Part shown: in pieces, positions 1 to 46,417 of the stretch
Layout: each line of letters opens with the position of its first letter
Numbering within the stretch: position 1 is the first letter of the stretch
Source: a virus
Length of the DNA: 46,417 bases
IMG/VR virus record: IMGVR_UViG_3300028597_000023
Span: 1 to 46,417 of that record
Strand: one strand, 5' to 3'
Notes under the pieces: generated by a model
What the model saw: only the letters and a program-made list of their open reading frames with translations
Databases searched by the model: none
What the model was told of the DNA's origin: nothing
Program-made: the position numbers and the translations under genes

Positions 1-1353
1 CTTCTTTCCCTTGCCAAGTCTTTTCGGTTCGTCTTCCTGTCCGTCGTCTTCGAACTCAATGTTGCCTCCACCTTCTGCTTTCATGGCGTCATCAAGGTTG
101 AATGCCGTCATAATGTCGAAACGTTCCGCCAATTCGAAACGCATCAATTCACCATCACGATCCTTGGTGACTTCCATCGGAATGATACGCAGTTCGCGCT
201 GTTCAGCTTTGGAATAGTTCCACTGCCACAGAACGTCGGCGTGTTCTTTCATACCTTTGGAATAACGCAGCTTATCTTTTTCATCGTCAAGCTGGGCAAG
301 CAGAATTACCAACGCGCCAGTTTCTTGCGTGTACGTCTTCGCAATACGGGCGGCGTTCATCAGAGATTTCCACTGATCGGCGCCTTCCTCTTCCTCAAGC
401 AGACCCACATAGTCGATCACGATTACTTTGTACCCGAATGGCTTAGCCATACGAATACAGTCATCCATCGTCATACCACCTTTCGGCGAGTGAGACGAAA
501 AATCAATTTTGTGTTTCTTACCGTGAGCTTTGAGGTCTTCGTTTGCCTTACGAATTTTGCGCTTATCTTCTGACGTTAGCTTCGCATGCTTGAAGCGCTT
601 GAGCGGGATACCCGTCATGTGCGACAGCAGACGTTGCGTTTCTTGAATCTCTTGCATTTCCAGCGTGATACGCAGGGTGCTCAAGTTGTTTTCAAAAAAC
701 ATGTAACGGCAAATGTTCATCGCAATTGTGGACTTACCGCCGGATGTTGTACCGGCCAGAATTACCACACCGTTATCAGGAAAACCACCGTTCACTTTAT
801 CATATTCAACGTAGCCAGTTTTCAAACGTGGCGGCGTTTCGTTACGACAAATGCGATCAATCAAATCATCGCTGTTACTGTTCTGACCGAAGTGCAGAAT
901 GAACGTGTCTTCTTTCTTTGCAGCGTTCGCTTTGGCCACAGCAGTGGACAAAGACATGAGCATAGCTTCTGTATCAACAGCCGACTCTTCTAGGCTCTCT
1001 AACGTTGTCCGTGCAGCTTCGTACATGATTCGAATTTTTCGAAACTCTTCTAGAGTGCCGAGCGTCTCTTCACGTTCGTTATTTTTGATGCACGGTTTTT
1101 CACGTGTATTTGCAAGTACATCACGGATATCTTCGTCGAGGCTGGGGTCTTCCAGCAGGCTCTTGAAGCTGATGATCTTGAAACGTTTCCGAGCCAGCTT
1201 GTCGATTCGCTCGAAAGCTTGGCGACAAACCGGCGTGTGGAAAAGTTCTTTGTTGAGTTTGCCGAGCCACAGAGTACGTTTTTCTTCGGAGATTTTCTTG
1301 GACGTGATTGTCATCAACGCCCGCATTTCTGCCGTTTGACTGTGAATCTGCAT
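1..1353 (-). CDS. DnaB-like replicative helicase (3' end beyond window)
   Basis: Replicative helicase of the SF4/DnaB type, expected to unwind DNA at the phage fork with the primase encoded at 39057. Read from ATG at 1353; 451 codons are visible and the frame runs off the window without a stop. The C-terminal RecA-like domain is clear: Walker A GTTSGGKST at residues 201-209 and Walker B VIVID at about 310-314 followed by YVGLL, with a helicase-like LAQL segment after it. The first ~150 residues are helical and match no domain I can name. The visible C-terminus is becoming Gly, Asp/Glu and Lys rich. It lies 14 nt after the gene ending at 1368. The family is secure; a T4 gp41-like versus DnaB-like subgroup cannot be decided. 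Confidence 0.9.
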   Translation of the reverse strand, partial: MQIHSQTAEMRALMTITSKKISEEKRTLWLGKLNKELFHTPVCRQAFERIDKLARKRFKIISFKSLLEDPSLDEDIRDVLANTREKPCIKNNEREETLGTLEEFRKIRIMYEAARTTLESLEESAVDTEAMLMSLSTAVAKANAAKKEDTFILHFGQNSNSDDLIDRICRNETPPRLKTGYVEYDKVNGGFPDNGVVILAGTTSGGKSTIAMNICRYMFFENNLSTLRITLEMQEIQETQRLLSHMTGIPLKRFKHAKLTSEDKRKIRKANEDLKAHGKKHKIDFSSHSPKGGMTMDDCIRMAKPFGYKVIVIDYVGLLEEEEGADQWKSLMNAARIAKTYTQETGALVILLAQLDDEKDKLRYSKGMKEHADVLWQWNYSKAEQRELRIIPMEVTKDRDGELMRFELAERFDIMTAFNLDDAMKAEGGGNIEFEDDGQEDEPKRLGKGKK

Positions 1354-1367
1354 CTAACTACCCACTA

Positions 1368-1706
1368 CTAAACTGCTTCTGGCTGGATTGCCTTCATGTA
1401 GCTCAGATACTTTTTCCATGTGCGCAGATTCTTGCGCTTGAGATTAACGTGTCGTGCCTGCCCTTCAATTGCGCGGACAGGGTACAGACCAATTACCTCA
1501 AATACATACAGAGAACTCAGTGCGCATTCGAACTCATCACGAGTCAGATTAATGCGCACCTTTTTCAAATCGCTGAACAGGCGGTTATCAGTTTGATTCG
1601 CCTGTGCTTTGATTAGATTGAACAGTTCCACGAGCACAAGTCGTTTGTACGTGGCAGTCGTTTCGACTTTCCACATTTCGAACGCACGCGCCTCTAGAGC
1701 TTCCAT
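1368..1706 (-). CDS. Hypothetical protein, 112 aa
   Basis: Not recognised. ATG at 1706 overlaps the stop of the upstream sigma-like gene (TGATG), so translation is probably coupled. The protein is soluble and helical, with many Arg/Lys and Leu residues and no Cys pairs or membrane segment. The next gene downstream is the helicase, so a role in replication or late regulation is possible from context only. Confidence 0.75.
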   Translation of the reverse strand: MEALEARAFEMWKVETTATYKRLVLVELFNLIKAQANQTDNRLFSDLKKVRINLTRDEFECALSSLYVFEVIGLYPVRAIEGQARHVNLKRKNLRTWKKYLSYMKAIQPEAV

Positions 1707-2815
1707 CAAGCGAACTCCCTATGCGCAACCAGCTTATCGCCGATACTGGAAATAAATTTCATAAACGCTTCACGAATCACACCGAGGTAATCCGCTAAAG
1801 AATTCAGAAAAGTTGTATGCGCCACGCGGCGTTGATAATCCGCATGATCGTCGCCTTCCTTGATCGACTTTTTCTTCCGCAGGTACGCACTAAAACCATC
1901 GTCGTTTTGGCCCGCTAGAATTTCCAACGCTGCACGTTTCCGCCCAACGTAAGGAGACAGCAGGCGTTCAAACAGGATTGCCGAATCAACGTGTCGTGTC
2001 TCTTCGGTGCTCACTGCATTTGACAAACCTTCGTAGGAATATTCAGCATCATCGGCGCCTGCCTTGTGCTGATTCTCCGACTCGCATACAAGGAAAAATT
2101 CGTTGCCGCCGTAACCGTCAGCCGCGCCTTTCACCATTCGACCACGCTTCGCAGTCGTGTACGCTTTAATCATGTTCACAACGCATTTCGATGCGGAGGA
2201 ACGTAGGTAGTTCGTGATGTAGTCGGATGATTGCCGGGTCGGGAGCAACTGGTAATATGCCCGGATCACACGCAACGTCACTTCACTATGCAAATCGTCT
2301 AGCGGAATATTTTCTGCCTTGGAAATGAAACGCATCTGTTTGTAAACTTTGAACTTGATGTGCTTCTTGACTTTGGCGATGTGGAAATCAAATAGGTCTT
2401 TCTGCACCCGCATATGGTGAAGGGTGATATCAGGCAGACCCAAGTGGCGATTAATGCAGTGCTGTTTAACACGGCTTTTCAATTTCCGACGTGCAAACAC
2501 CTCACGGAAAATCGGCACGTCTTCTGTACAAATGTACGCTTGGACTTTGTTGTACGTGTCCGCGTTGGTTGGACTCATGCCCATAAACAACGCCGCGTAC
2601 TTCACATTCAAGGTAAAGTAACTGTGCTCCATTAATTTGAGGCGCAGGTCTTTACCACTCATGCCAGTCGGCTTGAGGTCGATGGTTTTTACGTTGTGCT
2701 GAAAGTCGAAAGCGGTGTTCACACCGGCCATGCACAAAATGCATTCTTCCAACAAACGTTTTCCATCCGGTGAATTTGGATCAATTCCAATAGACTGAAT
2801 GTAATTAACGAGCAT
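1706..2815 (-). CDS. Putative sigma-like factor, 369 aa
   Basis: Possible phage sigma factor. Residues about 168-225 (IPLDDLHSEVTLRVIRAYY onward) resemble sigma70 region 2: an acidic patch, an amphipathic helix, then a block rich in Ser/Asn/Lys/Arg that could contact DNA. Phage T4 gp55 is the known precedent for a short divergent sigma of this sort. Regions 3 and 4 are not visible to me. ATG at 2815 overlaps the previous stop (TAATG), and its own stop overlaps the next start. A second, clearer sigma-like gene lies at 9816-10829. The alternative is an unrelated helical protein; the call rests on pattern alone. Confidence 0.5.
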   Translation of the reverse strand: MLVNYIQSIGIDPNSPDGKRLLEECILCMAGVNTAFDFQHNVKTIDLKPTGMSGKDLRLKLMEHSYFTLNVKYAALFMGMSPTNADTYNKVQAYICTEDVPIFREVFARRKLKSRVKQHCINRHLGLPDITLHHMRVQKDLFDFHIAKVKKHIKFKVYKQMRFISKAENIPLDDLHSEVTLRVIRAYYQLLPTRQSSDYITNYLRSSASKCVVNMIKAYTTAKRGRMVKGAADGYGGNEFFLVCESENQHKAGADDAEYSYEGLSNAVSTEETRHVDSAILFERLLSPYVGRKRAALEILAGQNDDGFSAYLRKKKSIKEGDDHADYQRRVAHTTFLNSLADYLGVIREAFMKFISSIGDKLVAHREFA

Positions 2816-3678
2816 TATTCGTTCCCGCCTGTCACGTCGATAATGTAGTCTTCGCCACGCTTCCGTTTAGTAGGAGGCGCAGTAGTTCCACGATCACGTT
2901 TGACAGCACGCGAATATTGTTTCGCTTTGCCTTTGACTTCGTAACCTTCCGACGCTTCGGCCACCAGCGAGATAAGATCGGGTAAACCTTTCTTCCGACC
3001 TTTCTTGATGTTGTTACCGGCGAACACGCTGTCAATGGTTGCGACTTCGCCCAAGCGGCTATCGTCAACAATTTCCAGTTCGTGTTCCTCTTCTGCGCGG
3101 AACCGACGATTAATCAATTGCTCAACATCTGGATCGACCATGTTCCCCCGCAATCGCATGGATTGCATTAGAGGTTCAAACTCGGTTTCGGTAAAAATAA
3201 CTGGGCGGCAATGCTCACCATAGGTCAGCGTGCAACGTCCGTCTTCGGAAATGAGTTTGTAGTGCTTGCTTGTGGCGTACAGCACATACGCACTCATGAA
3301 ATTGGAAATGTAATTCCGGTTCGACGCGCCGCGATAGCGCACGAACACTTTTTGCATGAACTGCATTCCCTGTTTGCGGGTCTTGCTATCGTTGAACATC
3401 AAAATGCCTAGTGCACGTGTCGCCTCTGCGGGAAACTGGTTCACTAGGGATGCCAACGCGCTCAACTGCGATTGTGGAACTGCTCCTACATTTTTTACAT
3501 TTGGAACAAACTGCGTGCATGGTTTACTTGATTTGATCTTTTCCAGCTTGGAACAAGTCTTTTTGTTCCCGTCGATCAGAATCTCACACTCAAAGCCGCT
3601 GCAATCACCACAGGTCGGGCTTACTTCTCGGAGCGCCGTTTTTACCTTGTTGTTGATTCCTTGCTGAATGCTGCTCAT
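2815..3678 (-). CDS. Hypothetical Cys-containing protein, 287 aa
   Basis: Function unknown. The N-terminus carries five cysteines in about 35 residues (CGDC, then three more spaced singly by residue 55), which could bind zinc or an Fe-S cluster. The centre is helical and the C-terminal 60 residues are very Lys/Arg rich (KKGRKKG, PPTKRKRG), suggesting nucleic-acid contact. Its start at 3678 lies 74 nt inside the end of the HNH gene, an unusually long overlap here; no later start would keep the Cys-rich N-terminus. The stop overlaps the next start. Confidence 0.75.
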   Translation of the reverse strand: MSSIQQGINNKVKTALREVSPTCGDCSGFECEILIDGNKKTCSKLEKIKSSKPCTQFVPNVKNVGAVPQSQLSALASLVNQFPAEATRALGILMFNDSKTRKQGMQFMQKVFVRYRGASNRNYISNFMSAYVLYATSKHYKLISEDGRCTLTYGEHCRPVIFTETEFEPLMQSMRLRGNMVDPDVEQLINRRFRAEEEHELEIVDDSRLGEVATIDSVFAGNNIKKGRKKGLPDLISLVAEASEGYEVKGKAKQYSRAVKRDRGTTAPPTKRKRGEDYIIDVTGGNE

Positions 3679-4126
3679 TGTCCAAATAGCCCCTATGTCT
3701 CATAAATTCACTAAGTGCAAGCAGGATCGACTTTTCTAATGATCCTGCATTACTGTCCAGTTTGTACAGTTGCAGTGCGGTATGCAATGCCGGGGGCGCC
3801 TTAAACATCATGGTGTAGAGTTTTCCTCTAACCAATTCGTCATTTTGGATCGCCTCTACCAGTATCTTGAGATACGGGCCTGCATTGTTTTCCATGGTAG
3901 GATTCGCCCAAAAAATTCTTGAACTTTTTCTACCCGGATTTTTCAACTTTCCTACTTCGTCCAAACCGTGGGCGTGTAGGATGTTGTGACACGATGCGCA
4001 TAGTGGGATTTGCAAACTATCCTTACCACCACATGCTTGCGGAACCGTATGGTGCCAGTGCAATAACGGAAACCATTTTTCGCAGATTGTGCAATTCCCT
4101 TGCTTATACCTTTCGGCATTAGTCAT
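3605..4126 (-). CDS. HNH endonuclease, 173 aa
   Basis: Nicking or double-strand endonuclease of the HNH family, possibly a free-standing homing nuclease. It has a zinc-ribbon HNH core: C12 and C15, the HWHH motif at 23-26, C43 and C46 with H47, and H51 (CASCHNILH). The helical C-terminal half is not assigned. ATG at 4126 is chosen because it overlaps the previous stop by 8 nt; a longer version from 4168 would run far into that gene. The end overlaps the next gene by 74 nt. HNH genes of this kind are common as mobile insertions in large phage genomes. Confidence 0.85.
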   Translation of the reverse strand: MTNAERYKQGNCTICEKWFPLLHWHHTVPQACGGKDSLQIPLCASCHNILHAHGLDEVGKLKNPGRKSSRIFWANPTMENNAGPYLKILVEAIQNDELVRGKLYTMMFKAPPALHTALQLYKLDSNAGSLEKSILLALSEFMRHRGYLDNEQHSARNQQQGKNGAPRSKPDLW

Positions 4127-5306
4127 TGCGAGGACGCTTCTCGAAACGATGCGCTGGTGCAACACCATGGCTAACGTTTGGCGCCTTGTCGTCGTGACGC
4201 GGGATATCCCAATCTACTTCACGGCTGTGAAGGGTTTCCGTCAGTGCGAGCCGTTGCTTTTCAGTAATCAGCCAGACCAATGCAATGCGAGCATTGCGCG
4301 GGTTACGCACGATGGTATGCGAGGCGATGGCATACTTCACCGACGACCTTGCATTGATAGTATTTACAATTTTCTGCGCGGTGTCCCAAAGGGGGCCATC
4401 GGTCTTTTTGGTTTTGGTGCGTTTGTCTTTGGTCAAAACAATTGCATCGCCGATTCCGGCTTTGTCCAAATCAATGCACAACAGGTATTGGTTTTCGAGA
4501 ATCGAAAAGTGCGAACCAACACGAGTAACCTTGAAACCAGCGTTACGCATAATGAATTCGTTCTTCGATGCAGCCACTTCCTGCCAAACCGTTACGACCG
4601 GGAACTTGATTGCGGTAAACGGGCCGTGTGCGATGTTGTGTGGCAAACGTTTGGAAACTTCGCGGTACGATTCCGACAATGCTTTGTAATCGGCTTCACC
4701 ACGACGAACCAATTCAGCTTTCAGTTTGCGAGTGGTGTCGTCGTTACGCAAGAAAATTTCCTTGTACGTAACTTGATCCCACTTTTCACGATCAAACATC
4801 TTCAACTGGTCAAGACTGAAATTCGAATGCAGGAAAAACCGAACATCCTCATCTGCGTCTTGGCCGGAACGATCATCGCCGTTGATTTTGGTCGGGCCGA
4901 AATTCCACCCTTCCATCAACGAGTTGATAACGCTGGTTTTGTCTTCATCGCTTTCCAGTGTACGCATCTGCGCCTTCTGGTCAGCGTCCAGTGCTTTGCC
5001 TTTACCGATGTTGGTAAGGGCAGCATTCAACGGGCCGAATTTATCGCGTACCGCAATCACGAAATCTTTTCCTGACATGACTTCTGGCGAAGCAAGGCCA
5101 GTAATCAAATCATCAGCGAGACGGCTGATTTTATTCAGAATGGATTTCGAACCGGGCAGCAAACTACGCTGATTCAGCTTGATGATGATTTCTTTTTTAA
5201 TGCTATCCAGTTGAGCGGTCAGCACGCTGCGGCGGGGCAATTTACCGCTGCTTACTGTTTGCTCAAAGGCATCGAGTTCTGCGATTAGGTTATCGAACAC
5301 AAGCAT
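4119..5306 (-). CDS. Hypothetical protein, 395 aa
   Basis: Not recognised. Soluble, mixed alpha/beta, with a helical N-terminal ~100 residues and a beta-rich stretch about residues 210-330 (FTAIKFPVVTVWQEVAAS and following). No catalytic motif, zinc ligands or membrane segment were seen. ATG at 5306 has GGGG four nt upstream. The stop overlaps the HNH start. It is the largest unknown of the helicase-proximal cluster. Confidence 0.8.
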   Translation of the reverse strand: MLVFDNLIAELDAFEQTVSSGKLPRRSVLTAQLDSIKKEIIIKLNQRSLLPGSKSILNKISRLADDLITGLASPEVMSGKDFVIAVRDKFGPLNAALTNIGKGKALDADQKAQMRTLESDEDKTSVINSLMEGWNFGPTKINGDDRSGQDADEDVRFFLHSNFSLDQLKMFDREKWDQVTYKEIFLRNDDTTRKLKAELVRRGEADYKALSESYREVSKRLPHNIAHGPFTAIKFPVVTVWQEVAASKNEFIMRNAGFKVTRVGSHFSILENQYLLCIDLDKAGIGDAIVLTKDKRTKTKKTDGPLWDTAQKIVNTINARSSVKYAIASHTIVRNPRNARIALVWLITEKQRLALTETLHSREVDWDIPRHDDKAPNVSHGVAPAHRFEKRPRND

Positions 5307-5330
5307 TTCCCCATTTCAAACGTAGGATAG

Positions 5331-5360
5331 GCCAAAAATCGGCCCGGTAATATAAAATTA
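5331..5360 (-). terminator. Tandem small hairpins after the 51-aa ORF
   Basis: On the minus strand, GGTAAT-loop-ATTACC directly after the stop is followed by GGCC-GATTTTT-GGCC. Both are short. They may attenuate transcription into the 395-aa gene, but the second has its T-run in the loop, so termination is uncertain. Confidence 0.3.
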
Positions 5361-5513
5361 CCATTCGTGTTTACACACGATACTTTGCCTTCGTACTGCT
5401 TCAAGCAACGTAAAGCTGGCTCCACAAACCGATTTCTCAGAATCGTGTTCGTCCGTTGCTGTGCTTCCATTGGTCACTGTGCGATTAAGCACGCGCCGAT
5501 ATTCGATAGTCAT
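5358..5513 (-). CDS. Small ORF, 51 aa, behind the first promoter-leader
   Basis: Candidate small early gene. ATG at 5513 has AGGA eight nt upstream and follows the promoter at 5628-5656 and leader at 5570-5593 with no larger gene between. A 9-codon reading frame (MNNNPIGLR, 5513-5542) ends in TAATG on this start, which could couple translation. The product starts MTIEYRRVLNRTV and is polar, with two Cys and no membrane segment. A competing frame at 5285-5470 (61 codons) has no visible ribosome binding site. Two small hairpins follow the stop. Confidence 0.45.
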   Translation of the reverse strand: MTIEYRRVLNRTVTNGSTATDEHDSEKSVCGASFTLLEAVRRQSIVCKHEW

Positions 5514-5538
5514 TATCGAAGTCCTATGGGGTTATTGT

Positions 5539-5565
5539 TCATCCATCCGAACGGGTGTTCGGCAC
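5539..5565 (-). other. Possible 8-codon leader ORF with hairpin
   Basis: A GTG at 5565 opens an 8-codon frame ending at 5539 just after the repeated leader. The same stretch can fold as CCGAAC-ACCC-GTTCGG. It may be a leader peptide or only an RNA hairpin in the 5' UTR of the 51-aa ORF. Confidence 0.2.
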
Positions 5566-5569
5566 CGCG

Positions 5570-5593
5570 TCAACTTCCCTTATGGTGTGAGTA
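5570..5593 (-). repeat. Repeated leader element, copy A
   Basis: Copy A of a 24-nt element reading TACTCACACC-ATAAGGGAAG-TTGA on the minus strand. It is identical to copy B (27399-27422) and differs by two bases from copy C (27213-27236). Its 3' part holds a Shine-Dalgarno-like AAGGGAAG. It begins 34 nt after a sigma70-like -10 box. Confidence 0.75.
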
Positions 5594-5599
5594 CCTTCC

Positions 5600-5621
5600 C
5601 TCGGGGCGCACTCGCCCCGAG
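5600..5621 (-). other. 5'-terminal stem-loop
   Basis: Perfect 9-bp GC-rich stem (CTCGGGGCG with CGCCCCGAG, 4-nt loop). It lies between the -10 box at 5628 and the leader repeat, so the transcript would start at or near the base of the stem. There is no T-run, so this is more likely an mRNA-stabilising 5' hairpin than a terminator. Confidence 0.5.
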
Positions 5622-5627
5622 CCCATA

Positions 5628-5656
5628 AGTCTACCAGATATCAAGCACTTAGGCAA
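5628..5656 (-). promoter_or_regulatory. Sigma70-like promoter A
   Basis: Minus strand: -35 TTGCCT (5651-5656), 17-nt spacer, -10 TAGACT (5628-5633), 4/6 matches to each consensus. The same spacing to the leader repeat is seen at promoters B and C, which supports it. Likely a host-polymerase early promoter. Confidence 0.6.
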
Positions 5657-5715
5657 CTCACGGCCATAGCGGAAGTTGGTCACACTTGGATACGTATACA
5701 GGGGTTTGCACCTAT

Positions 5716-6099
5716 TCAACTGGATTGAATGTAGCGCTTCTTTACCCGGTCGTAGCCAATGGATTCACAAAACGATTTAGGCCCGCTGTGCTCTGTGAAA
5801 GCAACACCGTAGGTTAGCAATTCGTTTGCAACGAAGTCTGCCAATAGATCGTTACGCTCAAGTGCAGCCTGATATTGACCAGACGACATTACGCGAAACG
5901 AACGTGGAAGAAATGTGTTGGGTTGAATAGCGTTGTTGAACGCTTTGACTTTACGGTCGCTTTCGAAATTTCCAAAAGCCAACATGCTTCGCACTTGCGC
6001 ATTCAATCCGATGCGCCGTGTACCAACATCAACGCGATGCACTTTGACGATTTTGTTTTCGTGATGCTCAAGCACGTAGTAATAATCTTGCTCACCCAT
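5716..6099 (-). CDS. Hypothetical protein, 127 aa
   Basis: Not recognised. Starts MGEQDYYYVLEHHENKIVKV, suggesting a small beta-rich N-terminal domain, then a helical Arg/Lys-containing half. ATG at 6099 has GAGG about eight nt upstream. It is the first gene after the recombinase terminator at 6147-6168 and is followed by the promoter-leader region, so it may end a transcription unit. Confidence 0.75.
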   Translation of the reverse strand: MGEQDYYYVLEHHENKIVKVHRVDVGTRRIGLNAQVRSMLAFGNFESDRKVKAFNNAIQPNTFLPRSFRVMSSGQYQAALERNDLLADFVANELLTYGVAFTEHSGPKSFCESIGYDRVKKRYIQSS

Positions 6100-6146
6100 G
6101 ATTACCTCAATGCGATTTTGTCGCGTGGTGTATTCCAGAAAAGGGT

Positions 6147-6168
6147 AAAGGGGCGCAATGGCCCCTTT
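6147..6168 (-). terminator. Hairpin after the recombinase gene
   Basis: Stem AAAGGGGC / GCCCCTTT with a 6-nt loop, 12 nt after the recombinase stop. The 3' arm ends in TTT then A, so the T-run is weak, but the position suits a terminator. Confidence 0.6.
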
Positions 6169-6180
6169 CCCGTGTAGCTG

Positions 6181-7686
6181 TTACTCTTCGTCTTCGGTAT
6201 CGCTGCCTTTGTCTTTCGCTTTGGCGGCTTTTTTCGTGTGCACAGCTTTGATGTTGTCGAGATACATATCGTACCCGATGCCATCTTTGATTTGCTTGCG
6301 GCACCACTCGTAAATACGAACAGGCTTTTCAAGTTTCAGATGCGCACAACCCTTTTTAATGAGTTCTTTGTCACCGTCAACAAGCGCCTTGAATTCCATC
6401 CACGACAAAGTTTTGCCAGCGAATGGAGTGGTGTCGCCCATTTTCATTTTGTTGCGCTGGCCGGATACCTGACCAGTTTCTTTCAAGTAGGTGTAGCAGT
6501 CCCACACGCGGTCAAAGCCAAGGGCCTCGCCGTTTTCGTTGGAAACATACAACCGCAAAGTCATGTTTGCTTTTTGCGGCCCACCCAATTTGTTTTTGAA
6601 AGCGTGACACTTGATATAGCGATAAGTGTCTTTACCTTCACCGCTCAGCGTGTCTTCCTCTTCCATCATCCCTTTGCCGTGTGGAATGGCAACCGGAGTC
6701 ATACGGAAACGGGCGTCAGCGAAGAAACGCAGTGCAGTACCGCACGGCTCTTTTTTATCAGGGCCGTACATTGCCATCGGAACTTCACGCAACTGGTTAA
6801 TACCGAGAACCAGAACACGTTTTTCTTTCATGCGGCCTTTTACACGTTTGATCCCGTCAGAGAACATACGTGCTTGGGAAGCCAGACCGTCTTTACCTTC
6901 CTCATCCTCATCGACGCGTTTGGAAACCATCGCCGGGTAGGAGTCAACGAGCAAAATCGCTTGTGGCAGGCCGTGCGGCGCCGGGACTTTGAACTTGTTG
7001 TATTTTTTGAAGTAGGCTTTGTCGTAGAAGCCGGAACACAACTTCTGATTTTTCTTGGTGTTTTCGTAGATGTAGCAGAATTCACCGTCGATTTTCAGAA
7101 CAGAAGGAAGCGACTTCAACAACTTCGAAAGCGAGTCGAAGAAATCTTCACCAACTGCGGGGGCGTAGTAGCGGATACGCGGTCGGACAATATAATTGCC
7201 TTCCTTATCCTGCACACCGAAAACGGTTTCCGCTTGCGCAGCTTTTCCGTTGCCGTTGTATTGCCACATTTGGTTCGCGTACTCAGCAGAGAACGAACCT
7301 TCGTAGTCGTAGAAGAATGCCTTACCCAAAAATTCTTCTTGTCGTACGATAGAACCCATTACGGTTGTAGCGAGCGTGGTTTTACACGATTGCTCTTCAC
7401 CGTAAAAGGTGTACCAACCACCTGCAAGTAGTCCACCGGCCATCATCAAATTCAGGCACAGCAAACCAGTATCAAGGCGATCCTCTTTTTCATTGACAGC
7501 CATGGAGGTCAGACCGACCTTTTTCTCCATTTCGTCAATTTCTTCTTCGAGGTTTGCGTAGGCATTAAATCCTACCGCCTTCTGCGTAGCCTTTGCCAGT
7601 TCAGTTTTTTCCAGCTTCTTGAGTTGCGAAGCGGTCAACTTAGTGGATAGGTTTTTGCTTTTCGACTTTACGACAGCTTTTGCCAT
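6181..7686 (-). CDS. RecA/UvsX-like recombinase, 501 aa
   Basis: Strand-exchange ATPase for recombination and recombination-dependent replication. The RecA core is clear: P-loop GEEQSCKTT at residues 96-104, Walker B-like AILLVDSY near 239-246, and a later LGINQLRE segment in the place of RecA's DNA-binding/switch region. The P-loop has Cys where RecA has Gly (GPESSGKTT); phage UvsX proteins also deviate here. At 501 aa it is longer than RecA (~350) or UvsX (~390), with a Lys-rich N-terminal extension and an acidic C-terminus (SDTEDEE) as in many RecAs. ATG at 7686 has CGGAG five nt before it, after a hairpin that separates it from the upstream ssDNA-binding protein gene. Confidence 0.9.
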   Translation of the reverse strand: MAKAVVKSKSKNLSTKLTASQLKKLEKTELAKATQKAVGFNAYANLEEEIDEMEKKVGLTSMAVNEKEDRLDTGLLCLNLMMAGGLLAGGWYTFYGEEQSCKTTLATTVMGSIVRQEEFLGKAFFYDYEGSFSAEYANQMWQYNGNGKAAQAETVFGVQDKEGNYIVRPRIRYYAPAVGEDFFDSLSKLLKSLPSVLKIDGEFCYIYENTKKNQKLCSGFYDKAYFKKYNKFKVPAPHGLPQAILLVDSYPAMVSKRVDEDEEGKDGLASQARMFSDGIKRVKGRMKEKRVLVLGINQLREVPMAMYGPDKKEPCGTALRFFADARFRMTPVAIPHGKGMMEEEDTLSGEGKDTYRYIKCHAFKNKLGGPQKANMTLRLYVSNENGEALGFDRVWDCYTYLKETGQVSGQRNKMKMGDTTPFAGKTLSWMEFKALVDGDKELIKKGCAHLKLEKPVRIYEWCRKQIKDGIGYDMYLDNIKAVHTKKAAKAKDKGSDTEDEE

Positions 7687-7699
7687 TAAGACTCCGTAG

Positions 7700-7718
7700 G
7701 CGGGGCACTTGTCCCCGC
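7700..7718 (-). other. Intergenic hairpin between ssb and recA-like genes
   Basis: GCGGGG-loop-CCCCGC stem in the 46-nt gap, directly before the recombinase ribosome binding site. No T-run follows; it may be an mRNA processing or stability element that sets the ratio of the two proteins. Confidence 0.45.
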
Positions 7719-7732
7719 ATACTCAGATCAGA

Positions 7733-8992
7733 TCACTTTTTCTTTTTGGCTTTGTCTTTCGACTTGGCTTTTTCTTTCACGCCGCCTTTGTCTTTCGACT
7801 TGGACTTCTTGGCGTCTTTGTCCTTGCTGGATTTCTTCGAAGACTTTTTGTCGTCGTCTTTCCAAGAATCTTTCTTGGCGGACTTTTTCTTCGAAGATTT
7901 CTTGTCGTCGTCATCGTCGTCGATGGACTTGGACTTTTTCTTCTTGCTGTCTTTGTCTTTGGACTTGGACTTTTTGTCGTCGTCTTTGGACGATTTCTTC
8001 GACTTGGATTTCTTCGAAGATTTTTTGTCATCTTCGTCGTCATCGTCGTCATCGTCATCATCGTCGTCTTTGAAGAGTTCTTTCTTCTTACCCTTCTTGT
8101 CCTTTTTCTTCGAGGACTTTTTGTCGTCGTCATCGTCGTCCAGCGAACGCGATTTTTTCTTCGACTTTTTGCGATCATCGTCGTCATCGTCATCGTCATC
8201 ATCAACGGTGCTACCGCCGACAATTTCCATGCGCTTAACGTCTTCAAACGCTTGCTTCTCGGTCAGACGCCCGGTCGCGTCCAGCAGAGCTTCGTCCAGT
8301 TTCCAGACCAGATATTTTTTCTCTTCTTTGGTCAGCGGAGTGCAGCCGCCATCCACTTTGTCGATGCTGTACTTGTCAGTACCCGGTGCATCTTTTTTGT
8401 ACTTCACTTTCACGTCGAAACCGTAGTTTTCGTCGGTGGCGTCGTACTGAGATTTTTTCTTGGTCTTTTTGTCCTTGATGATGTTGTCTTCGGACAGTTC
8501 GTTCATACGCATGATCGAAGTCATGGTAAAACGTGCAACTTTAACCGGCGTCCAAGTATCAGAGTTGATATCTTTGAAACCAGTTTTTTCTTCTTCCTTC
8601 GTAGGCTTGGTGCCTTTGCCTTTACGCGGCGGGCCTTCTTCCTGCATGTCGCGGTCGATCACGTTGAACAGCCAGAAGTCCGAAACGCGAACCGGGCCGT
8701 CTTTGTCAGTGACCAATTCCGAGTACGGGCAACGCACGCCTTTCTTCGGCTTTTCAGGATTGTTCGGATCGAAGTTTACAACGTAGCGCGGAACTGCAAA
8801 TTCTTTGCGCTCTTTGCCACCGTAGATTTTGATCCACGCTTGACGAACCTGCAACGGGGCGATTGGTAGGACGCGAATTGGCACCCACTTTTTATCTACC
8901 CACTTAATCAGTTCGATCACTTCGTCCAGACGCGCAGAATCATTGCGGCTATTCGTGTGAATCGAACCGAAGCCCTTGAACTTAGCAGCCAT
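7733..8992 (-). CDS. Putative ssDNA-binding protein with long Asp/Lys/Ser tail, 419 aa
   Basis: Likely phage single-stranded DNA-binding protein. Residues 35-115 show the pattern seen in gp32-like proteins: WVPIRVLP, then aromatic beta strands, a CPYSELV segment and DFWLFNVIDRD. It sits just before the recombinase gene, its expected partner. Residues about 264-419 are unlike a normal short acidic tail: blocks of up to 11 Asp alternate with KKSSKKK/KSKDK blocks, so the tail is both strongly acidic and strongly basic. ATG at 8992 has GAGG seven nt upstream, and an ACTGTAAA motif lies 54 nt before the start. The OB-fold call is by pattern, not by a conserved catalytic site. Confidence 0.65.
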   Translation of the reverse strand: MAAKFKGFGSIHTNSRNDSARLDEVIELIKWVDKKWVPIRVLPIAPLQVRQAWIKIYGGKERKEFAVPRYVVNFDPNNPEKPKKGVRCPYSELVTDKDGPVRVSDFWLFNVIDRDMQEEGPPRKGKGTKPTKEEEKTGFKDINSDTWTPVKVARFTMTSIMRMNELSEDNIIKDKKTKKKSQYDATDENYGFDVKVKYKKDAPGTDKYSIDKVDGGCTPLTKEEKKYLVWKLDEALLDATGRLTEKQAFEDVKRMEIVGGSTVDDDDDDDDDDRKKSKKKSRSLDDDDDDKKSSKKKDKKGKKKELFKDDDDDDDDDDDEDDKKSSKKSKSKKSSKDDDKKSKSKDKDSKKKKSKSIDDDDDDKKSSKKKSAKKDSWKDDDKKSSKKSSKDKDAKKSKSKDKGGVKEKAKSKDKAKKKK

Positions 8993-9046
8993 CGTATATC
9001 CTCGGAATTTGCGTTTTACTCTTCAAGCAGTTTTGCTCAATGAGTC

Positions 9047-9054
9047 TTTACAGT
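9047..9054 (-). promoter_or_regulatory. ACTGTAAA motif before the ssDNA-binding protein gene
   Basis: AAAACTGTAAAGA on the minus strand overlaps the stop of the gene ending at 9048 and lies 54 nt before the start at 8992. An imperfect stem (ACTC...AGCA with TGCT...GAGT) follows at once. Confidence 0.5.
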
Positions 9055-9752
9055 TTTGGTTCAGGTTCGTCTTCAACCGGTGCAACTGGTTCCGCAACCG
9101 GTGCGCCTTCTGACGGACTGAGAACGGCGGTGTAATCCAACCGACCGTGCAGTTTTACGACATGCTCTTCCTCGGGAGGTTGTTCAATGCCGTTGCGTTT
9201 GTAGAAATCGAGAACCGCTTCTTTCGTATCCATCAGGTACGCTTCGAAGTTTTGAAACTCCGTTTTCAGCAGCGCAACTTCTGGAACCAAACTCAAGCGT
9301 GGCATGTATCGCGATTTTGGAGTGTACGGAAATTCGATATAGCACGTCGGAGTACCGCCGCCCGTCCAGCAACTGCCGTTCGGATCAACGCCGATATATC
9401 CGTCGAGGTCGTATGCGCGGCCATCTGCATTTTTGAAAACATGCGGACAGCGAACGCTTTGGAACATGCCGTCGCCAACTTCCATCCACTCTTCATCAGT
9501 GCCTTTGAGCGGAGTCAGGTTTCCGAAAAACGCCAAACGTTTTACCAGACCCATGACATAACCGATGCTTCCACCCGAATGGCCTTGTGCAGAAATCACA
9601 CGCAAAACATTGAGAACATCCTCGGTCACGTGTTTTTGCATCTTCAACGCCGACGGGTCTTCATCCGTTGCCGCTTGTTCTTCCAGCAAACGCAATTCAG
9701 AAATTGCATGTAGCACCAGATTGCATTCTTCTTTCTTTTCTTCGTGGCTCAT
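9048..9752 (-). CDS. Hypothetical protein, 234 aa
   Basis: Function unknown. A Glu-rich helical N-terminus, then a conserved-looking centre (VISAQGHSGGSIGYVMGLVK, then LTPLKGTDEEWMEVGDG and CPHVFKNADGRAYDLDGY). I associate the HSGGS...PLTG/K-W pattern with uncharacterised phage proteins but cannot assign a function. The C-terminus is Pro/Glu/Ala rich. ATG at 9752 has GGAG eight nt upstream. An ACTGTAAA motif lies 54 nt before the start. Confidence 0.75.
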   Translation of the reverse strand: MSHEEKKEECNLVLHAISELRLLEEQAATDEDPSALKMQKHVTEDVLNVLRVISAQGHSGGSIGYVMGLVKRLAFFGNLTPLKGTDEEWMEVGDGMFQSVRCPHVFKNADGRAYDLDGYIGVDPNGSCWTGGGTPTCYIEFPYTPKSRYMPRLSLVPEVALLKTEFQNFEAYLMDTKEAVLDFYKRNGIEQPPEEEHVVKLHGRLDYTAVLSPSEGAPVAEPVAPVEDEPEPKL

Positions 9753-9806
9753 CTGTAAAACTCCAACTGTGAAAGGAGGTTGCTGGTTTGCCCAGTCTAT
9801 AAGTTC

Positions 9807-9814
9807 TTTACAGT
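9807..9814 (-). promoter_or_regulatory. ACTGTAAA motif before the 234-aa gene
   Basis: Minus strand ATACTGTAAAGAACTTATAG, overlapping the end of the sigma-like gene and 54 nt before the start at 9752, the same spacing as the copy at 9047. A small CTGG-loop-CCAG hairpin follows. Confidence 0.5.
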
Positions 9815-9815
9815 A

Positions 9816-10829
9816 TTACGCCAACCCTTCCTCACGCATGTGTTCGTACATCAGCGAACGTTCGAAATGATCGAAGTATTCACCAATATCCAGACTCAAA
9901 CGAGCGATGCCAAGTGGATCAACTTTTTTCGCAAGCTTCTGAACAATTGCAACGTTCTGTTCCTGCTCAAGGTCATGATCCAACGCGTTGGCCGGGGCAA
10001 GCACAGCGTGTAGTGCCATGCTGCCGTCTTCGTCGTCTTCATTTTTCAATGCGTCCAAACTCACACCGAAATTTACCTCGGTGCTGGTGCCGTCGTACAA
10101 CTTGCGGCGTTGCGTTTGTGGAACGGTGTAGGCAATTCCATACTCGTGCTCTTTCGTCGTGGTTGTTGCGTTTTTTGCCCACGTCGCAATATACGAAGAC
10201 AAGGCACCCTTGTCGCTATCGTATTTATCCAGCGCAACGATAATACTTTTGATGATCGACTGCACCAGATCACGGTAACTGGAATTGCAATGCGATTGAG
10301 TCACGTGCGCCTTGGCAACCTTGTTGCTGTTTTTGACGTACTGCCCAATCACGATATTTCGATACTTGTAAAATTCCACAAGGTAGGCGTCTGCCAGCAG
10401 CAGCGTCTTGTACAATTCCGACCGACCGCACTTCGCCACTTTCGCAGCAGCGTTATCCAACGCGACTTGTCTTTCGCGTGTAGGGTTGGTCAAAAAATCC
10501 TTGTAGTCTTTTACGTAGTCATAGTTCGCTTCCACAAAATGCTTGATGAAACGGTGAATGAAAAACCGTTCCAGTCGAGCACCGCGAATGAATGCGAATT
10601 TCTGCTTACGGTCTGTAACGCTCAAGTACGCTGCCAGCTTTTCGACAACCACTTCACGCTCCAGCGAACTAAGTTTGCGTTTGCGGTTGGTTGCGATCAG
10701 GATCAACAGGTACTCAATCTGTGCATCAAAAACATTGGTGAACAGGATCAAAGGCTCAAGGGCTTTGTACAGCAGCATGTCCATGATTTGCTGAACTTGT
10801 TCACCGGTCAAATTTTTATCAGCAGACAT
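9816..10829 (-). CDS. Sigma70-like factor, 337 aa
   Basis: Probable phage sigma factor that would redirect host RNA polymerase. Residues about 186-225 (DLVQSIIKSIIVALDKYD, then GALSSYIATWAKNATTTT) match sigma region 2.3-2.4: in host sigma70 the same place reads as an amphipathic helix, K-F-D-x-x-G, then an aromatic-rich -10 reading helix. VPQTQRRK at 236-243 resembles the start of region 3. The C-terminal third is acidic then helical and could be a degenerate region 4. ATG at 10829 has AGGAGAG upstream. No core polymerase gene was found here, so it must use host core or core encoded elsewhere. Confidence 0.75.
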   Translation of the reverse strand: MSADKNLTGEQVQQIMDMLLYKALEPLILFTNVFDAQIEYLLILIATNRKRKLSSLEREVVVEKLAAYLSVTDRKQKFAFIRGARLERFFIHRFIKHFVEANYDYVKDYKDFLTNPTRERQVALDNAAAKVAKCGRSELYKTLLLADAYLVEFYKYRNIVIGQYVKNSNKVAKAHVTQSHCNSSYRDLVQSIIKSIIVALDKYDSDKGALSSYIATWAKNATTTTKEHEYGIAYTVPQTQRRKLYDGTSTEVNFGVSLDALKNEDDEDGSMALHAVLAPANALDHDLEQEQNVAIVQKLAKKVDPLGIARLSLDIGEYFDHFERSLMYEHMREEGLA

Positions 10830-10854
10830 GCAACTCTCCTTTGGTTACAACAAG

Positions 10855-11115
10855 CTAGTGGGCGCCAGCAACGATACACACGAATTTACCGCGCTCATCT
10901 TGCACGGGGCCTACTTCTGCAAAATACACATAACGCGAACGGCGAGCTTTTTTCGCAACAGTTTTCTTTGCGTCTTGGGCACTATTAGCATAGGCCACAT
11001 ACTGCTGAAATCGCAGAGGCACACCATTACGCAACATCACTTGGCCGGGCATCAGCACGACCGCTTTCGGCAACAACGATTTTGTTTGTGACGCCGACAA
11101 TACCGACAAACTCAT
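10855..11115 (-). CDS. Hypothetical basic protein, 86 aa
   Basis: Not recognised. A small beta-rich protein with a Lys/Arg patch (KKTVAKKARRSR) in the middle. ATG at 11115 overlaps the upstream stop (ATGA). It is the last gene of a coupled run beginning upstream at 12434. Confidence 0.7.
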   Translation of the reverse strand: MSLSVLSASQTKSLLPKAVVLMPGQVMLRNGVPLRFQQYVAYANSAQDAKKTVAKKARRSRYVYFAEVGPVQDERGKFVCIVAGAH

Positions 11116-11588
11116 TGTGCAGGAGCCTCAACGGTTAAAACTTTTTCTTCAAGCAGCACACGCTGTGCCGACTCGTAACACCGCAACGTTTCCACATTGA
11201 AGCAATTGTAATACGTGGGTCTACGCACGGAATATTTCACAGACACTTCATCAGCACTGATAAAGCCAAGCAGAACGCGAACACCGTTTTCGCGATACAG
11301 TCGCATGCTGATATATTTCCCGGTGCCCGGTTGTTTATCCCACTCGATGGAATCCAGAGTGAAATGACAATGGGTAATCATCGGGAAACATTTCAACAGG
11401 CCGTGAACCGAACGTTTATTCAGGCCCACGTCGTCATCTGTGCCGATGAACGAAACGAGTTCGTACGGGAGCGGCAACAGTTTTAAAATTTCTTGGAAAT
11501 CTTCACCGCTCAGGACTGTAGGCATTTCAAGCAAACGATCAACAGCAAATCGAATGCATCCTTCCCAATTTTCCCAGTCGATGCGCAT
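11112..11588 (-). CDS. Hypothetical protein, 158 aa
   Basis: Not recognised. Starts MRIDWENWEGCIRFAVDRLL; mixed alpha/beta, no motif seen. The ATG at 11588 overlaps the stop of the DUF2829 gene (TAATG); a longer frame from 11750 would only overlap that gene. The stop overlaps the next start (ATGA), so it is translated as part of a coupled cassette with the putative Tad2. Confidence 0.75.
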   Translation of the reverse strand: MRIDWENWEGCIRFAVDRLLEMPTVLSGEDFQEILKLLPLPYELVSFIGTDDDVGLNKRSVHGLLKCFPMITHCHFTLDSIEWDKQPGTGKYISMRLYRENGVRVLLGFISADEVSVKYSVRRPTYYNCFNVETLRCYESAQRVLLEEKVLTVEAPAQ

Positions 11589-11809
11589 TACGCCAATTCC
11601 CAATCTTTCGCACGCAAGTCGCCCATGGACGGAACCCAACCCGGCTGATTCAGACCTTGAGCATTGCGCAGAACAAAGCATGGTTCCATACCTTCGTACG
11701 GGCCACCTGTAAAGTGTTGCATGTAAACGCGTTGATCTTTTCCGTTCCAACCCGAACGTTTAACACTTTGACCGGCTTCGAGTGCGTCGAGTGCGTCACC
11801 AAATTTCAT
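11588..11809 (-). CDS. tad2: DUF2829 / Tad2-like protein, 73 aa (possible anti-Thoeris)
   Basis: A DUF2829 domain covers the whole protein: MKFGDALDALEAGQSVKRSGWNG at the N-terminus, PCFVLRN in the centre and WVPSMGDLRAKDWE at the C-terminus, the usual order and length for the family. Phage proteins of this family include Tad2, a sponge that binds the cyclic ADP-ribose-type signal of the Thoeris defence system. Whether this copy does so is inference. It is coupled at both ends (ATGA with the DUF1289 gene, TAATG with the next), typical of a phage accessory cassette. Confidence 0.8.
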   Translation of the reverse strand: MKFGDALDALEAGQSVKRSGWNGKDQRVYMQHFTGGPYEGMEPCFVLRNAQGLNQPGWVPSMGDLRAKDWELA

Positions 11810-12036
11810 AATGCGTCATCCCAAGATATGAGTGGCTGTGATGTAGTAGCGATCAGACCCGAAGGCGCCGACCGCCGTTTTAACTCTTCCATCTTCGAAA
11901 GTTTTTCTTCGACAGAGAATGTGTTCCAGTCGCGAACCTCTGCAATGGTACGATTGCAACCTTTGCAGATATCGTCACCAACGTTGTGCGAACATTTACC
12001 GATACACGGCGTAGTTCGCGGACGCATGACACTCAC
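11806..12036 (-). CDS. DUF1289-family small Cys4 protein, 76 aa
   Basis: Small predicted metal-binding protein. The N-terminus has C11, C15, C24 and C27 in the DUF1289 pattern (TPCIGKC, then ICKGCNRTIAEVRDW and an SVEEKL helix). Bacterial members are often described as predicted Fe-S proteins; the role in a phage is unknown. GTG at 12036 overlaps the previous stop (GTGA); an ATG at 12027 is the alternative start. It is directly upstream of the Tad2-like gene. Confidence 0.75.
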   Translation of the reverse strand: MSVMRPRTTPCIGKCSHNVGDDICKGCNRTIAEVRDWNTFSVEEKLSKMEELKRRSAPSGLIATTSQPLISWDDAL

Positions 12037-12434
12037 GAAATGCGGTGTTCCCGAATGCGTAAATCTTCGGACGCAACACGGAAAAAGTACAGGGTAAGTT
12101 TCGCCTGATACGCAGGACGCTCGCCAATCATGTGTTCGACAATTTCTTGATTGTCGTAAACCATCACGTTGGTTGCACCCGTGCCGCAGAAAATGCCACG
12201 CAGTTTTTCAAAGGCACTTGCGACCGCATGCTCACGTGTCCAGCAGCGCAGACCTTGAATGTTTTTCTGCACTGGAACAATGGAGCCTATTTCGCCAGCG
12301 ATGCAGGTATTAACCGCTGGTTCTTGATCGGCGCGCAGTTTGTGCACAGTCACACCGTAGTGGTCAAAGAATTCCGCAATTGCCGCTAGCGAAATCTTGT
12401 TGCCCGCGAAATAATCATTCAACGAACCATACAT
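12033..12434 (-). CDS. Hypothetical protein, 133 aa
   Basis: Not recognised. Contains a helical N-terminus, then GEIGSIVPVQKNIQG and a beta-rich end; no clear motif. ATG at 12434 has GAGG about seven nt upstream in the string GGGTGAAACATG, which is shared exactly with the gene starting at 12887. It heads the coupled cassette down to 10855. Confidence 0.7.
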   Translation of the reverse strand: MYGSLNDYFAGNKISLAAIAEFFDHYGVTVHKLRADQEPAVNTCIAGEIGSIVPVQKNIQGLRCWTREHAVASAFEKLRGIFCGTGATNVMVYDNQEIVEHMIGERPAYQAKLTLYFFRVASEDLRIREHRIS

Positions 12435-12443
12435 GTTTCACCC

Positions 12444-12887
12444 TCACGTGATTTTGATTTCTCGGCGGGCCTTAAACGTGTAGCTGTTCACACGCAGGCT
12501 TGCGCTGTCTTTCGCGTTGGCACCCGCGTCGAGTTTTTGTTTCGCACTGGAAAAATGCACGTCGTAGAAATGAATGTCGCGCTCAGGTCTGCCGTCTGCA
12601 CCATACTGGCGAACAATCAAATCGGTCATCGTGTTTCTAATGCGCTGGTGGCCGTCCAGATAATCTTGATCGCCGTTGATATCAAGAAAGGTCAGCTCGA
12701 CTGTACCGCTATGCAAATCTAGAGGATTTGGAATGTCCTCGATTTCGCATTTGGTCATTGTGCAACGCATGGTGCGCAACACTTCGTCGGGCAACGTGCC
12801 TTGCAGCAATTGAATATTTTGCAGAGCAAACCCACTCTGCAAAACCGCCGGAGGAAGTGCGTAAATTTCACTCAGTGTTGGTTGCAT
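12444..12887 (-). CDS. Hypothetical protein, 147 aa
   Basis: Not recognised. Starts MQPTLSEIYALPPAVLQSGF; a beta-rich centre with many Asp (TFLDINGDQDYLDGHQ) that could bind a metal, but no family motif. ATG at 12887 follows GGGTGAAAC. Confidence 0.7.
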   Translation of the reverse strand: MQPTLSEIYALPPAVLQSGFALQNIQLLQGTLPDEVLRTMRCTMTKCEIEDIPNPLDLHSGTVELTFLDINGDQDYLDGHQRIRNTMTDLIVRQYGADGRPERDIHFYDVHFSSAKQKLDAGANAKDSASLRVNSYTFKARREIKIT

Positions 12888-12890
12888 GTT

Positions 12891-13328
12891 TCACCCTTTC
12901 GAAGAGTTGAAAACCTGTGCAGCGAGGCCCGGTTGGAAACGGTTCGGGTAGTTTTCGCGCAGAACACTTTGGAACGCGCCGATGTTGAGGAACACACCCT
13001 CTTCCAGAATTTTGCGCAGTTCGGCTTCGGTCAGCAGCGTAGGCAGATAGTGGCTCAGCATTTCCGATTGCGTTTCGAGAAAGAGAATTTTCTCATCGTA
13101 GCCACCATCGTCGTTACGCTCACGCATTTCTTTCAGCGACGTGTTGTTGCCTGCAACGATTTCACGGATGATTTCGATTGCAGCGCTGTCACCGGTCTTC
13201 GGCTTTTTCATACCGGCGCCTTGCTGATAGGAACCGAGAATTTGCGTCAGAATTTGATAAGTCGCAGTGTCGCGTTCTTGACGTGCGATCATCCGGTCGC
13301 CGGTGATTTGTTCAATGATTGTGGACAT
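12891..13328 (-). CDS. YqeY-like (GatB/YqeY domain) protein, 145 aa
   Basis: Resembles the YqeY/GatB C-terminal domain: an all-helical protein with IREIVAGNNTSLKEMRERND, then LETQSEMLSHYLPTLLTEAEL, the family's typical leucine-rich Y-L-P-x-x-L turn. In GatB this domain helps tRNA binding; the free-standing YqeY has no settled function. ATG at 13328 is chosen over 13340 because GGAG lies seven nt upstream. It overlaps the previous gene by 17 nt. Confidence 0.65.
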   Translation of the reverse strand: MSTIIEQITGDRMIARQERDTATYQILTQILGSYQQGAGMKKPKTGDSAAIEIIREIVAGNNTSLKEMRERNDDGGYDEKILFLETQSEMLSHYLPTLLTEAELRKILEEGVFLNIGAFQSVLRENYPNRFQPGLAAQVFNSSKG

Positions 13329-13686
13329 TTCTTTCTCCATGCTCAGAGTCGTGAAAATTCACGATGTTAACCGACGCAATGTAGGTGTTATCCTCGGCTG
13401 GTTTTACTTCAACGTTGCCCCACATACAGACAGCGTTATAAACAAACCAGTCACACAATTGGTCGATCAGAATTTCGTAGGCGTCCCGTGCGTTTGCAGC
13501 AGGTTTGCCTGCGAAGTTTACAACCGGTGGATATTCAACACGACCACCAGTAAAAATACCTTTGCAACCATCAGTGATTCGTTGCATCACGCGAAAGCCG
13601 CGCTGTTCCAATTTACGGCGTACGTCACCGTTGGGCATCGCGTAGGTCAAACGACGCTCAGGAAACTTTATTACATCACCCATCAT
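13312..13686 (-). CDS. Hypothetical protein, 124 aa
   Basis: Not recognised. Starts MMGDVIKFPERRLTYAMPNG; central Gly-rich turn, then DAYEILIDQLCDWFVYNAVC and a beta-strand end. The ATGATG at 13686/13683 overlaps the previous stop and has AAGAAG upstream; the longer frame from 13776 has no such signal. Confidence 0.7.
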   Translation of the reverse strand: MMGDVIKFPERRLTYAMPNGDVRRKLEQRGFRVMQRITDGCKGIFTGGRVEYPPVVNFAGKPAANARDAYEILIDQLCDWFVYNAVCMWGNVEVKPAEDNTYIASVNIVNFHDSEHGERNVHNH

Positions 13687-14026
13687 TCTTCTTTTCTGTG
13701 TACATCGCGGCCAAAATGTTCGCGGTAAAATATTTAATGCCGATTGCTTTGGTGACAACGGCTTGGCGGAAAGCAATCACGTTGCGACTGCCTCGGGCTT
13801 CGAATAATTCGTGCAATGCGGCATCGAACGCTTCCTGTTCGGAAATTTTCAAGCCGGTGGAATAGGGCATTTCTGAAACATACGATCCGTTAACGATGCA
13901 CATTTCACCCGGTTCGAGAAACACAACGCGTGCGCCGGTTTCTTCGAGAATTTCTTTAACGACTTCACGCGGCACCAGACCTTTACGACGTTCTACTTCG
14001 GCCCAGTCAATTTTCGTTTCGTTCAT
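13676..14026 (-). CDS. Hypothetical protein, 116 aa
   Basis: Not recognised. Starts MNETKIDWAEVERRKGLVPR; an acidic amphipathic N-terminus and a helical C-terminus. The ATG at 14026 has GGAG nine nt upstream, whereas the ATG at 14041 is only two nt from that site. An ACTGTAAA motif and a hairpin lie between it and the previous gene. Confidence 0.7.
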   Translation of the reverse strand: MNETKIDWAEVERRKGLVPREVVKEILEETGARVVFLEPGEMCIVNGSYVSEMPYSTGLKISEQEAFDAALHELFEARGSRNVIAFRQAVVTKAIGIKYFTANILAAMYTEKKNDG

Positions 14027-14047
14027 CGCACCATTCTCCACAAACGC

Positions 14048-14077
14048 GAAAGGGGAAGCCCGTAGACTCCCCCTTTC
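14048..14077 (-). terminator. Hairpin before the 116-aa gene
   Basis: Stem GAAAGGGG / CCCCTTTC with a 14-nt loop, directly after an ACTGTAAA motif and 14 nt after the 378-aa gene. Could terminate the upstream transcript or form the 5' end of the next. Confidence 0.5.
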
Positions 14078-14085
14078 TTTACAGT
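14078..14085 (-). promoter_or_regulatory. ACTGTAAA motif before the 116-aa gene
   Basis: Minus strand AAAAACTGTAAAGA, 51 nt before the start at 14026, immediately followed by the 14048-14077 hairpin. Confidence 0.5.
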
Positions 14086-14091
14086 TTTTGC

Positions 14092-15228
14092 TTACAGGAC
14101 AGCTTCAACCTTTGTCGCATAGCTGAATGTGAATACACGTTGTGGTTTGGCTTTCGAACCCGGAACATATTTGAAAGTTTGCGAAACGTATTTCACGCCA
14201 GTAAAGTCTACAGTGCGATACGGGAATCCCTTTTCATTACGAATGGCGATACCGATTTCACCAGTGTAACGAGCGAGTTCCAGAGCATCCAATTCCCACT
14301 GTTCAAACATTTCGTCGTTGACGTGCAAATGCAGGCGCGAATCCGTGCCGTCTTTCCATTCAGCGTGTGCAAGGTTATCGCCAATTACACGAGCCGTTGG
14401 CATCAGGCCGATTGCCGCGCCAACCGAAACCATAAAGACACTCGGCCACGAACCTGTGCGTGCAAATTCCGATTCCGCATAGCGATCATACAGTGTTACG
14501 TGTTTTTCGCTTTCTGCTGTTCTGCGATTTTCTTCGCCGGTCATATCGCCGTGCTGAATGTCACCGGCAAGCGAACACATTTCCGACGCGAGTTCACGAA
14601 TTTTCGTGGCGTCTGGATCGGCATCAAAAGCAGGCTCACCGGGAATACGCAGTTCAATCATTTCAGGCTTCGCGGCGTTTTGTTCTGCGAGTTCCTGCAA
14701 CTGGCGTTCGATTGCCTCACGCTGGCGGGCTTTGCGTTCCTCTTCGGTGGCGATCCACTCATCAATGCGGGTAATGTCTGTTTCGGTATAAACCGGTTCG
14801 ACGTAAATGCTTTTCGCATCGAGAAATTCGGAATCGTCATCACCCATGGCGAGCGTGACGCGCATCACGCAATGCTTTGGATTCAGCAGGATATTTCCCA
14901 ACGAGTCATTGCTGAAAACCGGAATGCCGCTAAGCGTTCCGATAATTCCGTTCGCAATTTCCACTTCCTCAGTGGCTGCGACGGCGTAGCGTACCAGCGG
15001 ATGTGACTGACCAGCAATCAAACCCATCTGCCCATAAACGAACAGTTCTTTTGCAAGACGATTCGACATTACGAAAGCGTGCGCGTGATCTTTTAGCGAA
15101 CGTTCCTGCTCAGTTGGCAGCAGTACCGAAATCGACTGGTGGTTGAATGGAACTTCGTAAGGCCAGACCGGGCGGCAAACTTGATTGGCGAGAATGTGTG
15201 CGTGTTTTTGCAGGTTGATAGATTTCAT
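14092..15228 (-). CDS. Hypothetical protein, 378 aa
   Basis: Function unknown. ATG at 15228 has GGAG seven nt upstream; the longer frame from 15258 has none. An N-terminal ~130 residues of mixed structure is joined by a charged helical linker (EERKARQREAIERQLQELAE, probable coiled coil) to a C-terminal region ending in beta strands. No catalytic motif was found. It follows the alginate lyase cluster and ends a unit at the 14048-14077 hairpin. Confidence 0.75.
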   Translation of the reverse strand: MKSINLQKHAHILANQVCRPVWPYEVPFNHQSISVLLPTEQERSLKDHAHAFVMSNRLAKELFVYGQMGLIAGQSHPLVRYAVAATEEVEIANGIIGTLSGIPVFSNDSLGNILLNPKHCVMRVTLAMGDDDSEFLDAKSIYVEPVYTETDITRIDEWIATEEERKARQREAIERQLQELAEQNAAKPEMIELRIPGEPAFDADPDATKIRELASEMCSLAGDIQHGDMTGEENRRTAESEKHVTLYDRYAESEFARTGSWPSVFMVSVGAAIGLMPTARVIGDNLAHAEWKDGTDSRLHLHVNDEMFEQWELDALELARYTGEIGIAIRNEKGFPYRTVDFTGVKYVSQTFKYVPGSKAKPQRVFTFSYATKVEAVL

Positions 15229-15291
15229 ATTTTCTCCATTGAGGGGTTGTCGCGACATTTCGCTTCCCTCGGGTTACTTTGGGTTGGTGTA

Positions 15292-15570
15292 TCAGGATTG
15301 TTGCAGTACAAATTCTGGAACGTAAACGCGACGTGGGCCGAAACCGTGCGTGAGGAAACCTTCGGTATCCCATTCAGCGGTCGGGCCACCTAACGGCAGA
15401 TAGCTGGTAATCACCACGAACTCATCCGCAAAAACAACCTTGTATAATTCAAGATCATTTCGCGAAGTTGTGTAGTAGTCACCAGTTTTTGGCACCCATG
15501 GAAGTTCCTGATAGAACCGCAATGCGAGTGCCGCTAGCTTTTGCTTTTCGGTCAATGCTGTGTAAGTCAT
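15292..15570 (-). CDS. Hypothetical protein, 92 aa
   Basis: Not recognised. Helical first third (LTEKQKLAALALRFYQEL), then a beta-rich part with many aromatic residues. ATG at 15570 is four nt after the alginate lyase stop, so it is likely cotranslated with it. Confidence 0.7.
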   Translation of the reverse strand: MTYTALTEKQKLAALALRFYQELPWVPKTGDYYTTSRNDLELYKVVFADEFVVITSYLPLGGPTAEWDTEGFLTHGFGPRRVYVPEFVLQQS

Positions 15571-15573
15571 GGC

Positions 15574-16287
15574 TTACATCCCGTGGATAACTTCCAGTTT
15601 ATGGAACAACGCAGCGCTGCCTTCTGTTGCGAGGGTTTCAGGGGTTGGGTCTTCCTGATTGTAAACGCCTGCCTTGAAGTACAGACTTTGCTTTGCCCAA
15701 CTCTCGTTAAATTGCAAAATGAGATTGCCTGTTTGTTTTTGCCCGTTTGCATCCGTGAAACTGGACGAAAACAAAACCGCACCAGAGGCAGTCACGTGGA
15801 TGTTGAAAGTAAAGCGTGTGCCGACCGGAATATTCGACAGCAGCGTATAGTCAACAGGATTTTCCTGATTGAATTCTTCGCGAAAGCCGACAGTCAGTTG
15901 GCCGACACCATCCGCCGCTTTATCGAACGAAAGTTTTACAGGCGGTCGTGTGGAACCGTACACGTGAATTTGACCGACAACTGTTTCACCTTTTTTCGGA
16001 ACTTGCAGAACAGTCATTGCCACTTTCAACCAGTGGTGCGGTTGGCTAGGGAACTGCCAGTTGTACACAGCACCATTCGGCAAGCACTCACGCAACTCGG
16101 TGCGCGTGCGGCTGGTAGACTTCGACGAAATTCCTTTCGTTGGTGCCCACAATTTCAGGTCGCCATTTTCCAGCACGGAAAAGAATTCGTTTTGTGGAAA
16201 AACGTCGGGCGGGTAAATGATGCTCACATTGCTGCCCGGAGCTTTCGGTTCCGGTGTAGTCAGGTTAAGCAGATCGAGATTAATCAC
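15574..16287 (-). CDS. PL7-family alginate lyase, 237 aa
   Basis: Polysaccharide lyase family 7: cleaves alginate, the exopolysaccharide of Pseudomonas and brown algae, by beta-elimination. All three signature blocks are present and in order: RTELRE at residues 62-67, QIH at 106-108 (active-site His) and YFKAGVYNQ at 203-211 (active-site Tyr). The size matches a single catalytic domain. No signal peptide or tail-fibre fusion is seen, so release would need lysis, or it may act as a virion component. GTG at 16287 overlaps the upstream stop (GTGA) and has GAGG seven nt before it. It lies in an operon of unknown small genes rather than with structural genes. Confidence 0.9.
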   Translation of the reverse strand: MINLDLLNLTTPEPKAPGSNVSIIYPPDVFPQNEFFSVLENGDLKLWAPTKGISSKSTSRTRTELRECLPNGAVYNWQFPSQPHHWLKVAMTVLQVPKKGETVVGQIHVYGSTRPPVKLSFDKAADGVGQLTVGFREEFNQENPVDYTLLSNIPVGTRFTFNIHVTASGAVLFSSSFTDANGQKQTGNLILQFNESWAKQSLYFKAGVYNQEDPTPETLATEGSAALFHKLEVIHGM

Positions 16288-16697
16288 AGATTTTCCTCAA
16301 TGCTTTTTGCTGCGGAATCAAGTGTGACGTGGCACGCAGTCCAAACGGGCGGCAGTTTTAATTCTACACCAGCAACTAAGAACGGGTCGAGGTCTGGACG
16401 GGTCATGATATCAAGGCCCAGCAACATTCCCAAATAACCACGTTCTTTATCTTTCGCCGATGAATGCAGATCGAAGAAATCCATAAACGGCGTAGAACCG
16501 TTTCTATCGAAATACCATTTGCCCAACGTGTGATAGAAATGCTCTGCGATCTTTGGGCCGACGACGAAAATATCAGCTTTTCCCACATTGCGAATGCGTT
16601 GGAACAGTTCAACCGTCAGCGGTGGAAACTCACCGTCATCACACAGAAATTTGATAGCGCGCAAATCTCCAACGTGCTTGTCTAATTCGTAGGTCAT
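16284..16697 (-). CDS. Hypothetical protein, 137 aa
   Basis: Not recognised. Mixed alpha/beta with IRNVGKADIFVVGPKIAEHF and a C-terminal FLVAGVELKLPPVWTACHV. Coupled at both ends: ATGA with the SWIM gene, GTGA with the alginate lyase, so expressed with the lyase. No functional motif. Confidence 0.75.
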   Translation of the reverse strand: MTYELDKHVGDLRAIKFLCDDGEFPPLTVELFQRIRNVGKADIFVVGPKIAEHFYHTLGKWYFDRNGSTPFMDFFDLHSSAKDKERGYLGMLLGLDIMTRPDLDPFLVAGVELKLPPVWTACHVTLDSAAKSIEENL

Positions 16698-17338
16698 AGG
16701 TTTTCCTCTACAGCAATTTTCGCGAGTGCTACTAAGTGTTTACACAGACCCGGCCCAAGTCCGGGGTTTGTCCACACTGGTGGTTCACCGTTGCAATAAA
16801 TCATGTACGATGCACCGCGACGGGCGTTTGCGTATTCGAAATTATACACGAACGCTTCACACGTACACTGCACGAGAACCTTTGTGTGTTTGTTGACCGG
16901 CTTCGATTGGTTTTCATCGAGGCCCACAATGTAGGTTTCATGGTAGCGACGTATTTTTTGTGGGCGGAACGGATCGTTCGTCCACATAATTCCGTGAATG
17001 ACAGGCTTACCCGTCTTCGTTTTCTTTTGCTTGTATCGGTGCGCACGAACATCAACCGCGTTATTCACAAACAAACGTGGTGTACCGCGCCACAATTGTT
17101 TAAGGGTCATGCCCTTGCGAGTGTAGTACGTGTCTGGTGCTGCGCGTGGGGCCAACGCTTCGAACTTGCGCAGTTTGTACGGGATACCGCGAACGGTCAC
17201 GATACGCGCACTGCGCGGCTTGTCAGCTTTGCCTTTCTTGCGACGTTCCGTTGATTTTTCTGCTTCACGCTTTGCAGGTGTTTTCTTCACCTTCGCAACG
17301 GTTCGTTTTTTCTTAACGCTTTGCGTCTTGATGGCCAT
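16694..17338 (-). CDS. SWIM-type zinc-finger protein, 214 aa
   Basis: Probable nucleic-acid or protein binding protein. The C-terminus holds a CxC...CxH pattern (CTC at residues 158-160, C199 and H201 in LGPGLCKHLVAL), the signature of a SWIM zinc finger. The first 45 residues are very basic (KKKRTVAKVKKTPAK). The middle has beta strands and R/K pairs. ATG at 17338 has GGAGG upstream, two nt before the previous stop. It is the first of three coupled genes leading to the alginate lyase. Confidence 0.75.
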   Translation of the reverse strand: MAIKTQSVKKKRTVAKVKKTPAKREAEKSTERRKKGKADKPRSARIVTVRGIPYKLRKFEALAPRAAPDTYYTRKGMTLKQLWRGTPRLFVNNAVDVRAHRYKQKKTKTGKPVIHGIMWTNDPFRPQKIRRYHETYIVGLDENQSKPVNKHTKVLVQCTCEAFVYNFEYANARRGASYMIYCNGEPPVWTNPGLGPGLCKHLVALAKIAVEENL

Positions 17339-17339
17339 G

Positions 17340-18011
17340 CTAGCCTCCTAAACGCTGTTTGATTTTATTGAACTGATAGTGATGCGCGCATAGAACGAGC
17401 ATCTTGTTTTTGTGTCGGCGTTTTTCGCTGTGCGCAATTTTGATTCCCGACAGGTCAAGGATGGCGCTGCCTTTCTTCGGAACCTTTTCACGATAACCGT
17501 TGTACAAAATCACATGCACTTTCGCATCGGCGAATGCATACGAGTGTGTGCTAAACGGTTCTTTCTCAAAATGTTCCATCGTGTGCGGACGAACATCGAC
17601 ACTCAAACCCAGCAATTCAGCCTGATACAAAACCGTGTGCACAACCTCGGGATCAAAGATCATCGAAATATATCCACCCGGTGCCAGCACGCGCTTTAGG
17701 TGTTCCATCCACTCTAGGCGGAGGTTACGCCACGCGGTCGGCGTCAACCAACGGGACGCGCTCAGTTCGTTGTGCTCAATGTATCCGAAAATGTAGGAGA
17801 ATTGCGCAGCCTTCAATTTCCGAAGATTGTGCAGCAACGTGCCTTGCCACAAAGTCATATCGCGATGCACAAATTTTTCGTGCTTCACGTTTTGATTGTG
17901 ACACACGACGATAAAACCATTGTGCTCTTCACAGCGGCTCAACGTCGGGATATCCCCGGTTGCGTAACAGCCACAATTGAAAAGACTAATCATCGTGTCT
18001 AAGCGACTCAT
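17340..18011 (-). CDS. Hypothetical protein with methyltransferase-like segment, 223 aa
   Basis: Possibly a degenerate methyltransferase. The segment LRLEWMEHLKRVLAPGGYIS, then MIFDPEVV, resembles the late strands of SAM-dependent enzymes (the L-x-P-G-G turn), but no SAM-binding GxG loop or DPPY-type catalytic motif is visible. The N-terminus holds four Cys in the first 40 residues. ATG at 18011 overlaps the previous gene by 26 nt. Treat the enzyme call as a weak lead; the alternative is a protein of unknown family. Confidence 0.65.
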   Translation of the reverse strand: MSRLDTMISLFNCGCYATGDIPTLSRCEEHNGFIVVCHNQNVKHEKFVHRDMTLWQGTLLHNLRKLKAAQFSYIFGYIEHNELSASRWLTPTAWRNLRLEWMEHLKRVLAPGGYISMIFDPEVVHTVLYQAELLGLSVDVRPHTMEHFEKEPFSTHSYAFADAKVHVILYNGYREKVPKKGSAILDLSGIKIAHSEKRRHKNKMLVLCAHHYQFNKIKQRLGG

Positions 18012-18294
18012 GCAGTTCCCCGCCTTTCACCCAGTCTTCGACATACGAAACAAAAATTCCATAGTCGGCCAGAACAGGCGGCGGAATTTCCGTCAGAGCT
18101 TGCAGCGGTTGATTGTCGCACGTGATGTTGTAGACCATTTTCGGATCGCCGGTACTCGTGTCGAGGCTGGCAATGAACGCGAAAATGTATCCTTCGTGAT
18201 TCATGATGTGGTTAAAGAAACAGGAATCTTTAACTGTCTTTAATTGCGTCAATAGTTCGGACGCTTGTTGGTAACACGCCTTGAAATGTTGCAT
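17986..18294 (-). CDS. Hypothetical protein, 102 aa
   Basis: Not recognised. A central hydrophobic beta-rich stretch (GYIFAFIASLD) flanked by polar helices. The ATG at 18294 would overlap the upstream gene by 65 nt; an ATG at 18204 avoids that but has no ribosome binding site, so the start is uncertain. Confidence 0.6.
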   Translation of the reverse strand: MQHFKACYQQASELLTQLKTVKDSCFFNHIMNHEGYIFAFIASLDTSTGDPKMVYNITCDNQPLQALTEIPPPVLADYGIFVSYVEDWVKGGELHESLRHDD

Positions 18295-18952
18295 CGTCGT
18301 AGCCTAATGTCAGGGCCTGTGAATACCGCTCAAGTTCATGCGAATTTTCTAAAACCTGAATTGCGGACGCATAAAGTTGATCCATGACGGCGAGCGTCAA
18401 AGATTTGTGAGCGGATGTGTTGAATTTTGACAGGAAGCTGTCACGGTCGGTAACGTCGGTAAAGTCAGGAACTCCGACGCCACGAGAAAGCATGTCAGAA
18501 AGGGTATCAGCGTTGAATGCGGCAAACGTGCGGTACTCGACGTAGGCGCGCCACTGCAAGGCTAAAATGTTTTCGGATTTCTGACAGGTGTGGAACGTGA
18601 AGGGAATCGAGCCATTGACGTGTGGTAAAACTTCACGGATCAAATGTTCGATCAAAAGCAATTCAATGCGGCCAGCTTCAAATGCAGGGCGCGCAATGAC
18701 GTGGCGGGCGCCGTCTTCAATGACGGTTGCGGTATGTCGCAATTTATTTGTGGCGCTTTCTTGAGAGTCGTTGAGGACAGTCTTAGAAAGTTCTTGGCGT
18801 GATTCGCTACGTTTGGATTCAGCGAATGCTGCGGCCAGTGCGTGTTTCCGGTCTTCGCGAAGTTCATAAAGAACGCGTGCAAATTCCGTGATGGTGAAAC
18901 ACTGCGCGCCTAAGCGATAGACCATCTGGTCTGCGGAATGTAGCCAATGCAT
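18230..18952 (-). CDS. Hypothetical protein, 240 aa
   Basis: Not recognised. Helical, with several Arg/Glu-rich segments (LYELREDRKHALAAAFAESK) and no motif. The frame extends to 18970, but that start lies within the terminator hairpin, so ATG at 18952 or 18925 is more likely. No good ribosome binding site is visible at any of them. Confidence 0.65.
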   Translation of the reverse strand: MHWLHSADQMVYRLGAQCFTITEFARVLYELREDRKHALAAAFAESKRSESRQELSKTVLNDSQESATNKLRHTATVIEDGARHVIARPAFEAGRIELLLIEHLIREVLPHVNGSIPFTFHTCQKSENILALQWRAYVEYRTFAAFNADTLSDMLSRGVGVPDFTDVTDRDSFLSKFNTSAHKSLTLAVMDQLYASAIQVLENSHELERYSQALTLGYDDATFQGVLPTSVRTIDAIKDS

Positions 18953-18960
18953 AAACACGA

Positions 18961-18981
18961 AAAGGGGCACGTGGCCCCTTT
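18961..18981 (-). terminator. Terminator after the Lys-rich protein gene
   Basis: Perfect stem AAAGGGGC / GCCCCTTT with a 5-nt loop, 24 nt after the stop at 19005, followed by a short T tract. Confidence 0.65.
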
Positions 18982-19004
18982 CCTTGCATCACGCGGCGAC
19001 GGGA

Positions 19005-19601
19005 TTATTCGAAATCGTAATCCTGTTTCTTGCCGCCTTTTTTGCCGGATTTCTTGCCAGCTTTTTCGTCTTTGCCTTTGCCTTTCTTGGAAGATTTTTC
19101 TTCCTTACCGGCTTTGGCTTTCTTGCCTTCTTTTTCGGCCTTGCCTTTCTTCGAGGATTTTTCTTCCTCTTTCACCTTGCCGCCTTTCTTGCCTTTGGCT
19201 GGCTTTTCTTCGGCAGCGGCTTTTTTGCCTTTGCCTTTGGCTGGCTTTTCTTCGGCGTCAGCTTTTTTGCCTTTGCCTTTGGCGGGCTTTTCGTCTTTCT
19301 CAGCGGCAGCTTTCTTGCCTTTGCCTTTGGCTGGCTTTTCTTCGGCCTTTTCTTTGCCCTTGGCAGCTTTGGCTGGTTTGGCGTCAGCTTTTGCTTTGAC
19401 CTTGCCTTTGGCCGGGGCGGCATCTTCACCGTTCAGCTTGCCTTCCAGCGCAGCGATTTGTTCGGTGATGCTGGTCACTTGACCGTCGAGGGTTTCCGAA
19501 ACTTTGTCGTGAGTTTTCTTGGCACCTTCGAGGGCGCGAAGTTCTTTACGCAGACGGGTGATTTCCGACTTGCCGTTCAGGGTTACGTCATTCTTTGCCA
19601 T
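19005..19601 (-). CDS. Lys-rich protein with KPAKGKGKK repeats, 198 aa
   Basis: Predicted DNA- or polyanion-binding protein. Residues 1-57 form a predicted coiled coil (RLRKELRALEGAKKTHDK and following). From ~60 the chain is almost only Lys, Ala, Gly and Glu, with 'EEKPAKGKGKKA' repeated about four times, then 'KSSKKGK' blocks. The composition resembles histone H1 C-terminal tails and bacterial H1-like proteins. ATG at 19601 has AGGA upstream. It lies next to a gene for an almost pure Asp/Glu protein, so the two may bind. No sequence signature supports a specific function. Confidence 0.8.
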   Translation of the reverse strand: MAKNDVTLNGKSEITRLRKELRALEGAKKTHDKVSETLDGQVTSITEQIAALEGKLNGEDAAPAKGKVKAKADAKPAKAAKGKEKAEEKPAKGKGKKAAAEKDEKPAKGKGKKADAEEKPAKGKGKKAAAEEKPAKGKKGGKVKEEEKSSKKGKAEKEGKKAKAGKEEKSSKKGKGKDEKAGKKSGKKGGKKQDYDFE

Positions 19602-19627
19602 GATGCAAATTTCCTATTCGTTTTGAA

Positions 19628-19654
19628 AGTGGGCAATGACCGTCACTGCCCACT
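19628..19654 (-). terminator. Hairpin between polyanionic and polycationic protein genes
   Basis: 8-bp perfect stem AGTGGGCA / TGCCCACT with an 11-nt loop, followed by TTTC. Could terminate the 19714 transcript or tune readthrough into the Lys-rich gene. Confidence 0.5.
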
Positions 19655-19713
19655 CAGACCAGACTTGATTAGATGTTTGAAGGTTACGGCGTGATGCAGA
19701 TTTTGATTACGAC

Positions 19714-20181
19714 TTATTCGTCGTCGTCTTCATCTTCATCTTCATCTTCATCTTCATCTTCATCTTCATCTTCATCTTCGTCGTCTTCGTCTTCGTCTTC
19801 GTCTTCGTCTTCGTCTTCGTCTTCGTCTTCGTCTTCGTCTTCGTCTTCGTCTTCGTCGTCGTCGTCTTCGTCGTCTTCTTCTTCCTCGTCGTCGTCCTCG
19901 TCGTCCTCGTCGTCGTCCTCGTCTTCTTCGTCTTCTTCGTCTTCGTCTTCGTCTTCGTCTTCGTCTTCGTCTTCGTCTTCGTCTTCGTCTTCCTCGGCGT
20001 CATCGTCCGATTCGGTCAGTTCGTTGAGAAGAGCCAGCACGTCGTCGATATCCGACAGACCTTGATCTTGGAAGGCTTGCAGAACTTGTTGCAGGACTTC
20101 GAGGTTGAGCAGGTTCAGAGCTTCCAGAACTTTTTCAGCGGAAACTTTTTTCTTGCCTGCTGCTTTTTTACCTTTAGCCAT
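19714..20181 (-). CDS. Asp/Glu polymer protein, 155 aa
   Basis: Residues 1-58 are a small domain: a Lys-rich start (MAKGKKAAGKKKVSAEKVLE) and two helices. Residues 59-155 are only Asp and Glu apart from one Ala, mostly alternating DEDE. Such tails mimic DNA or bind basic proteins. ATG at 20181 is chosen for its GGAG nine nt upstream; the frame extends back to 20328 but through three ACTGTAAA-like motifs and no binding site. The coding DNA is a hexanucleotide array (see repeat), so length should vary between relatives. Confidence 0.8.
   Translation of the reverse strand: MAKGKKAAGKKKVSAEKVLEALNLLNLEVLQQVLQAFQDQGLSDIDDVLALLNELTESDDDAEEDEDEDEDEDEDEDEDEDEEDEEDEDDDEDDEDDDEEEEDDEDDDDEDEDEDEDEDEDEDEDEDEDEDEDDEDEDEDEDEDEDEDEDEDDDE
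19717..19993 (-). repeat. Hexanucleotide microsatellite inside the Asp/Glu protein gene
   Basis: About 275 nt of near-perfect GAAGAC and GAAGAT units (minus strand), with a GA(C/T)GA(C/T)-rich middle. A run with GAAGAT units borders one with GAAGAC units. Slippage would add or remove Asp-Glu pairs without changing frame. Confidence 0.9.
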
Positions 20182-20232
20182 TTTTGAAACTCCGATTTTG
20201 CTTTGATGGTTTGGTTTGCGTTGCGAAAAGTC

Positions 20233-20240
20233 TTTACACT
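20233..20240 (-). promoter_or_regulatory. ACTGTAAA-like motif (AGTGTAAA)
   Basis: Minus strand AAAAGTGTAAAGACTTTT, itself able to form a small hairpin, 51 nt before the start at 20181: the same spacing as several exact copies elsewhere. Confidence 0.4.
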
Positions 20241-20269
20241 TTTGTGAGTCGTCGTTCTGACTCCCCACA

Positions 20270-20277
20270 TTTACAGT
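20270..20277 (-). promoter_or_regulatory. ACTGTAAA motif, second before the Asp/Glu gene
   Basis: Minus strand AAACTGTAAATGTGGGGAGTC, followed by an inverted GAGTC...GACTC pair. 88 nt before the start at 20181. Confidence 0.45.
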
Positions 20278-20339
20278 TTGCGTGACGGCGACTGCGGCTA
20301 TCAATGAGGCGCTATGGCAGTCACACACTCTGCATGATC

Positions 20340-20347
20340 TTTACAGT
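20340..20347 (-). promoter_or_regulatory. ACTGTAAA motif, first before the Asp/Glu gene
   Basis: Minus strand ATACTGTAAAGATC, three nt after the 20351-20373 hairpin. Three such motifs within 115 nt suggest clustered control of the next gene. Confidence 0.45.
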
Positions 20348-20350
20348 ATC

Positions 20351-20373
20351 CGGTGACTCGCTAGAAGTCACCG
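20351..20373 (-). terminator. Hairpin after the 193-aa gene
   Basis: 8-bp perfect stem CGGTGACT / AGTCACCG with a 7-nt loop, 31 nt after the stop at 20405. No T-run; probable terminator or 3' stabiliser. Confidence 0.5.
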
Positions 20374-20404
20374 ACGTACCGTGTCACCGACAGAGGGCGG
20401 GCAA

Positions 20405-20986
20405 TTACTTCTTTTTTGCCTTTTTGCCTTCTTTGATATCGGTAACTTTGCCTTTCTTCTTGTCGCCCTTGTCACCCTTTACAGTTTTGTCGCCAGCGCT
20501 GCGGCCACGGTTCGAAGCCTGCGAACCTTCGAGGTCGAGGGCTTTGATTTCGTATTCCACTTTGCTGTTCGGTGCGAACACGGAAACGCCATCGTCATTT
20601 TTGATAACGATATCGGAACCGTTGAATTTCAGGGTGCCGGTTGCGGACAGGAACGGCTTGCGTTGCATAACGGTGATCGAACCGCCTTTTTCATCGCCGA
20701 GAACTTCGAGGATGTTGGCGTTGTCGAAAACAGAAACAACCATTTGCTTGGCAGCGCTGGATTTCTTGTGACGCCATACGGTGTGCGTGGCGCTACGTTC
20801 GATCAGGTAGCCCGGTACTTCGGTCGGCACGCTGGCGAAACCGGTAACGGTGAACTGGCCGGTCTTCATGGTGAACGGGGTTTTGGCGGTGGTGCCGGTC
20901 AGTTTACGCACTGCTTTTTCAATGCGTGGAACTTTGGTACGAGCTACGCCAGCTTTTGCGCCTTTGGTTTTTTCTGCTTTTGCCAT
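20405..20986 (-). CDS. Hypothetical Lys-rich-ended protein, 193 aa
   Basis: Not recognised. Basic N-terminus (MAKAEKTKGAKAG), a beta-rich central domain of about 110 residues (TGQFTVTGFASVPTEVPGYL and following), then a Lys/Gly/Asp tail (KGDKGDKKKGK). Its ACT GTA AAG (Thr-Val-Lys) at 20478 is one of the intragenic copies of the octamer. ATG at 20986 has GGA seven nt upstream. Possibly DNA binding; no family assigned. Confidence 0.75.
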   Translation of the reverse strand: MAKAEKTKGAKAGVARTKVPRIEKAVRKLTGTTAKTPFTMKTGQFTVTGFASVPTEVPGYLIERSATHTVWRHKKSSAAKQMVVSVFDNANILEVLGDEKGGSITVMQRKPFLSATGTLKFNGSDIVIKNDDGVSVFAPNSKVEYEIKALDLEGSQASNRGRSAGDKTVKGDKGDKKKGKVTDIKEGKKAKKK

Positions 20987-21000
20987 GATTTGATCCAGCC

Positions 21001-21888
21001 TTATTTAGGTTTAGATTTCTTGATGATCGAAATACCAACGAGGGTGTTGGCTTCGCGTGGTAGGTGTTTGAATTCACCTTGGACTGCTTGAACACTCAGT
21101 ACATTTACAGTTTCATCAATGAGCAACGCATTGAAGAACGCCAGAGTGGTGGGCCGTACAAAGAAATTAGAAACGTCAAAAGCAACATACAGCGCGGTAT
21201 CAACGCTGGTAGCGCTTGCGGCGTTACGAACACGTGCAACGTAAAGTTTGCGGAACTCTTCGAGCGAATCCATTGAAGTGAGTTGCGCAACGTGAATGTA
21301 AACGTTCACGTCGATATGCACTTCATTTACAGTTTCCGCATCGACGGACTGTTCGCGCTTGTACGTAAGAACAACATCGGTTTTGAACATATCCGAATAG
21401 GCAATGCTAAAAGAAGCGCCCAATTGTTCAATTACGTCGCCGCCGAAGCATTCAGCCAATTTGGCCTTAATTGCGTCCACTTGCGTATCAATACGCAGAC
21501 GGGCCGTTTCTTCGTTTGCAGCGAGAATTACGTAGTTCTGTTCGGAGATATGCTGAATGAAACGAAATACCGATTCGAACCCTTCAACCGCAATGCCGTT
21601 GTTTTTACGCGACAGCGGAATAGCGAGACTAACCGGTGTATCGGAACCATCAACATCAAACGTTTCAACCTCTTCTACGACTTCATTTACAGTATTGCAA
21701 ACGGCGCCGAGGAAGATGTTCAGATGCGGTGTAATCCGAATAGGGAATTCCGCAATGTTTTTGCTTGGATCGTCCGGCGTTTGGTCAGCGGGACGATTGG
21801 TATTTGCTGGTTCCTGCGCCGGGGTGAGAACGCGTGCGTCCATACGTACACGCTCGTCGGCGATATGTTCGGGTGATTTGTCCATCAT
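21001..21888 (-). CDS. Hypothetical protein, 295 aa
   Basis: Not recognised. A polar N-terminus of ~45 residues, then mixed beta/alpha. Three Thr-Val-Asn triplets are each coded as ACT GTA AAT (at 21104, 21326 and 21686), so the octamer ACTGTAAA occurs three times in frame. ATG at 21888 has GAGG eight nt upstream and overlaps the previous stop (ATGA). Confidence 0.75.
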   Translation of the reverse strand: MMDKSPEHIADERVRMDARVLTPAQEPANTNRPADQTPDDPSKNIAEFPIRITPHLNIFLGAVCNTVNEVVEEVETFDVDGSDTPVSLAIPLSRKNNGIAVEGFESVFRFIQHISEQNYVILAANEETARLRIDTQVDAIKAKLAECFGGDVIEQLGASFSIAYSDMFKTDVVLTYKREQSVDAETVNEVHIDVNVYIHVAQLTSMDSLEEFRKLYVARVRNAASATSVDTALYVAFDVSNFFVRPTTLAFFNALLIDETVNVLSVQAVQGEFKHLPREANTLVGISIIKKSKPK

Positions 21889-23189
21889 AAGTCAATCCTC
21901 GAAACGTCCACGAAACGCACACTGGCATCAGGACTTGGTTGAATGATTAGCGCTTTGACTTTTGCGTCTAGCGTTCTCTCGAATAACTTTACAGTTTTTG
22001 CAACGTCGTCACTTTCAGCAACGAACCCAGCGAATTCCAACAACGGGTGCGTAATGCTCATGAAACCCATTGACGACAAATGCGTTTGCATAATCTGGCT
22101 CATTGGTACGGTTTTGAGTCCGACCGCACGATTCCAGCGATACAGTTCATGGGACAACAGCCGCAAATACGAACGCGGACGCGTAGCCATGTAGGCCATG
22201 TATTCCAATTGCGGATTGGTATTCTTCAAATACTCCGCATTACGTTCAACTGCGGCCTTCGCTTCACGCAACGCTTTCTTGTGCTTGACCGGCACAGGCT
22301 CGCCCATATCTTGAAAGCGTTTTACAGTTCTGCGAATACGGCTCAAAGCTTTTTCGCTTTCGGCCAGATTTGCTTCGAAGAAATCCAAATTGAAACTGGA
22401 TTGCTCACGATCCACGGTGTCATCATTCAGGAATTTCGTGAAGATATCCCAAAGGTTTTCACCGACAGCAGTAGACGCCTCACGCTTCGACTCAGGAATA
22501 AAAATCGTAGCAGCAATTACGTACATGCTGTTATCACCGAACGGCGTGTAATCGCGCATCGGCGTATGTTTGCCCAGCATACCGAACGCAAGCGGCGCGC
22601 CCAGTTGAACCAGCTTGTCAAAGCTCAGGAACATATCGCCTTGTTCGTCGCGATAAAAACCCGCGTACAAATGCGGCGTGACTCCCGGCACGTGACGATA
22701 AATCAAATACACGCGAATGCCATCAAGGCGCGGCATGACGTAGCAGCCTTTACGAAATTCGCTTTCGTGTTTGAAATCGTGAATCTTGTTGATAATGTCG
22801 AGACACGGCAACAGCAAACTATCCGGGTAAATTTCATCCGGGTTGTTTTGGGCGTGTGCGATTACCTGCGCTGCACAATCATCAAATGCATGTTCAGCGG
22901 GTGTCAGCGTTGCGTGACTGACCCACGACTTCGCCAGCGCGGCGTCATGTGGCAATCCGTAACCAACGTTATACAACATGGATACCGTCACCATGTCGCT
23001 AACGCTGCCATCTGCTGCGCGCTTGGCAATCCGCACTAGGTCGGATTTTTTCATACGCGGATCAACCGTCAGTTGCTGGTCAGCTATACGGCCAGTGTAA
23101 GCGTACGTATAGGACGTGATATTTCCGGCATCTGCGCAAGTGTGCAGTACGCCAGTTTCGTACAAGCGGTGAATTGCACTATTCAGCAT
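21885..23189 (-). CDS. Hypothetical protein, possible degenerate ligase adenylation domain, 434 aa
   Basis: Residues about 168-185 read CYVMPRLDGIRVYLIYR. NAD-dependent DNA ligases have C-x-x-x-K-L/I-D-G-x-x at the adenylated lysine; here the spacing and LDG fit but the lysine is Arg. A later MYVIAATIFIPES could correspond to the strand after it. If related, the enzyme would be inactive or use another residue. No other ligase motif is clear, so this is a lead only. ATG at 23189 overlaps the previous stop by 11 nt. Two octamer motifs lie inside it (21988, 22321). Confidence 0.7.
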   Translation of the reverse strand: MLNSAIHRLYETGVLHTCADAGNITSYTYAYTGRIADQQLTVDPRMKKSDLVRIAKRAADGSVSDMVTVSMLYNVGYGLPHDAALAKSWVSHATLTPAEHAFDDCAAQVIAHAQNNPDEIYPDSLLLPCLDIINKIHDFKHESEFRKGCYVMPRLDGIRVYLIYRHVPGVTPHLYAGFYRDEQGDMFLSFDKLVQLGAPLAFGMLGKHTPMRDYTPFGDNSMYVIAATIFIPESKREASTAVGENLWDIFTKFLNDDTVDREQSSFNLDFFEANLAESEKALSRIRRTVKRFQDMGEPVPVKHKKALREAKAAVERNAEYLKNTNPQLEYMAYMATRPRSYLRLLSHELYRWNRAVGLKTVPMSQIMQTHLSSMGFMSITHPLLEFAGFVAESDDVAKTVKLFERTLDAKVKALIIQPSPDASVRFVDVSRIDL

Positions 23190-23463
23190 TTTTCGGCTCG
23201 CTAGACGATGGAGACGCTTCGGCTTCGGGCGCTCCACACATGGTGAGAATTGCGGACGCATAATTTTCTTCGTGCTGTTTCCAATACACGAGCAAATCGT
23301 TTACGTCCAATACGGCGCGGATTACAAGATTTGGGACTGGACAAATCTTATTCAGAATTTCCGCCGCCGTCGTCGCGGGAACATCCAGCGCGTTGGCAAT
23401 GACTGCAATTTCATCATCCTGCATCAGTCCGATGATGGATTCCAAAAAACGCACTGGTTCCAT
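23179..23463 (-). CDS. Hypothetical acidic protein, 94 aa
   Basis: Not recognised. Helical, acidic, with MEPVRFLESIIGLMQDDEIA at the start and a Ser/Pro/Glu tail. ATG at 23463 has GGGGA upstream and lies one nt after the previous stop. Confidence 0.7.
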   Translation of the reverse strand: MEPVRFLESIIGLMQDDEIAVIANALDVPATTAAEILNKICPVPNLVIRAVLDVNDLLVYWKQHEENYASAILTMCGAPEAEASPSSSEPKNAE

Positions 23464-23464
23464 T

Positions 23465-23914
23465 TTATTTCCCCAAATACGTGACGATATCGTCGTAGGT
23501 CATGGTGGTTGTTTCATTGTTTACAGTAACGTCGAAACCGCCCTTGACCTCAACGATGTAGTAGGAGGCACCGTTGCGCGTGAGGATAATGGAATTGCCC
23601 ATGGTGTTCCCGCCGATTTCGCCACAAAGTTTATGCACGGCATGCAGCGGTGCGTTCAACGTGCGAACGAAAAAGTTGTGGAAATCGTTGGGGTTGGCAA
23701 AGCGATGCACATAACCGTACGTGTCGAAACGCACGATATTCGATTCACCGAAATCAACGGTGACGGTGCCAGTGTATTGCGGCGTCTCGACCACAATATT
23801 CGGGCCGATGAGCGAGGTGAGGGATGTGGCAATACGCACACGGTGTTGCGGATTTTCTTTCAAAAACAATTCGAGGCGTAGCTCGATATTGCGAATCTTT
23901 TTTGCACGGGACAT
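23465..23914 (-). CDS. Hypothetical protein, 149 aa
   Basis: Not recognised. Basic N-terminus (MSRAKKIRNIELRLELFLK), then beta-rich (SNIVRFDTYGYVHRF, ASYYIVEVKGGFDVTVNN). ATG at 23914 has GGAG upstream. A strong terminator precedes it and it starts the operon running to 21001. Confidence 0.7.
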   Translation of the reverse strand: MSRAKKIRNIELRLELFLKENPQHRVRIATSLTSLIGPNIVVETPQYTGTVTVDFGESNIVRFDTYGYVHRFANPNDFHNFFVRTLNAPLHAVHKLCGEIGGNTMGNSIILTRNGASYYIVEVKGGFDVTVNNETTTMTYDDIVTYLGK

Positions 23915-23932
23915 GGCGTTGTCTCCAAACAG

Positions 23933-23960
23933 AAAAAGGGGAGAGCTTTCGCCCTCCCCC
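23933..23960 (-). terminator. Rho-independent terminator after the 476-aa acidic gene
   Basis: Minus strand GGGGAG...GAAA...CTCCCC stem followed by TTTTT: GC-rich stem, GAAA tetraloop and T-run, so a convincing terminator. Confidence 0.8.
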
Positions 23961-23966
23961 GTTTCA

Positions 23967-25397
23967 TTACAGGGAATTGATTACGTCGAGGATTGCAGCA
24001 GCGTTGGAAGCGCGACGTGCAACCGAACCGTCTTTGCTCGAAAGAGCGTAAACGTCGATCATCTTTTGACCGGCGAACATTTGCTGAACGATTTTCACGC
24101 TCAGTTCATATTCGTTTTCGTCTTTGACGATCATGATATTCAGAACACCGTCGTCAAGTTCCGATGCCGAATCATTTGGCAATTCAGCGCGAACACCTTC
24201 CAGCAATTCAACGCGACGGTTGAATTCGGATTCGCTCACGCGTTCATCGTCAATGACTTTGTAAGCCGGTTCAGCTTCGGCAGCGGTTTCGGCTTCGGGC
24301 GCCTGTGCTTCGTTTTGAGCAACGTTCGACGTTTCGCCTTGTGGTTCTTCGGCGAAGGTATCGTCTGCGCTTTCAACGGGGCTTGCAGGGGCTTGCGCGG
24401 TCACTGGTTGAACTGGTGGTTTCTCCCAGTTGATCGGGGCCGGTTCCTGCGCGGCTTGTTCTTCGGCAACAGCAGCGGCCAGCGCTTGCTCTTCGGTTTG
24501 TTCTGGTTTCGATTCCGCTACAGAAGGTTGCAATTCTTCTTCGGGGAAATCGTCGTCGCTGTTTTCGCTTTGCGGTGCCTGTTCACCTTCGCGAATTTGC
24601 GGAACGAGAACGTCTGCGTTTGCGTTTGCATCTTCCTCTTCGAACGAATCGTCTTCGTCGTCGGAATCATTTGCAGGTACAGCCACTGGCGAAACCGGGG
24701 TTTCCGAATCGTCTTCGTCATCCAGATCGTCTTCGTCTTCGTCGGCGTCCGCGAGGATCGGCGAAACTTGCTCTTCTGGTTCTTCGTCGGCAACGTATTC
24801 GTAACCGCCATCGCCATCTTCGAAAATATCGGCGACAGGAATTTGCGTTTCGCTTTCGTTATCCAGCACGGCGAAATATTCGCCTTCGCGTTCAACGATT
24901 TCTTTTACGGTTTCGAGAACGCCGTTAACGTCCACGTCACCGCCCACCAGAATTTCCGGGTCGTCGTGATGTGCTTCGCTATCGTCTTCGTCGTCATCGT
25001 CCACTGGCGGCATGCCCAGCGCTTCGTCATCGTCCAGCAAATCAATCAACGTATCGTGATCGACTTCGTGGCTGGCGATGTAAACCGAAATGATGCCTTC
25101 GTCGGCTTCGGTGATGTAGGTGAAATTCAAACCGAACTCATCGGCGTAATGACGCGCCAATTCTTCCAGCGTGGTTTCCTGCACTGCTTCGCTCAAAAGA
25201 GCGTAATACGGCAGATTCAGTTTCTTCGCGAAAATCGGCGAATGCCGTGGGGTTTCAATGCCGAAAAATTCCGGCTCGAAACGGCGCCAGTCCAGCAGCG
25301 CTTCGGTGCTGGTCGAAAGCGCGTTGTCGATTACGCGGCGGAAAATGTTTTTGCTATCCAGTTGGGCAGCGGTTTGCAGGAACGAAATGCTATTCAT
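23967..25397 (-). CDS. Large acidic protein of unknown function, 476 aa
   Basis: Function unknown. The first ~130 residues and the last ~80 look folded; the middle (about 150-370) is a low-complexity Glu/Asp/Pro/Ala/Gln region with stretches such as DEDEDDLDDEDD. A linker of this sort may separate two domains. ATG at 25397 has GGAG eight nt upstream; the frame extends to 25442 but through a hairpin. Its expression unit ends at the 23933-23960 terminator. Confidence 0.8.
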   Translation of the reverse strand: MNSISFLQTAAQLDSKNIFRRVIDNALSTSTEALLDWRRFEPEFFGIETPRHSPIFAKKLNLPYYALLSEAVQETTLEELARHYADEFGLNFTYITEADEGIISVYIASHEVDHDTLIDLLDDDEALGMPPVDDDDEDDSEAHHDDPEILVGGDVDVNGVLETVKEIVEREGEYFAVLDNESETQIPVADIFEDGDGGYEYVADEEPEEQVSPILADADEDEDDLDDEDDSETPVSPVAVPANDSDDEDDSFEEEDANANADVLVPQIREGEQAPQSENSDDDFPEEELQPSVAESKPEQTEEQALAAAVAEEQAAQEPAPINWEKPPVQPVTAQAPASPVESADDTFAEEPQGETSNVAQNEAQAPEAETAAEAEPAYKVIDDERVSESEFNRRVELLEGVRAELPNDSASELDDGVLNIMIVKDENEYELSVKIVQQMFAGQKMIDVYALSSKDGSVARRASNAAAILDVINSL

Positions 25398-25418
25398 GGT
25401 GGAATCTCCGAAAATATA

Positions 25419-25440
25419 GGGCGAGTTAATTAACCCGCCC
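25419..25440 (-). terminator. Hairpin between 582-aa and 476-aa genes
   Basis: Stem GGGCG...CGCCC around a GTTAATTAAC core, 20 nt after the stop at 25460. Followed by TATATTTT: a plausible terminator, or a 5' hairpin for the next gene. Confidence 0.5.
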
Positions 25441-25459
25441 AAAGTGGTGGATGCTGCAA

Positions 25460-27208
25460 TTATTCGCCGCGCTTGTCTTCTTCTACCAGAATTTGCAGGG
25501 CGTCCAGATCAACGTTCGAACGTGCGGCTGCGGTTTTCACGTTTACCAGCAGAACCGAACCATCAGGTTTCAGACCGCCCAGCGCGTAATCTTCACCGTC
25601 GATAACGATAGTCATGCCCGGTTCGATTTCGTATTCAACGGCGTCGAATGCTTCTTGCGAAGCGTACCAGCGAGTTACAAAACCGGTCATGGTTTTGGTC
25701 GGGAACAATTTCGACAAACGACCTACACCCGATTCAACCAGTTGAGTAGCGTCTTCGGGGAATGCGATTTCTGCCGGTTCTTCGTCCGGGAAATCTGCAT
25801 CATCTTCGGATTCGTCTTCGTCGTCGGCGTCGTCAGCGTCGGAATCGTCTTCGTCCGGGAAATCTGCATCATCGTCGTCCGATGCAACAACCGGATTTGG
25901 CGCGTCTTCTTCTTCGTCGTCTTCGTCGTCTTCGTCAGCCAGTTCGGACGGGTTGAAATCGTCGCCATTCAGTTTTGCTTTTGGGTTGCCTTTTGGAGCA
26001 GGCGTGCCGCTGGCCTGTTCTTCCATGTTTGCACGGAAGGCTTCGATTTTCGATTTCACCAATGCAGCCGGGGCGTCAGCGGTGTGAATCTGGAACGAAA
26101 TGGTTGCAATTTGATCTTCGTATTGCACCAGCGAACCAGAAACATCAACGTCGTACGCATCAGCCAATGCAGCACGTACAGCTTTTTCCAGCAGATCGCG
26201 AACATCGGCAACGGTGTCGTAATCGAACGCGCCAACTTCCACGATTTGGCTAACTGGTTCTGGCGCCGGACGTTGACGCGGAACAGCACCACCTTTTTTC
26301 TCGGACAGTTCACCGGTGTAAATGAAGCCGCGACCTTTACGCGCAACATCAGCAACCGAGAAACGGAAACCTTTGTTGGTTTCAACGGTGTCGTCTTTGA
26401 AAGTTTTTTCAACAACGTGCGTAACGTCACCAACGGCAATGTTTTTGCCTTTCAGGTCAGCACGTTTGATCGGTGCCGGGGCACGCGAAGGTTTTGCATC
26501 AGCAGCTTTTGCAGCAGGCGTTGGAGCCGGTGCGTTTGCAGCTTTGTACTCGGCGGTTTCCAGAACGTATTTACCGCCAACGTTGCGGATTTCGCCGGTT
26601 TCGCCTTTGTAGCCTTTATCGGTTTTGAACTTTTCACCGGTAACGGTGGAAACGATGGTGTGCAGTTTGCCGTCGATACGGATTTTCAAACCACCGGCTT
26701 TTACAGCAGGACGGATATCGGCGTTGGTAACAGTGCTACCGGCATCAGCAGGTTTTGCTTTTGCACGAGCGCCGCCAGCTACTTTTGGTGCTGGTGCGGC
26801 TGCGCCTTCGGTAACGTAACCACGGCCTTTACGCGAAACATTGGCGATTTCAACAACGGAACCGTCTTCCAGCGTAATCATGCCGGTACGACGTGCAACT
26901 TTCACCACGGCGAGGCCGTCGATTTTCCGACCGTCGATTTCGTCAAGGGTGACGGCGGTTGCAGTACGTTCGGCGGGCTTGCGGGAATTTTCAGCAGGAG
27001 CGGCAGAACCGGCTTTTGCTTTTCCAGCGCCAGCAGCAGTAACGAACAGGCCGCGACCTTTTTTGCGCAGATCGGCAATGTTGTATTCGTTGCCTTCTTC
27101 GGTGCGCACGATGCCTTTCGTGTTCAATTGCTTGAGAATGGTTTCTTGATGAACGCCTTTACGCGATTCAACGTTCAGTTTCTTACCAACGAATTCGGTG
27201 TTAGCCAT
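25460..27208 (-). CDS. Repeat-built protein with four KGRG-type modules, 582 aa
   Basis: No family recognised. Four related modules of ~35-45 residues at about 23-56, 98-132, 170-216 and 250-298, each a short beta-hairpin-like G-x-I/V...D/EG pattern; three end in I/VADx-xRKGRG-F/L/Y (the third lacks KGRG). Ala/Pro/Lys-rich linkers separate them. The pattern recalls small SH3/KOW-like modules, unproven. A single domain (~320-395), an acidic Asp/Glu region (~410-460) and a C-terminal beta domain (LFPTKTMTGFVTRWYASQE) follow. ATG at 27208 sits right after leader copy C, so it is likely an early gene from promoter C. Confidence 0.85.
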   Translation of the reverse strand: MANTEFVGKKLNVESRKGVHQETILKQLNTKGIVRTEEGNEYNIADLRKKGRGLFVTAAGAGKAKAGSAAPAENSRKPAERTATAVTLDEIDGRKIDGLAVVKVARRTGMITLEDGSVVEIANVSRKGRGYVTEGAAAPAPKVAGGARAKAKPADAGSTVTNADIRPAVKAGGLKIRIDGKLHTIVSTVTGEKFKTDKGYKGETGEIRNVGGKYVLETAEYKAANAPAPTPAAKAADAKPSRAPAPIKRADLKGKNIAVGDVTHVVEKTFKDDTVETNKGFRFSVADVARKGRGFIYTGELSEKKGGAVPRQRPAPEPVSQIVEVGAFDYDTVADVRDLLEKAVRAALADAYDVDVSGSLVQYEDQIATISFQIHTADAPAALVKSKIEAFRANMEEQASGTPAPKGNPKAKLNGDDFNPSELADEDDEDDEEEDAPNPVVASDDDDADFPDEDDSDADDADDEDESEDDADFPDEEPAEIAFPEDATQLVESGVGRLSKLFPTKTMTGFVTRWYASQEAFDAVEYEIEPGMTIVIDGEDYALGGLKPDGSVLLVNVKTAAARSNVDLDALQILVEEDKRGE

Positions 27209-27212
27209 GGTG

Positions 27213-27236
27213 TCAACTTCCTTTAGGGTGTGAGTA
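27213..27236 (-). repeat. Repeated leader element, copy C
   Basis: Copy C of the 24-nt leader (two changes from A and B), ending in the ribosome binding site AAAGGAAG of the gene starting at 27208. Begins 32 nt after the -10 box at 27269. Confidence 0.75.
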
Positions 27237-27268
27237 GATTTCTGAATGGGTGCAGTTTTCGAGGTTCC

Positions 27269-27297
27269 AATCTAACAAAGGGTTCGAATGGCGTCAA
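27269..27297 (-). promoter_or_regulatory. Sigma70-like promoter C
   Basis: Minus strand TTGACG (27292-27297), 17-nt spacer, TAGATT (27269-27274). 5/6 and 4/6 consensus matches with perfect spacing. Drives the 582-aa gene. Confidence 0.75.
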
Positions 27298-27350
27298 GCG
27301 TTAATGCCCGTTGAATCCCATTGCGCCGTTCATTCGTTTCCGATACCCCT

Positions 27351-27398
27351 TCATTCGGTTGCTGTATGCGTATGCCTATATAAGGCAGCGAACGCCAT
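27351..27398 (-). CDS. Possible 15-aa leader peptide
   Basis: ATG at 27398 sits right after leader copy B, whose AAGG is eight nt away. The product would be MAFAALYRHTHTATE. The frame contains GCCTTATATAGGC, a short hairpin. Whether it is translated is unknown. Confidence 0.3.
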   Translation of the reverse strand: MAFAALYRHTHTATE

Positions 27399-27422
27399 TC
27401 AACTTCCCTTATGGTGTGAGTA
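27399..27422 (-). repeat. Repeated leader element, copy B
   Basis: Identical to copy A. Its SD-like part leads to the 15-codon frame at 27398, not a long gene. Begins 34 nt after the -10 box at 27457. Confidence 0.75.
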
Positions 27423-27456
27423 TTAAACCGGAAGCTCGAAACGTCACGGGTGATTC

Positions 27457-27485
27457 AATGTATCAAAGGCACCTAGTGGCGTCAA
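27457..27485 (-). promoter_or_regulatory. Sigma70-like promoter B
   Basis: Minus strand TTGACG (27480-27485), 17-nt spacer, TACATT (27457-27462). Together with promoter C it makes tandem promoters in the 310-nt gap before the 582-aa gene. TGGCGTCAAGC on the plus strand is shared by both -35 regions. Confidence 0.7.
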
Positions 27486-27518
27486 GCCAGTATCCGCACC
27501 AAAGGCCCTATAGGCCGG

Positions 27519-28328
27519 TCATTCGTCGGTCGTAGTGGGCACCGTAGCGTTATGTAAGGTAAGCAACGCCCGTTGCATAGCCTTTGCGTCACGGTTTCGA
27601 ATGTCCAACGTATTACGCAACAAACTAGCTTGCGGTAGCGTAACAACGTTCTCAACTGCATAGTCTGCATTGATTTGAACCAAAGCAGATTCAACCTGTT
27701 TCAATGCTTCGACTTCATCATAGATGTTGTTTACAACCATGGACGGAATCGTCAGCTTTCTACGTGCACCCTTTCCAACTGCAATCAAAGCCGTGCCGTT
27801 CAAAACGTTCGCGGGCGTTTCCGCGTAGTTTGTCGAACTGATGCGCAGCAATTTGATTCGGCCCGACAGCAAACAAAGAACAGGGATGTTCAACATTTGC
27901 GGTGGAGCGTGTCGCGTTGCGCCTTTATGTGTAGGAACATCGTTACGTTCGATCACTGCGCGCCATGGTGCGGCCACGAAATTTTTCGTAGGCGACTGCG
28001 GTACAACAATTTCTAAACGCGTGAAAACCTTGGTCATAGTTTTCAGAAACGCGAATGGTTCGGCACCGATATGGGGAATGGGTTCGTTCGTTCGGATGAA
28101 CATGTAAGGAGGGGGCAACGGTAATTCGGGAGATTCGAGGGGAAGAGCGACAACGTTGTCATCTTTCAAAACAATGCGGCAACCCATCGAAAGAATTGAG
28201 TTGACCACGAAATTGTACGTCACCGCACCCGAACTGAATTGGTACATGGCTTCCATGTCCCGAACAAAGTCTTTGAGGGTGATTGTGCCGTTAAGGATGT
28301 TACGGATAACGCCACTGGCATTAATCAT
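27519..28328 (-). CDS. Hypothetical protein, 269 aa
   Basis: Not recognised. Helical N-terminus (MINASGVIRNILNGTITLKD), a Pro-rich turn (LPLPPPYMF), then mixed beta/alpha to a helical C-terminus. ATG at 28328 has GGGG upstream. It follows the terminator of the Ala/Lys-rich gene and precedes the promoter region at 27457, so it may be a single-gene unit. Confidence 0.75.
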   Translation of the reverse strand: MINASGVIRNILNGTITLKDFVRDMEAMYQFSSGAVTYNFVVNSILSMGCRIVLKDDNVVALPLESPELPLPPPYMFIRTNEPIPHIGAEPFAFLKTMTKVFTRLEIVVPQSPTKNFVAAPWRAVIERNDVPTHKGATRHAPPQMLNIPVLCLLSGRIKLLRISSTNYAETPANVLNGTALIAVGKGARRKLTIPSMVVNNIYDEVEALKQVESALVQINADYAVENVVTLPQASLLRNTLDIRNRDAKAMQRALLTLHNATVPTTTDE

Positions 28329-28348
28329 GTGAAAACCCCACCAGAAAA

Positions 28349-28381
28349 TAAAAAAGGCGACCCATTTCTAGGCCGCCTTTC
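28349..28381 (-). terminator. Rho-independent terminator after the Ala/Lys-rich gene
   Basis: Stem GAAAGGCG / CGCCTTT with a T-run (TTTTTTATTTT) on the minus strand, 25 nt after the stop at 28406. Confidence 0.75.
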
Positions 28382-28405
28382 GTGCGTGTAAAGCCTGATT
28401 AAATC

Positions 28406-28969
28406 TTAGGCTTTGGCAGCTTTGGCCGGAGCAGCTTTCGGCGCTTTGGCGACGGCGGCAGCTTTCACTTTCGGAGTACCAGCTTTGGTAACACCGACAG
28501 CGACAGGGGCAGCGGCAACCGGTGCAGCAGCTTTGGCGACGGCAGCTTTCGGCGCAGCTTTGGCAGCAGCTTTGGCAGCAGCTTTTGCAGCCTTGGCTTT
28601 TTCCTTGGCGATGCGATCAGCTTCTTTCTGCTTGGCAGCGGCTTTGTCGTCAGCAGCTTTTTTGCGAGCGGCTTCTTTTTCTTCTTTCTGAATGCGGGCG
28701 ATGTTGGCTTTGCTATCACCGATTTCCACGGTCAGAATGGTGATAACTTTTTCCAGTTGCTCAACGTTGCCAGCAGCGGCTTTTTGCGAAGCCTGTGCGA
28801 TTTTCGGAGCGGAAGCCAGAACCAGTTTGCCTTGGGTTTTGACTTGAGCCTGAGCGGCTTTCAGTTGAGCTTTGGTATCAGCCAGAGCAGCTTCTTGACC
28901 GACCAGAATTTTGCGAGCGGCGGCAACGGCTTTGGAATCTTTTACAACTGGTTTGGTAACGGTAGTCAT
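28406..28969 (-). CDS. Ala/Lys-rich coiled-coil protein, 187 aa
   Basis: Residues ~10-125 form a long predicted helix/coiled coil (LADTKAQLKAAQAQVKTQ and following). Residues ~120-187 are almost only Ala, Lys, Pro and Val (KAAAKAAAKAAPKAAV), the composition of histone H1 tails and of H1-like proteins in Pseudomonas. Likely a nucleic-acid-condensing or scaffolding protein; no specific function can be given. ATG at 28969 has AGGAAA upstream and a strong terminator follows. Confidence 0.8.
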   Translation of the reverse strand: MTTVTKPVVKDSKAVAAARKILVGQEAALADTKAQLKAAQAQVKTQGKLVLASAPKIAQASQKAAAGNVEQLEKVITILTVEIGDSKANIARIQKEEKEAARKKAADDKAAAKQKEADRIAKEKAKAAKAAAKAAAKAAPKAAVAKAAAPVAAAPVAVGVTKAGTPKVKAAAVAKAPKAAPAKAAKA

Positions 28970-29027
28970 GATCGTATTTCCTGTTTTCTAAATGGCACAA
29001 TTGCCGTGGGGTGTTATGTAGTGGGGC

Positions 29028-29879
29028 CTACATTCCTAGAACTGTTTTGCGGAGTGCATACAGTCCATGTTTTTCGCAGATGCGCGCAAAGGTTTTTGAA
29101 TCAACTTCACCAACACGCGTATCCAAATGTGAAGCATCGTACAACTCTGTGCGAATTGTAATCAGCTTACGATTCAGTTTCAACCTTTTTCGCAACTGTT
29201 GTTCATTTACAGTTTTTCTAAAGGCCGGTGGAAACTTTTCGTACGGGATATCTTCGGCACAGCGGTATTCATCGAACCATTTCTGCGCCGTTTTGATTCC
29301 AACACCCGGTACGCCAATGATGTTGTCGATCTTATCCCCGTCCAGCATGAGGAAATCGACCATCTGTTTTGCCCTGAATCCGAATATATCTTTACAGTTT
29401 TTGCGAGTGACGATTCCTTTGTTCGGGTTAATCAGTTTCACATGCTTGTTTACCAAAAGCGCTGCGAAATCTTTATCCGATGAAAGGATATAAGCGGGGC
29501 CGTCGTGATTGACAGCAACGCCGCCAATAATGTCGTCGCCTTCAATACCGCGTTTACCAACGATGGTGATTCCGTAAGCCTGTAACAGCTTAATTACGAT
29601 TGGAATCTGCGCGTCGATGGCCGCAACAATCTCAGGCTTTTTGTCACGAGTGCCCTTGTATTCAGGATAAATCTCGTGGCGGAAATTTTTACCGTGTACG
29701 TCGAACACAACGACACAGTGTTTCGCGTTCACTTCGCGAATTTGTTTCAACAGGATCGAAAAGAAACCGACGACAGCATTCGTTGGCGTTCCTTTTTTGT
29801 CATGCATCGGGCGTTTGTCAGTCGCGTAGTGTGCGCGATACATGGCGTTGGTGCCGTCAACGGAAAGCAGCGTGCTCAT
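29028..29879 (-). CDS. 5'-3' exonuclease (FEN / T4 RNase H family), 283 aa
   Basis: Removes RNA primers and 5' flaps. Metal-binding acids: SVDGTNAMYRAHY at the N-terminus (D8), FDVHGKNFRHEIYPEYKGTR, GIEGDDIIGG, SSDKDFAAL and a DFLMLDGDKIDNIIGVPGVG helix-hairpin-helix. Length fits phage enzymes (~300). ATG at 29879 overlaps the previous stop (ATGA). Two ACTGTAAA motifs lie inside (29206, 29391). Its strand and neighbours place it in the replication operon. Confidence 0.92.
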   Translation of the reverse strand: MSTLLSVDGTNAMYRAHYATDKRPMHDKKGTPTNAVVGFFSILLKQIREVNAKHCVVVFDVHGKNFRHEIYPEYKGTRDKKPEIVAAIDAQIPIVIKLLQAYGITIVGKRGIEGDDIIGGVAVNHDGPAYILSSDKDFAALLVNKHVKLINPNKGIVTRKNCKDIFGFRAKQMVDFLMLDGDKIDNIIGVPGVGIKTAQKWFDEYRCAEDIPYEKFPPAFRKTVNEQQLRKRLKLNRKLITIRTELYDASHLDTRVGEVDSKTFARICEKHGLYALRKTVLGM

Positions 29880-30292
29880 TCGTCGTCCTTGTAGGCTCGA
29901 TCCTTTGGAAATTCACGAGGGACATTTAGCAAATCGCTTTCATCAAGGATCAGCCGCGTGCCTCTGTGAGCTTCACGGAATTTTTTCGAGCTACGTATCA
30001 AGTTTTGAACCAGCCGTTCCCGATTGTAGGGAGCAGCCACGAAATAGGTGCCGTCAATCTCACCAAATGCTACGTGCGATTTCGCTACGTCATTTTTCAA
30101 GATTTCAATAACGGCGTCGGTGTGCTTCGGTGGTGCAATGATCGTGTAGTTACGCCACGTGCGAACCTCTTTCGGCTCACGACAAGTCAGCAGCTTCAAC
30201 GTCATTGTGAACGCATCGCCTGTACCTGCATGAAACGAAGACAAAAAACTTTCGCCGTTTGTTCTGCTTCGCGTGTGTCGAGTAACGTACAT
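29876..30292 (-). CDS. Hypothetical protein, 138 aa
   Basis: Not recognised. Basic N-terminus, then TWRNYTIIAPPKHTDAVIEI and FGEIDGTYFVAAPYNRERLV; ends acidic. ATG at 30292 has GGGAG nine nt upstream. Coupled to the 5' nuclease by an ATGA overlap, so it may be a partner of it. Confidence 0.7.
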   Translation of the reverse strand: MYVTRHTRSRTNGESFLSSFHAGTGDAFTMTLKLLTCREPKEVRTWRNYTIIAPPKHTDAVIEILKNDVAKSHVAFGEIDGTYFVAAPYNRERLVQNLIRSSKKFREAHRGTRLILDESDLLNVPREFPKDRAYKDDE

Positions 30293-30306
30293 GATCGGTT
30301 CTCCCG

Positions 30307-30735
30307 CTAGTGATCCAGAATTAGAAATGACGGTGTGTCGTCAAACCCTCGTTCACGAATACGGACGTGGGCGCGATGGCGTCCAGCTTTGTCGGTGCGG
30401 GAATAAATTTGCAGGATTAGAATTTCGCCAGCCAGTGTTTCGATCAGATACGTCGGTATTCTGTGTCGAGTCAGAGGGGCGTAAATCCAAAAGGAATATG
30501 TCCTTTCGAAATCCCGCATATGGACTTTGTGATTTTTATCCCACGGCCAAGGTTGACCGTCGAACGTCACTTCCGCGCCGTTGTTCTCTTTGTGCCATCG
30601 TTCTACAAAATTAGCACGTTCAGTTTTAGAACGTTCGTTGTAGTTCAGGTGCAGCGCACTCAGCGGGCGGGTGAAGCATTTCTTACCGTCATCGTACAGC
30701 AGTTCGTCGTTACGCCGATTTATCCAGACTCTCAT
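30307..30735 (-). CDS. Hypothetical protein, 142 aa
   Basis: Not recognised. Arg- and Trp-rich (WHKENNGAEVTFDGQPWPWD), mixed beta. ATG at 30735 has GAGG six nt upstream and lies 26 nt inside the previous gene. Confidence 0.7.
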   Translation of the reverse strand: MRVWINRRNDELLYDDGKKCFTRPLSALHLNYNERSKTERANFVERWHKENNGAEVTFDGQPWPWDKNHKVHMRDFERTYSFWIYAPLTRHRIPTYLIETLAGEILILQIYSRTDKAGRHRAHVRIRERGFDDTPSFLILDH

Positions 30736-31048
30736 CGGTAGCCTCGGTATTTTCGAGTGTGTACAGATGGTAAGTTTTATCTACCACTTCCATCGGTGTG
30801 GTGTGTACTGCAAAAGCATTCGCGTAAACGTACATACGCTTAGGAATGGTTTTGTTTTTGATTGCACGCAATGCAACGCTTTTACAAGCACGGGTGGCGC
30901 CTGCTTCAATCGTTTCCATGGTGTCTTCGGTGATTTCCCGTGGTTCGCCTTTTGCGTCAAACAGGAAAGCCCAGTAATACGCCAACTGCATGTCAGTCAT
31001 CAAACCGTGCAGAATTCGCGTGTTTTCTTTGCTCATGGTTGTGTCCAT
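30710..31048 (-). CDS. Hypothetical protein, 112 aa
   Basis: Not recognised. Helical, with RACKSVALRAIKNKTIPKRM as a basic middle. Two ATGs (31048, 31036) are possible; neither has a good ribosome binding site. An ACTGTAAA motif and a hairpin precede it. Confidence 0.65.
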   Translation of the reverse strand: MDTTMSKENTRILHGLMTDMQLAYYWAFLFDAKGEPREITEDTMETIEAGATRACKSVALRAIKNKTIPKRMYVYANAFAVHTTPMEVVDKTYHLYTLENTEATDESLDKSA

Positions 31049-31061
31049 AGTGAATGTTTGA

Positions 31062-31095
31062 AATGGTGGCAGTTTTATTATTCGCTACCACCATT
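31062..31095 (-). terminator. Hairpin before the 112-aa gene
   Basis: 11-bp stem AATGGTGGTAG / CTGCCACCATT (one mismatch) with a 12-nt loop, in the gap after the gene ending at 31107 and right after an ACTGTAAA motif. Confidence 0.5.
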
Positions 31096-31096
31096 C

Positions 31097-31104
31097 TTTA
31101 CAGT
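31097..31104 (-). promoter_or_regulatory. ACTGTAAA motif before the 112-aa gene
   Basis: Minus strand AAAACTGTAAAGAATGG, three nt after the stop at 31107, 48 nt before the start at 31048. Confidence 0.5.
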
Positions 31105-31106
31105 TT

Positions 31107-31601
31107 TTAACGCGAGCCTTTGCTCACGATTGCCCATTCACCGGTCAATGGTGGAATGTACAGGGTATTGTCGAATGCTTTGTAGTTTTCAGGCAGTTTG
31201 CCACGCGAATAAATAACGTCGTGCCCGAAACCAATGCAGGTCGATTGATTCAAACCATAACGCAGGCAAAGCTGTTCCAGATGGCGCAGGATGAAACGTT
31301 TGTCTGCCGGGTGATCTTGAACCAAAACGTGGTCGATGAATTCGCAAATAGCCGAACCATCGTTGTAACGGCGCTGTACACCTTCCTCGGTCAGAATGGT
31401 TTCAGCCGCTGGCATTTCACCATTAACCAATTGCGGGAAAGTAAGATGAACACGCGCCACAACCATATGCGGAACACGAGTGTTAATGAAATTCTCGTGC
31501 ACAGCGCCGATTGTGATTTGGTCAACGCCCAGCAATTTGCGCAGAACGTCGTACGGGGTCAGATCGGGTGCGTCAATCAATTGTTCGAACGGGGTATTCA
31601 T
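31107..31601 (-). CDS. Hypothetical protein, 164 aa
   Basis: Not recognised. Mixed alpha/beta, with VGMGV-like loops but no motif; Asp/Glu rich N-terminus. ATG at 31601 overlaps the previous stop (ATGA). First gene of the unit that ends at the 31062-31095 hairpin. Confidence 0.7.
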   Translation of the reverse strand: MNTPFEQLIDAPDLTPYDVLRKLLGVDQITIGAVHENFINTRVPHMVVARVHLTFPQLVNGEMPAAETILTEEGVQRRYNDGSAICEFIDHVLVQDHPADKRFILRHLEQLCLRYGLNQSTCIGFGHDVIYSRGKLPENYKAFDNTLYIPPLTGEWAIVSKGSR

Positions 31602-32107
31602 CGAGTTTTACCTTTGCCGCAAGTGGTGCACGGTGGACGGTTGCGCACCTTTGTACGGATTTCGTTGTAGAGGATGTTGGATGTGGTCTGACTCAAAATA
31701 TCTTGTTTGGTCAAACCGCTTTCGTTGAGTCGCGCAGTCATGCTCACTTTGTCGAACATGGTGTCGTACGGAAAAGATTTCTGATTCGTTTTTTCCCACA
31801 GGGGAATGTCGAACGCTTCTTTTTCGATTTGTGCGATTTCATGTTTGGTCAGCGCTGCGGCAATGTTCGGATTGATCCGACTGCCACGCACAGTACGACC
31901 GCCCGCGTCGATCATGGTCAAGGCGCTGGCTTCGATATTCGCATTGACCAGATTAACAACCGGGCCATATTGAACAGCCGGGACGATGAACCACGTATCT
32001 TGCAGCGGCAATTCCTGTCCCTCAAGCGTAGGCAAATGATATGCACGCATGAAACAGTAAATCACCGTGTTGAAATCAAGGTCAGAATTGTGAACGTAAA
32101 CGCCCAT
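31598..32107 (-). CDS. Hypothetical protein with C-terminal CxxC, 169 aa
   Basis: Not recognised. Starts MGVYVHNSDLDFNTVIYCFM; ends PPCTTCGKGKTR, one CxxC that could bind zinc if paired with another site. ATG at 32107 has GGAG six nt upstream and follows the previous stop by one base; the frame continues to 32176 only in overlap with the upstream gene. Confidence 0.7.
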   Translation of the reverse strand: MGVYVHNSDLDFNTVIYCFMRAYHLPTLEGQELPLQDTWFIVPAVQYGPVVNLVNANIEASALTMIDAGGRTVRGSRINPNIAAALTKHEIAQIEKEAFDIPLWEKTNQKSFPYDTMFDKVSMTARLNESGLTKQDILSQTTSNILYNEIRTKVRNRPPCTTCGKGKTR

Positions 32108-32108
32108 G

Positions 32109-32495
32109 TCATTCTCCAAAGTCGATTGGCAGATAGAGTGAGTTGGCGCCGAAGCCGACATAGACCACGCCGCCACTCAGTTTTACCATGCGCCCCTCAA
32201 AATCACTAACATGCAACGTGCCTGCATACTCCAATTCGTAACGCCTTCCATTGAGTGAAAAGGCGTGGGTGCAGGTCACGGGTTTTGTTGTGCGGAAGTG
32301 AATTTCTGCGCGTGTGCCCGCAACACGATAGACGTTATGACAAATGTGAGGAAACTGGTCTGAATACAAGCTGTGTTCAAACTTCACATTTTTATTTCCG
32401 AACCCTTCTCTCAAAATGATTTCAGAGTCTTCAACGCCAGCCAGCGAACGAACACCGTCCACTGAAACAATACGTCCATTATCGTGTACGTACAT
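32109..32495 (-). CDS. Hypothetical beta-rich protein, 128 aa
   Basis: Not recognised. Short beta strands throughout (GRIVSVDGVRSLAGVED, FEGRMVKLSGGVVYVGFG), possibly a beta-barrel or sandwich. GTG at 32501 is an alternative start; ATG at 32495 chosen. Located just after the topoisomerase subunit. Confidence 0.65.
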   Translation of the reverse strand: MYVHDNGRIVSVDGVRSLAGVEDSEIILREGFGNKNVKFEHSLYSDQFPHICHNVYRVAGTRAEIHFRTTKPVTCTHAFSLNGRRYELEYAGTLHVSDFEGRMVKLSGGVVYVGFGANSLYLPIDFGE

Positions 32496-32505
32496 ACGCA
32501 CTCAC

Positions 32506-34122
32506 TTACGCCATCAGGATTGGCAATCCCGGTTGCGTGATATCAGGTTTCTTGAGGTAGGCTTTGACACGCGCTTCGGTATCACGCGCAGCACGCAGCC
32601 CCGGTTCTTTGGCATCCGCTTTCAATTGTTTGATTTCGGCTTTGAAATTCTTGATCTTGTCGCGCAGGGTATCGCCGTCCATCTTCGACAGTTGGCGGAT
32701 TTTCCGATCCAGAATAATCTTGGCATCTTCTACTGGAATCTTGAAGTGCTTAGCCAGTTTTGCGTCCGGGTCTTCTGCTGACAGAATCTTCGGCAGAATT
32801 TTCAACAATTCTTGCAGATTGGAAATCGCAAACAGGTACACTTCGTTGAGGTGCAGTGCTGTTTCGTTGTAGTCCAGCTTGTACGCGATCAACCGCTCTT
32901 CCAGTTTGATGCGGTAATTGATCCACGCTTTGAAATACGACACGTAGTCCAGATACTTGAATTCGTTCGGCGCATCTTTCCGGCGAATGGTTACACCGAG
33001 ACGATAGGTCACAGACGAACGCAGAATATTGTCGATCTTGTGACAAATTTCGTCGAAGCGATCTTCGTCCAGATTTTTCGGACATACCACGGTGGACAGT
33101 GCACCAAACGGGCCTGCCATCTTGTCCTTCTTACCCGGCGAGTTGTACGCCATTTTCACGCCGTCGATATCTGCGATTTTCGCCAACGTTTTGTTAATGC
33201 TTTCATCCGATGCCAATGTGGTCGGCACGTGCGTACGCAAATAAATGGTACGCTTTGGAATGTCAGTTTCGATCATCGGGGCGTATGTCACCTTGCCCTT
33301 GCCGGTCGTCATCATTTCCAAAATGTCTTCGTCTTTCGAAACGTCGATGCAACCGAACGGATGATAAATCTGCAACGTGTCGCAGAGTTTCTTCGCGCTG
33401 TACTCTTTCCCCTTCAACATGGAAATAACCACGTCGGAAATGGATTTCATACTGAATGCAGGGTTGCCCGCTTTCACACCGTAGGCCGGGGCCGGAATGT
33501 TGGTGATGAAAAACAGTGCTGGCAACAGCGCAGGCAGATACAGTGGAAGTTGATCGTCGTTGGAAAAGTTTTGTTCGTACGGAACGACTTTCAAATAATC
33601 CGGGTCGAGCAAAAACGTGTCGGCAAATTTCGACATGCGCGCTTCGGTGTAACGTTGTGCCGATGCAGGGGTGGACGGCGAACCGAAACCACCTTGACCA
33701 TCAACGAACGGCGGCACCGTGTTTGTGATTGTCACCATTGCATCGTATGCCGCGCTATCACCGTGCGGGTGATATTTACCGATGGCGTCACCAACAGTAC
33801 GTGCGGATTTCTTGAATGGTTTATCACTGCGCAAACCTAGACCAGAAAGCGACCAGAGAACCGCACGGTGCACAGGTTTCAAACCGTCACGGAAATCGGG
33901 AACCGCTCGCTGTTCAACCACATACGAACCGTACGTGCGCAATGCGCCTTCGGTAAAAGATGCCAGCGTTTGTTCTTGCGTGTCTTGCGTTTTCAGCGGA
34001 TAGCGTGGTTCGATTTTGATAATCGCACGCACAATTTCCTTATCCGCTTTTTTCAGTTTCTTCGTGGTCTTCGGCGGCTTCGATTTCGATACCGCGACCT
34101 CTTTGGTTTTCTTAGCCGTCAT
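32506..34122 (-). CDS. Type II topoisomerase, A-like (cleavage) subunit, 538 aa
   Basis: DNA breakage-reunion subunit related to GyrA/ParC and T4 gp52. The winged-helix breakage domain is clear: FRDGLKPVHRAVLW at ~77-90, HPHGD at 118-122, GGFGSPSTPASAQRYTEARM with catalytic Tyr158. Arg157 precedes it as in bacterial enzymes. It lacks the large C-terminal beta-propeller of GyrA, so it is probably a topoisomerase IV/T4-like relaxing enzyme rather than a gyrase. A Lys-rich N-terminus (1-35) is extra. ATG at 34122 overlaps the previous stop (ATGA). Encoded with the B-like subunit, separated by one small gene. Confidence 0.93.
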   Translation of the reverse strand: MTAKKTKEVAVSKSKPPKTTKKLKKADKEIVRAIIKIEPRYPLKTQDTQEQTLASFTEGALRTYGSYVVEQRAVPDFRDGLKPVHRAVLWSLSGLGLRSDKPFKKSARTVGDAIGKYHPHGDSAAYDAMVTITNTVPPFVDGQGGFGSPSTPASAQRYTEARMSKFADTFLLDPDYLKVVPYEQNFSNDDQLPLYLPALLPALFFITNIPAPAYGVKAGNPAFSMKSISDVVISMLKGKEYSAKKLCDTLQIYHPFGCIDVSKDEDILEMMTTGKGKVTYAPMIETDIPKRTIYLRTHVPTTLASDESINKTLAKIADIDGVKMAYNSPGKKDKMAGPFGALSTVVCPKNLDEDRFDEICHKIDNILRSSVTYRLGVTIRRKDAPNEFKYLDYVSYFKAWINYRIKLEERLIAYKLDYNETALHLNEVYLFAISNLQELLKILPKILSAEDPDAKLAKHFKIPVEDAKIILDRKIRQLSKMDGDTLRDKIKNFKAEIKQLKADAKEPGLRAARDTEARVKAYLKKPDITQPGLPILMA

Positions 34123-34403
34123 TTCACAATCCTTTTCCCGAAGGTTTCCGGGTGTGTGGAAATTCCCAACTCGGCGCAGATGCGTTTGGCTTCGTCGTCA
34201 ATACTCAGCAGCGAGATTTTACGCCGCCAGTCTTCGATTTCAGCCTGCACTTTGCGCAACGCTTCGACAGCGCTTTTATCGCTATCAAAATAACGAGCGC
34301 CACGCATGCCGGTTGGGCCATCGCCAATTCGCAAATGATATTCGCAGCACAATTCGTCGGCAATGCTCTCAGCAGCATAAACCAACGCAGCGTATTTAGT
34401 CAT
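34119..34403 (-). CDS. Small protein between topoisomerase subunits, 94 aa
   Basis: Not recognised. Helical, with ALVYAAESIADELCCEYHLR and a basic LRKVQAEIEDWRRKISLL. Coupled on both sides: TGATG with the B-like subunit and ATGA with the A-like one. It could be a cofactor or regulator of the topoisomerase. T4 has its third subunit gene (gp60) separate; whether this is analogous is not known. Confidence 0.75.
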   Translation of the reverse strand: MTKYAALVYAAESIADELCCEYHLRIGDGPTGMRGARYFDSDKSAVEALRKVQAEIEDWRRKISLLSIDDEAKRICAELGISTHPETFGKRIVK

Positions 34404-36478
34404 CAGTCATCCAGCCCCAGCAGACGGCGACGGTGTACAGCGTCTTCGGCCACAACGCCACGGAAGAAACGTTCTTGCTCAACCGTTTCGAATGCAGCAA
34501 TTTGAATCAATTTGCGCTGTGTTGGTTCGAACGCGATTGGGCCGACGTAGGTTTCGTTTACCTCTCCCCAACCTTTGATGCGAACGATTTGTCCGTCCTT
34601 TACAGATTTCGGTGCGAGGGCGCGACATTCTGCGAAAGTCATACCGCCGTAAATCTTTTTGTCGTGCAACGCTGCATAGAGCGGAGCCTGCACACACCAC
34701 ACGCGACCTTCTTTGAACAAATCAGGCATCAGGCGGAACAGTGCAGCCATGAACAGTACGGCGATGTGTCCGCCGTCCGGGTCAGGGTCAACAAGGAAAA
34801 TGATATTTGCAACGCGCAATTTATCGACACAGATTTTCGGGTTCTCAGCTTTTGGATCAAGCGTCTTCAAATCCGCGCCGAGGGCCAGCAGCATGTGACC
34901 GATTTCTTTGTGCGCCAATACTTTTGCGAGCGGTGCAGTCAGGGCGTTCAACGGCTTACCAGATGCGGCCAGAACTTCCTGATATTTTTTATCACGGGCG
35001 TTTACGCTTGGGCCTTTTGCAGAATCCCCTTCCACGATAAACAATTCGCGGTGCTCAGGTTTGCAAGATGGCTCAGATGCAGCAAGCGCAGCGGGCAGCA
35101 CGTTGCCTTTGCCTTTCTTTTTCACTTCGGCCATGGATTTGACGACTGCCGCCAATTCCAAACGACCTTTGGTGATTGCTTGTGCACGCTTGATGATATT
35201 TTTCGCAACGCTTGGGTTTGCAGCGAAATATTTCTCAAGCTCAGGCAGCAGCGCGTCGTAAACTTCTTTGTCCACTTTCGAGGTGAGTTTATCTTTCACC
35301 TGCGAGGTGTACGCGGCGCCGTGCATACGCCAGTCAAACATACCGGTCAAACCAATCAGCAAATCGGCGCCTGTGAAACCTTGGCCTGCGGATTTACCTT
35401 TGGTTTTCTTTTCCGGCACAGCTTTTTTGATGGCCGACGAAAGCGCAGCAGTAAAACCGGTAACGTGCCAACCGCCGTCAGCAGTAGGCGAAGTGTTCAC
35501 GAATGTCAGGAAGTTTTCTGCATCGGTGTGATCCGACCAGATAATCGTGCATGTGATGTTGTCAGATTTGAACGTGAACGGTTTACCCATCGTGCCCAGT
35601 TCACGTTGTTCACACATGAATTTGGGAACGTACGACAAATCTTTCTTGTTGATGAACACGTGCTCATCGCGCTTTTTGTCACGGATGGTTGTAAATCGAA
35701 TTTCCAGACCGGGGTTCAACAACGCAACGTTATGCAGCCACGTTTGTACTTCGGAGGCAACCGGCACGGCACGCACAAAATCTTTCGGCAATTTCTTACC
35801 GCGTTTTGCATCTTCACTGACCACTTCCTGATCCAGATGCATGGTCACGATGGTGCCGTATTTTTTCAGCTTGTCTTTCAGATGGCCCATCACGTTTTTA
35901 TCAACGGCCTTCACAACAATTGGATGCGGGCCTTTGGACGTGATTTCGCCTTTCGAATAACTCTGATACGACAGCTTGCCTTTGTACGTTGTCCACGCCT
36001 GCATTTTATCGCAAACCGCGTTCACTGCCGCCATACCGATACCGTGCGTACCTGCGGAAGTTTTGTAAGCCTTGTCGTTGAATTTCGCACCCGCGTGCGT
36101 CTTCGTATACGCAGCGGTCATGATGCTGATTTTTTCGCCCGACTTCAAAGACTTCATATCGGTCGGGATACCGCCAGCCTGATCCGCAACGATGTAGGTT
36201 TCGGTATCGTAATCCAAAACCACTTCGATAACTTTGTTGCGTTCGGCGATGTATTCGTCGTATGCGTTATCTACGGCTTCTTTCACACAGCGATACGCCA
36301 TCGGGGAACCGAGTTCACCCAAATAAACCGTAGGCGTTTTTCGAATGCCGTCCAAACCTTCGGCAATTTCAAAACCTTCTTGGCTCGCGCTCTTTTTCTT
36401 CGTGGCTTTTTCTACGCCATCTGCAACCTTCGTTTTCTTTAACTTCTTGCCTTCGGCCTCTGCCGTTTTCTTAGCCAT
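34403..36478 (-). CDS. Type II topoisomerase, B-like (ATPase) subunit, 691 aa
   Basis: ATP-driven subunit related to GyrB/ParE and T4 gp39. GHKL ATPase motifs at the N-terminus (EAVDNAYDEY, then ADQAGGIPTDM and GTHGIGMAAVNAV); the TOPRIM domain in the last third has FIVEGDSAKGPS and VDPDPDGGHIAVLF, with the acids that hold magnesium. Length is between ParE (~630) and GyrB (~804). Lys-rich N-terminal ~35 residues precede the fold. ATG at 36478 has GAG upstream. The pair would resolve supercoils and links during phage replication. Confidence 0.93.
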   Translation of the reverse strand: MAKKTAEAEGKKLKKTKVADGVEKATKKKSASQEGFEIAEGLDGIRKTPTVYLGELGSPMAYRCVKEAVDNAYDEYIAERNKVIEVVLDYDTETYIVADQAGGIPTDMKSLKSGEKISIMTAAYTKTHAGAKFNDKAYKTSAGTHGIGMAAVNAVCDKMQAWTTYKGKLSYQSYSKGEITSKGPHPIVVKAVDKNVMGHLKDKLKKYGTIVTMHLDQEVVSEDAKRGKKLPKDFVRAVPVASEVQTWLHNVALLNPGLEIRFTTIRDKKRDEHVFINKKDLSYVPKFMCEQRELGTMGKPFTFKSDNITCTIIWSDHTDAENFLTFVNTSPTADGGWHVTGFTAALSSAIKKAVPEKKTKGKSAGQGFTGADLLIGLTGMFDWRMHGAAYTSQVKDKLTSKVDKEVYDALLPELEKYFAANPSVAKNIIKRAQAITKGRLELAAVVKSMAEVKKKGKGNVLPAALAASEPSCKPEHRELFIVEGDSAKGPSVNARDKKYQEVLAASGKPLNALTAPLAKVLAHKEIGHMLLALGADLKTLDPKAENPKICVDKLRVANIIFLVDPDPDGGHIAVLFMAALFRLMPDLFKEGRVWCVQAPLYAALHDKKIYGGMTFAECRALAPKSVKDGQIVRIKGWGEVNETYVGPIAFEPTQRKLIQIAAFETVEQERFFRGVVAEDAVHRRRLLGLDD

Positions 36479-36494
36479 CTGATTTTCTCAATTC

Positions 36495-36779
36495 TCAATG
36501 CGTGGATTTTTCCAACTCAGCGCGTGCCCGGTCGATTTCGGCGAGCGCGATGCACTCATGATAAATGTGAACGCCGCCACGGTCGAAGTTAAAGATTACG
36601 AGTGCCGGGTATTGATCCCATCTTGCGTGCAGTGGTTGACTGTTCACACGGCGGTATCCGCGAAACTCAACTTCGTTAGTGTTGAAGTCCGCGAAAGCCG
36701 CGTTGTAATCTTCACGACTGTTGATGATGTAGGCGGGCGAGTCTCCGTCGAAGAATTCTTCGAGTTTTACAAAGCTCAT
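36495..36779 (-). CDS. Hypothetical acidic protein, 94 aa
   Basis: Not recognised. Starts MSFVKLEEFFDGDSPAYIIN; mixed, with an acidic helix at the end. ATG at 36779 overlaps the previous stop (ATGA). Confidence 0.7.
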   Translation of the reverse strand: MSFVKLEEFFDGDSPAYIINSREDYNAAFADFNTNEVEFRGYRRVNSQPLHARWDQYPALVIFNFDRGGVHIYHECIALAEIDRARAELEKSTH

Positions 36780-37114
36780 GCGGCCTTCCCCTTTTTCGCT
36801 TTGACGTGGCGCTTGATTTGTTCACGCCCTTCGGCCAACGCTTCTGCATAAATTGACATGTCGATACATGAAATCGCAATCATTGATTTTTTCGAAGCTT
36901 TTGCATTCGTCTCAACCAATACTGCGCCGCTTTCATGTGTCACACACGCAAGGTAGCGGTCGCCGTGCAATTCCTCAACATGATAATGCTGGTGTTTGAA
37001 ACTCTTCGAACGTACCCGCGTATCCGGTTTGAAATTGGCTACGGTCGAATTAAAACTTTTGCGGAATACATCGTTACGATCAATGTCTTGTGCGTTCTGC
37101 AAATCTTTCAGCAT
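36776..37114 (-). CDS. Hypothetical protein, 112 aa
   Basis: Not recognised. Basic, with VRSKSFKHQHYHVEELHGDR and a Lys-rich C-terminus (KRHVKAKKGKAA). ATG at 37114 has GGAG seven nt upstream; the frame extends back to 37189, but through the terminator and octamer, so the later start is preferred. Confidence 0.7.
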   Translation of the reverse strand: MLKDLQNAQDIDRNDVFRKSFNSTVANFKPDTRVRSKSFKHQHYHVEELHGDRYLACVTHESGAVLVETNAKASKKSMIAISCIDMSIYAEALAEGREQIKRHVKAKKGKAA

Positions 37115-37141
37115 GGCAAATCTCCAGACGTATACAAGATG

Positions 37142-37149
37142 TTTACAGT
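37142..37149 (-). promoter_or_regulatory. ACTGTAAA motif before the 112-aa gene at 37114
   Basis: Minus strand AAAACTGTAAACATCTTG, 27 nt before the start at 37114 and 14 nt after the terminator at 37164-37197. Confidence 0.5.
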
Positions 37150-37163
37150 TTTCCCACCATACG

Positions 37164-37197
37164 AAAAAACCGCGTACAGGTTTCCCCATACACGGTT
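37164..37197 (-). terminator. Rho-independent terminator after the acidic 225-aa gene
   Basis: Stem AACCGTGTA / TACGCGGTT (one G-T pair) with T-run TTTTTT on the minus strand. Confidence 0.75.
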
Positions 37198-37211
37198 CTT
37201 TTTACATCGTT

Positions 37212-37889
37212 TTATTGATTGGATTTTTGAGGCAATACATCTTGATACGGCAGCGATTCGTAATAGGCCGATGCAGTCGCTTCGAATTCAGCGTCAGCGG
37301 CGGTCGCTACGTCTTTTACCGTGTCAGCTTTCGGCCTTTCCATTTTTGCATTTGGATCGTCCTGCTGTGCATTCAATTCCTCTTCCTGCGCAGCTTTTTT
37401 CGCAACCTCTGCCGGTTCAAAACCCGGAACGCCTTCTGGCGAAATCGGTGCTTTGTCGCGGAATTCATCTTTCATGAAAACGTTATCGGAAGCGGTAGCC
37501 TCTTCATCGTCGTCTTCTGATTCCTCTTCGTCATCCTCGGATTCTTCTTCATCGTCTTCGGATTCATCATCTTCTGACTCTTCGGAATCGTCGTCTTCGG
37601 ATTCTTCTTCGTCCGGTTCCTCTTCCTCTTCGGAATCGTCTTCGGTTTCTGCGGACTCGCCTTTTTCAGCCGGAGTCTGTTGAGGCTTCGTAGCTTTTTC
37701 AGCTTGTTTTTTCGCAGCCTCTTTTCGATCCTTGTCCGCTTTCTGTTCTTGGCGCGCAGCCTCTTCCTTATCGCGTTCCGCCAACTCTTCGTCGCTCGGT
37801 TCGCCTTGTTCGGCAGCGGCCATATCTGCGGTGCTGTAGACGGAACCTGCTACGCCTTTTTCACCACGCATGCTGATATGAATTTTCAT
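37212..37889 (-). CDS. Acidic low-complexity protein, 225 aa
   Basis: Residues 1-25 are ordered, ~35-65 a charged helix rich in Glu, Arg and Lys (EELAERDKEEAARQEQKADK), ~80-140 nearly pure Glu/Asp/Ser (EEESEDDDSEESEDD), the rest mixed. Function unknown. ATG at 37889 overlaps the previous nuclease stop (ATGA), so it is translated with the nuclease, and may be a partner or an inhibitor. Its acidic DNA-mimic-like middle would fit the second idea, but this is speculation. Confidence 0.8.
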   Translation of the reverse strand: MKIHISMRGEKGVAGSVYSTADMAAAEQGEPSDEELAERDKEEAARQEQKADKDRKEAAKKQAEKATKPQQTPAEKGESAETEDDSEEEEEPDEEESEDDDSEESEDDESEDDEEESEDDEEESEDDDEEATASDNVFMKDEFRDKAPISPEGVPGFEPAEVAKKAAQEEELNAQQDDPNAKMERPKADTVKDVATAADAEFEATASAYYESLPYQDVLPQKSNQ

Positions 37890-38989
37890 TGTTTGGTAAG
37901 CCTCTTCTGCGATTTTAGTTTCTTGATCGGGTCTTTGAGCTTTTTCTTTTTCACACGCGGCATGTCTTCATCTTCAACGTAATTCTTCATGTTGTTGGTC
38001 ATGTCGAGAACGCTAATCAGACGGTCGGCAGGCAAGCCGTGGTGCATGACTTCTTTCAAAAGCTTTTTACTGAAACACACTTTTTCCATCGGACAGTCTT
38101 CGTACGCGGGCATCAAACGTTCGTAATCGTCTGGCACTTGGCACGGCTTGCATTTCATAGCAAGCTCAGGCTTGTCTTGGATAAAGCTGTTCACAGCAGC
38201 ACGATAAATCTTTTTCTGATTCTTAATCAGATCGCGTATTTCGTCGCGGCGACGTGGCCCCCACTGTTCGGCGTATTCGCGGAATTCAAATGGGTTATCG
38301 CGGCTAAGGTACAAAAGAGAAAACCCGGAGATTTTCATCTTGTACTTTTTCTCAAGCACATAGCAGTAGGTCGGCACCTGCATCAAGTGTTCACGCTTCG
38401 GCAATTTGTTGCCCTTGATTAGGCCCTTCGTGCTGGTTTTGTAGTCAAGCACCCAATAGGAACCATCCGGCATTTTATAGATGCAGTCGATGTGTCCTTT
38501 CAGGCCGTTATAGTCAATGCAGATTTCCACATATTCCATCGCGACTTTGCACGACGGGCATGTGTTTTTCGTGGTGTGCTGTCTTGTGAGAATTCCGGGG
38601 CGAATGATCTTGCCCTTCTCATCGTACAAATCACGGGCGTCGTGGTGCTTCTGGCATTTGTTGTTACGGCATTTCCAGTGGCCGTAAACTTTTCCAGTTG
38701 TGCCCATGTAATATTGAATGTTTTCGTGTGCTGCGGTTCCAACCGTTGTGAAATAGCCACCACCCGCATGCATATTGCTTTCATAAAATCCGTCAACCGC
38801 CGCTTTCATGAATTGCATGTGCACGAGAATTGGACAAATTGGAAACGAGGATGGACGGTATTCGGGGCCGCGTCCATTCGGAGTGTAGATTACGGATTCC
38901 ATTACTTCTGCGTATACCCGACCCATGTGTGATTCCACATGAGTGAACCGTCGGTCTGCCTTTATTTTGGCTGCAATGTTCTTAAACAC
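37886..38989 (-). CDS. PD-(D/E)XK nuclease, Cas4/RecB-like, 367 aa
   Basis: Likely DNA exonuclease with an Fe-S cluster. PD-(D/E)XK core: H89 in TTVGTAAHEN, D168 in GHIDCIY, D182 and K184 in VLDYKTS, and Q204 in QVPTYCYVLEK. One Cys early (C52 in FPICPILV) and a C-terminal group (CKPC, later DCPMEKVCF) match the four-Cys Fe-S arrangement of Cas4 and AddB. An extra CxxxxC...CPSC element at ~107-147 looks like an inserted zinc ribbon. A basic end (PRVKKKKLKDPIKKLK) follows. GTG at 38989 has AGGAAG upstream. Divergent from primase across 67 nt. Likely role is DNA processing in recombination. Confidence 0.85.
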   Translation of the reverse strand: MFKNIAAKIKADRRFTHVESHMGRVYAEVMESVIYTPNGRGPEYRPSSFPICPILVHMQFMKAAVDGFYESNMHAGGGYFTTVGTAAHENIQYYMGTTGKVYGHWKCRNNKCQKHHDARDLYDEKGKIIRPGILTRQHTTKNTCPSCKVAMEYVEICIDYNGLKGHIDCIYKMPDGSYWVLDYKTSTKGLIKGNKLPKREHLMQVPTYCYVLEKKYKMKISGFSLLYLSRDNPFEFREYAEQWGPRRRDEIRDLIKNQKKIYRAAVNSFIQDKPELAMKCKPCQVPDDYERLMPAYEDCPMEKVCFSKKLLKEVMHHGLPADRLISVLDMTNNMKNYVEDEDMPRVKKKKLKDPIKKLKSQKRLTKQ

Positions 38990-39056
38990 GGGCGCTCTTC
39001 CTACGGCTCGTAAACTGTAAAGGGTACATTGTTAAATTGATATCGAGGTTCCCAAA
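38990..39056 (+). promoter_or_regulatory. Divergent intergenic region of nuclease and primase
   Basis: A 67-nt gap between the minus-strand nuclease start and the plus-strand primase start. The plus strand has AAACTGTAAAGGG at 39012-39024 (octamer 39014-39021), 35 nt before the primase ATG, and the SD GAGG. No clear host sigma70 promoter is seen. Confidence 0.55.
39014..39021 (+). promoter_or_regulatory. ACTGTAAA motif before the primase gene
   Basis: Plus-strand copy AAACTGTAAAGG, in the sense direction of the primase operon. This change of strand with the genes is the main evidence that the motif acts in a transcript-oriented way. Confidence 0.55.
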
Positions 39057-40088
39057 ATGGAAGACGCCTTCTCGATCATTACTGGCGAGATTGAAAAAAT
39101 CCCCGGTCGAAAAAAGCGCACGAATACAAACGTATTTATTTGCTGTCCGTTCCATGATGAAAGAACGCCGTCGTGCAGCGTTAACATGAGTTACGAGGCA
39201 AAGGTAAACATCGGCACATTCATGTGTTTCGGTTGTCCTGCAAAAGGGCAATGGAACACGTTGGCCGAAAAGCTTGGCCTGCAACAAATCAAAGAGTGGC
39301 AACAGTTCAAGGGCACCACCGAAGGTACGTTGAGCCGTGCCAACAAATACAGAAAAGAATTTGAGAATACAAACAACCATACGAAAGCGCGGTTGTTCGA
39401 GGAAGTCGGCAAGTCAGTTATGCCATGGCCGAAAGATAGAGAGTGGCGTGATTATCCGGGCACAATGATTTCACGCGTCGAAGGCTACATGTACGACGAT
39501 AAAGGCCGGGATGAATTGATGCTGGTACTACCTGTTTACATTAATGGCAGATACCGTGGCGGCGTGAAAGCTTTGTGGGAAAAACCAAAGAATGGCCCGT
39601 CGTATGTGAACACCAATGGCGACTGGGTTTTGAATTATGGTTTGCTCGGTTACGATTTCGTACGCAAATATGAATTGTTTGGTTGCGATTCAATCGTACT
39701 GGTGGAAGGCCCGCGTGACTGGCTACGGCTGGCGCTCAACAAAATTCCAGCATGCGCAATCCTCGGTTCCAAAATGTTCAATAAGAAAAAACTGATGCTT
39801 CTTATGGGACTGGGGATCAAAAAGATTTACACGCTGGCGGATAACGACCGTTCTGGTAGTGGCATGGTCAACCTGATTGAATCGTTCTGCAAAGGTCAGA
39901 TTGATTTTGAGGAATTGAAACTGCCACGCAAGAAAGACGCAGATGGCAACCTCATCAAGTGTGACCCGGATTCAGCAGACCAGAAAATCATCGACAAGGT
40001 GAAAGAGATTGTTTGCGGGTGCCCGCCAAAAGAAAAGAAGCTCAAAAAGAAAACTAAAGTCGCGAAGACAAAGAGGAAAGCAGCATGA
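39057..40088 (+). CDS. DNA primase (CHC2 zinc finger and TOPRIM), 343 aa
   Basis: Makes RNA primers for the helicase-led fork. N-terminal zinc finger with C30, H33, C57 and C60 (CCPFHDERTPSC, then FMCFGC); TOPRIM domain with E217 in SIVLVEGPRDW and D262/D264 in YTLADNDRSGSG. The RNA polymerase domain between them is reduced compared with bacterial DnaG (~580 aa). Lys-rich C-terminus. ATG at 39057 has GAGG eight nt upstream. Transcribed alone with the next gene, opposite the rest of the region. Confidence 0.93.
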   Translation: MEDAFSIITGEIEKIPGRKKRTNTNVFICCPFHDERTPSCSVNMSYEAKVNIGTFMCFGCPAKGQWNTLAEKLGLQQIKEWQQFKGTTEGTLSRANKYRKEFENTNNHTKARLFEEVGKSVMPWPKDREWRDYPGTMISRVEGYMYDDKGRDELMLVLPVYINGRYRGGVKALWEKPKNGPSYVNTNGDWVLNYGLLGYDFVRKYELFGCDSIVLVEGPRDWLRLALNKIPACAILGSKMFNKKKLMLLMGLGIKKIYTLADNDRSGSGMVNLIESFCKGQIDFEELKLPRKKDADGNLIKCDPDSADQKIIDKVKEIVCGCPPKEKKLKKKTKVAKTKRKAA

Positions 40089-40438
40089 GCACGCTTGAAA
40101 TGTGCAACGATGAAGACTACAAAAATCTGGAAGGGTTGGCGAACGTCGAAGAGAAAATGATTCGGCATATCAACCATACGTTCCTACCTCTGCACCAACT
40201 GGATTACCGCGACACGTCGTTCACTGGTCGTCACCTCACCGTGCTGCAAGCGTTCGTGATTGCAAATGAAATAAACCGTTCCATTTCATTCCTCTCCCAA
40301 CTAATCGGCAGCTTGAATGCTGGCACGGATCAAAAGAAAAATCACACGTTTCAGGTTAAGCACATGCGTGAGTTCATTCAAGAGCGTGCACGCTTCGGGG
40401 AATACTGGGTAAGCGGACGCTTGAACTACAACACATGA
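40085..40438 (+). CDS. Hypothetical protein, 117 aa
   Basis: Not recognised. Helical, with LEMCNDEDYKNLEGLANVEE and a His-containing middle. ATG at 40085 overlaps the primase stop (ATGA), so it is coupled to primase. The bidirectional terminator follows its stop by 11 nt. Confidence 0.75.
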   Translation: MSTLEMCNDEDYKNLEGLANVEEKMIRHINHTFLPLHQLDYRDTSFTGRHLTVLQAFVIANEINRSISFLSQLIGSLNAGTDQKKNHTFQVKHMREFIQERARFGEYWVSGRLNYNT

Positions 40439-40448
40439 TGCAGAAACG

Positions 40449-40490
40449 AAAAAAGGCCCGAATCCTTAATTGGAAACGGGCCTTTTTTTT
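40449..40490. terminator. Bidirectional rho-independent terminator
   Basis: Stem AAAGGCCCG / CGGGCCTTT with T8 on the plus side and an A-run giving T5-6 on the minus side. It separates the convergent primase and 40506-42774 operons. Confidence 0.9.
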
Positions 40491-40505
40491 GGCTCAAAAT
40501 TCGTA

Positions 40506-41150
40506 TCAGTTGCCGGACACGAGGTCAACAATGAACGTCTTGAGCGATGCGTCTTCGACGTGCGAAGCGATGTATTCCAGATCGGAAATTTCCAGCGTAT
40601 GCGCACGCGATTCGATATCGGCCATCAGGTCGGCAACGTCTTCGGTTTGTGCACGCTGCACGATACCGATTGCGAACGGATTCACGTTTTGCAGCGGAGT
40701 CAGATCGGTATCACCGCTGGCGCCTTCACGTGCTTTCATTTCGATCATTTCAGGGCCGTCGTTGTTGGTACGACCGCCGTGTGCGCTGTTGATGTTCAGG
40801 ATGCGCTTCACTTCTTTCTGTGCACGCGGATTCGACGCGATTGCGTTTTGCGCATCTTCCGGGTGAATGATCGAAATTTTGTCAGCAGCATCGAGACGAC
40901 GGAACGCCTGATTTTTCAGCAGGTTTTCTTTGCTGATAAACAGCGACATATCCACCGGAATGAACGTGGACGGAATTACGATAACGGTCATACCACCGTC
41001 GTCGGATTTCACGTTGAGGTTGATATTACCGGCGACCAGTTTCGGGTCTTCCTGTACGCGGTTCATGATGAACAGGTGCGGGCTTGGATCGGCCAGCGCT
41101 TCCATCACAGTCATACGACGCATCAGAGCAGCATTTTTACGAGGTAGCAT
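40506..41150 (-). CDS. Hypothetical protein, 214 aa
   Basis: Not recognised. N-terminal MLPRKNAALMRRMTVMEALA, then GGMTVIVIPSTFIPVDMSL (beta), and a helical acidic end. No motif. ATG at 41150 has GGAG eight nt upstream, within the previous stop. Confidence 0.75.
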   Translation of the reverse strand: MLPRKNAALMRRMTVMEALADPSPHLFIMNRVQEDPKLVAGNINLNVKSDDGGMTVIVIPSTFIPVDMSLFISKENLLKNQAFRRLDAADKISIIHPEDAQNAIASNPRAQKEVKRILNINSAHGGRTNNDGPEMIEMKAREGASGDTDLTPLQNVNPFAIGIVQRAQTEDVADLMADIESRAHTLEISDLEYIASHVEDASLKTFIVDLVSGN

Positions 41151-41153
41151 GGG

Positions 41154-41687
41154 TTACACTCCACTAGGGTAGGATTGTTCAAGTTCTTTATCGGTCACGT
41201 CGAAAAGCACGTGAATTTTCGGGTTGTTGAATCGCTTCATGAATTTTTTGCTGAACAAGTATTCCACCATCCACGACTCTAGCCCCAAATCAGGGTCATG
41301 GAATAGCGGGTGTTTCAACACTTTGTTCATGACAGGCGTTTCGGTGGGGAAAATGTCGTCGTTCATTTCTTCGCGACAAATCCGTGCAGCTTGATACAGC
41401 GCGAGGATCGCGGTTACTGCATCTTGTGCTTCACGGCGTAGAACAAAAACTTCACGCTTCGAGCAATCCGGTAGTTTCAGAAACCGTAACTCTGCGTCAG
41501 TAGCGCCTTTGTCCGAGGAAGAGAACACCGTATCAATCGCCATGCATTTATGCTTGGTTTTTTCCGTGAAGTATTTGCAACTTTCTACACGGCACGATGA
41601 TTTAAATCGGTAGTCGTCAACCAACGGACACTGCTGGCATTTGTTCAAACCTGTACCTGCATATATTCTGATTCGGCCAAGGTGCAA
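41154..41687 (-). CDS. Cys-rich hypothetical protein, 177 aa
   Basis: Function unknown. About eight Cys lie in residues 17-75, with C17/C20 (KCQQCPLVDD), C32, C37, C48 and C75 as likely metal ligands. The rest is mixed with a C-terminal Lys/Arg-rich part. ATG at 41687 gives a 43-nt overlap with the previous gene; a TTG at 41648 overlapping the stop by four nt is the alternative and would still keep the Cys. Confidence 0.7.
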   Translation of the reverse strand: MHLGRIRIYAGTGLNKCQQCPLVDDYRFKSSCRVESCKYFTEKTKHKCMAIDTVFSSSDKGATDAELRFLKLPDCSKREVFVLRREAQDAVTAILALYQAARICREEMNDDIFPTETPVMNKVLKHPLFHDPDLGLESWMVEYLFSKKFMKRFNNPKIHVLFDVTDKELEQSYPSGV

Positions 41688-42079
41688 TCGTACATCAGCT
41701 TCACGACCGGGACTTCGTGATTGGCAAATGCAGCGTAGCCGTTACCACTAAATTGGAATTGCAAATCTCGCAAAATCCGACGCGAAGCCAAACGCCCTAC
41801 CGCATCCCACGTTTCAATAATCAATTCGTCGGGAACGGCGGTTGCTTCGGCTAAACGCGCAAGGTCTGCAATGTTCATCAAAGTTTCTGTAACGCCGATA
41901 GTCAAAGCAAACTGACGTTGCCGCTCAATGTTACGCTTTGCCAAATCCAAAGAGAAATAGCGAGCGTTGTTTTGAATGGCTTTCGTCCACGCTGGATCGG
42001 AACTGCGAACGGTAAATGCGGAACGATCAAGGTCAGTTTTGACCATGGAACCGCCCCGGCTTTGCACAATGTTTGTCAT
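41645..42079 (-). CDS. Hypothetical protein, 144 aa
   Basis: Not recognised. N-terminal MTNIVQSRGGSMVKTDLDRS, then helical (LAKRNIERQRQFALTIGVTE). ATG at 42079 has GAGG nine nt upstream; the frame extends to 42094. Sits between the resolvase gene and the Cys-rich one. Confidence 0.7.
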   Translation of the reverse strand: MTNIVQSRGGSMVKTDLDRSAFTVRSSDPAWTKAIQNNARYFSLDLAKRNIERQRQFALTIGVTETLMNIADLARLAEATAVPDELIIETWDAVGRLASRRILRDLQFQFSGNGYAAFANHEVPVVKLMYDCTLAESEYMQVQV

Positions 42080-42129
42080 GGTGGGCATCCTCAAAAGATA
42101 CTGTAAGTTGCCCTGTTTATTTACATTTT

Positions 42130-42774
42130 TTACAAAGTTGGGGCGTTTGCCAAAACATTAAAAAGCCTTTCTTCGTCGCGATAACTTTCAACGAAATCGT
42201 ATGGCGGAACACCCAAAACTTTTGCGGCGTGGTAAAGGGCAATGAGGAAACTGTCTATCTGGTGAATTACAATTCCCATACCTTTGTATTTTTGTTTCAA
42301 GTCTTCATACATCGACTTCAAATCAGCCTGCGTACGGTTGAAAGCGTTTTTCCACGTTGCAGCGGTGTAGTATTCGATTGGCGTATCAGGATGAATCATC
42401 ATCATAACGCCCAACATCATCGAAATGGCTTCAACAGTGGAACCAGTGGAACCACCGGGCCGCGACTGATAACGTTCTGCGGCAATGTGATCGGCTGGCG
42501 GCAATGCTTTGTATTCGTCAACAAACAAAGCGCATTCGTTTTGTGCAACCTTCACGTCGTGAATCAGGCATTCCATCATTTTGGAACCGATTACACGGAA
42601 TTTCAATCGACCATCGCGTACCCATGCTTCGATTTGGGTTACGGCGTAATTCTTTGTTCCCATATCCTGACCGGTAACAATGATCGAATCGGGGAATTTG
42701 CGTTTCAGCTTCTTGCGTTTGAATTCGAGTTGTGGCGCTTGCACCTTTGTTTCTTTCTTTTTGCGGCGTGCCAT
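42130..42774 (-). CDS. RuvC-like Holliday junction resolvase, 214 aa
   Basis: Resolves recombination junctions or debranches DNA before packaging. RNase H-like fold: D37 in VTGQDMGTKNYAV, acidic centre, E100 in AAERYQSRPGGSTGS, and HQIDSFLIALYHA at 171-183 with D174 and H171 in the last catalytic position, as in RuvC and related phage/poxvirus resolvases. YYTAATWKNAFN precedes a basic DNA-binding helix. Lys/Arg-rich N-terminus. ATG at 42774 has AGGAG upstream. The sequence after the stop has AATGTAAAT, a loose octamer variant, before the next gene. Confidence 0.85.
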   Translation of the reverse strand: MARRKKKETKVQAPQLEFKRKKLKRKFPDSIIVTGQDMGTKNYAVTQIEAWVRDGRLKFRVIGSKMMECLIHDVKVAQNECALFVDEYKALPPADHIAAERYQSRPGGSTGSTVEAISMMLGVMMMIHPDTPIEYYTAATWKNAFNRTQADLKSMYEDLKQKYKGMGIVIHQIDSFLIALYHAAKVLGVPPYDFVESYRDEERLFNVLANAPTL

Positions 42775-42858
42775 GGGTTGAACTCCTGTCCGTATACTAC
42801 TTAATTACAATCCGCATTCTCAGTTTTCCCCGCGTAATTTAAAAGGAACGGAGGACAC
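42775..42858. promoter_or_regulatory. Divergent intergenic region of resolvase and 361-aa gene
   Basis: 84 nt, AT-rich centre (ATACTACTTAATTAC). A TATACT at 42797 could be a -10 for the plus strand but no good -35 lies 17 nt before it. The GGAGG for the plus gene is present. No octamer motif. Confidence 0.4.
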
Positions 42859-43944
42859 ATGACTATTAAACGCGGCCCAAGAAACAACCCGCGCAAGAAT
42901 GCGCGAAACATCACGCACAAACAGGCCCAAGCCCGGTTAACTGAAACCGTTGTGGCCTTTAACAATCAAGTGCAAAACTCTTTGGCCGTCGATGCGGTCA
43001 AGGTCACGCTGTATCAGGTAAACCGTTTGATCGGACGGCCATGCACTTGCTGTATGACCAATGTGCCGCGTGCACCCGGTTCGAATATGGCACCGGTTAT
43101 TCCTGATGCAGATCGCTCCAACGAAGGTTTTGAATTGGATTTGCAAGACGACGATATTTTCGGTTCGTCTCTTTCCGACAAAATCATGAATGACGATGTA
43201 ATCAATGTCAGCGGCGGAATGGATGACGGCCTTATGGGCATTTCCGAACCGGACGATGACATTTACGATGATGCCCTAATGCAAGGCAGCGTAAACTGCG
43301 GCATTTGCTATCGAACTTTGCGCCAGCCCGGATACAAAGCGTACGGCATGCAGCGCACGATGTTTACCAATTACGATATGGAAAACGTCAGCGGCTACAC
43401 AGTCGATTCCACCAGCGCCCCGCATGCATTTGTGCAGGAACGTGGTGACGGTTTCGTATCGTTCCAATTGGTTGTGCCTCGTTATTTCAAAGCCGTCACA
43501 TTCAGCGTGCGTGAAGATTTGAAAGTTCTGCATGATCGCCCACTGAATGACGAAAACAACGAACTGAAAATTGATGAGTTGCGTAGGTACGCCGGTCGCA
43601 CGATGGAATTCCGTGTGAAGGCCCCACGTTTTACCCACGTGATTTTCGAATTCGATTTGGGTATCGAACGTTTGAATGCAAACATCGGCGGTGAAAACAC
43701 CGTGCTCAACTACGACCGTTTGCAAACGATGGCAGACATTCCAATTGTTTTGGGGCCGGAAGTGCAAGACGTAAACGAGGGCGACATTGTTGCCATTCCC
43801 GAACGTCGGCTCTTTCTGAAAATCCACGACAAGGAACGAAAAATCACTGCTGACCAACGCCGTTTGGAATGGGTTTGTAATGCCCGCGTTCTACAGCCAA
43901 CCGAACCACTGATTCACATTGCCCGAGGGTATCGCCTGCGATGA
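42859..43944 (+). CDS. Hypothetical Cys-pair protein, 361 aa
   Basis: Function unknown; a virion protein is possible but not supported by motif. Basic N-terminus, C62/C64/C65 (PCTCCM), an acidic insert (~85-140, ELDLQDDDIFG and DDDIYDDALM), then C147/C150 (NCGICY). The two Cys groups may form one zinc site split by the acidic insert. The C-terminal ~180 residues are beta-rich (FVSFQLVVPRYFKAVTF). ATG at 42859 has GGAGG upstream. First gene of a coupled plus-strand operon. Confidence 0.75.
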   Translation: MTIKRGPRNNPRKNARNITHKQAQARLTETVVAFNNQVQNSLAVDAVKVTLYQVNRLIGRPCTCCMTNVPRAPGSNMAPVIPDADRSNEGFELDLQDDDIFGSSLSDKIMNDDVINVSGGMDDGLMGISEPDDDIYDDALMQGSVNCGICYRTLRQPGYKAYGMQRTMFTNYDMENVSGYTVDSTSAPHAFVQERGDGFVSFQLVVPRYFKAVTFSVREDLKVLHDRPLNDENNELKIDELRRYAGRTMEFRVKAPRFTHVIFEFDLGIERLNANIGGENTVLNYDRLQTMADIPIVLGPEVQDVNEGDIVAIPERRLFLKIHDKERKITADQRRLEWVCNARVLQPTEPLIHIARGYRLR

Positions 43945-44423
43945 AAATTCAACGCCTGTATCTGCACGACGACAATGCAGAAACCGTAATCACTGACACA
44001 CTGATTTCCACACGCAAAGACGAAGCGGTAAACGTCGTACGCGGTCATACCGTTGGCGAAATCACCAACGTTGCAAAAGGTTGGCTGGATGAGGAATTGC
44101 AAATTGCACTCGTGGCCGCAACTGCAACCGTATGCAGTGCAATCAAATCTGAAATTCTGAAACTGCCGTCGATGAGTTCGTGGATTGGCGCAGAAGATTT
44201 GGTCAAAGTCGCGATGGCTTCAAAAGTTTTGTACGTTTATCTGGATCGTCCGTGCGAAGGCAAGGTCAGTTTGATGCCTGTCGATTTGCAATATTGGGCG
44301 TCCGCAATTAACAGCGCACAAGACTGGTTCGAAATTGGCGAGCCGTGGTTTACGTCCGGTGGCTACGAAGGCTGCACGCTGCAAATGAATTACAAACTAC
44401 TCAAAAACGAAGCGGAGATTTGA
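43941..44423 (+). CDS. Hypothetical protein, 160 aa
   Basis: Not recognised. Starts MKIQRLYLHDDNAETVITDT; beta, then helical (LQIALVAATATVCSAIKSEI). ATG overlaps the previous stop (ATGA). No motif. Confidence 0.75.
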   Translation: MKIQRLYLHDDNAETVITDTLISTRKDEAVNVVRGHTVGEITNVAKGWLDEELQIALVAATATVCSAIKSEILKLPSMSSWIGAEDLVKVAMASKVLYVYLDRPCEGKVSLMPVDLQYWASAINSAQDWFEIGEPWFTSGGYEGCTLQMNYKLLKNEAEI

Positions 44424-44425
44424 AC

Positions 44426-44992
44426 ATGCAATTGCCTCAATGGACTTCACACAAAACCGTCGAAGGTTTCAAGATCGCAAACATCGTTGCACAGCCACGC
44501 GGCACCGCCGATGGTAATGTGCTGGAACCGCAAGAAGTAAAAGTGCCACGCTCGGACGGCAGAGTCGATATCATGTTTTCCGCGATGCACACGGAATATG
44601 TTTTGACTGACGAAACCGGCGAATTCAGCGCTGTTGTTTCTGACGGCTACATGGAAAAACATGGCCCATATCTTGATGGCTACTACGTGCGCTACAGCAA
44701 CGGCTACGAATCTTTTTCGCCTGCCGATGCATTCGAAGACGGCCACGTACAAAAAGGCAAACGTCGTGTGCTGCATATTCTGGTTGATGAAAATATTCAG
44801 CCAACCATGGACGACATGACAGCGCTTGTGCAAATGTTCAACGCGGCAGTAACCGAACCTGTTGGCGCTGTGATTGCCACACTGGAATCGGTAGACGCGG
44901 AACTGGTTGACGTACAAGACGGCCCGGATGTGGAATTGGTAACGGTGTACGTTTCTGATTTCAGCCGTGAAGAGGAAGAGGGCGAGCAATGA
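44426..44992 (+). CDS. Hypothetical protein, 188 aa
   Basis: Not recognised. Starts MQLPQWTSHKTVEGFKIANI; aromatic and Gly-rich middle (GYYVRYSNGYESFSPADAF), an acidic C-terminus (REEEEGEQ). ATG at 44426 has GGAG eight nt upstream, two nt after the previous stop. Confidence 0.75.
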   Translation: MQLPQWTSHKTVEGFKIANIVAQPRGTADGNVLEPQEVKVPRSDGRVDIMFSAMHTEYVLTDETGEFSAVVSDGYMEKHGPYLDGYYVRYSNGYESFSPADAFEDGHVQKGKRRVLHILVDENIQPTMDDMTALVQMFNAAVTEPVGAVIATLESVDAELVDVQDGPDVELVTVYVSDFSREEEEGEQ

Positions 44993-45735
44993 GAGAATTA
45001 ACAATTGCGGCCAACATGATTGCACTGGCGCGCAACCGTAAAGGAGACGGCAAACGTTCTGCAATGTTGCGGATGATTATGCCTTTCCTGAGCCGCGACA
45101 CTGGTGACAAACTGGCCGACGCAATCGCACGCAAAGACAGCAAACACTTTGCAACCGAATGGGACAAAGTGAAAAAAGAAATCACTGCACGTCTCGCAAT
45201 TCACCACAAGAAAAAACAAGCGCACACGCAACACGCCAAGCACACTAAACACGGCCACCACGCTACGGCTGCGGATGTTTCGACATTCGTGCGCGACGAT
45301 GGCACCAGCGTTTGCGTTCGCACGTACGGCGCCCCTGAAAAAATCCGTATCAACATTAACGGCAATGACGTTTTTGAAGGTGCGGCACCGGCTGAAACTG
45401 CTACGCCACTTGAACAACCGGTTGGCGCCGTAGTCGTACCGAAGGAAGAGGCTTGCACAAATCCAATTCCAGCACCGACTGCAAATATCAATATTGATTC
45501 CGGGCAAACCGGTTGCAATTATTCGATTACCGATCCACAAATTGTTGAAATGATTAAGCTGGTTTGCGAACGTCTTTTGATGGATGCTGACCCGTGCCCT
45601 ATTCCGGCAAATCGTTGCGACAAACATCAGTGGGTTGATTGCCGCGAATGCATTAAAAACGTACCAAAACCATTCGACCCAAATGCCGATATTCTCGAAC
45701 TGTTTGATAAGCTCGTTACCTGTCGGTCGTTCTGA
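44989..45735 (+). CDS. Hypothetical Cys/His-rich-ended protein, 248 aa
   Basis: Function unknown. A basic helical N-terminus with His/Lys (HHKKKQAHTQHAKHTKHGHH), a Pro/Ala middle, and a C-terminal cluster (CPIPANRCDKHQWVDCREC) with four Cys and one His that could bind zinc. ATG overlaps the previous stop (ATGA). A terminator follows. Confidence 0.75.
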   Translation: MRELTIAANMIALARNRKGDGKRSAMLRMIMPFLSRDTGDKLADAIARKDSKHFATEWDKVKKEITARLAIHHKKKQAHTQHAKHTKHGHHATAADVSTFVRDDGTSVCVRTYGAPEKIRININGNDVFEGAAPAETATPLEQPVGAVVVPKEEACTNPIPAPTANINIDSGQTGCNYSITDPQIVEMIKLVCERLLMDADPCPIPANRCDKHQWVDCRECIKNVPKPFDPNADILELFDKLVTCRSF

Positions 45736-45751
45736 GTCGTGTTGCACAAAG

Positions 45752-45776
45752 AGGGAGGCTTCGGCCTCCTTTTTTA
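45752..45776 (+). terminator. Rho-independent terminator after the 248-aa gene
   Basis: Stem GAGGC-TTCG-GCCTC extended by GG/CC with T6 after it: stable UUCG-type tetraloop, a strong terminator. Confidence 0.9.
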
Positions 45777-45803
45777 TTACTTTTTTTTCAAATAGGTATT
45801 CAA

Positions 45804-45908
45804 ATGTTTAATCGTTATACAATCGTCATTTGCATACTAGCGTTCCTGAGCCTCTGTATCACTGTGAGAGTGCTGTACACGGTGTTTCATCAAGCAGGCT
45901 ACTTTTAG
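45804..45908 (+). CDS. Small single-pass membrane peptide, 34 aa
   Basis: Starts MFNRYTIVICILAFLSLCIT; residues ~6-27 form one hydrophobic helix. AGG lies seven nt before the ATG. Small membrane peptides of phages include lysis, superinfection-exclusion and defence-inhibiting proteins; this one cannot be assigned. It follows a terminator, so it needs its own promoter, which I could not identify. Confidence 0.55.
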   Translation: MFNRYTIVICILAFLSLCITVRVLYTVFHQAGYF

Positions 45909-45991
45909 TTCTTTTGAAAAAGTATTCGAATATTTCCATTCTTTTGCGCAAACAGGGTTCCAAAACAGGACTAAATATCGACTAAAACTAA

Positions 45992-45999
45992 ACTGTAAA
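45992..45999 (+). promoter_or_regulatory. ACTGTAAA motif in the right-end region
   Basis: Plus strand CTAAACTGTAAACTATTG, in the region with no clear gene; would drive the candidate frame at 46005 or 46029. Confidence 0.45.
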
Positions 46000-46004
46000 C
46001 TATT

Positions 46005-46417
46005 GTGTGGAAGGGAACCGGATTAGTTGTGAGAGACAGAACGGAACGTTTGGAACGTCGAGCTTACGGCGAGCAATTGGAATTGGGATTGATTGTGGAT
46101 TTGAACGGATTGTTTGATGCGCAGAGTTCGCTAAAGCGAAGCGAAAGCGCAGACGTAGGAAGCGAAGCGGACTACGGCTGTGTTCCGAAGGAACAGAATT
46201 CGCTACAAGATGACAAGCCCCCAACAAGCAAAACAAACGAAGTGCGTTGCGAAGTGGCCGGGCAGTTACGTGCAAGCGAAAGATTTTCTAAGGATAGCTC
46301 TGTCTGCGTTTTGCGTGTTTTAACAAACACCAAACAGACCATCGAATCATTGAGCAGCACTGCAACCCTTCGCAGGCTCAAGGTTGACAGCGCCAAAGGC
46401 GCCCCATCCCCCTATTC
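46005..46417 (+). CDS. Candidate open frame running off the right edge
   Basis: From GTG at 46005 (or 46029) no stop occurs before the window end (>137 codons). The product is polar (RDRTERLERRAYGEQLELGL) and its codon use (many AGA, CGA, TTG, GGA) differs from the neighbours. No ribosome binding site or motif supports it, and the DNA has several short palindromes (TGTTCC-GAA-GGAACA, GCGCC-AAA-GGCGC). It may be non-coding or recently acquired. Between 45909 and 46004 I see nothing but the octamer. Confidence 0.3.
   Translation, partial: MWKGTGLVVRDRTERLERRAYGEQLELGLIVDLNGLFDAQSSLKRSESADVGSEADYGCVPKEQNSLQDDKPPTSKTNEVRCEVAGQLRASERFSKDSSVCVLRVLTNTKQTIESLSSTATLRRLKVDSAKGAPSPY

Follow-up and report, generated by a model that had tools for sequence, protein, structure and literature searches.

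A strand-oriented octamer as a probable -10-only promoter core for replication genes in jumbo phages related to Lu11 and HRDY3

In bacteriophage T4, gp55 works at late promoters together with gp33 and the gp45 sliding clamp, and at middle promoters MotA and AsiA act with the host sigma factor. The late promoters have a -10-like box without a -35 box and are read by a phage sigma on the host polymerase, gp55 itself consisting of a region 2 domain and a helix-loop-helix, as described in the excerpts of PMC7892883 used here; the abstract of PMC6024815 treats T4 middle promoters. The GenBank record of phage Lu11 (JQ768459) annotates an element CTGTAAATnnnnnGTA as 'putative middle/late promoter', and genes 118 and 112 of phage PaBG encode sigma-like proteins according to the excerpted text of PMC7412058, which proposes no promoter motif for them. 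In a non-exhaustive literature search we noticed no transcript map for this jumbo-phage group and, among the matches listed, no paper pairing 'jumbo' with CTGTAAAT. The three CTGTAAA matches in the excerpted text of the pf16/phiPMW paper all stand in sigma-70 promoter tables, and the words 'promoter' and 'sigma' are absent from the main text of a Dickeya phage paper (PMC6143709).

The window analyzed here, a stretch of 46,417 nucleotides, covers part of the genome of a jumbo phage whose relatives include Lu11 and HRDY3. A sequence-only reading had drawn attention to an octamer, ACTGTAAA (hereafter C1), in 16 minus-strand and two plus-strand copies, and all 18 were recovered exactly in place. 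The excess over chance is as marked as had been claimed: 1.24 copies are expected (sd 0.97, maximum 5), none of 100 dinucleotide shuffles reached 18, and the reversed word occurs once in reverse and never forward. The orientation had been described as always sense; 17 of 18 copies are sense and no exact copy is antisense, but the plus-strand copy at 45992..45999 has no called gene downstream in the window. Around it is a long stretch with no gene calls, and a similar gap surrounds HRDY3 166703, which we took as its counterpart and which precedes a plus-strand gene. A looser weight-matrix scan of the window (10 bits) returned 24 sites, two of them antisense in genes. Genes were called with our own codon-usage caller, replacing a longest-ORF caller whose many antisense genes were taken as false; over the first 30 kb of Lu11, the part compared, it recovered most annotated genes. 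By these calls seven sense copies are intergenic and ten in-gene, and the earlier account of placement is thus corrected, 10 of the 18 copies lying within genes. Most intergenic copies had been placed 27-54 nt before start codons, which holds for five of the seven with a called downstream gene; the other two stand at 88 and 158 nt. An Rfam search of the window found nothing.

Intergenic minus-strand boxes lie at 9807..9814 (54 nt before 9048-9752), 14078..14085 (51 nt ahead of the start called for 13676-14026, and the nearest C1 upstream of the sigma gene 9816-10829), 31097..31104 (48 nt before 30710-31048) and 37142..37149 (27 nt ahead of the start called for 36776-37114, in a run to a gyrB-labelled gene), with a tandem pair at 20270..20277 and 20340..20347 before 19714-20181; tandem pairs are also found in Lu11 (124261, 124339) and HRDY3 (141423, 141458). 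The plus-strand box at 39014..39021 occupies a divergent junction, 35 nt before a CHC2/Toprim primase-like gene (39057-40088) to which C1 leads in eight of nine genomes. At 9047..9054 (minus) the box shares bases with the stop codon of 9048-9752 and lies ahead of 7733-8992, which carries an SSB label from BLASTP to HRDY3. The remaining minus-strand boxes are inside genes: 20478..20485 in 20405-20986; 21104..21111, 21326..21333 and 21686..21693 in 21001-21888; 21988..21995 and 22321..22328 in 21885-23261; 23520..23527 in 23465-23914, about 55 nt from that gene's 3' end; and 29206..29213 and 29391..29398 in 29028-29879, a 5'-3' exonuclease gene.

Relatives were found with an alignment as query, single window proteins having found none; alignment A4 holds 29 of 52 loci and alignment A5 11 of 16. 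Counting the octamer in relatives, a check proposed along with the original observation, gave 36 of 37 copies sense in Lu11 and 50 of 51 in HRDY3 (17 of 18 in the window). Of nine long genomes that encode the same phage sigma factor, seven have a CTGTAAA-type word as their top-ranked octamer among intergenic sense words; in these nine-genome k-mer counts, as in the T4 control, words in divergent gaps were scored as sense on both strands. When eight complete genomes were put through an EM motif search, a C1-type motif came first or second in every one; in PaBG it was fused with TAATTT and in Aura its form was altered, and these are the two phages in which C1 is weaker or changed. A 78-kb Alcaligenes record has the sigma and no C1 excess. 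Within 25 IMG/VR sigma loci, hand-picked from 52 with near-duplicates dropped and some still close to isolates used elsewhere, CTGTAAA occurs 136 times on the sigma strand and 37 times on the other (33.5 expected on each), the reversed word 33 and 33 times. Phages infecting Pseudomonas, Erwinia, Dickeya and Xanthomonas have the core in common, and 49 intergenic sites from the window, Lu11 and HRDY3 give the consensus aAAACTGTAAATA..a.gtA. The box in these genomes is TGTAAATA or TGTAAAG/C, and the T4 late box TATAAATA has only 0-4 sense copies per genome. In Lu11, the four annotated 16-mers that we read start with CTGTAAAT and end in GTA, and three further annotated features begin, by position, at C1 copies. 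Phage 201phi2-1, without known link to the group, has the word 12 times sense versus 5, though with one intergenic copy, and phiKZ has 24 copies versus 13 of the reversed word.

The geometry of the sites resembles that of a promoter. A pyrimidine at offset 13 followed by a purine at offset 14 (a YR step) is found at 105 of 161 intergenic C1 sites versus 39 expected, AfaNA1 being omitted from this count as from the logos and the function test; such a step 13-14 nt downstream is as at a transcription start, and we regard it as a putative start-site mark. Within the window the step is present at 7 of 18 sites (those beginning at 9047, 9807, 20340 and 37142 among them), six have only the purine at 14 and five have neither. 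From the box's first T to the start codon the distance is 30-49 nt at 68 of 179 sites and at least 200 nt at 28. The genomes compared share no -35 box: in Lu11 (31 sites) every column upstream of -6 stays below 0.25 bits, the 24 HRDY3 sites have C at -16 (17 of 24; 0.66 bits) together with three further columns of 0.26-0.32 bits, none of which other genomes share, and smaller site sets have scattered weak upstream columns. At divergent junctions in PaBG, Alexandra, JA29 and Yoloswag, C1 is only 9-17 nt from the called start of the divergent gene, and at HRDY3 89271 and 159596 it is 24 and 16 nt from the annotated divergent starts (324 and 187 nt by our own caller); these short distances leave little room for another promoter upstream. 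Put through the same k-mer pipeline as a positive control, T4 gave TATAAATA 19 times intergenic and sense, never antisense, and no bias for ACTGTAAA. The proposal of a -10-only promoter is thus strongly supported by the sense bias, the lack of a shared -35 box, the YR step, the spacing to start codons and the like behavior of the T4 box.

The genes behind C1 are mainly of one kind. The first labelled gene is a replication or nucleotide gene at 61 of 154 sites, a structural gene at seven, and no labelled gene follows at 86. A second box, TAATTTA (C2), leads to virion genes 30 times and to replication genes 10 times. The test was confined to intergenic sites at most 250 nt from a start and scored each by whichever labelled gene came first among at most six in the run; classes were assigned by hand from the HRDY3 annotation (61 of 63 mapped to gene calls), and sites that precede orthologues are not independent of one another. 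That annotation also includes a processivity factor. Taken singly, PaBG, Alexandra, JA29, PhiXhv12, Aura and the window show no significant split. In the window C2 lies at 42835..42841 (plus), its first T 24 nt ahead of the ATG that opens ORF 42859-43944 (the gene caller's start is 43054); in HRDY3 the C2 at 163436 leads to a run containing a portal-annotated gene, and a scan for C2-like boxes before virion genes of PhiXhv12 found at least one CTAATTTT. No -35 box stood out for C2. The kinship with T4 late promoters that had been proposed holds in letters, TGTAAAGA matching TATAAATA at 6 of 8 places as had been stated and seven of eight letters agreeing in the Lu11 form TGTAAATA, but the label 'T4 late' does not fit because C1 leads mostly to replication and nucleotide genes, the virion genes carrying TAATTTA instead.

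Two sigma candidates had been named. The product of 9816..10829 (minus; PaBG gene 118 family) is clearly a sigma-70 region 2 protein, with Pfam Sigma70_r2 (PF04542) above cut-off (E 1.5e-6), PHROG 17569 (RNA polymerase sigma factor) and a PDB profile match to RpoD (E 2.8e-6). The earlier suggestion of a gp55-like sigma does not hold for its build: its model superposes on sigma-70 over residues 3-233 (fold Z 15.2), residues 225-280 being poorly modelled and rows extending past 250 superposing at 12-14 A. Region 2 was detected in 28 of 30 family members and a Sigma70_r4 (region 4) match in none of the 30, which agrees with a C1 box without a shared -35 box. The product of 1706..2815 (minus; PaBG gene 112 family) is a possible second sigma by fold only. 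Its fold comparison returned 50 rows, mostly sigma factors, with a best Z of 7.8 (against 8b3z_D: Z 7.7, rmsd 3.1, 78 aligned), values below the level trusted for helical models, and sigma-70 membership is therefore not claimed; the best Foldseek E was 0.079, and sequence searches gave no convincing match to sigma factors. A profile comparison between the two families found no match. PaBG genes 118 and 112 are homologues of 9816-10829 and 1706-2815, respectively. In Alexandra, Yoloswag and JA29 the 9816-10829-type gene stands 40-41 nt behind its own C1 box, and its product is probably the reader of C1, the best candidate that the sequences offer.

Taken as a whole, then, the original interpretation is partly supported. 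We consider it very probable, judging from sequence, that ACTGTAAA is the core of a phage-specific class of -10-only promoters for replication genes, used by host polymerase with a phage sigma. Host RNA polymerase would carry a phage-encoded sigma, most likely the 9816-10829 product, and would open DNA at the TGTAAATA-type box; RNA would begin about 14 nt after the box's first T, in most cases at a YR step. C1 would drive mainly replication, recombination and nucleotide genes, from intergenic gaps and from within upstream genes, and virion genes would use C2 as a second -10-only box. The sequences themselves show the enrichment, the orientation, the YR step, a selection independent of codons and the split by gene function; that C1 sites are transcription starts, when expression occurs and which sigma pairs with which box is what we infer from this pattern. 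Counting against the reading are the C1 sites that lead to structural or to no labelled genes, the window sites with no full YR step, the missing YR peak in T4, the weaker or changed C1 of PaBG and Aura, the Alcaligenes record, the mild sense bias in 201phi2-1 and the copies in phiKZ.

Other readings of the octamer have to be weighed against this. Thr-Val-Asn/Lys tripeptides could create the word by coding alone: 8 of 10 in-gene window copies are read in the frame ACT GTA AAN, and some of these tripeptides are conserved. For a selected promoter site speak the ACT GTA codons at 21326, 21686 and 21988, identical in the window, Lu11 and HRDY3, and a fourth site common to the three, at 22321, which has been kept but moved by seven codons (the copy at 21104 is absent at this place from Lu11 and HRDY3). 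Against coding alone stand this moved site, the copies between genes and the synonymous shuffles, which yield far fewer copies than are seen. The codon correction by which the octamer was to be judged gave 9 in-gene sense copies in the window versus a mean of 0.8 in 100 shuffles (maximum 3), with 0 antisense versus 0.2; the figures are 13 versus 3.6 in Lu11 and 24 versus 4.2 in HRDY3, again with no antisense excess, and no in-gene excess appears in PaBG, Aura or PhiXhv12. Because the shuffles fall short and one site has moved, codon or peptide bias is ruled out as the sole cause, and a purely coding origin is hardly credible. In-gene copies crowd toward the next gene and are concentrated in the final fifth of the gene that holds them; of the 73 located before that fifth, 28 have the pyrimidine at 13, no excess, and 25 have the YR step versus 18.1 expected. 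An oriented replication, segregation or packaging signal of the Chi or KOPS type, which the strong strand bias over long blocks might suggest, is rejected because C1 orientation flips with the genes, within 1.9 kb between 37142 (minus) and 39014 (plus); the sites moreover peak before start codons and sort by gene function, so this reading too is extremely improbable.

Somewhat less remote, if still improbable, is an element acting in RNA, the octamer marking a processing or regulatory site at which a phage nuclease trims mRNAs upstream of starts. The sense bias, the intercistronic position and the 30-50 nt before starts would fit it equally well; against it speak the YR step at a fixed 13-14 nt, a putative start-site mark, the resemblance of C1 to TATAAATA, which behaves alike in the pipeline, and the divergent junctions with C1 very near the divergent gene's start. 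We give about as little credence to a promoter for unmodified host sigma-70, or for host sigma with an activator as in T4 middle promoters. An AT-rich -10-like core and downstream genes of middle type would agree with such a promoter, but no -35 or -30 box is common to the genomes, the Lu11 record marks TTGACA-TATAAT promoters separately from its C1 features, and the core recurs across phages of four host genera.

A phage-sigma promoter class of this kind would provide a genome-wide, testable promoter-class map for a large jumbo-phage group, and suggests how two boxes and at most two sigma factors may serve such phages to time replication versus virion genes. Whether the programme is clade-wide, one sigma reading CTGTAAATA for replication and another TAATTTA for the virion, we leave as a tentative extension of the sequence patterns, slightly less likely than not. 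If it is true, the CTGTAAATA-reading sigma would switch on, or be, the sigma gene 9816-10829, the ladder of eight C1 sites spread over about 2 kb (20270-22321) would supply the genes that follow it, and phage lineages would differ in the gene classes to which T4-like boxes were assigned.

With regard to described systems, one relative, Lu11, already had the C1 element flagged as a candidate promoter, and its word is the same as the C1 box of the window in the form CTGTAAAT-N5-GTA; the window often has G, C or A instead of the last T, and GTA does not occur throughout. The Lu11 note names neither gene class nor reader, whereas C1 is here assigned to replication genes and a candidate sigma, and in-gene Lu11 copies at 122330-123328 are without promoter annotation in the stretch of the record examined. 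T4 middle promoters serve the same class of genes as C1, but C1 shows no shared upstream activator box and its phages possess a phage sigma. Like T4 late promoters, C1 has a -10-like box and no shared -35 box, with a phage sigma proposed as reader. The replication-class C1 box is one base from the T4 virion-gene box, TGTAAATA having G for A at one gp55-read base in our own alignment; placed on the gp55 contact numbering in the excerpts of PMC7892883, the T4 start would be one nucleotide closer than the putative start of C1. T4 sites have no YR peak at the C1 offsets (purine 0.68 at 13 and 0.58 at 14), and A stands at offset 14 in 11 of 19. C1 leads mainly to replication genes and T4 late promoters serve virion genes, and the 9816-10829 sigma resembles sigma-70 over about 230 residues, in contrast to the region 2 domain and helix-loop-helix of gp55. 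The two offer a natural comparison of how sigma region 2 alone may select promoters.

IMG/VR classes the window's record as a virus of 46,417 bases, and judged from its relatives it is a genome fragment. In searches by DNA and by protein its nearest relatives are two Pseudomonas phages, Lu11 (280 kb) and HRDY3 (314 kb); PaBG comes next, together with jumbo phages that infect Erwinia, Dickeya, Yersinia and Xanthomonas. The gene order sigma factor, ssDNA-binding protein, RecA is common to HRDY3, PaBG, Alexandra, Yoloswag, fHe-Yen9-02, JA29, Afa-NA1 and AD1. The window gene at 9048-9752 (-), between the sigma and SSB-like genes, matches Pfam Tad3, a type I Thoeris inhibitor, over residues 10-129 (E 1.4e-32), and is likely an anti-defence gene.

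All 18 copies of the octamer ACTGTAAA reported in the window by the sequence-only reading are real (1.24 expected; 0 of 100 shuffles reach 18). Its claim that they always lie in the sense direction holds for 17 of them, 7 intergenic and 10 within genes, as judged against 60 genes called with a codon-usage caller written for this analysis; the copy at 45992 has no called gene downstream. A long stretch without called or annotated genes is found both there (45736-46417) and in HRDY3 (166558-167187), each with a box of this type, and an Rfam search of the window gave no match. Counted on both strands genome-wide, the sense excess recurs in Lu11 (36 of 37 copies; 22 intergenic, 14 in-gene, 1 against) and in HRDY3 (50 of 51; 20, 30 and 1), and the reversed octamer occurs 5 and 7 times, respectively.

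The element itself was already on record: the Lu11 GenBank entry carries the same word and the promoter guess. There, 16-nt features (the four examined read CTGTAAATGGTGAGTA, CTGTAAATACAGTGTA, CTGTAAATACATAGTA and CTGTAAATTCAGGGTA) are annotated "putative middle/late promoter" and kept apart from promoters described as resembling TTGACA(N15-17)TATAAT. A literature search for CTGTAAAT as a promoter in jumbo phages gave no paper. The present analysis adds the group-wide spread, the start-site step, the selected in-gene copies, the split between two boxes and the comparison with T4.

When intergenic sense octamers were ranked per genome with no seed word, a CTGTAAA-type word (the C1 box) came first in the window, Lu11, HRDY3, Alexandra, JA29, Yoloswag and PhiXhv12, in the form ACTGTAAA for the Pseudomonas phages, TCTGTAAAT for those of Erwinia and Dickeya and CCTGTAAATA for the Xanthomonas phage. 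The signal is weaker in PaBG (AGTGTAAA 8 and ACTGTAAA 6 intergenic copies, CGAACATG ranked first), and in Aura GGTAAATG ranked first and CTGTAAAT lower. The same ranking gave no excess of such a word in the 78-kb record of Alcaligenes phage Afa-NA1 (PV550095), where no gene-112 homologue was found; this record, with its sigma gene near an IS605 transposase, may be incomplete although labelled complete. By EM, 7 of 8 genomes have a C1-type motif at the top, and Alexandra has it in second place; the motif is merged with TAATTT in PaBG and reads GGTAAATga in Aura. CTGTAAA was also counted by strand at 25 of 52 IMG/VR loci surrounding the sigma gene (30-74% identity): the sigma strand carries 136 copies and the opposite strand 37, where 33.5 would be expected for either. 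The sigma strand has more copies in 23 of the 25, and the reversed word occurs 33 and 33 times. Other words are also abundant: GATATCGA/TCGATATC across HRDY3 (64 copies versus 5.5 expected), GACGAAGA-type octamers in Lu11 and the window (46 versus 2.0 in the latter), probably Asp-Glu-rich coding runs, and, by EM, GGGGGCTTCGGC-CC-like words in about 26 upstream regions of Alexandra and 23 of Yoloswag, likely terminator hairpins.

Intergenic copies in Lu11 read (a)AACTGTAAATA-N4-GTA, where the octamer is followed by T in 22 of 23 and the final base is A in 19 of 23. Upstream of -6, no column reaches 0.25 bits at 31 Lu11 sites; the 24 HRDY3 sites have four columns above that level, C at -16 with 0.66 bits and three others at 0.26-0.32, and none of the upstream columns compared is shared between genomes. 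A pyrimidine-purine (YR) step is the usual mark of bacterial transcription start. Counted from the first T of TGTAAA in 161 intergenic C1 sites pooled from nine genomes, offset 13 is a pyrimidine in 110, offset 14 a purine in 142, and the step is complete in 105 (39 expected). Between that T and the start codon the commonest distance is 30-49 nt (68 of 179 sites; at least 200 nt in 28), enough to fit a leader that includes a ribosome site. We consider it very likely that the octamer is a promoter.

The strand bias within genes survives codon correction in the window, Lu11 and HRDY3. With synonymous codons shuffled within genes (100 rounds), in-gene sense copies of ACTGTAAA (9, 13 and 24) exceed both the means (0.8, 3.6, 4.2) and the maxima (3, 9, 10), and antisense copies (0, 0, 1) show no excess over 0.2, 2.3 and 1.3. 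In-gene TCTGTAAA is in excess in Alexandra, JA29 and Yoloswag (12, 11 and 10 versus 3.5, 4.5 and 2.3 shuffled), and the shuffles show no clear in-gene excess in PaBG, PhiXhv12, Aura and the Alcaligenes record. In-gene CTGTAAA falls in the last fifth of genes in 6/13 cases in the window, 12/29 in Lu11, 25/50 in HRDY3, 12/26 in Alexandra, 14/27 in Yoloswag, 13/42 in JA29, 5/7 in PaBG, 3/7 in PhiXhv12 and 1/3 in Aura, and exceeds uniform placement 30-80 nt ahead of the next start (e.g. HRDY3 7 versus 2.9, Alexandra 9 versus 1.2, Yoloswag 9 versus 1.1). The YR step accompanies 33 of 62 last-fifth copies (15 expected), and is barely present in the remaining ones (25 of 73; 18 expected). In the gene pair at 21001-23261, whose Lu11 and HRDY3 proteins are 34-50% identical to the window's, three sites use identical ACT GTA codons in all three phages; elsewhere in the pair, shared threonines are ACT in all three in 0 of 9 cases and shared valines GTA in 2 of 20. 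A fourth site is displaced seven codons in the window. Together with the shuffle excess, these identical and displaced sites suggest that selection acts on the DNA word itself. Two genes at 19005-20181 (-), downstream of a series of eight C1 copies (20270-22321), have very high coding scores for their length, and possibly encode highly expressed proteins.

According to reviews (PMC13282480, PMC7824862), sigma factors are often found in jumbo phages that lack a polymerase, and likely steer the host enzyme to phage promoters; the PaBG paper (PMC7412058) lists a sigma-70 factor, gene 118, and a doubtful second sigma, gene 112. Both candidates named from the sequence alone belong to these families, and they fared unequally. 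The 9816-10829 (-) protein carries sigma-70 region 2 (Pfam, E 1.5e-6), falls in the PHROG family "RNA polymerase sigma factor", and matches RpoD in PDB with a profile of 30 sequences (E 2.8e-6); residues 3-233 of its model (mean pLDDT 79.3) superpose on sigma-70 (5yix_A; Z 15.2, rmsd 3.6, 220 aligned). Region 4 was undetected in 30/30 family members; this fits promoters lacking a -35 element, although the model is poor over part of the C-terminal third. The 1706-2815 (-) family, found in all nine long genomes, gave no convincing match in sequence searches; in fold comparison its model ranks sigma factors, ECF and others, highest (top Z 7.8; lowest Foldseek E 0.079), and this fold is suggestive of a second sigma. 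The octamer is probably read by a phage sigma, and our judgement leans modestly towards 9816-10829 over 1706-2815 as its reader. In Alexandra, Yoloswag and JA29 a C1 box precedes the former's gene by 40-41 nt, and in the remaining six genomes one has to go 2.5-3.9 kb upstream to reach the nearest C1; the gene may be autoregulated or turned on by the other sigma.

A second box, TAATTTA (C2), is intergenic in the window (42835-42841, +), Lu11, HRDY3, PaBG, Alexandra and Yoloswag, often ahead of virion genes; no fitting paper was among the literature matches listed. It is sense-biased (Lu11 16 upstream, 3 in-gene, 1 antisense; HRDY3 18, 1, 0), and in 83 pooled sites, counting from its first T, offset 11 is a pyrimidine in 60% and offset 12 a purine in 81%. 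With labels transferred by BLASTP from HRDY3's annotated replication/nucleotide or virion genes, C1 sites precede 61 replication-type, 7 structural and 86 unlabelled genes versus 10, 30 and 30 for C2, orthologous sites in these pooled counts being non-independent between genomes. The replication/structural split is significant in HRDY3 (C1 9/1 vs C2 1/9, p 0.0011), Lu11 (8/1 vs 0/10, p 0.00012) and Yoloswag (10/1 vs 2/4, p 0.028), and not singly in PaBG, Alexandra, JA29, PhiXhv12, Aura or the window. C1 precedes the primase-like gene in 8/9 genomes and gyrB in 8/9. At HRDY3 89271/89292 the boxes stand back to back, C1 facing thymidylate synthase and C2 facing PAAR and baseplate genes.

In the first 220 kb of 201phi2-1 the word is found 12 times in sense and 5 times in antisense, with a single intergenic sense copy among them, and phiKZ has 24 copies versus 13 of the reversed word. 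In T4, the same pipeline found TATAAATA (19 intergenic sense versus 0 antisense copies), whereas ACTGTAAA is unbiased (6 versus 6). Of these 19 T4 sites, 11 carry A at offset 14, and, unlike C1, they show no YR peak (purine 0.68 at 13 and 0.58 at 14). The proposal of a T4-late-like, -10-only promoter is supported as to form, with no shared -35, but not as to the genes served, which are mainly of the replication class (61 versus 7). As read from sequence comparison, the octamer is very likely a promoter core, similar in form to that of T4 late promoters and serving mainly replication-class genes.

Follow-up and report, generated by a model that had tools for sequence, protein, structure and literature searches.

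The window analysed here, a virus record of 46,417 bases, represents a giant bacterial virus that is kin of Pseudomonas phage Lu11. A first-pass annotation had placed a repeat protein at positions 25460-27208, an observation that was borne out, the interval corresponding exactly to one complete minus-strand open reading frame (P0003) with an ATG start at 27208, encoding a 582-aa protein with four related modules and further domains and preceded by tandem promoters. From the N-terminus, the protein consists of four modules of ~50 aa on Ala/Pro/Lys-rich linkers, an alpha-beta domain, an acidic stretch and a C-terminal domain. Charge is distributed unequally, with a net value of +20 and a pI of 9.9 in the N-terminal half and an acidic C-terminal half, the protein as a whole being acidic (net -33). 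Self-matches of the DNA, one at 19.8 kb and one at 37.6 kb, involve the acid-coding part and have the look of low complexity, and an Rfam search gave no match in the region of the gene.

The modules, all on the minus strand, were delimited by profile comparisons and AlphaFold2 models. Module 1 (M1; aa 5-60, 27029-27196) ends in RKKGRG-LFVT, M2 (aa 92-136, 26801-26935) in SRKGRG-YVTE and M4 (aa 251-300, 26309-26458) in ARKGRG-FIYT, while M3 (aa 172-220, 26549-26695), the most diverged, reads VGGKYVLE and has no KGRG. Profile-profile comparison gave probabilities of 91-95% for five of the six pairs (M1-M2, M1-M3, M1-M4, M2-M4 and M3-M4) and a weak 17% for M2-M3, versus 0.6% or less for any module against the two other domains. 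In addition, profiles built from three modules recovered the one held out from the window protein in every case, strongly for M1 (E 3e-7) and M4 (E 1e-9) and moderately for M2 (E 0.003) and M3 (E 0.011). Thus, as judged from these profiles, the four modules are homologous to each other, as had been claimed. The shared KGRG ending reported for three of them was likewise found in M1, M2 and M4 of the window protein. Among eight homologs, [K/R]-G-[K/R]-G is kept in M1 in all eight and in M2 in seven, whereas KGRG in M4 is restricted to the window protein and one contig homolog (L026), the motif not being conserved in modules 3 and 4. Module charge is mild in the window protein, ranging from 0 to +4, and in homologs the region of M3 carries a negative charge; the linkers between modules are basic and rich in Ala, Pro and Lys.

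Structure prediction with AlphaFold2 was performed on the full protein (7 sequences aligned) and on M1 alone (27 aligned modules). In the full-protein model, pLDDT was ~80-86 for M1, M2 and M4 and ~70 for M3. The alpha-beta domain reached ~60-65 and the C-terminal domain ~75-80, and values fell below 50 across most linkers and the acidic stretch. M1 alone was modelled at a pLDDT of 90, with strands at residues 6-11, 14-24, 29-32 and 37-39, a helical turn, and strands at 44-46 and 49-53, the K-G-R-G sequence forming the turn between the last two strands. Each module probably adopts an SH3-like small-barrel topology on the basis of this model. Foldseek searches of the PDB returned no E below 0.2 for the single module and none below 0.07 for the full model, the best matches of the module, all non-significant, being PRC barrels, Tudor domains and ribosomal proteins. 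Among predicted viral structures, the module matched the PaBG homolog and an entry of 616 residues, which is as long as Lu11_0154, both at TM 0.85, as well as a 61-aa orphan phage protein (TM 0.78, E 2e-3). Prediction and fold search of one module, proposed beforehand as a check, therefore gave an SH3-like topology and no significant match to a solved fold, and the modules did not prove to be a known domain, as no Pfam family was recovered at its cut-off. KOW membership was rejected, since the match of M3 to the KOW-like Pfam family EFP_N scored 14.5 bits against a cut-off of 23 and consensus modules gave no KOW match in Pfam; Tudor and PRC-barrel membership was rejected on the Foldseek values and the lack of a Pfam match. 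As no Pfam or PHROG family scores meaningfully and no fold match is significant, the module is best called, from its model, an SH3-like barrel outside assigned families.

The single domain and the acidic region described after the modules are both real. The former (aa 325-402; 26003-26236, minus strand), delimited by AlphaFold2 and profile comparison, has an alpha-beta-beta-alpha arrangement and is common to PaBG. The acidic stretch (aa 403-482; 25763-26002, minus strand) has a net charge of -36 in 80 aa, with 49% D/E, and is probably disordered, its pLDDT being below 50. The description of the C-terminus as another beta domain held only in part; a domain is present (aa 483-582; 25463-25762, minus strand; alignment and AlphaFold2), but it is not purely beta, two helices preceding the strands. 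It carries a WYxSQxxFD...EPG motif and is conserved as far as PaBG and a diverged contig homolog (L041).

A tblastn search of 50,697 phage records matched only Lu11 (Lu11_0154) and HRDY3. Scans of IMG/VR viral contigs with the single protein or the whole-protein alignment gave no relative because the short patterns included the acidic stretch, leaving few useful ones. IMG/VR homologs were reached instead through two nearby genes, those for the 5'-3' exonuclease and for gyrase A, a family-profile search of the contigs so found identifying five further homologs, two of them partial. PaBG_00131 (L034:24836-26158), located downstream of the exonuclease gene, is a weaker homolog (E 5e-12 in the loci searched) with one module (E 7e-10 with a held-out module profile), recognisable alpha-beta and C-terminal domains and, at aa ~250-290 inside its acidic region, two helices that weakly resemble a SAP domain (E 0.02, below cut-off). 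A diverged homolog in contig G005 (L041) is tied to the family mainly through PaBG (C-terminal domain, pairwise blastp 8e-13), and its N-terminal region gave no match to the module profile. No relative was detected in bacterial and archaeal genomes scanned with module 1, and no homolog in the whole record of Dickeya phage AD1. The window protein belongs with Lu11_0154 and PaBG_00131, its gene having the equivalent position and its modules, alpha-beta domain, acidic stretch and C-terminal domain occurring in the same order. Identity over the protein is 31-41% in the family, versus 65% between window and Lu11 for the nearby gyrase A. Combined, the set of homologs (Lu11, HRDY3, IMG/VR, PaBG and L041) and the empty bacterial and archaeal scan indicate a clade-specific family in which, on sequence comparison, the alpha-beta and C-terminal domains are most widely kept and module number varies. 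The earlier remark that no family with this layout was known is therefore correct as regards Pfam, PHROG and PDB-sequence families, none of which includes the module or the whole layout, the PDB sequence search returning solely acidic low-complexity or chance matches; but homologs, annotated as hypothetical proteins, exist in Lu11, HRDY3 and PaBG.

Two predicted promoters precede the gene on the minus strand, P1 (27457-27486; TTGACG-17-TACATT, extended -10 TGA) and P2 (27269-27298; TTGACG-17-TAGATT, extended -10 TGT), both identified by pattern match. Each is an exact copy of CTTGAC-N11-CCTTTGNTANNTT, the two lying 188 bp apart, and with up to three mismatches the pattern matches the window four times versus 0.37 expected, a number that no shuffle reached, confirming the tandem promoters initially proposed. 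By their sequence, P1 and P2 are sigma-70-like with an extended -10. Behind each lies a leader of the form CTCACACC[AC]TAA[AG]GGAAGTT; motif comparison locates the early-gene leader motif CTCACACCATAAGGGAAGTT at 27401-27420 after P1 and a second leader element, with the Shine-Dalgarno-like AAAGGAAG, at 27215-27234 after P2, just before the ATG (both minus strand). The position of P1 is kept in all seven phages compared, together with TTGAC, the -10 positions and the leader behind, and P2 is less uniform. A leader peptide between P1 and P2 was considered and rejected, neither its ATG nor its length being conserved.

The 20-nt leader CTCACRSMWYWRRGGAAGTT, allowing one mismatch, occurs at 37 sites in six records versus none for the reversed control. 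Three are in the window, the two above and 5572-5591 (minus strand), and the other 34 are in Lu11, HRDY3 and records G001, G003 and G004, the leader often directly preceding an ATG. Several Lu11 sites fall among the small ORFs close to the start of the genome, those at 9862 and 11548 lying directly behind record-annotated TTGACA/TATAAT-type promoters, one of them called early, and in HRDY3 and G001 the promoter-plus-leader unit directly precedes ATGs in small-ORF regions. Promoter matches were used only with at most one mismatch or with a leader behind, because at two mismatches the control gave about half as many matches as the real pattern. The leader thus appears to mark early-region genes across the Lu11 clade, and may be a translation leader or a regulatory site. 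Since the same promoter and leader recur in the early regions of relatives, the 582-aa gene is, by motif comparison, one with two early-type units in tandem, having the combination of sigma-70-like promoter and early-region leader that is taken to characterise early genes of the clade. The protein is probably made early in infection, in agreement with the early expression first suggested, which these motifs support from sequence. The Lu11 'middle/late promoter' motif AACTGTAAAT-N6-GTA, rare in the window, has one near-match, at 21676-21694 (minus strand). A terminator-like hairpin with a weak T run separates the 582-aa gene from the next gene (25419-25440, minus strand), although such matches are common by chance.

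The gene lies in a cluster encoding primase, nuclease, gyrase/topoisomerase subunits, exonuclease, sigma factor, RecA and DnaB. Its place is conserved, flanked on one side by the genes for gyrase/topoisomerase subunits and 5'-3' exonuclease and on the other by those for sigma factor, RecA and DnaB, as is the immediate run of genes, encoding in order a basic protein with an Ala/Lys-rich tail, a 269-aa protein, the 582-aa protein and a 476-aa acidic protein. The basic protein (28406-28969, minus strand; net +23, pI 10.3), found in the relatives checked, contains 46% Ala in its last 92 aa and its tail resembles H1/AlgP-like tails. The 476-aa protein (23967-25397, minus strand), encoded by the next gene, is strongly acidic (net -101) and conserved in Lu11 and HRDY3; an additional module proposed within it (aa ~150-205) was dropped as non-significant (E 9.5). 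In contig G005, a gene of HU type whose product has a long basic tail (L041:2482-3048, minus strand; PF00216 at 40-42 bits, cut-off 22.4) lies directly downstream of the diverged homolog, occupying the slot of the window's acidic gene, and the following gene appears to correspond in both. HU (PF00216) was found in this contig only, not in the window record, Lu11, HRDY3, PaBG or the other records. Lu11_0155 (L009:16923-18035), annotated as 'putative polyphosphate kinase', is an acidic low-complexity protein with no Pfam match, and from its sequence that annotation looks wrong. In the window, the plus-strand protein at 42859-43944 is matched from end to end by phrog_21298, a family of unknown function (E 1e-139).

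A second family with module-like stretches is encoded in the small-ORF early region and comprises Lu11_0007 (L037:3051-4442, minus strand), L038:9753-11282, L039:6706-8187 (minus strand) and L040:6796-8322, XDJ15321 being a member. Its module matches are weak (best E 4e-5). These proteins, unannotated in Lu11 and HRDY3, contain a KTSC domain (Pfam, E 9e-12), and in HRDY3 the leader stops 5 nt before the gene. The KTSC domain has been described as DNA-binding (PMC9503650).

Combined, these results lead us to favour tentatively, at a probability of roughly 45%, an early, non-virion, DNA-associated protein working in the manner of T4 MotB or of a nucleoid-associated protein. In the mechanism we infer, expression would begin early in infection from the two promoters, read by host RNA polymerase. 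The four predicted SH3-like barrels on flexible basic Ala/Pro/Lys linkers would bind nucleic acid weakly, multivalently and mainly non-specifically, with modules 1 and 2 making contact through their exposed, basic K-G-R-G turns. The acidic stretch could make binding tunable by competing with DNA or by engaging basic partners among proteins, and dimerisation or the recruitment of partners may fall to the alpha-beta and C-terminal domains, which distant relatives retain best. The role of the protein would be to organise phage DNA, or protect it, as it enters and replicates, to displace host nucleoid proteins, or both. This DNA-binding or nucleoid reading is favoured because of the replication and recombination neighbourhood, the HU-type gene in one relative and KTSC in the second module family, and is backed further by the SH3-like model, with PRC barrels, Tudor domains and ribosomal proteins as its best, non-significant fold matches, the basic N-terminal and acidic C-terminal halves, the weak SAP-like pair of PaBG, the early promoter and leader class and, as precedent, T4 MotB. 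It is weakened by the absence of any nucleic-acid-binding domain at curated Pfam cut-off in the 582-aa protein, by the lack of a significant fold match, and because the modules are mildly charged, the whole protein is acidic, the HU neighbour occurs in one contig and the early timing is read from sequence.

SH3-like barrels often bind proteins, which counts against DNA association, and SH3-like and Tudor folds often bind peptides. The barrels could therefore be peptide-binding SH3/Tudor-like adaptors of a protein-interaction hub that assembles phage replication and recombination enzymes or captures host proteins, without direct nucleic-acid binding, a reading that we consider somewhat unlikely. 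The mild module charge would suit it, as would the early-class promoters and leader and the fast evolution of the family relative to gyrase A, but the exposed conserved feature of M1 and M2 is a basic glycine turn rather than an aromatic or acidic groove, and the basic linkers, the DNA-metabolism context and the HU gene of one relative also argue against it. Host takeover, the role originally suggested, received no direct support, the gene neighbourhood pointing to DNA transactions. KOW-like barrels could alternatively contact RNA polymerase, nascent RNA or ribosomes in an Spt5/NusG-like or ribosomal-protein-like manner and so switch host expression to that of the phage. The EFP_N match in M3, the occurrence of Spt5-containing complexes and ribosomal proteins among the weak fold matches, and KTSC in the paralog family are consistent with such a transcription or translation factor, which is nevertheless improbable, as no KOW family matches at cut-off, those fold matches are non-significant and no NGN-like domain was recognised.

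An internal virion protein, or one ejected along with phage DNA, is very unlikely. The mixed basic and acidic, low-complexity make-up, DNA-condensing in character, would fit a protein inside the head, and two homologs weakly match head protease and scaffold PHROGs (E 0.006-0.017), but matches of this kind are what acidic low complexity yields, and the gene is located in the replication cluster with early-class promoters. This alternative is weakened further because Coomassie staining detected 14 virion proteins in PaBG (PMC7412058) and PaBG_00131 is missing from this set, an absence that also supports the DNA-associated reading, although minor proteins could escape detection. Extending the DNA-associated reading, the Ala/Lys-tailed basic protein, the bipolar multi-barrel 582-aa protein and the polyacidic protein, encoded close together, might form a chromatin-like system of the Lu11 clade that condenses or compartmentalises phage DNA through multivalent, charge-tuned binding; in one relative the HU protein takes the slot of the acidic gene in this set. 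We regard this extension as doubtful.

These results describe a conserved protein family and domain, previously undescribed, from giant phages of a group that is still poorly understood; relatives have four, one or perhaps no modules. The promoter-plus-leader motif provides a sequence handle on which genes of the Lu11 clade are early. The closest known counterparts are the hypothetical proteins Lu11_0154 (AFH14688), HRDY3 XDJ15134 and PaBG_00131 (AGS82015) of giant Pseudomonas phages, true homologs with gene position and domain order as in the window and all without assigned function. Those of Lu11 and HRDY3 have four modules, like the window protein, but are just 31-37% identical to it, whereas the PaBG protein differs in its one module and additional SAP-like helix pair. 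The Lu11_0007/XDJ15321 family is similar in having module-profile stretches on Ala/Pro/Lys linkers but differs in placing the Pfam KTSC domain between module-like stretches, in having no acidic stretch and in its net charge, +30 in Lu11. The modelled module is alike in topology to PRC-barrel, Tudor and KOW SH3-like domains (MTH1859, CdvA, PHF1 Tudor; query-normalised TM-score ~0.4-0.6), although all Foldseek E values exceed 0.2 and none of these families matches in Pfam at cut-off; the family is new and unnamed, built from what is probably a known superfold. Among nucleoid proteins, H1-like ones with Ala/Lys tails recall the basic A/K/P-rich linkers of the window protein, and a neighbour of HU type (HU/IHF, PF00216) exists in L041, but the window protein lacks an HU fold and its overall charge is acidic; HU membership was rejected on the missing fold and the lack of PF00216 in the window record. 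T4 MotB, made early, is predicted to combine a KOW SH3-like domain with an OB-fold, and the protein binds DNA non-specifically (PMC7827196). Co-purification with H-NS is a further feature of MotB. Its architecture, one N-terminal KOW and one C-terminal OB-fold domain, was rejected for the window protein, which has four barrels, alpha-beta and C-terminal domains and a long acidic stretch instead; with no sequence relation detected and a different phage group, the comparison is by analogy only. If DNA binding is true, the 582-aa protein would show how a phage can use barrels in tandem to coat or reorganise DNA, in parallel with T4 MotB.
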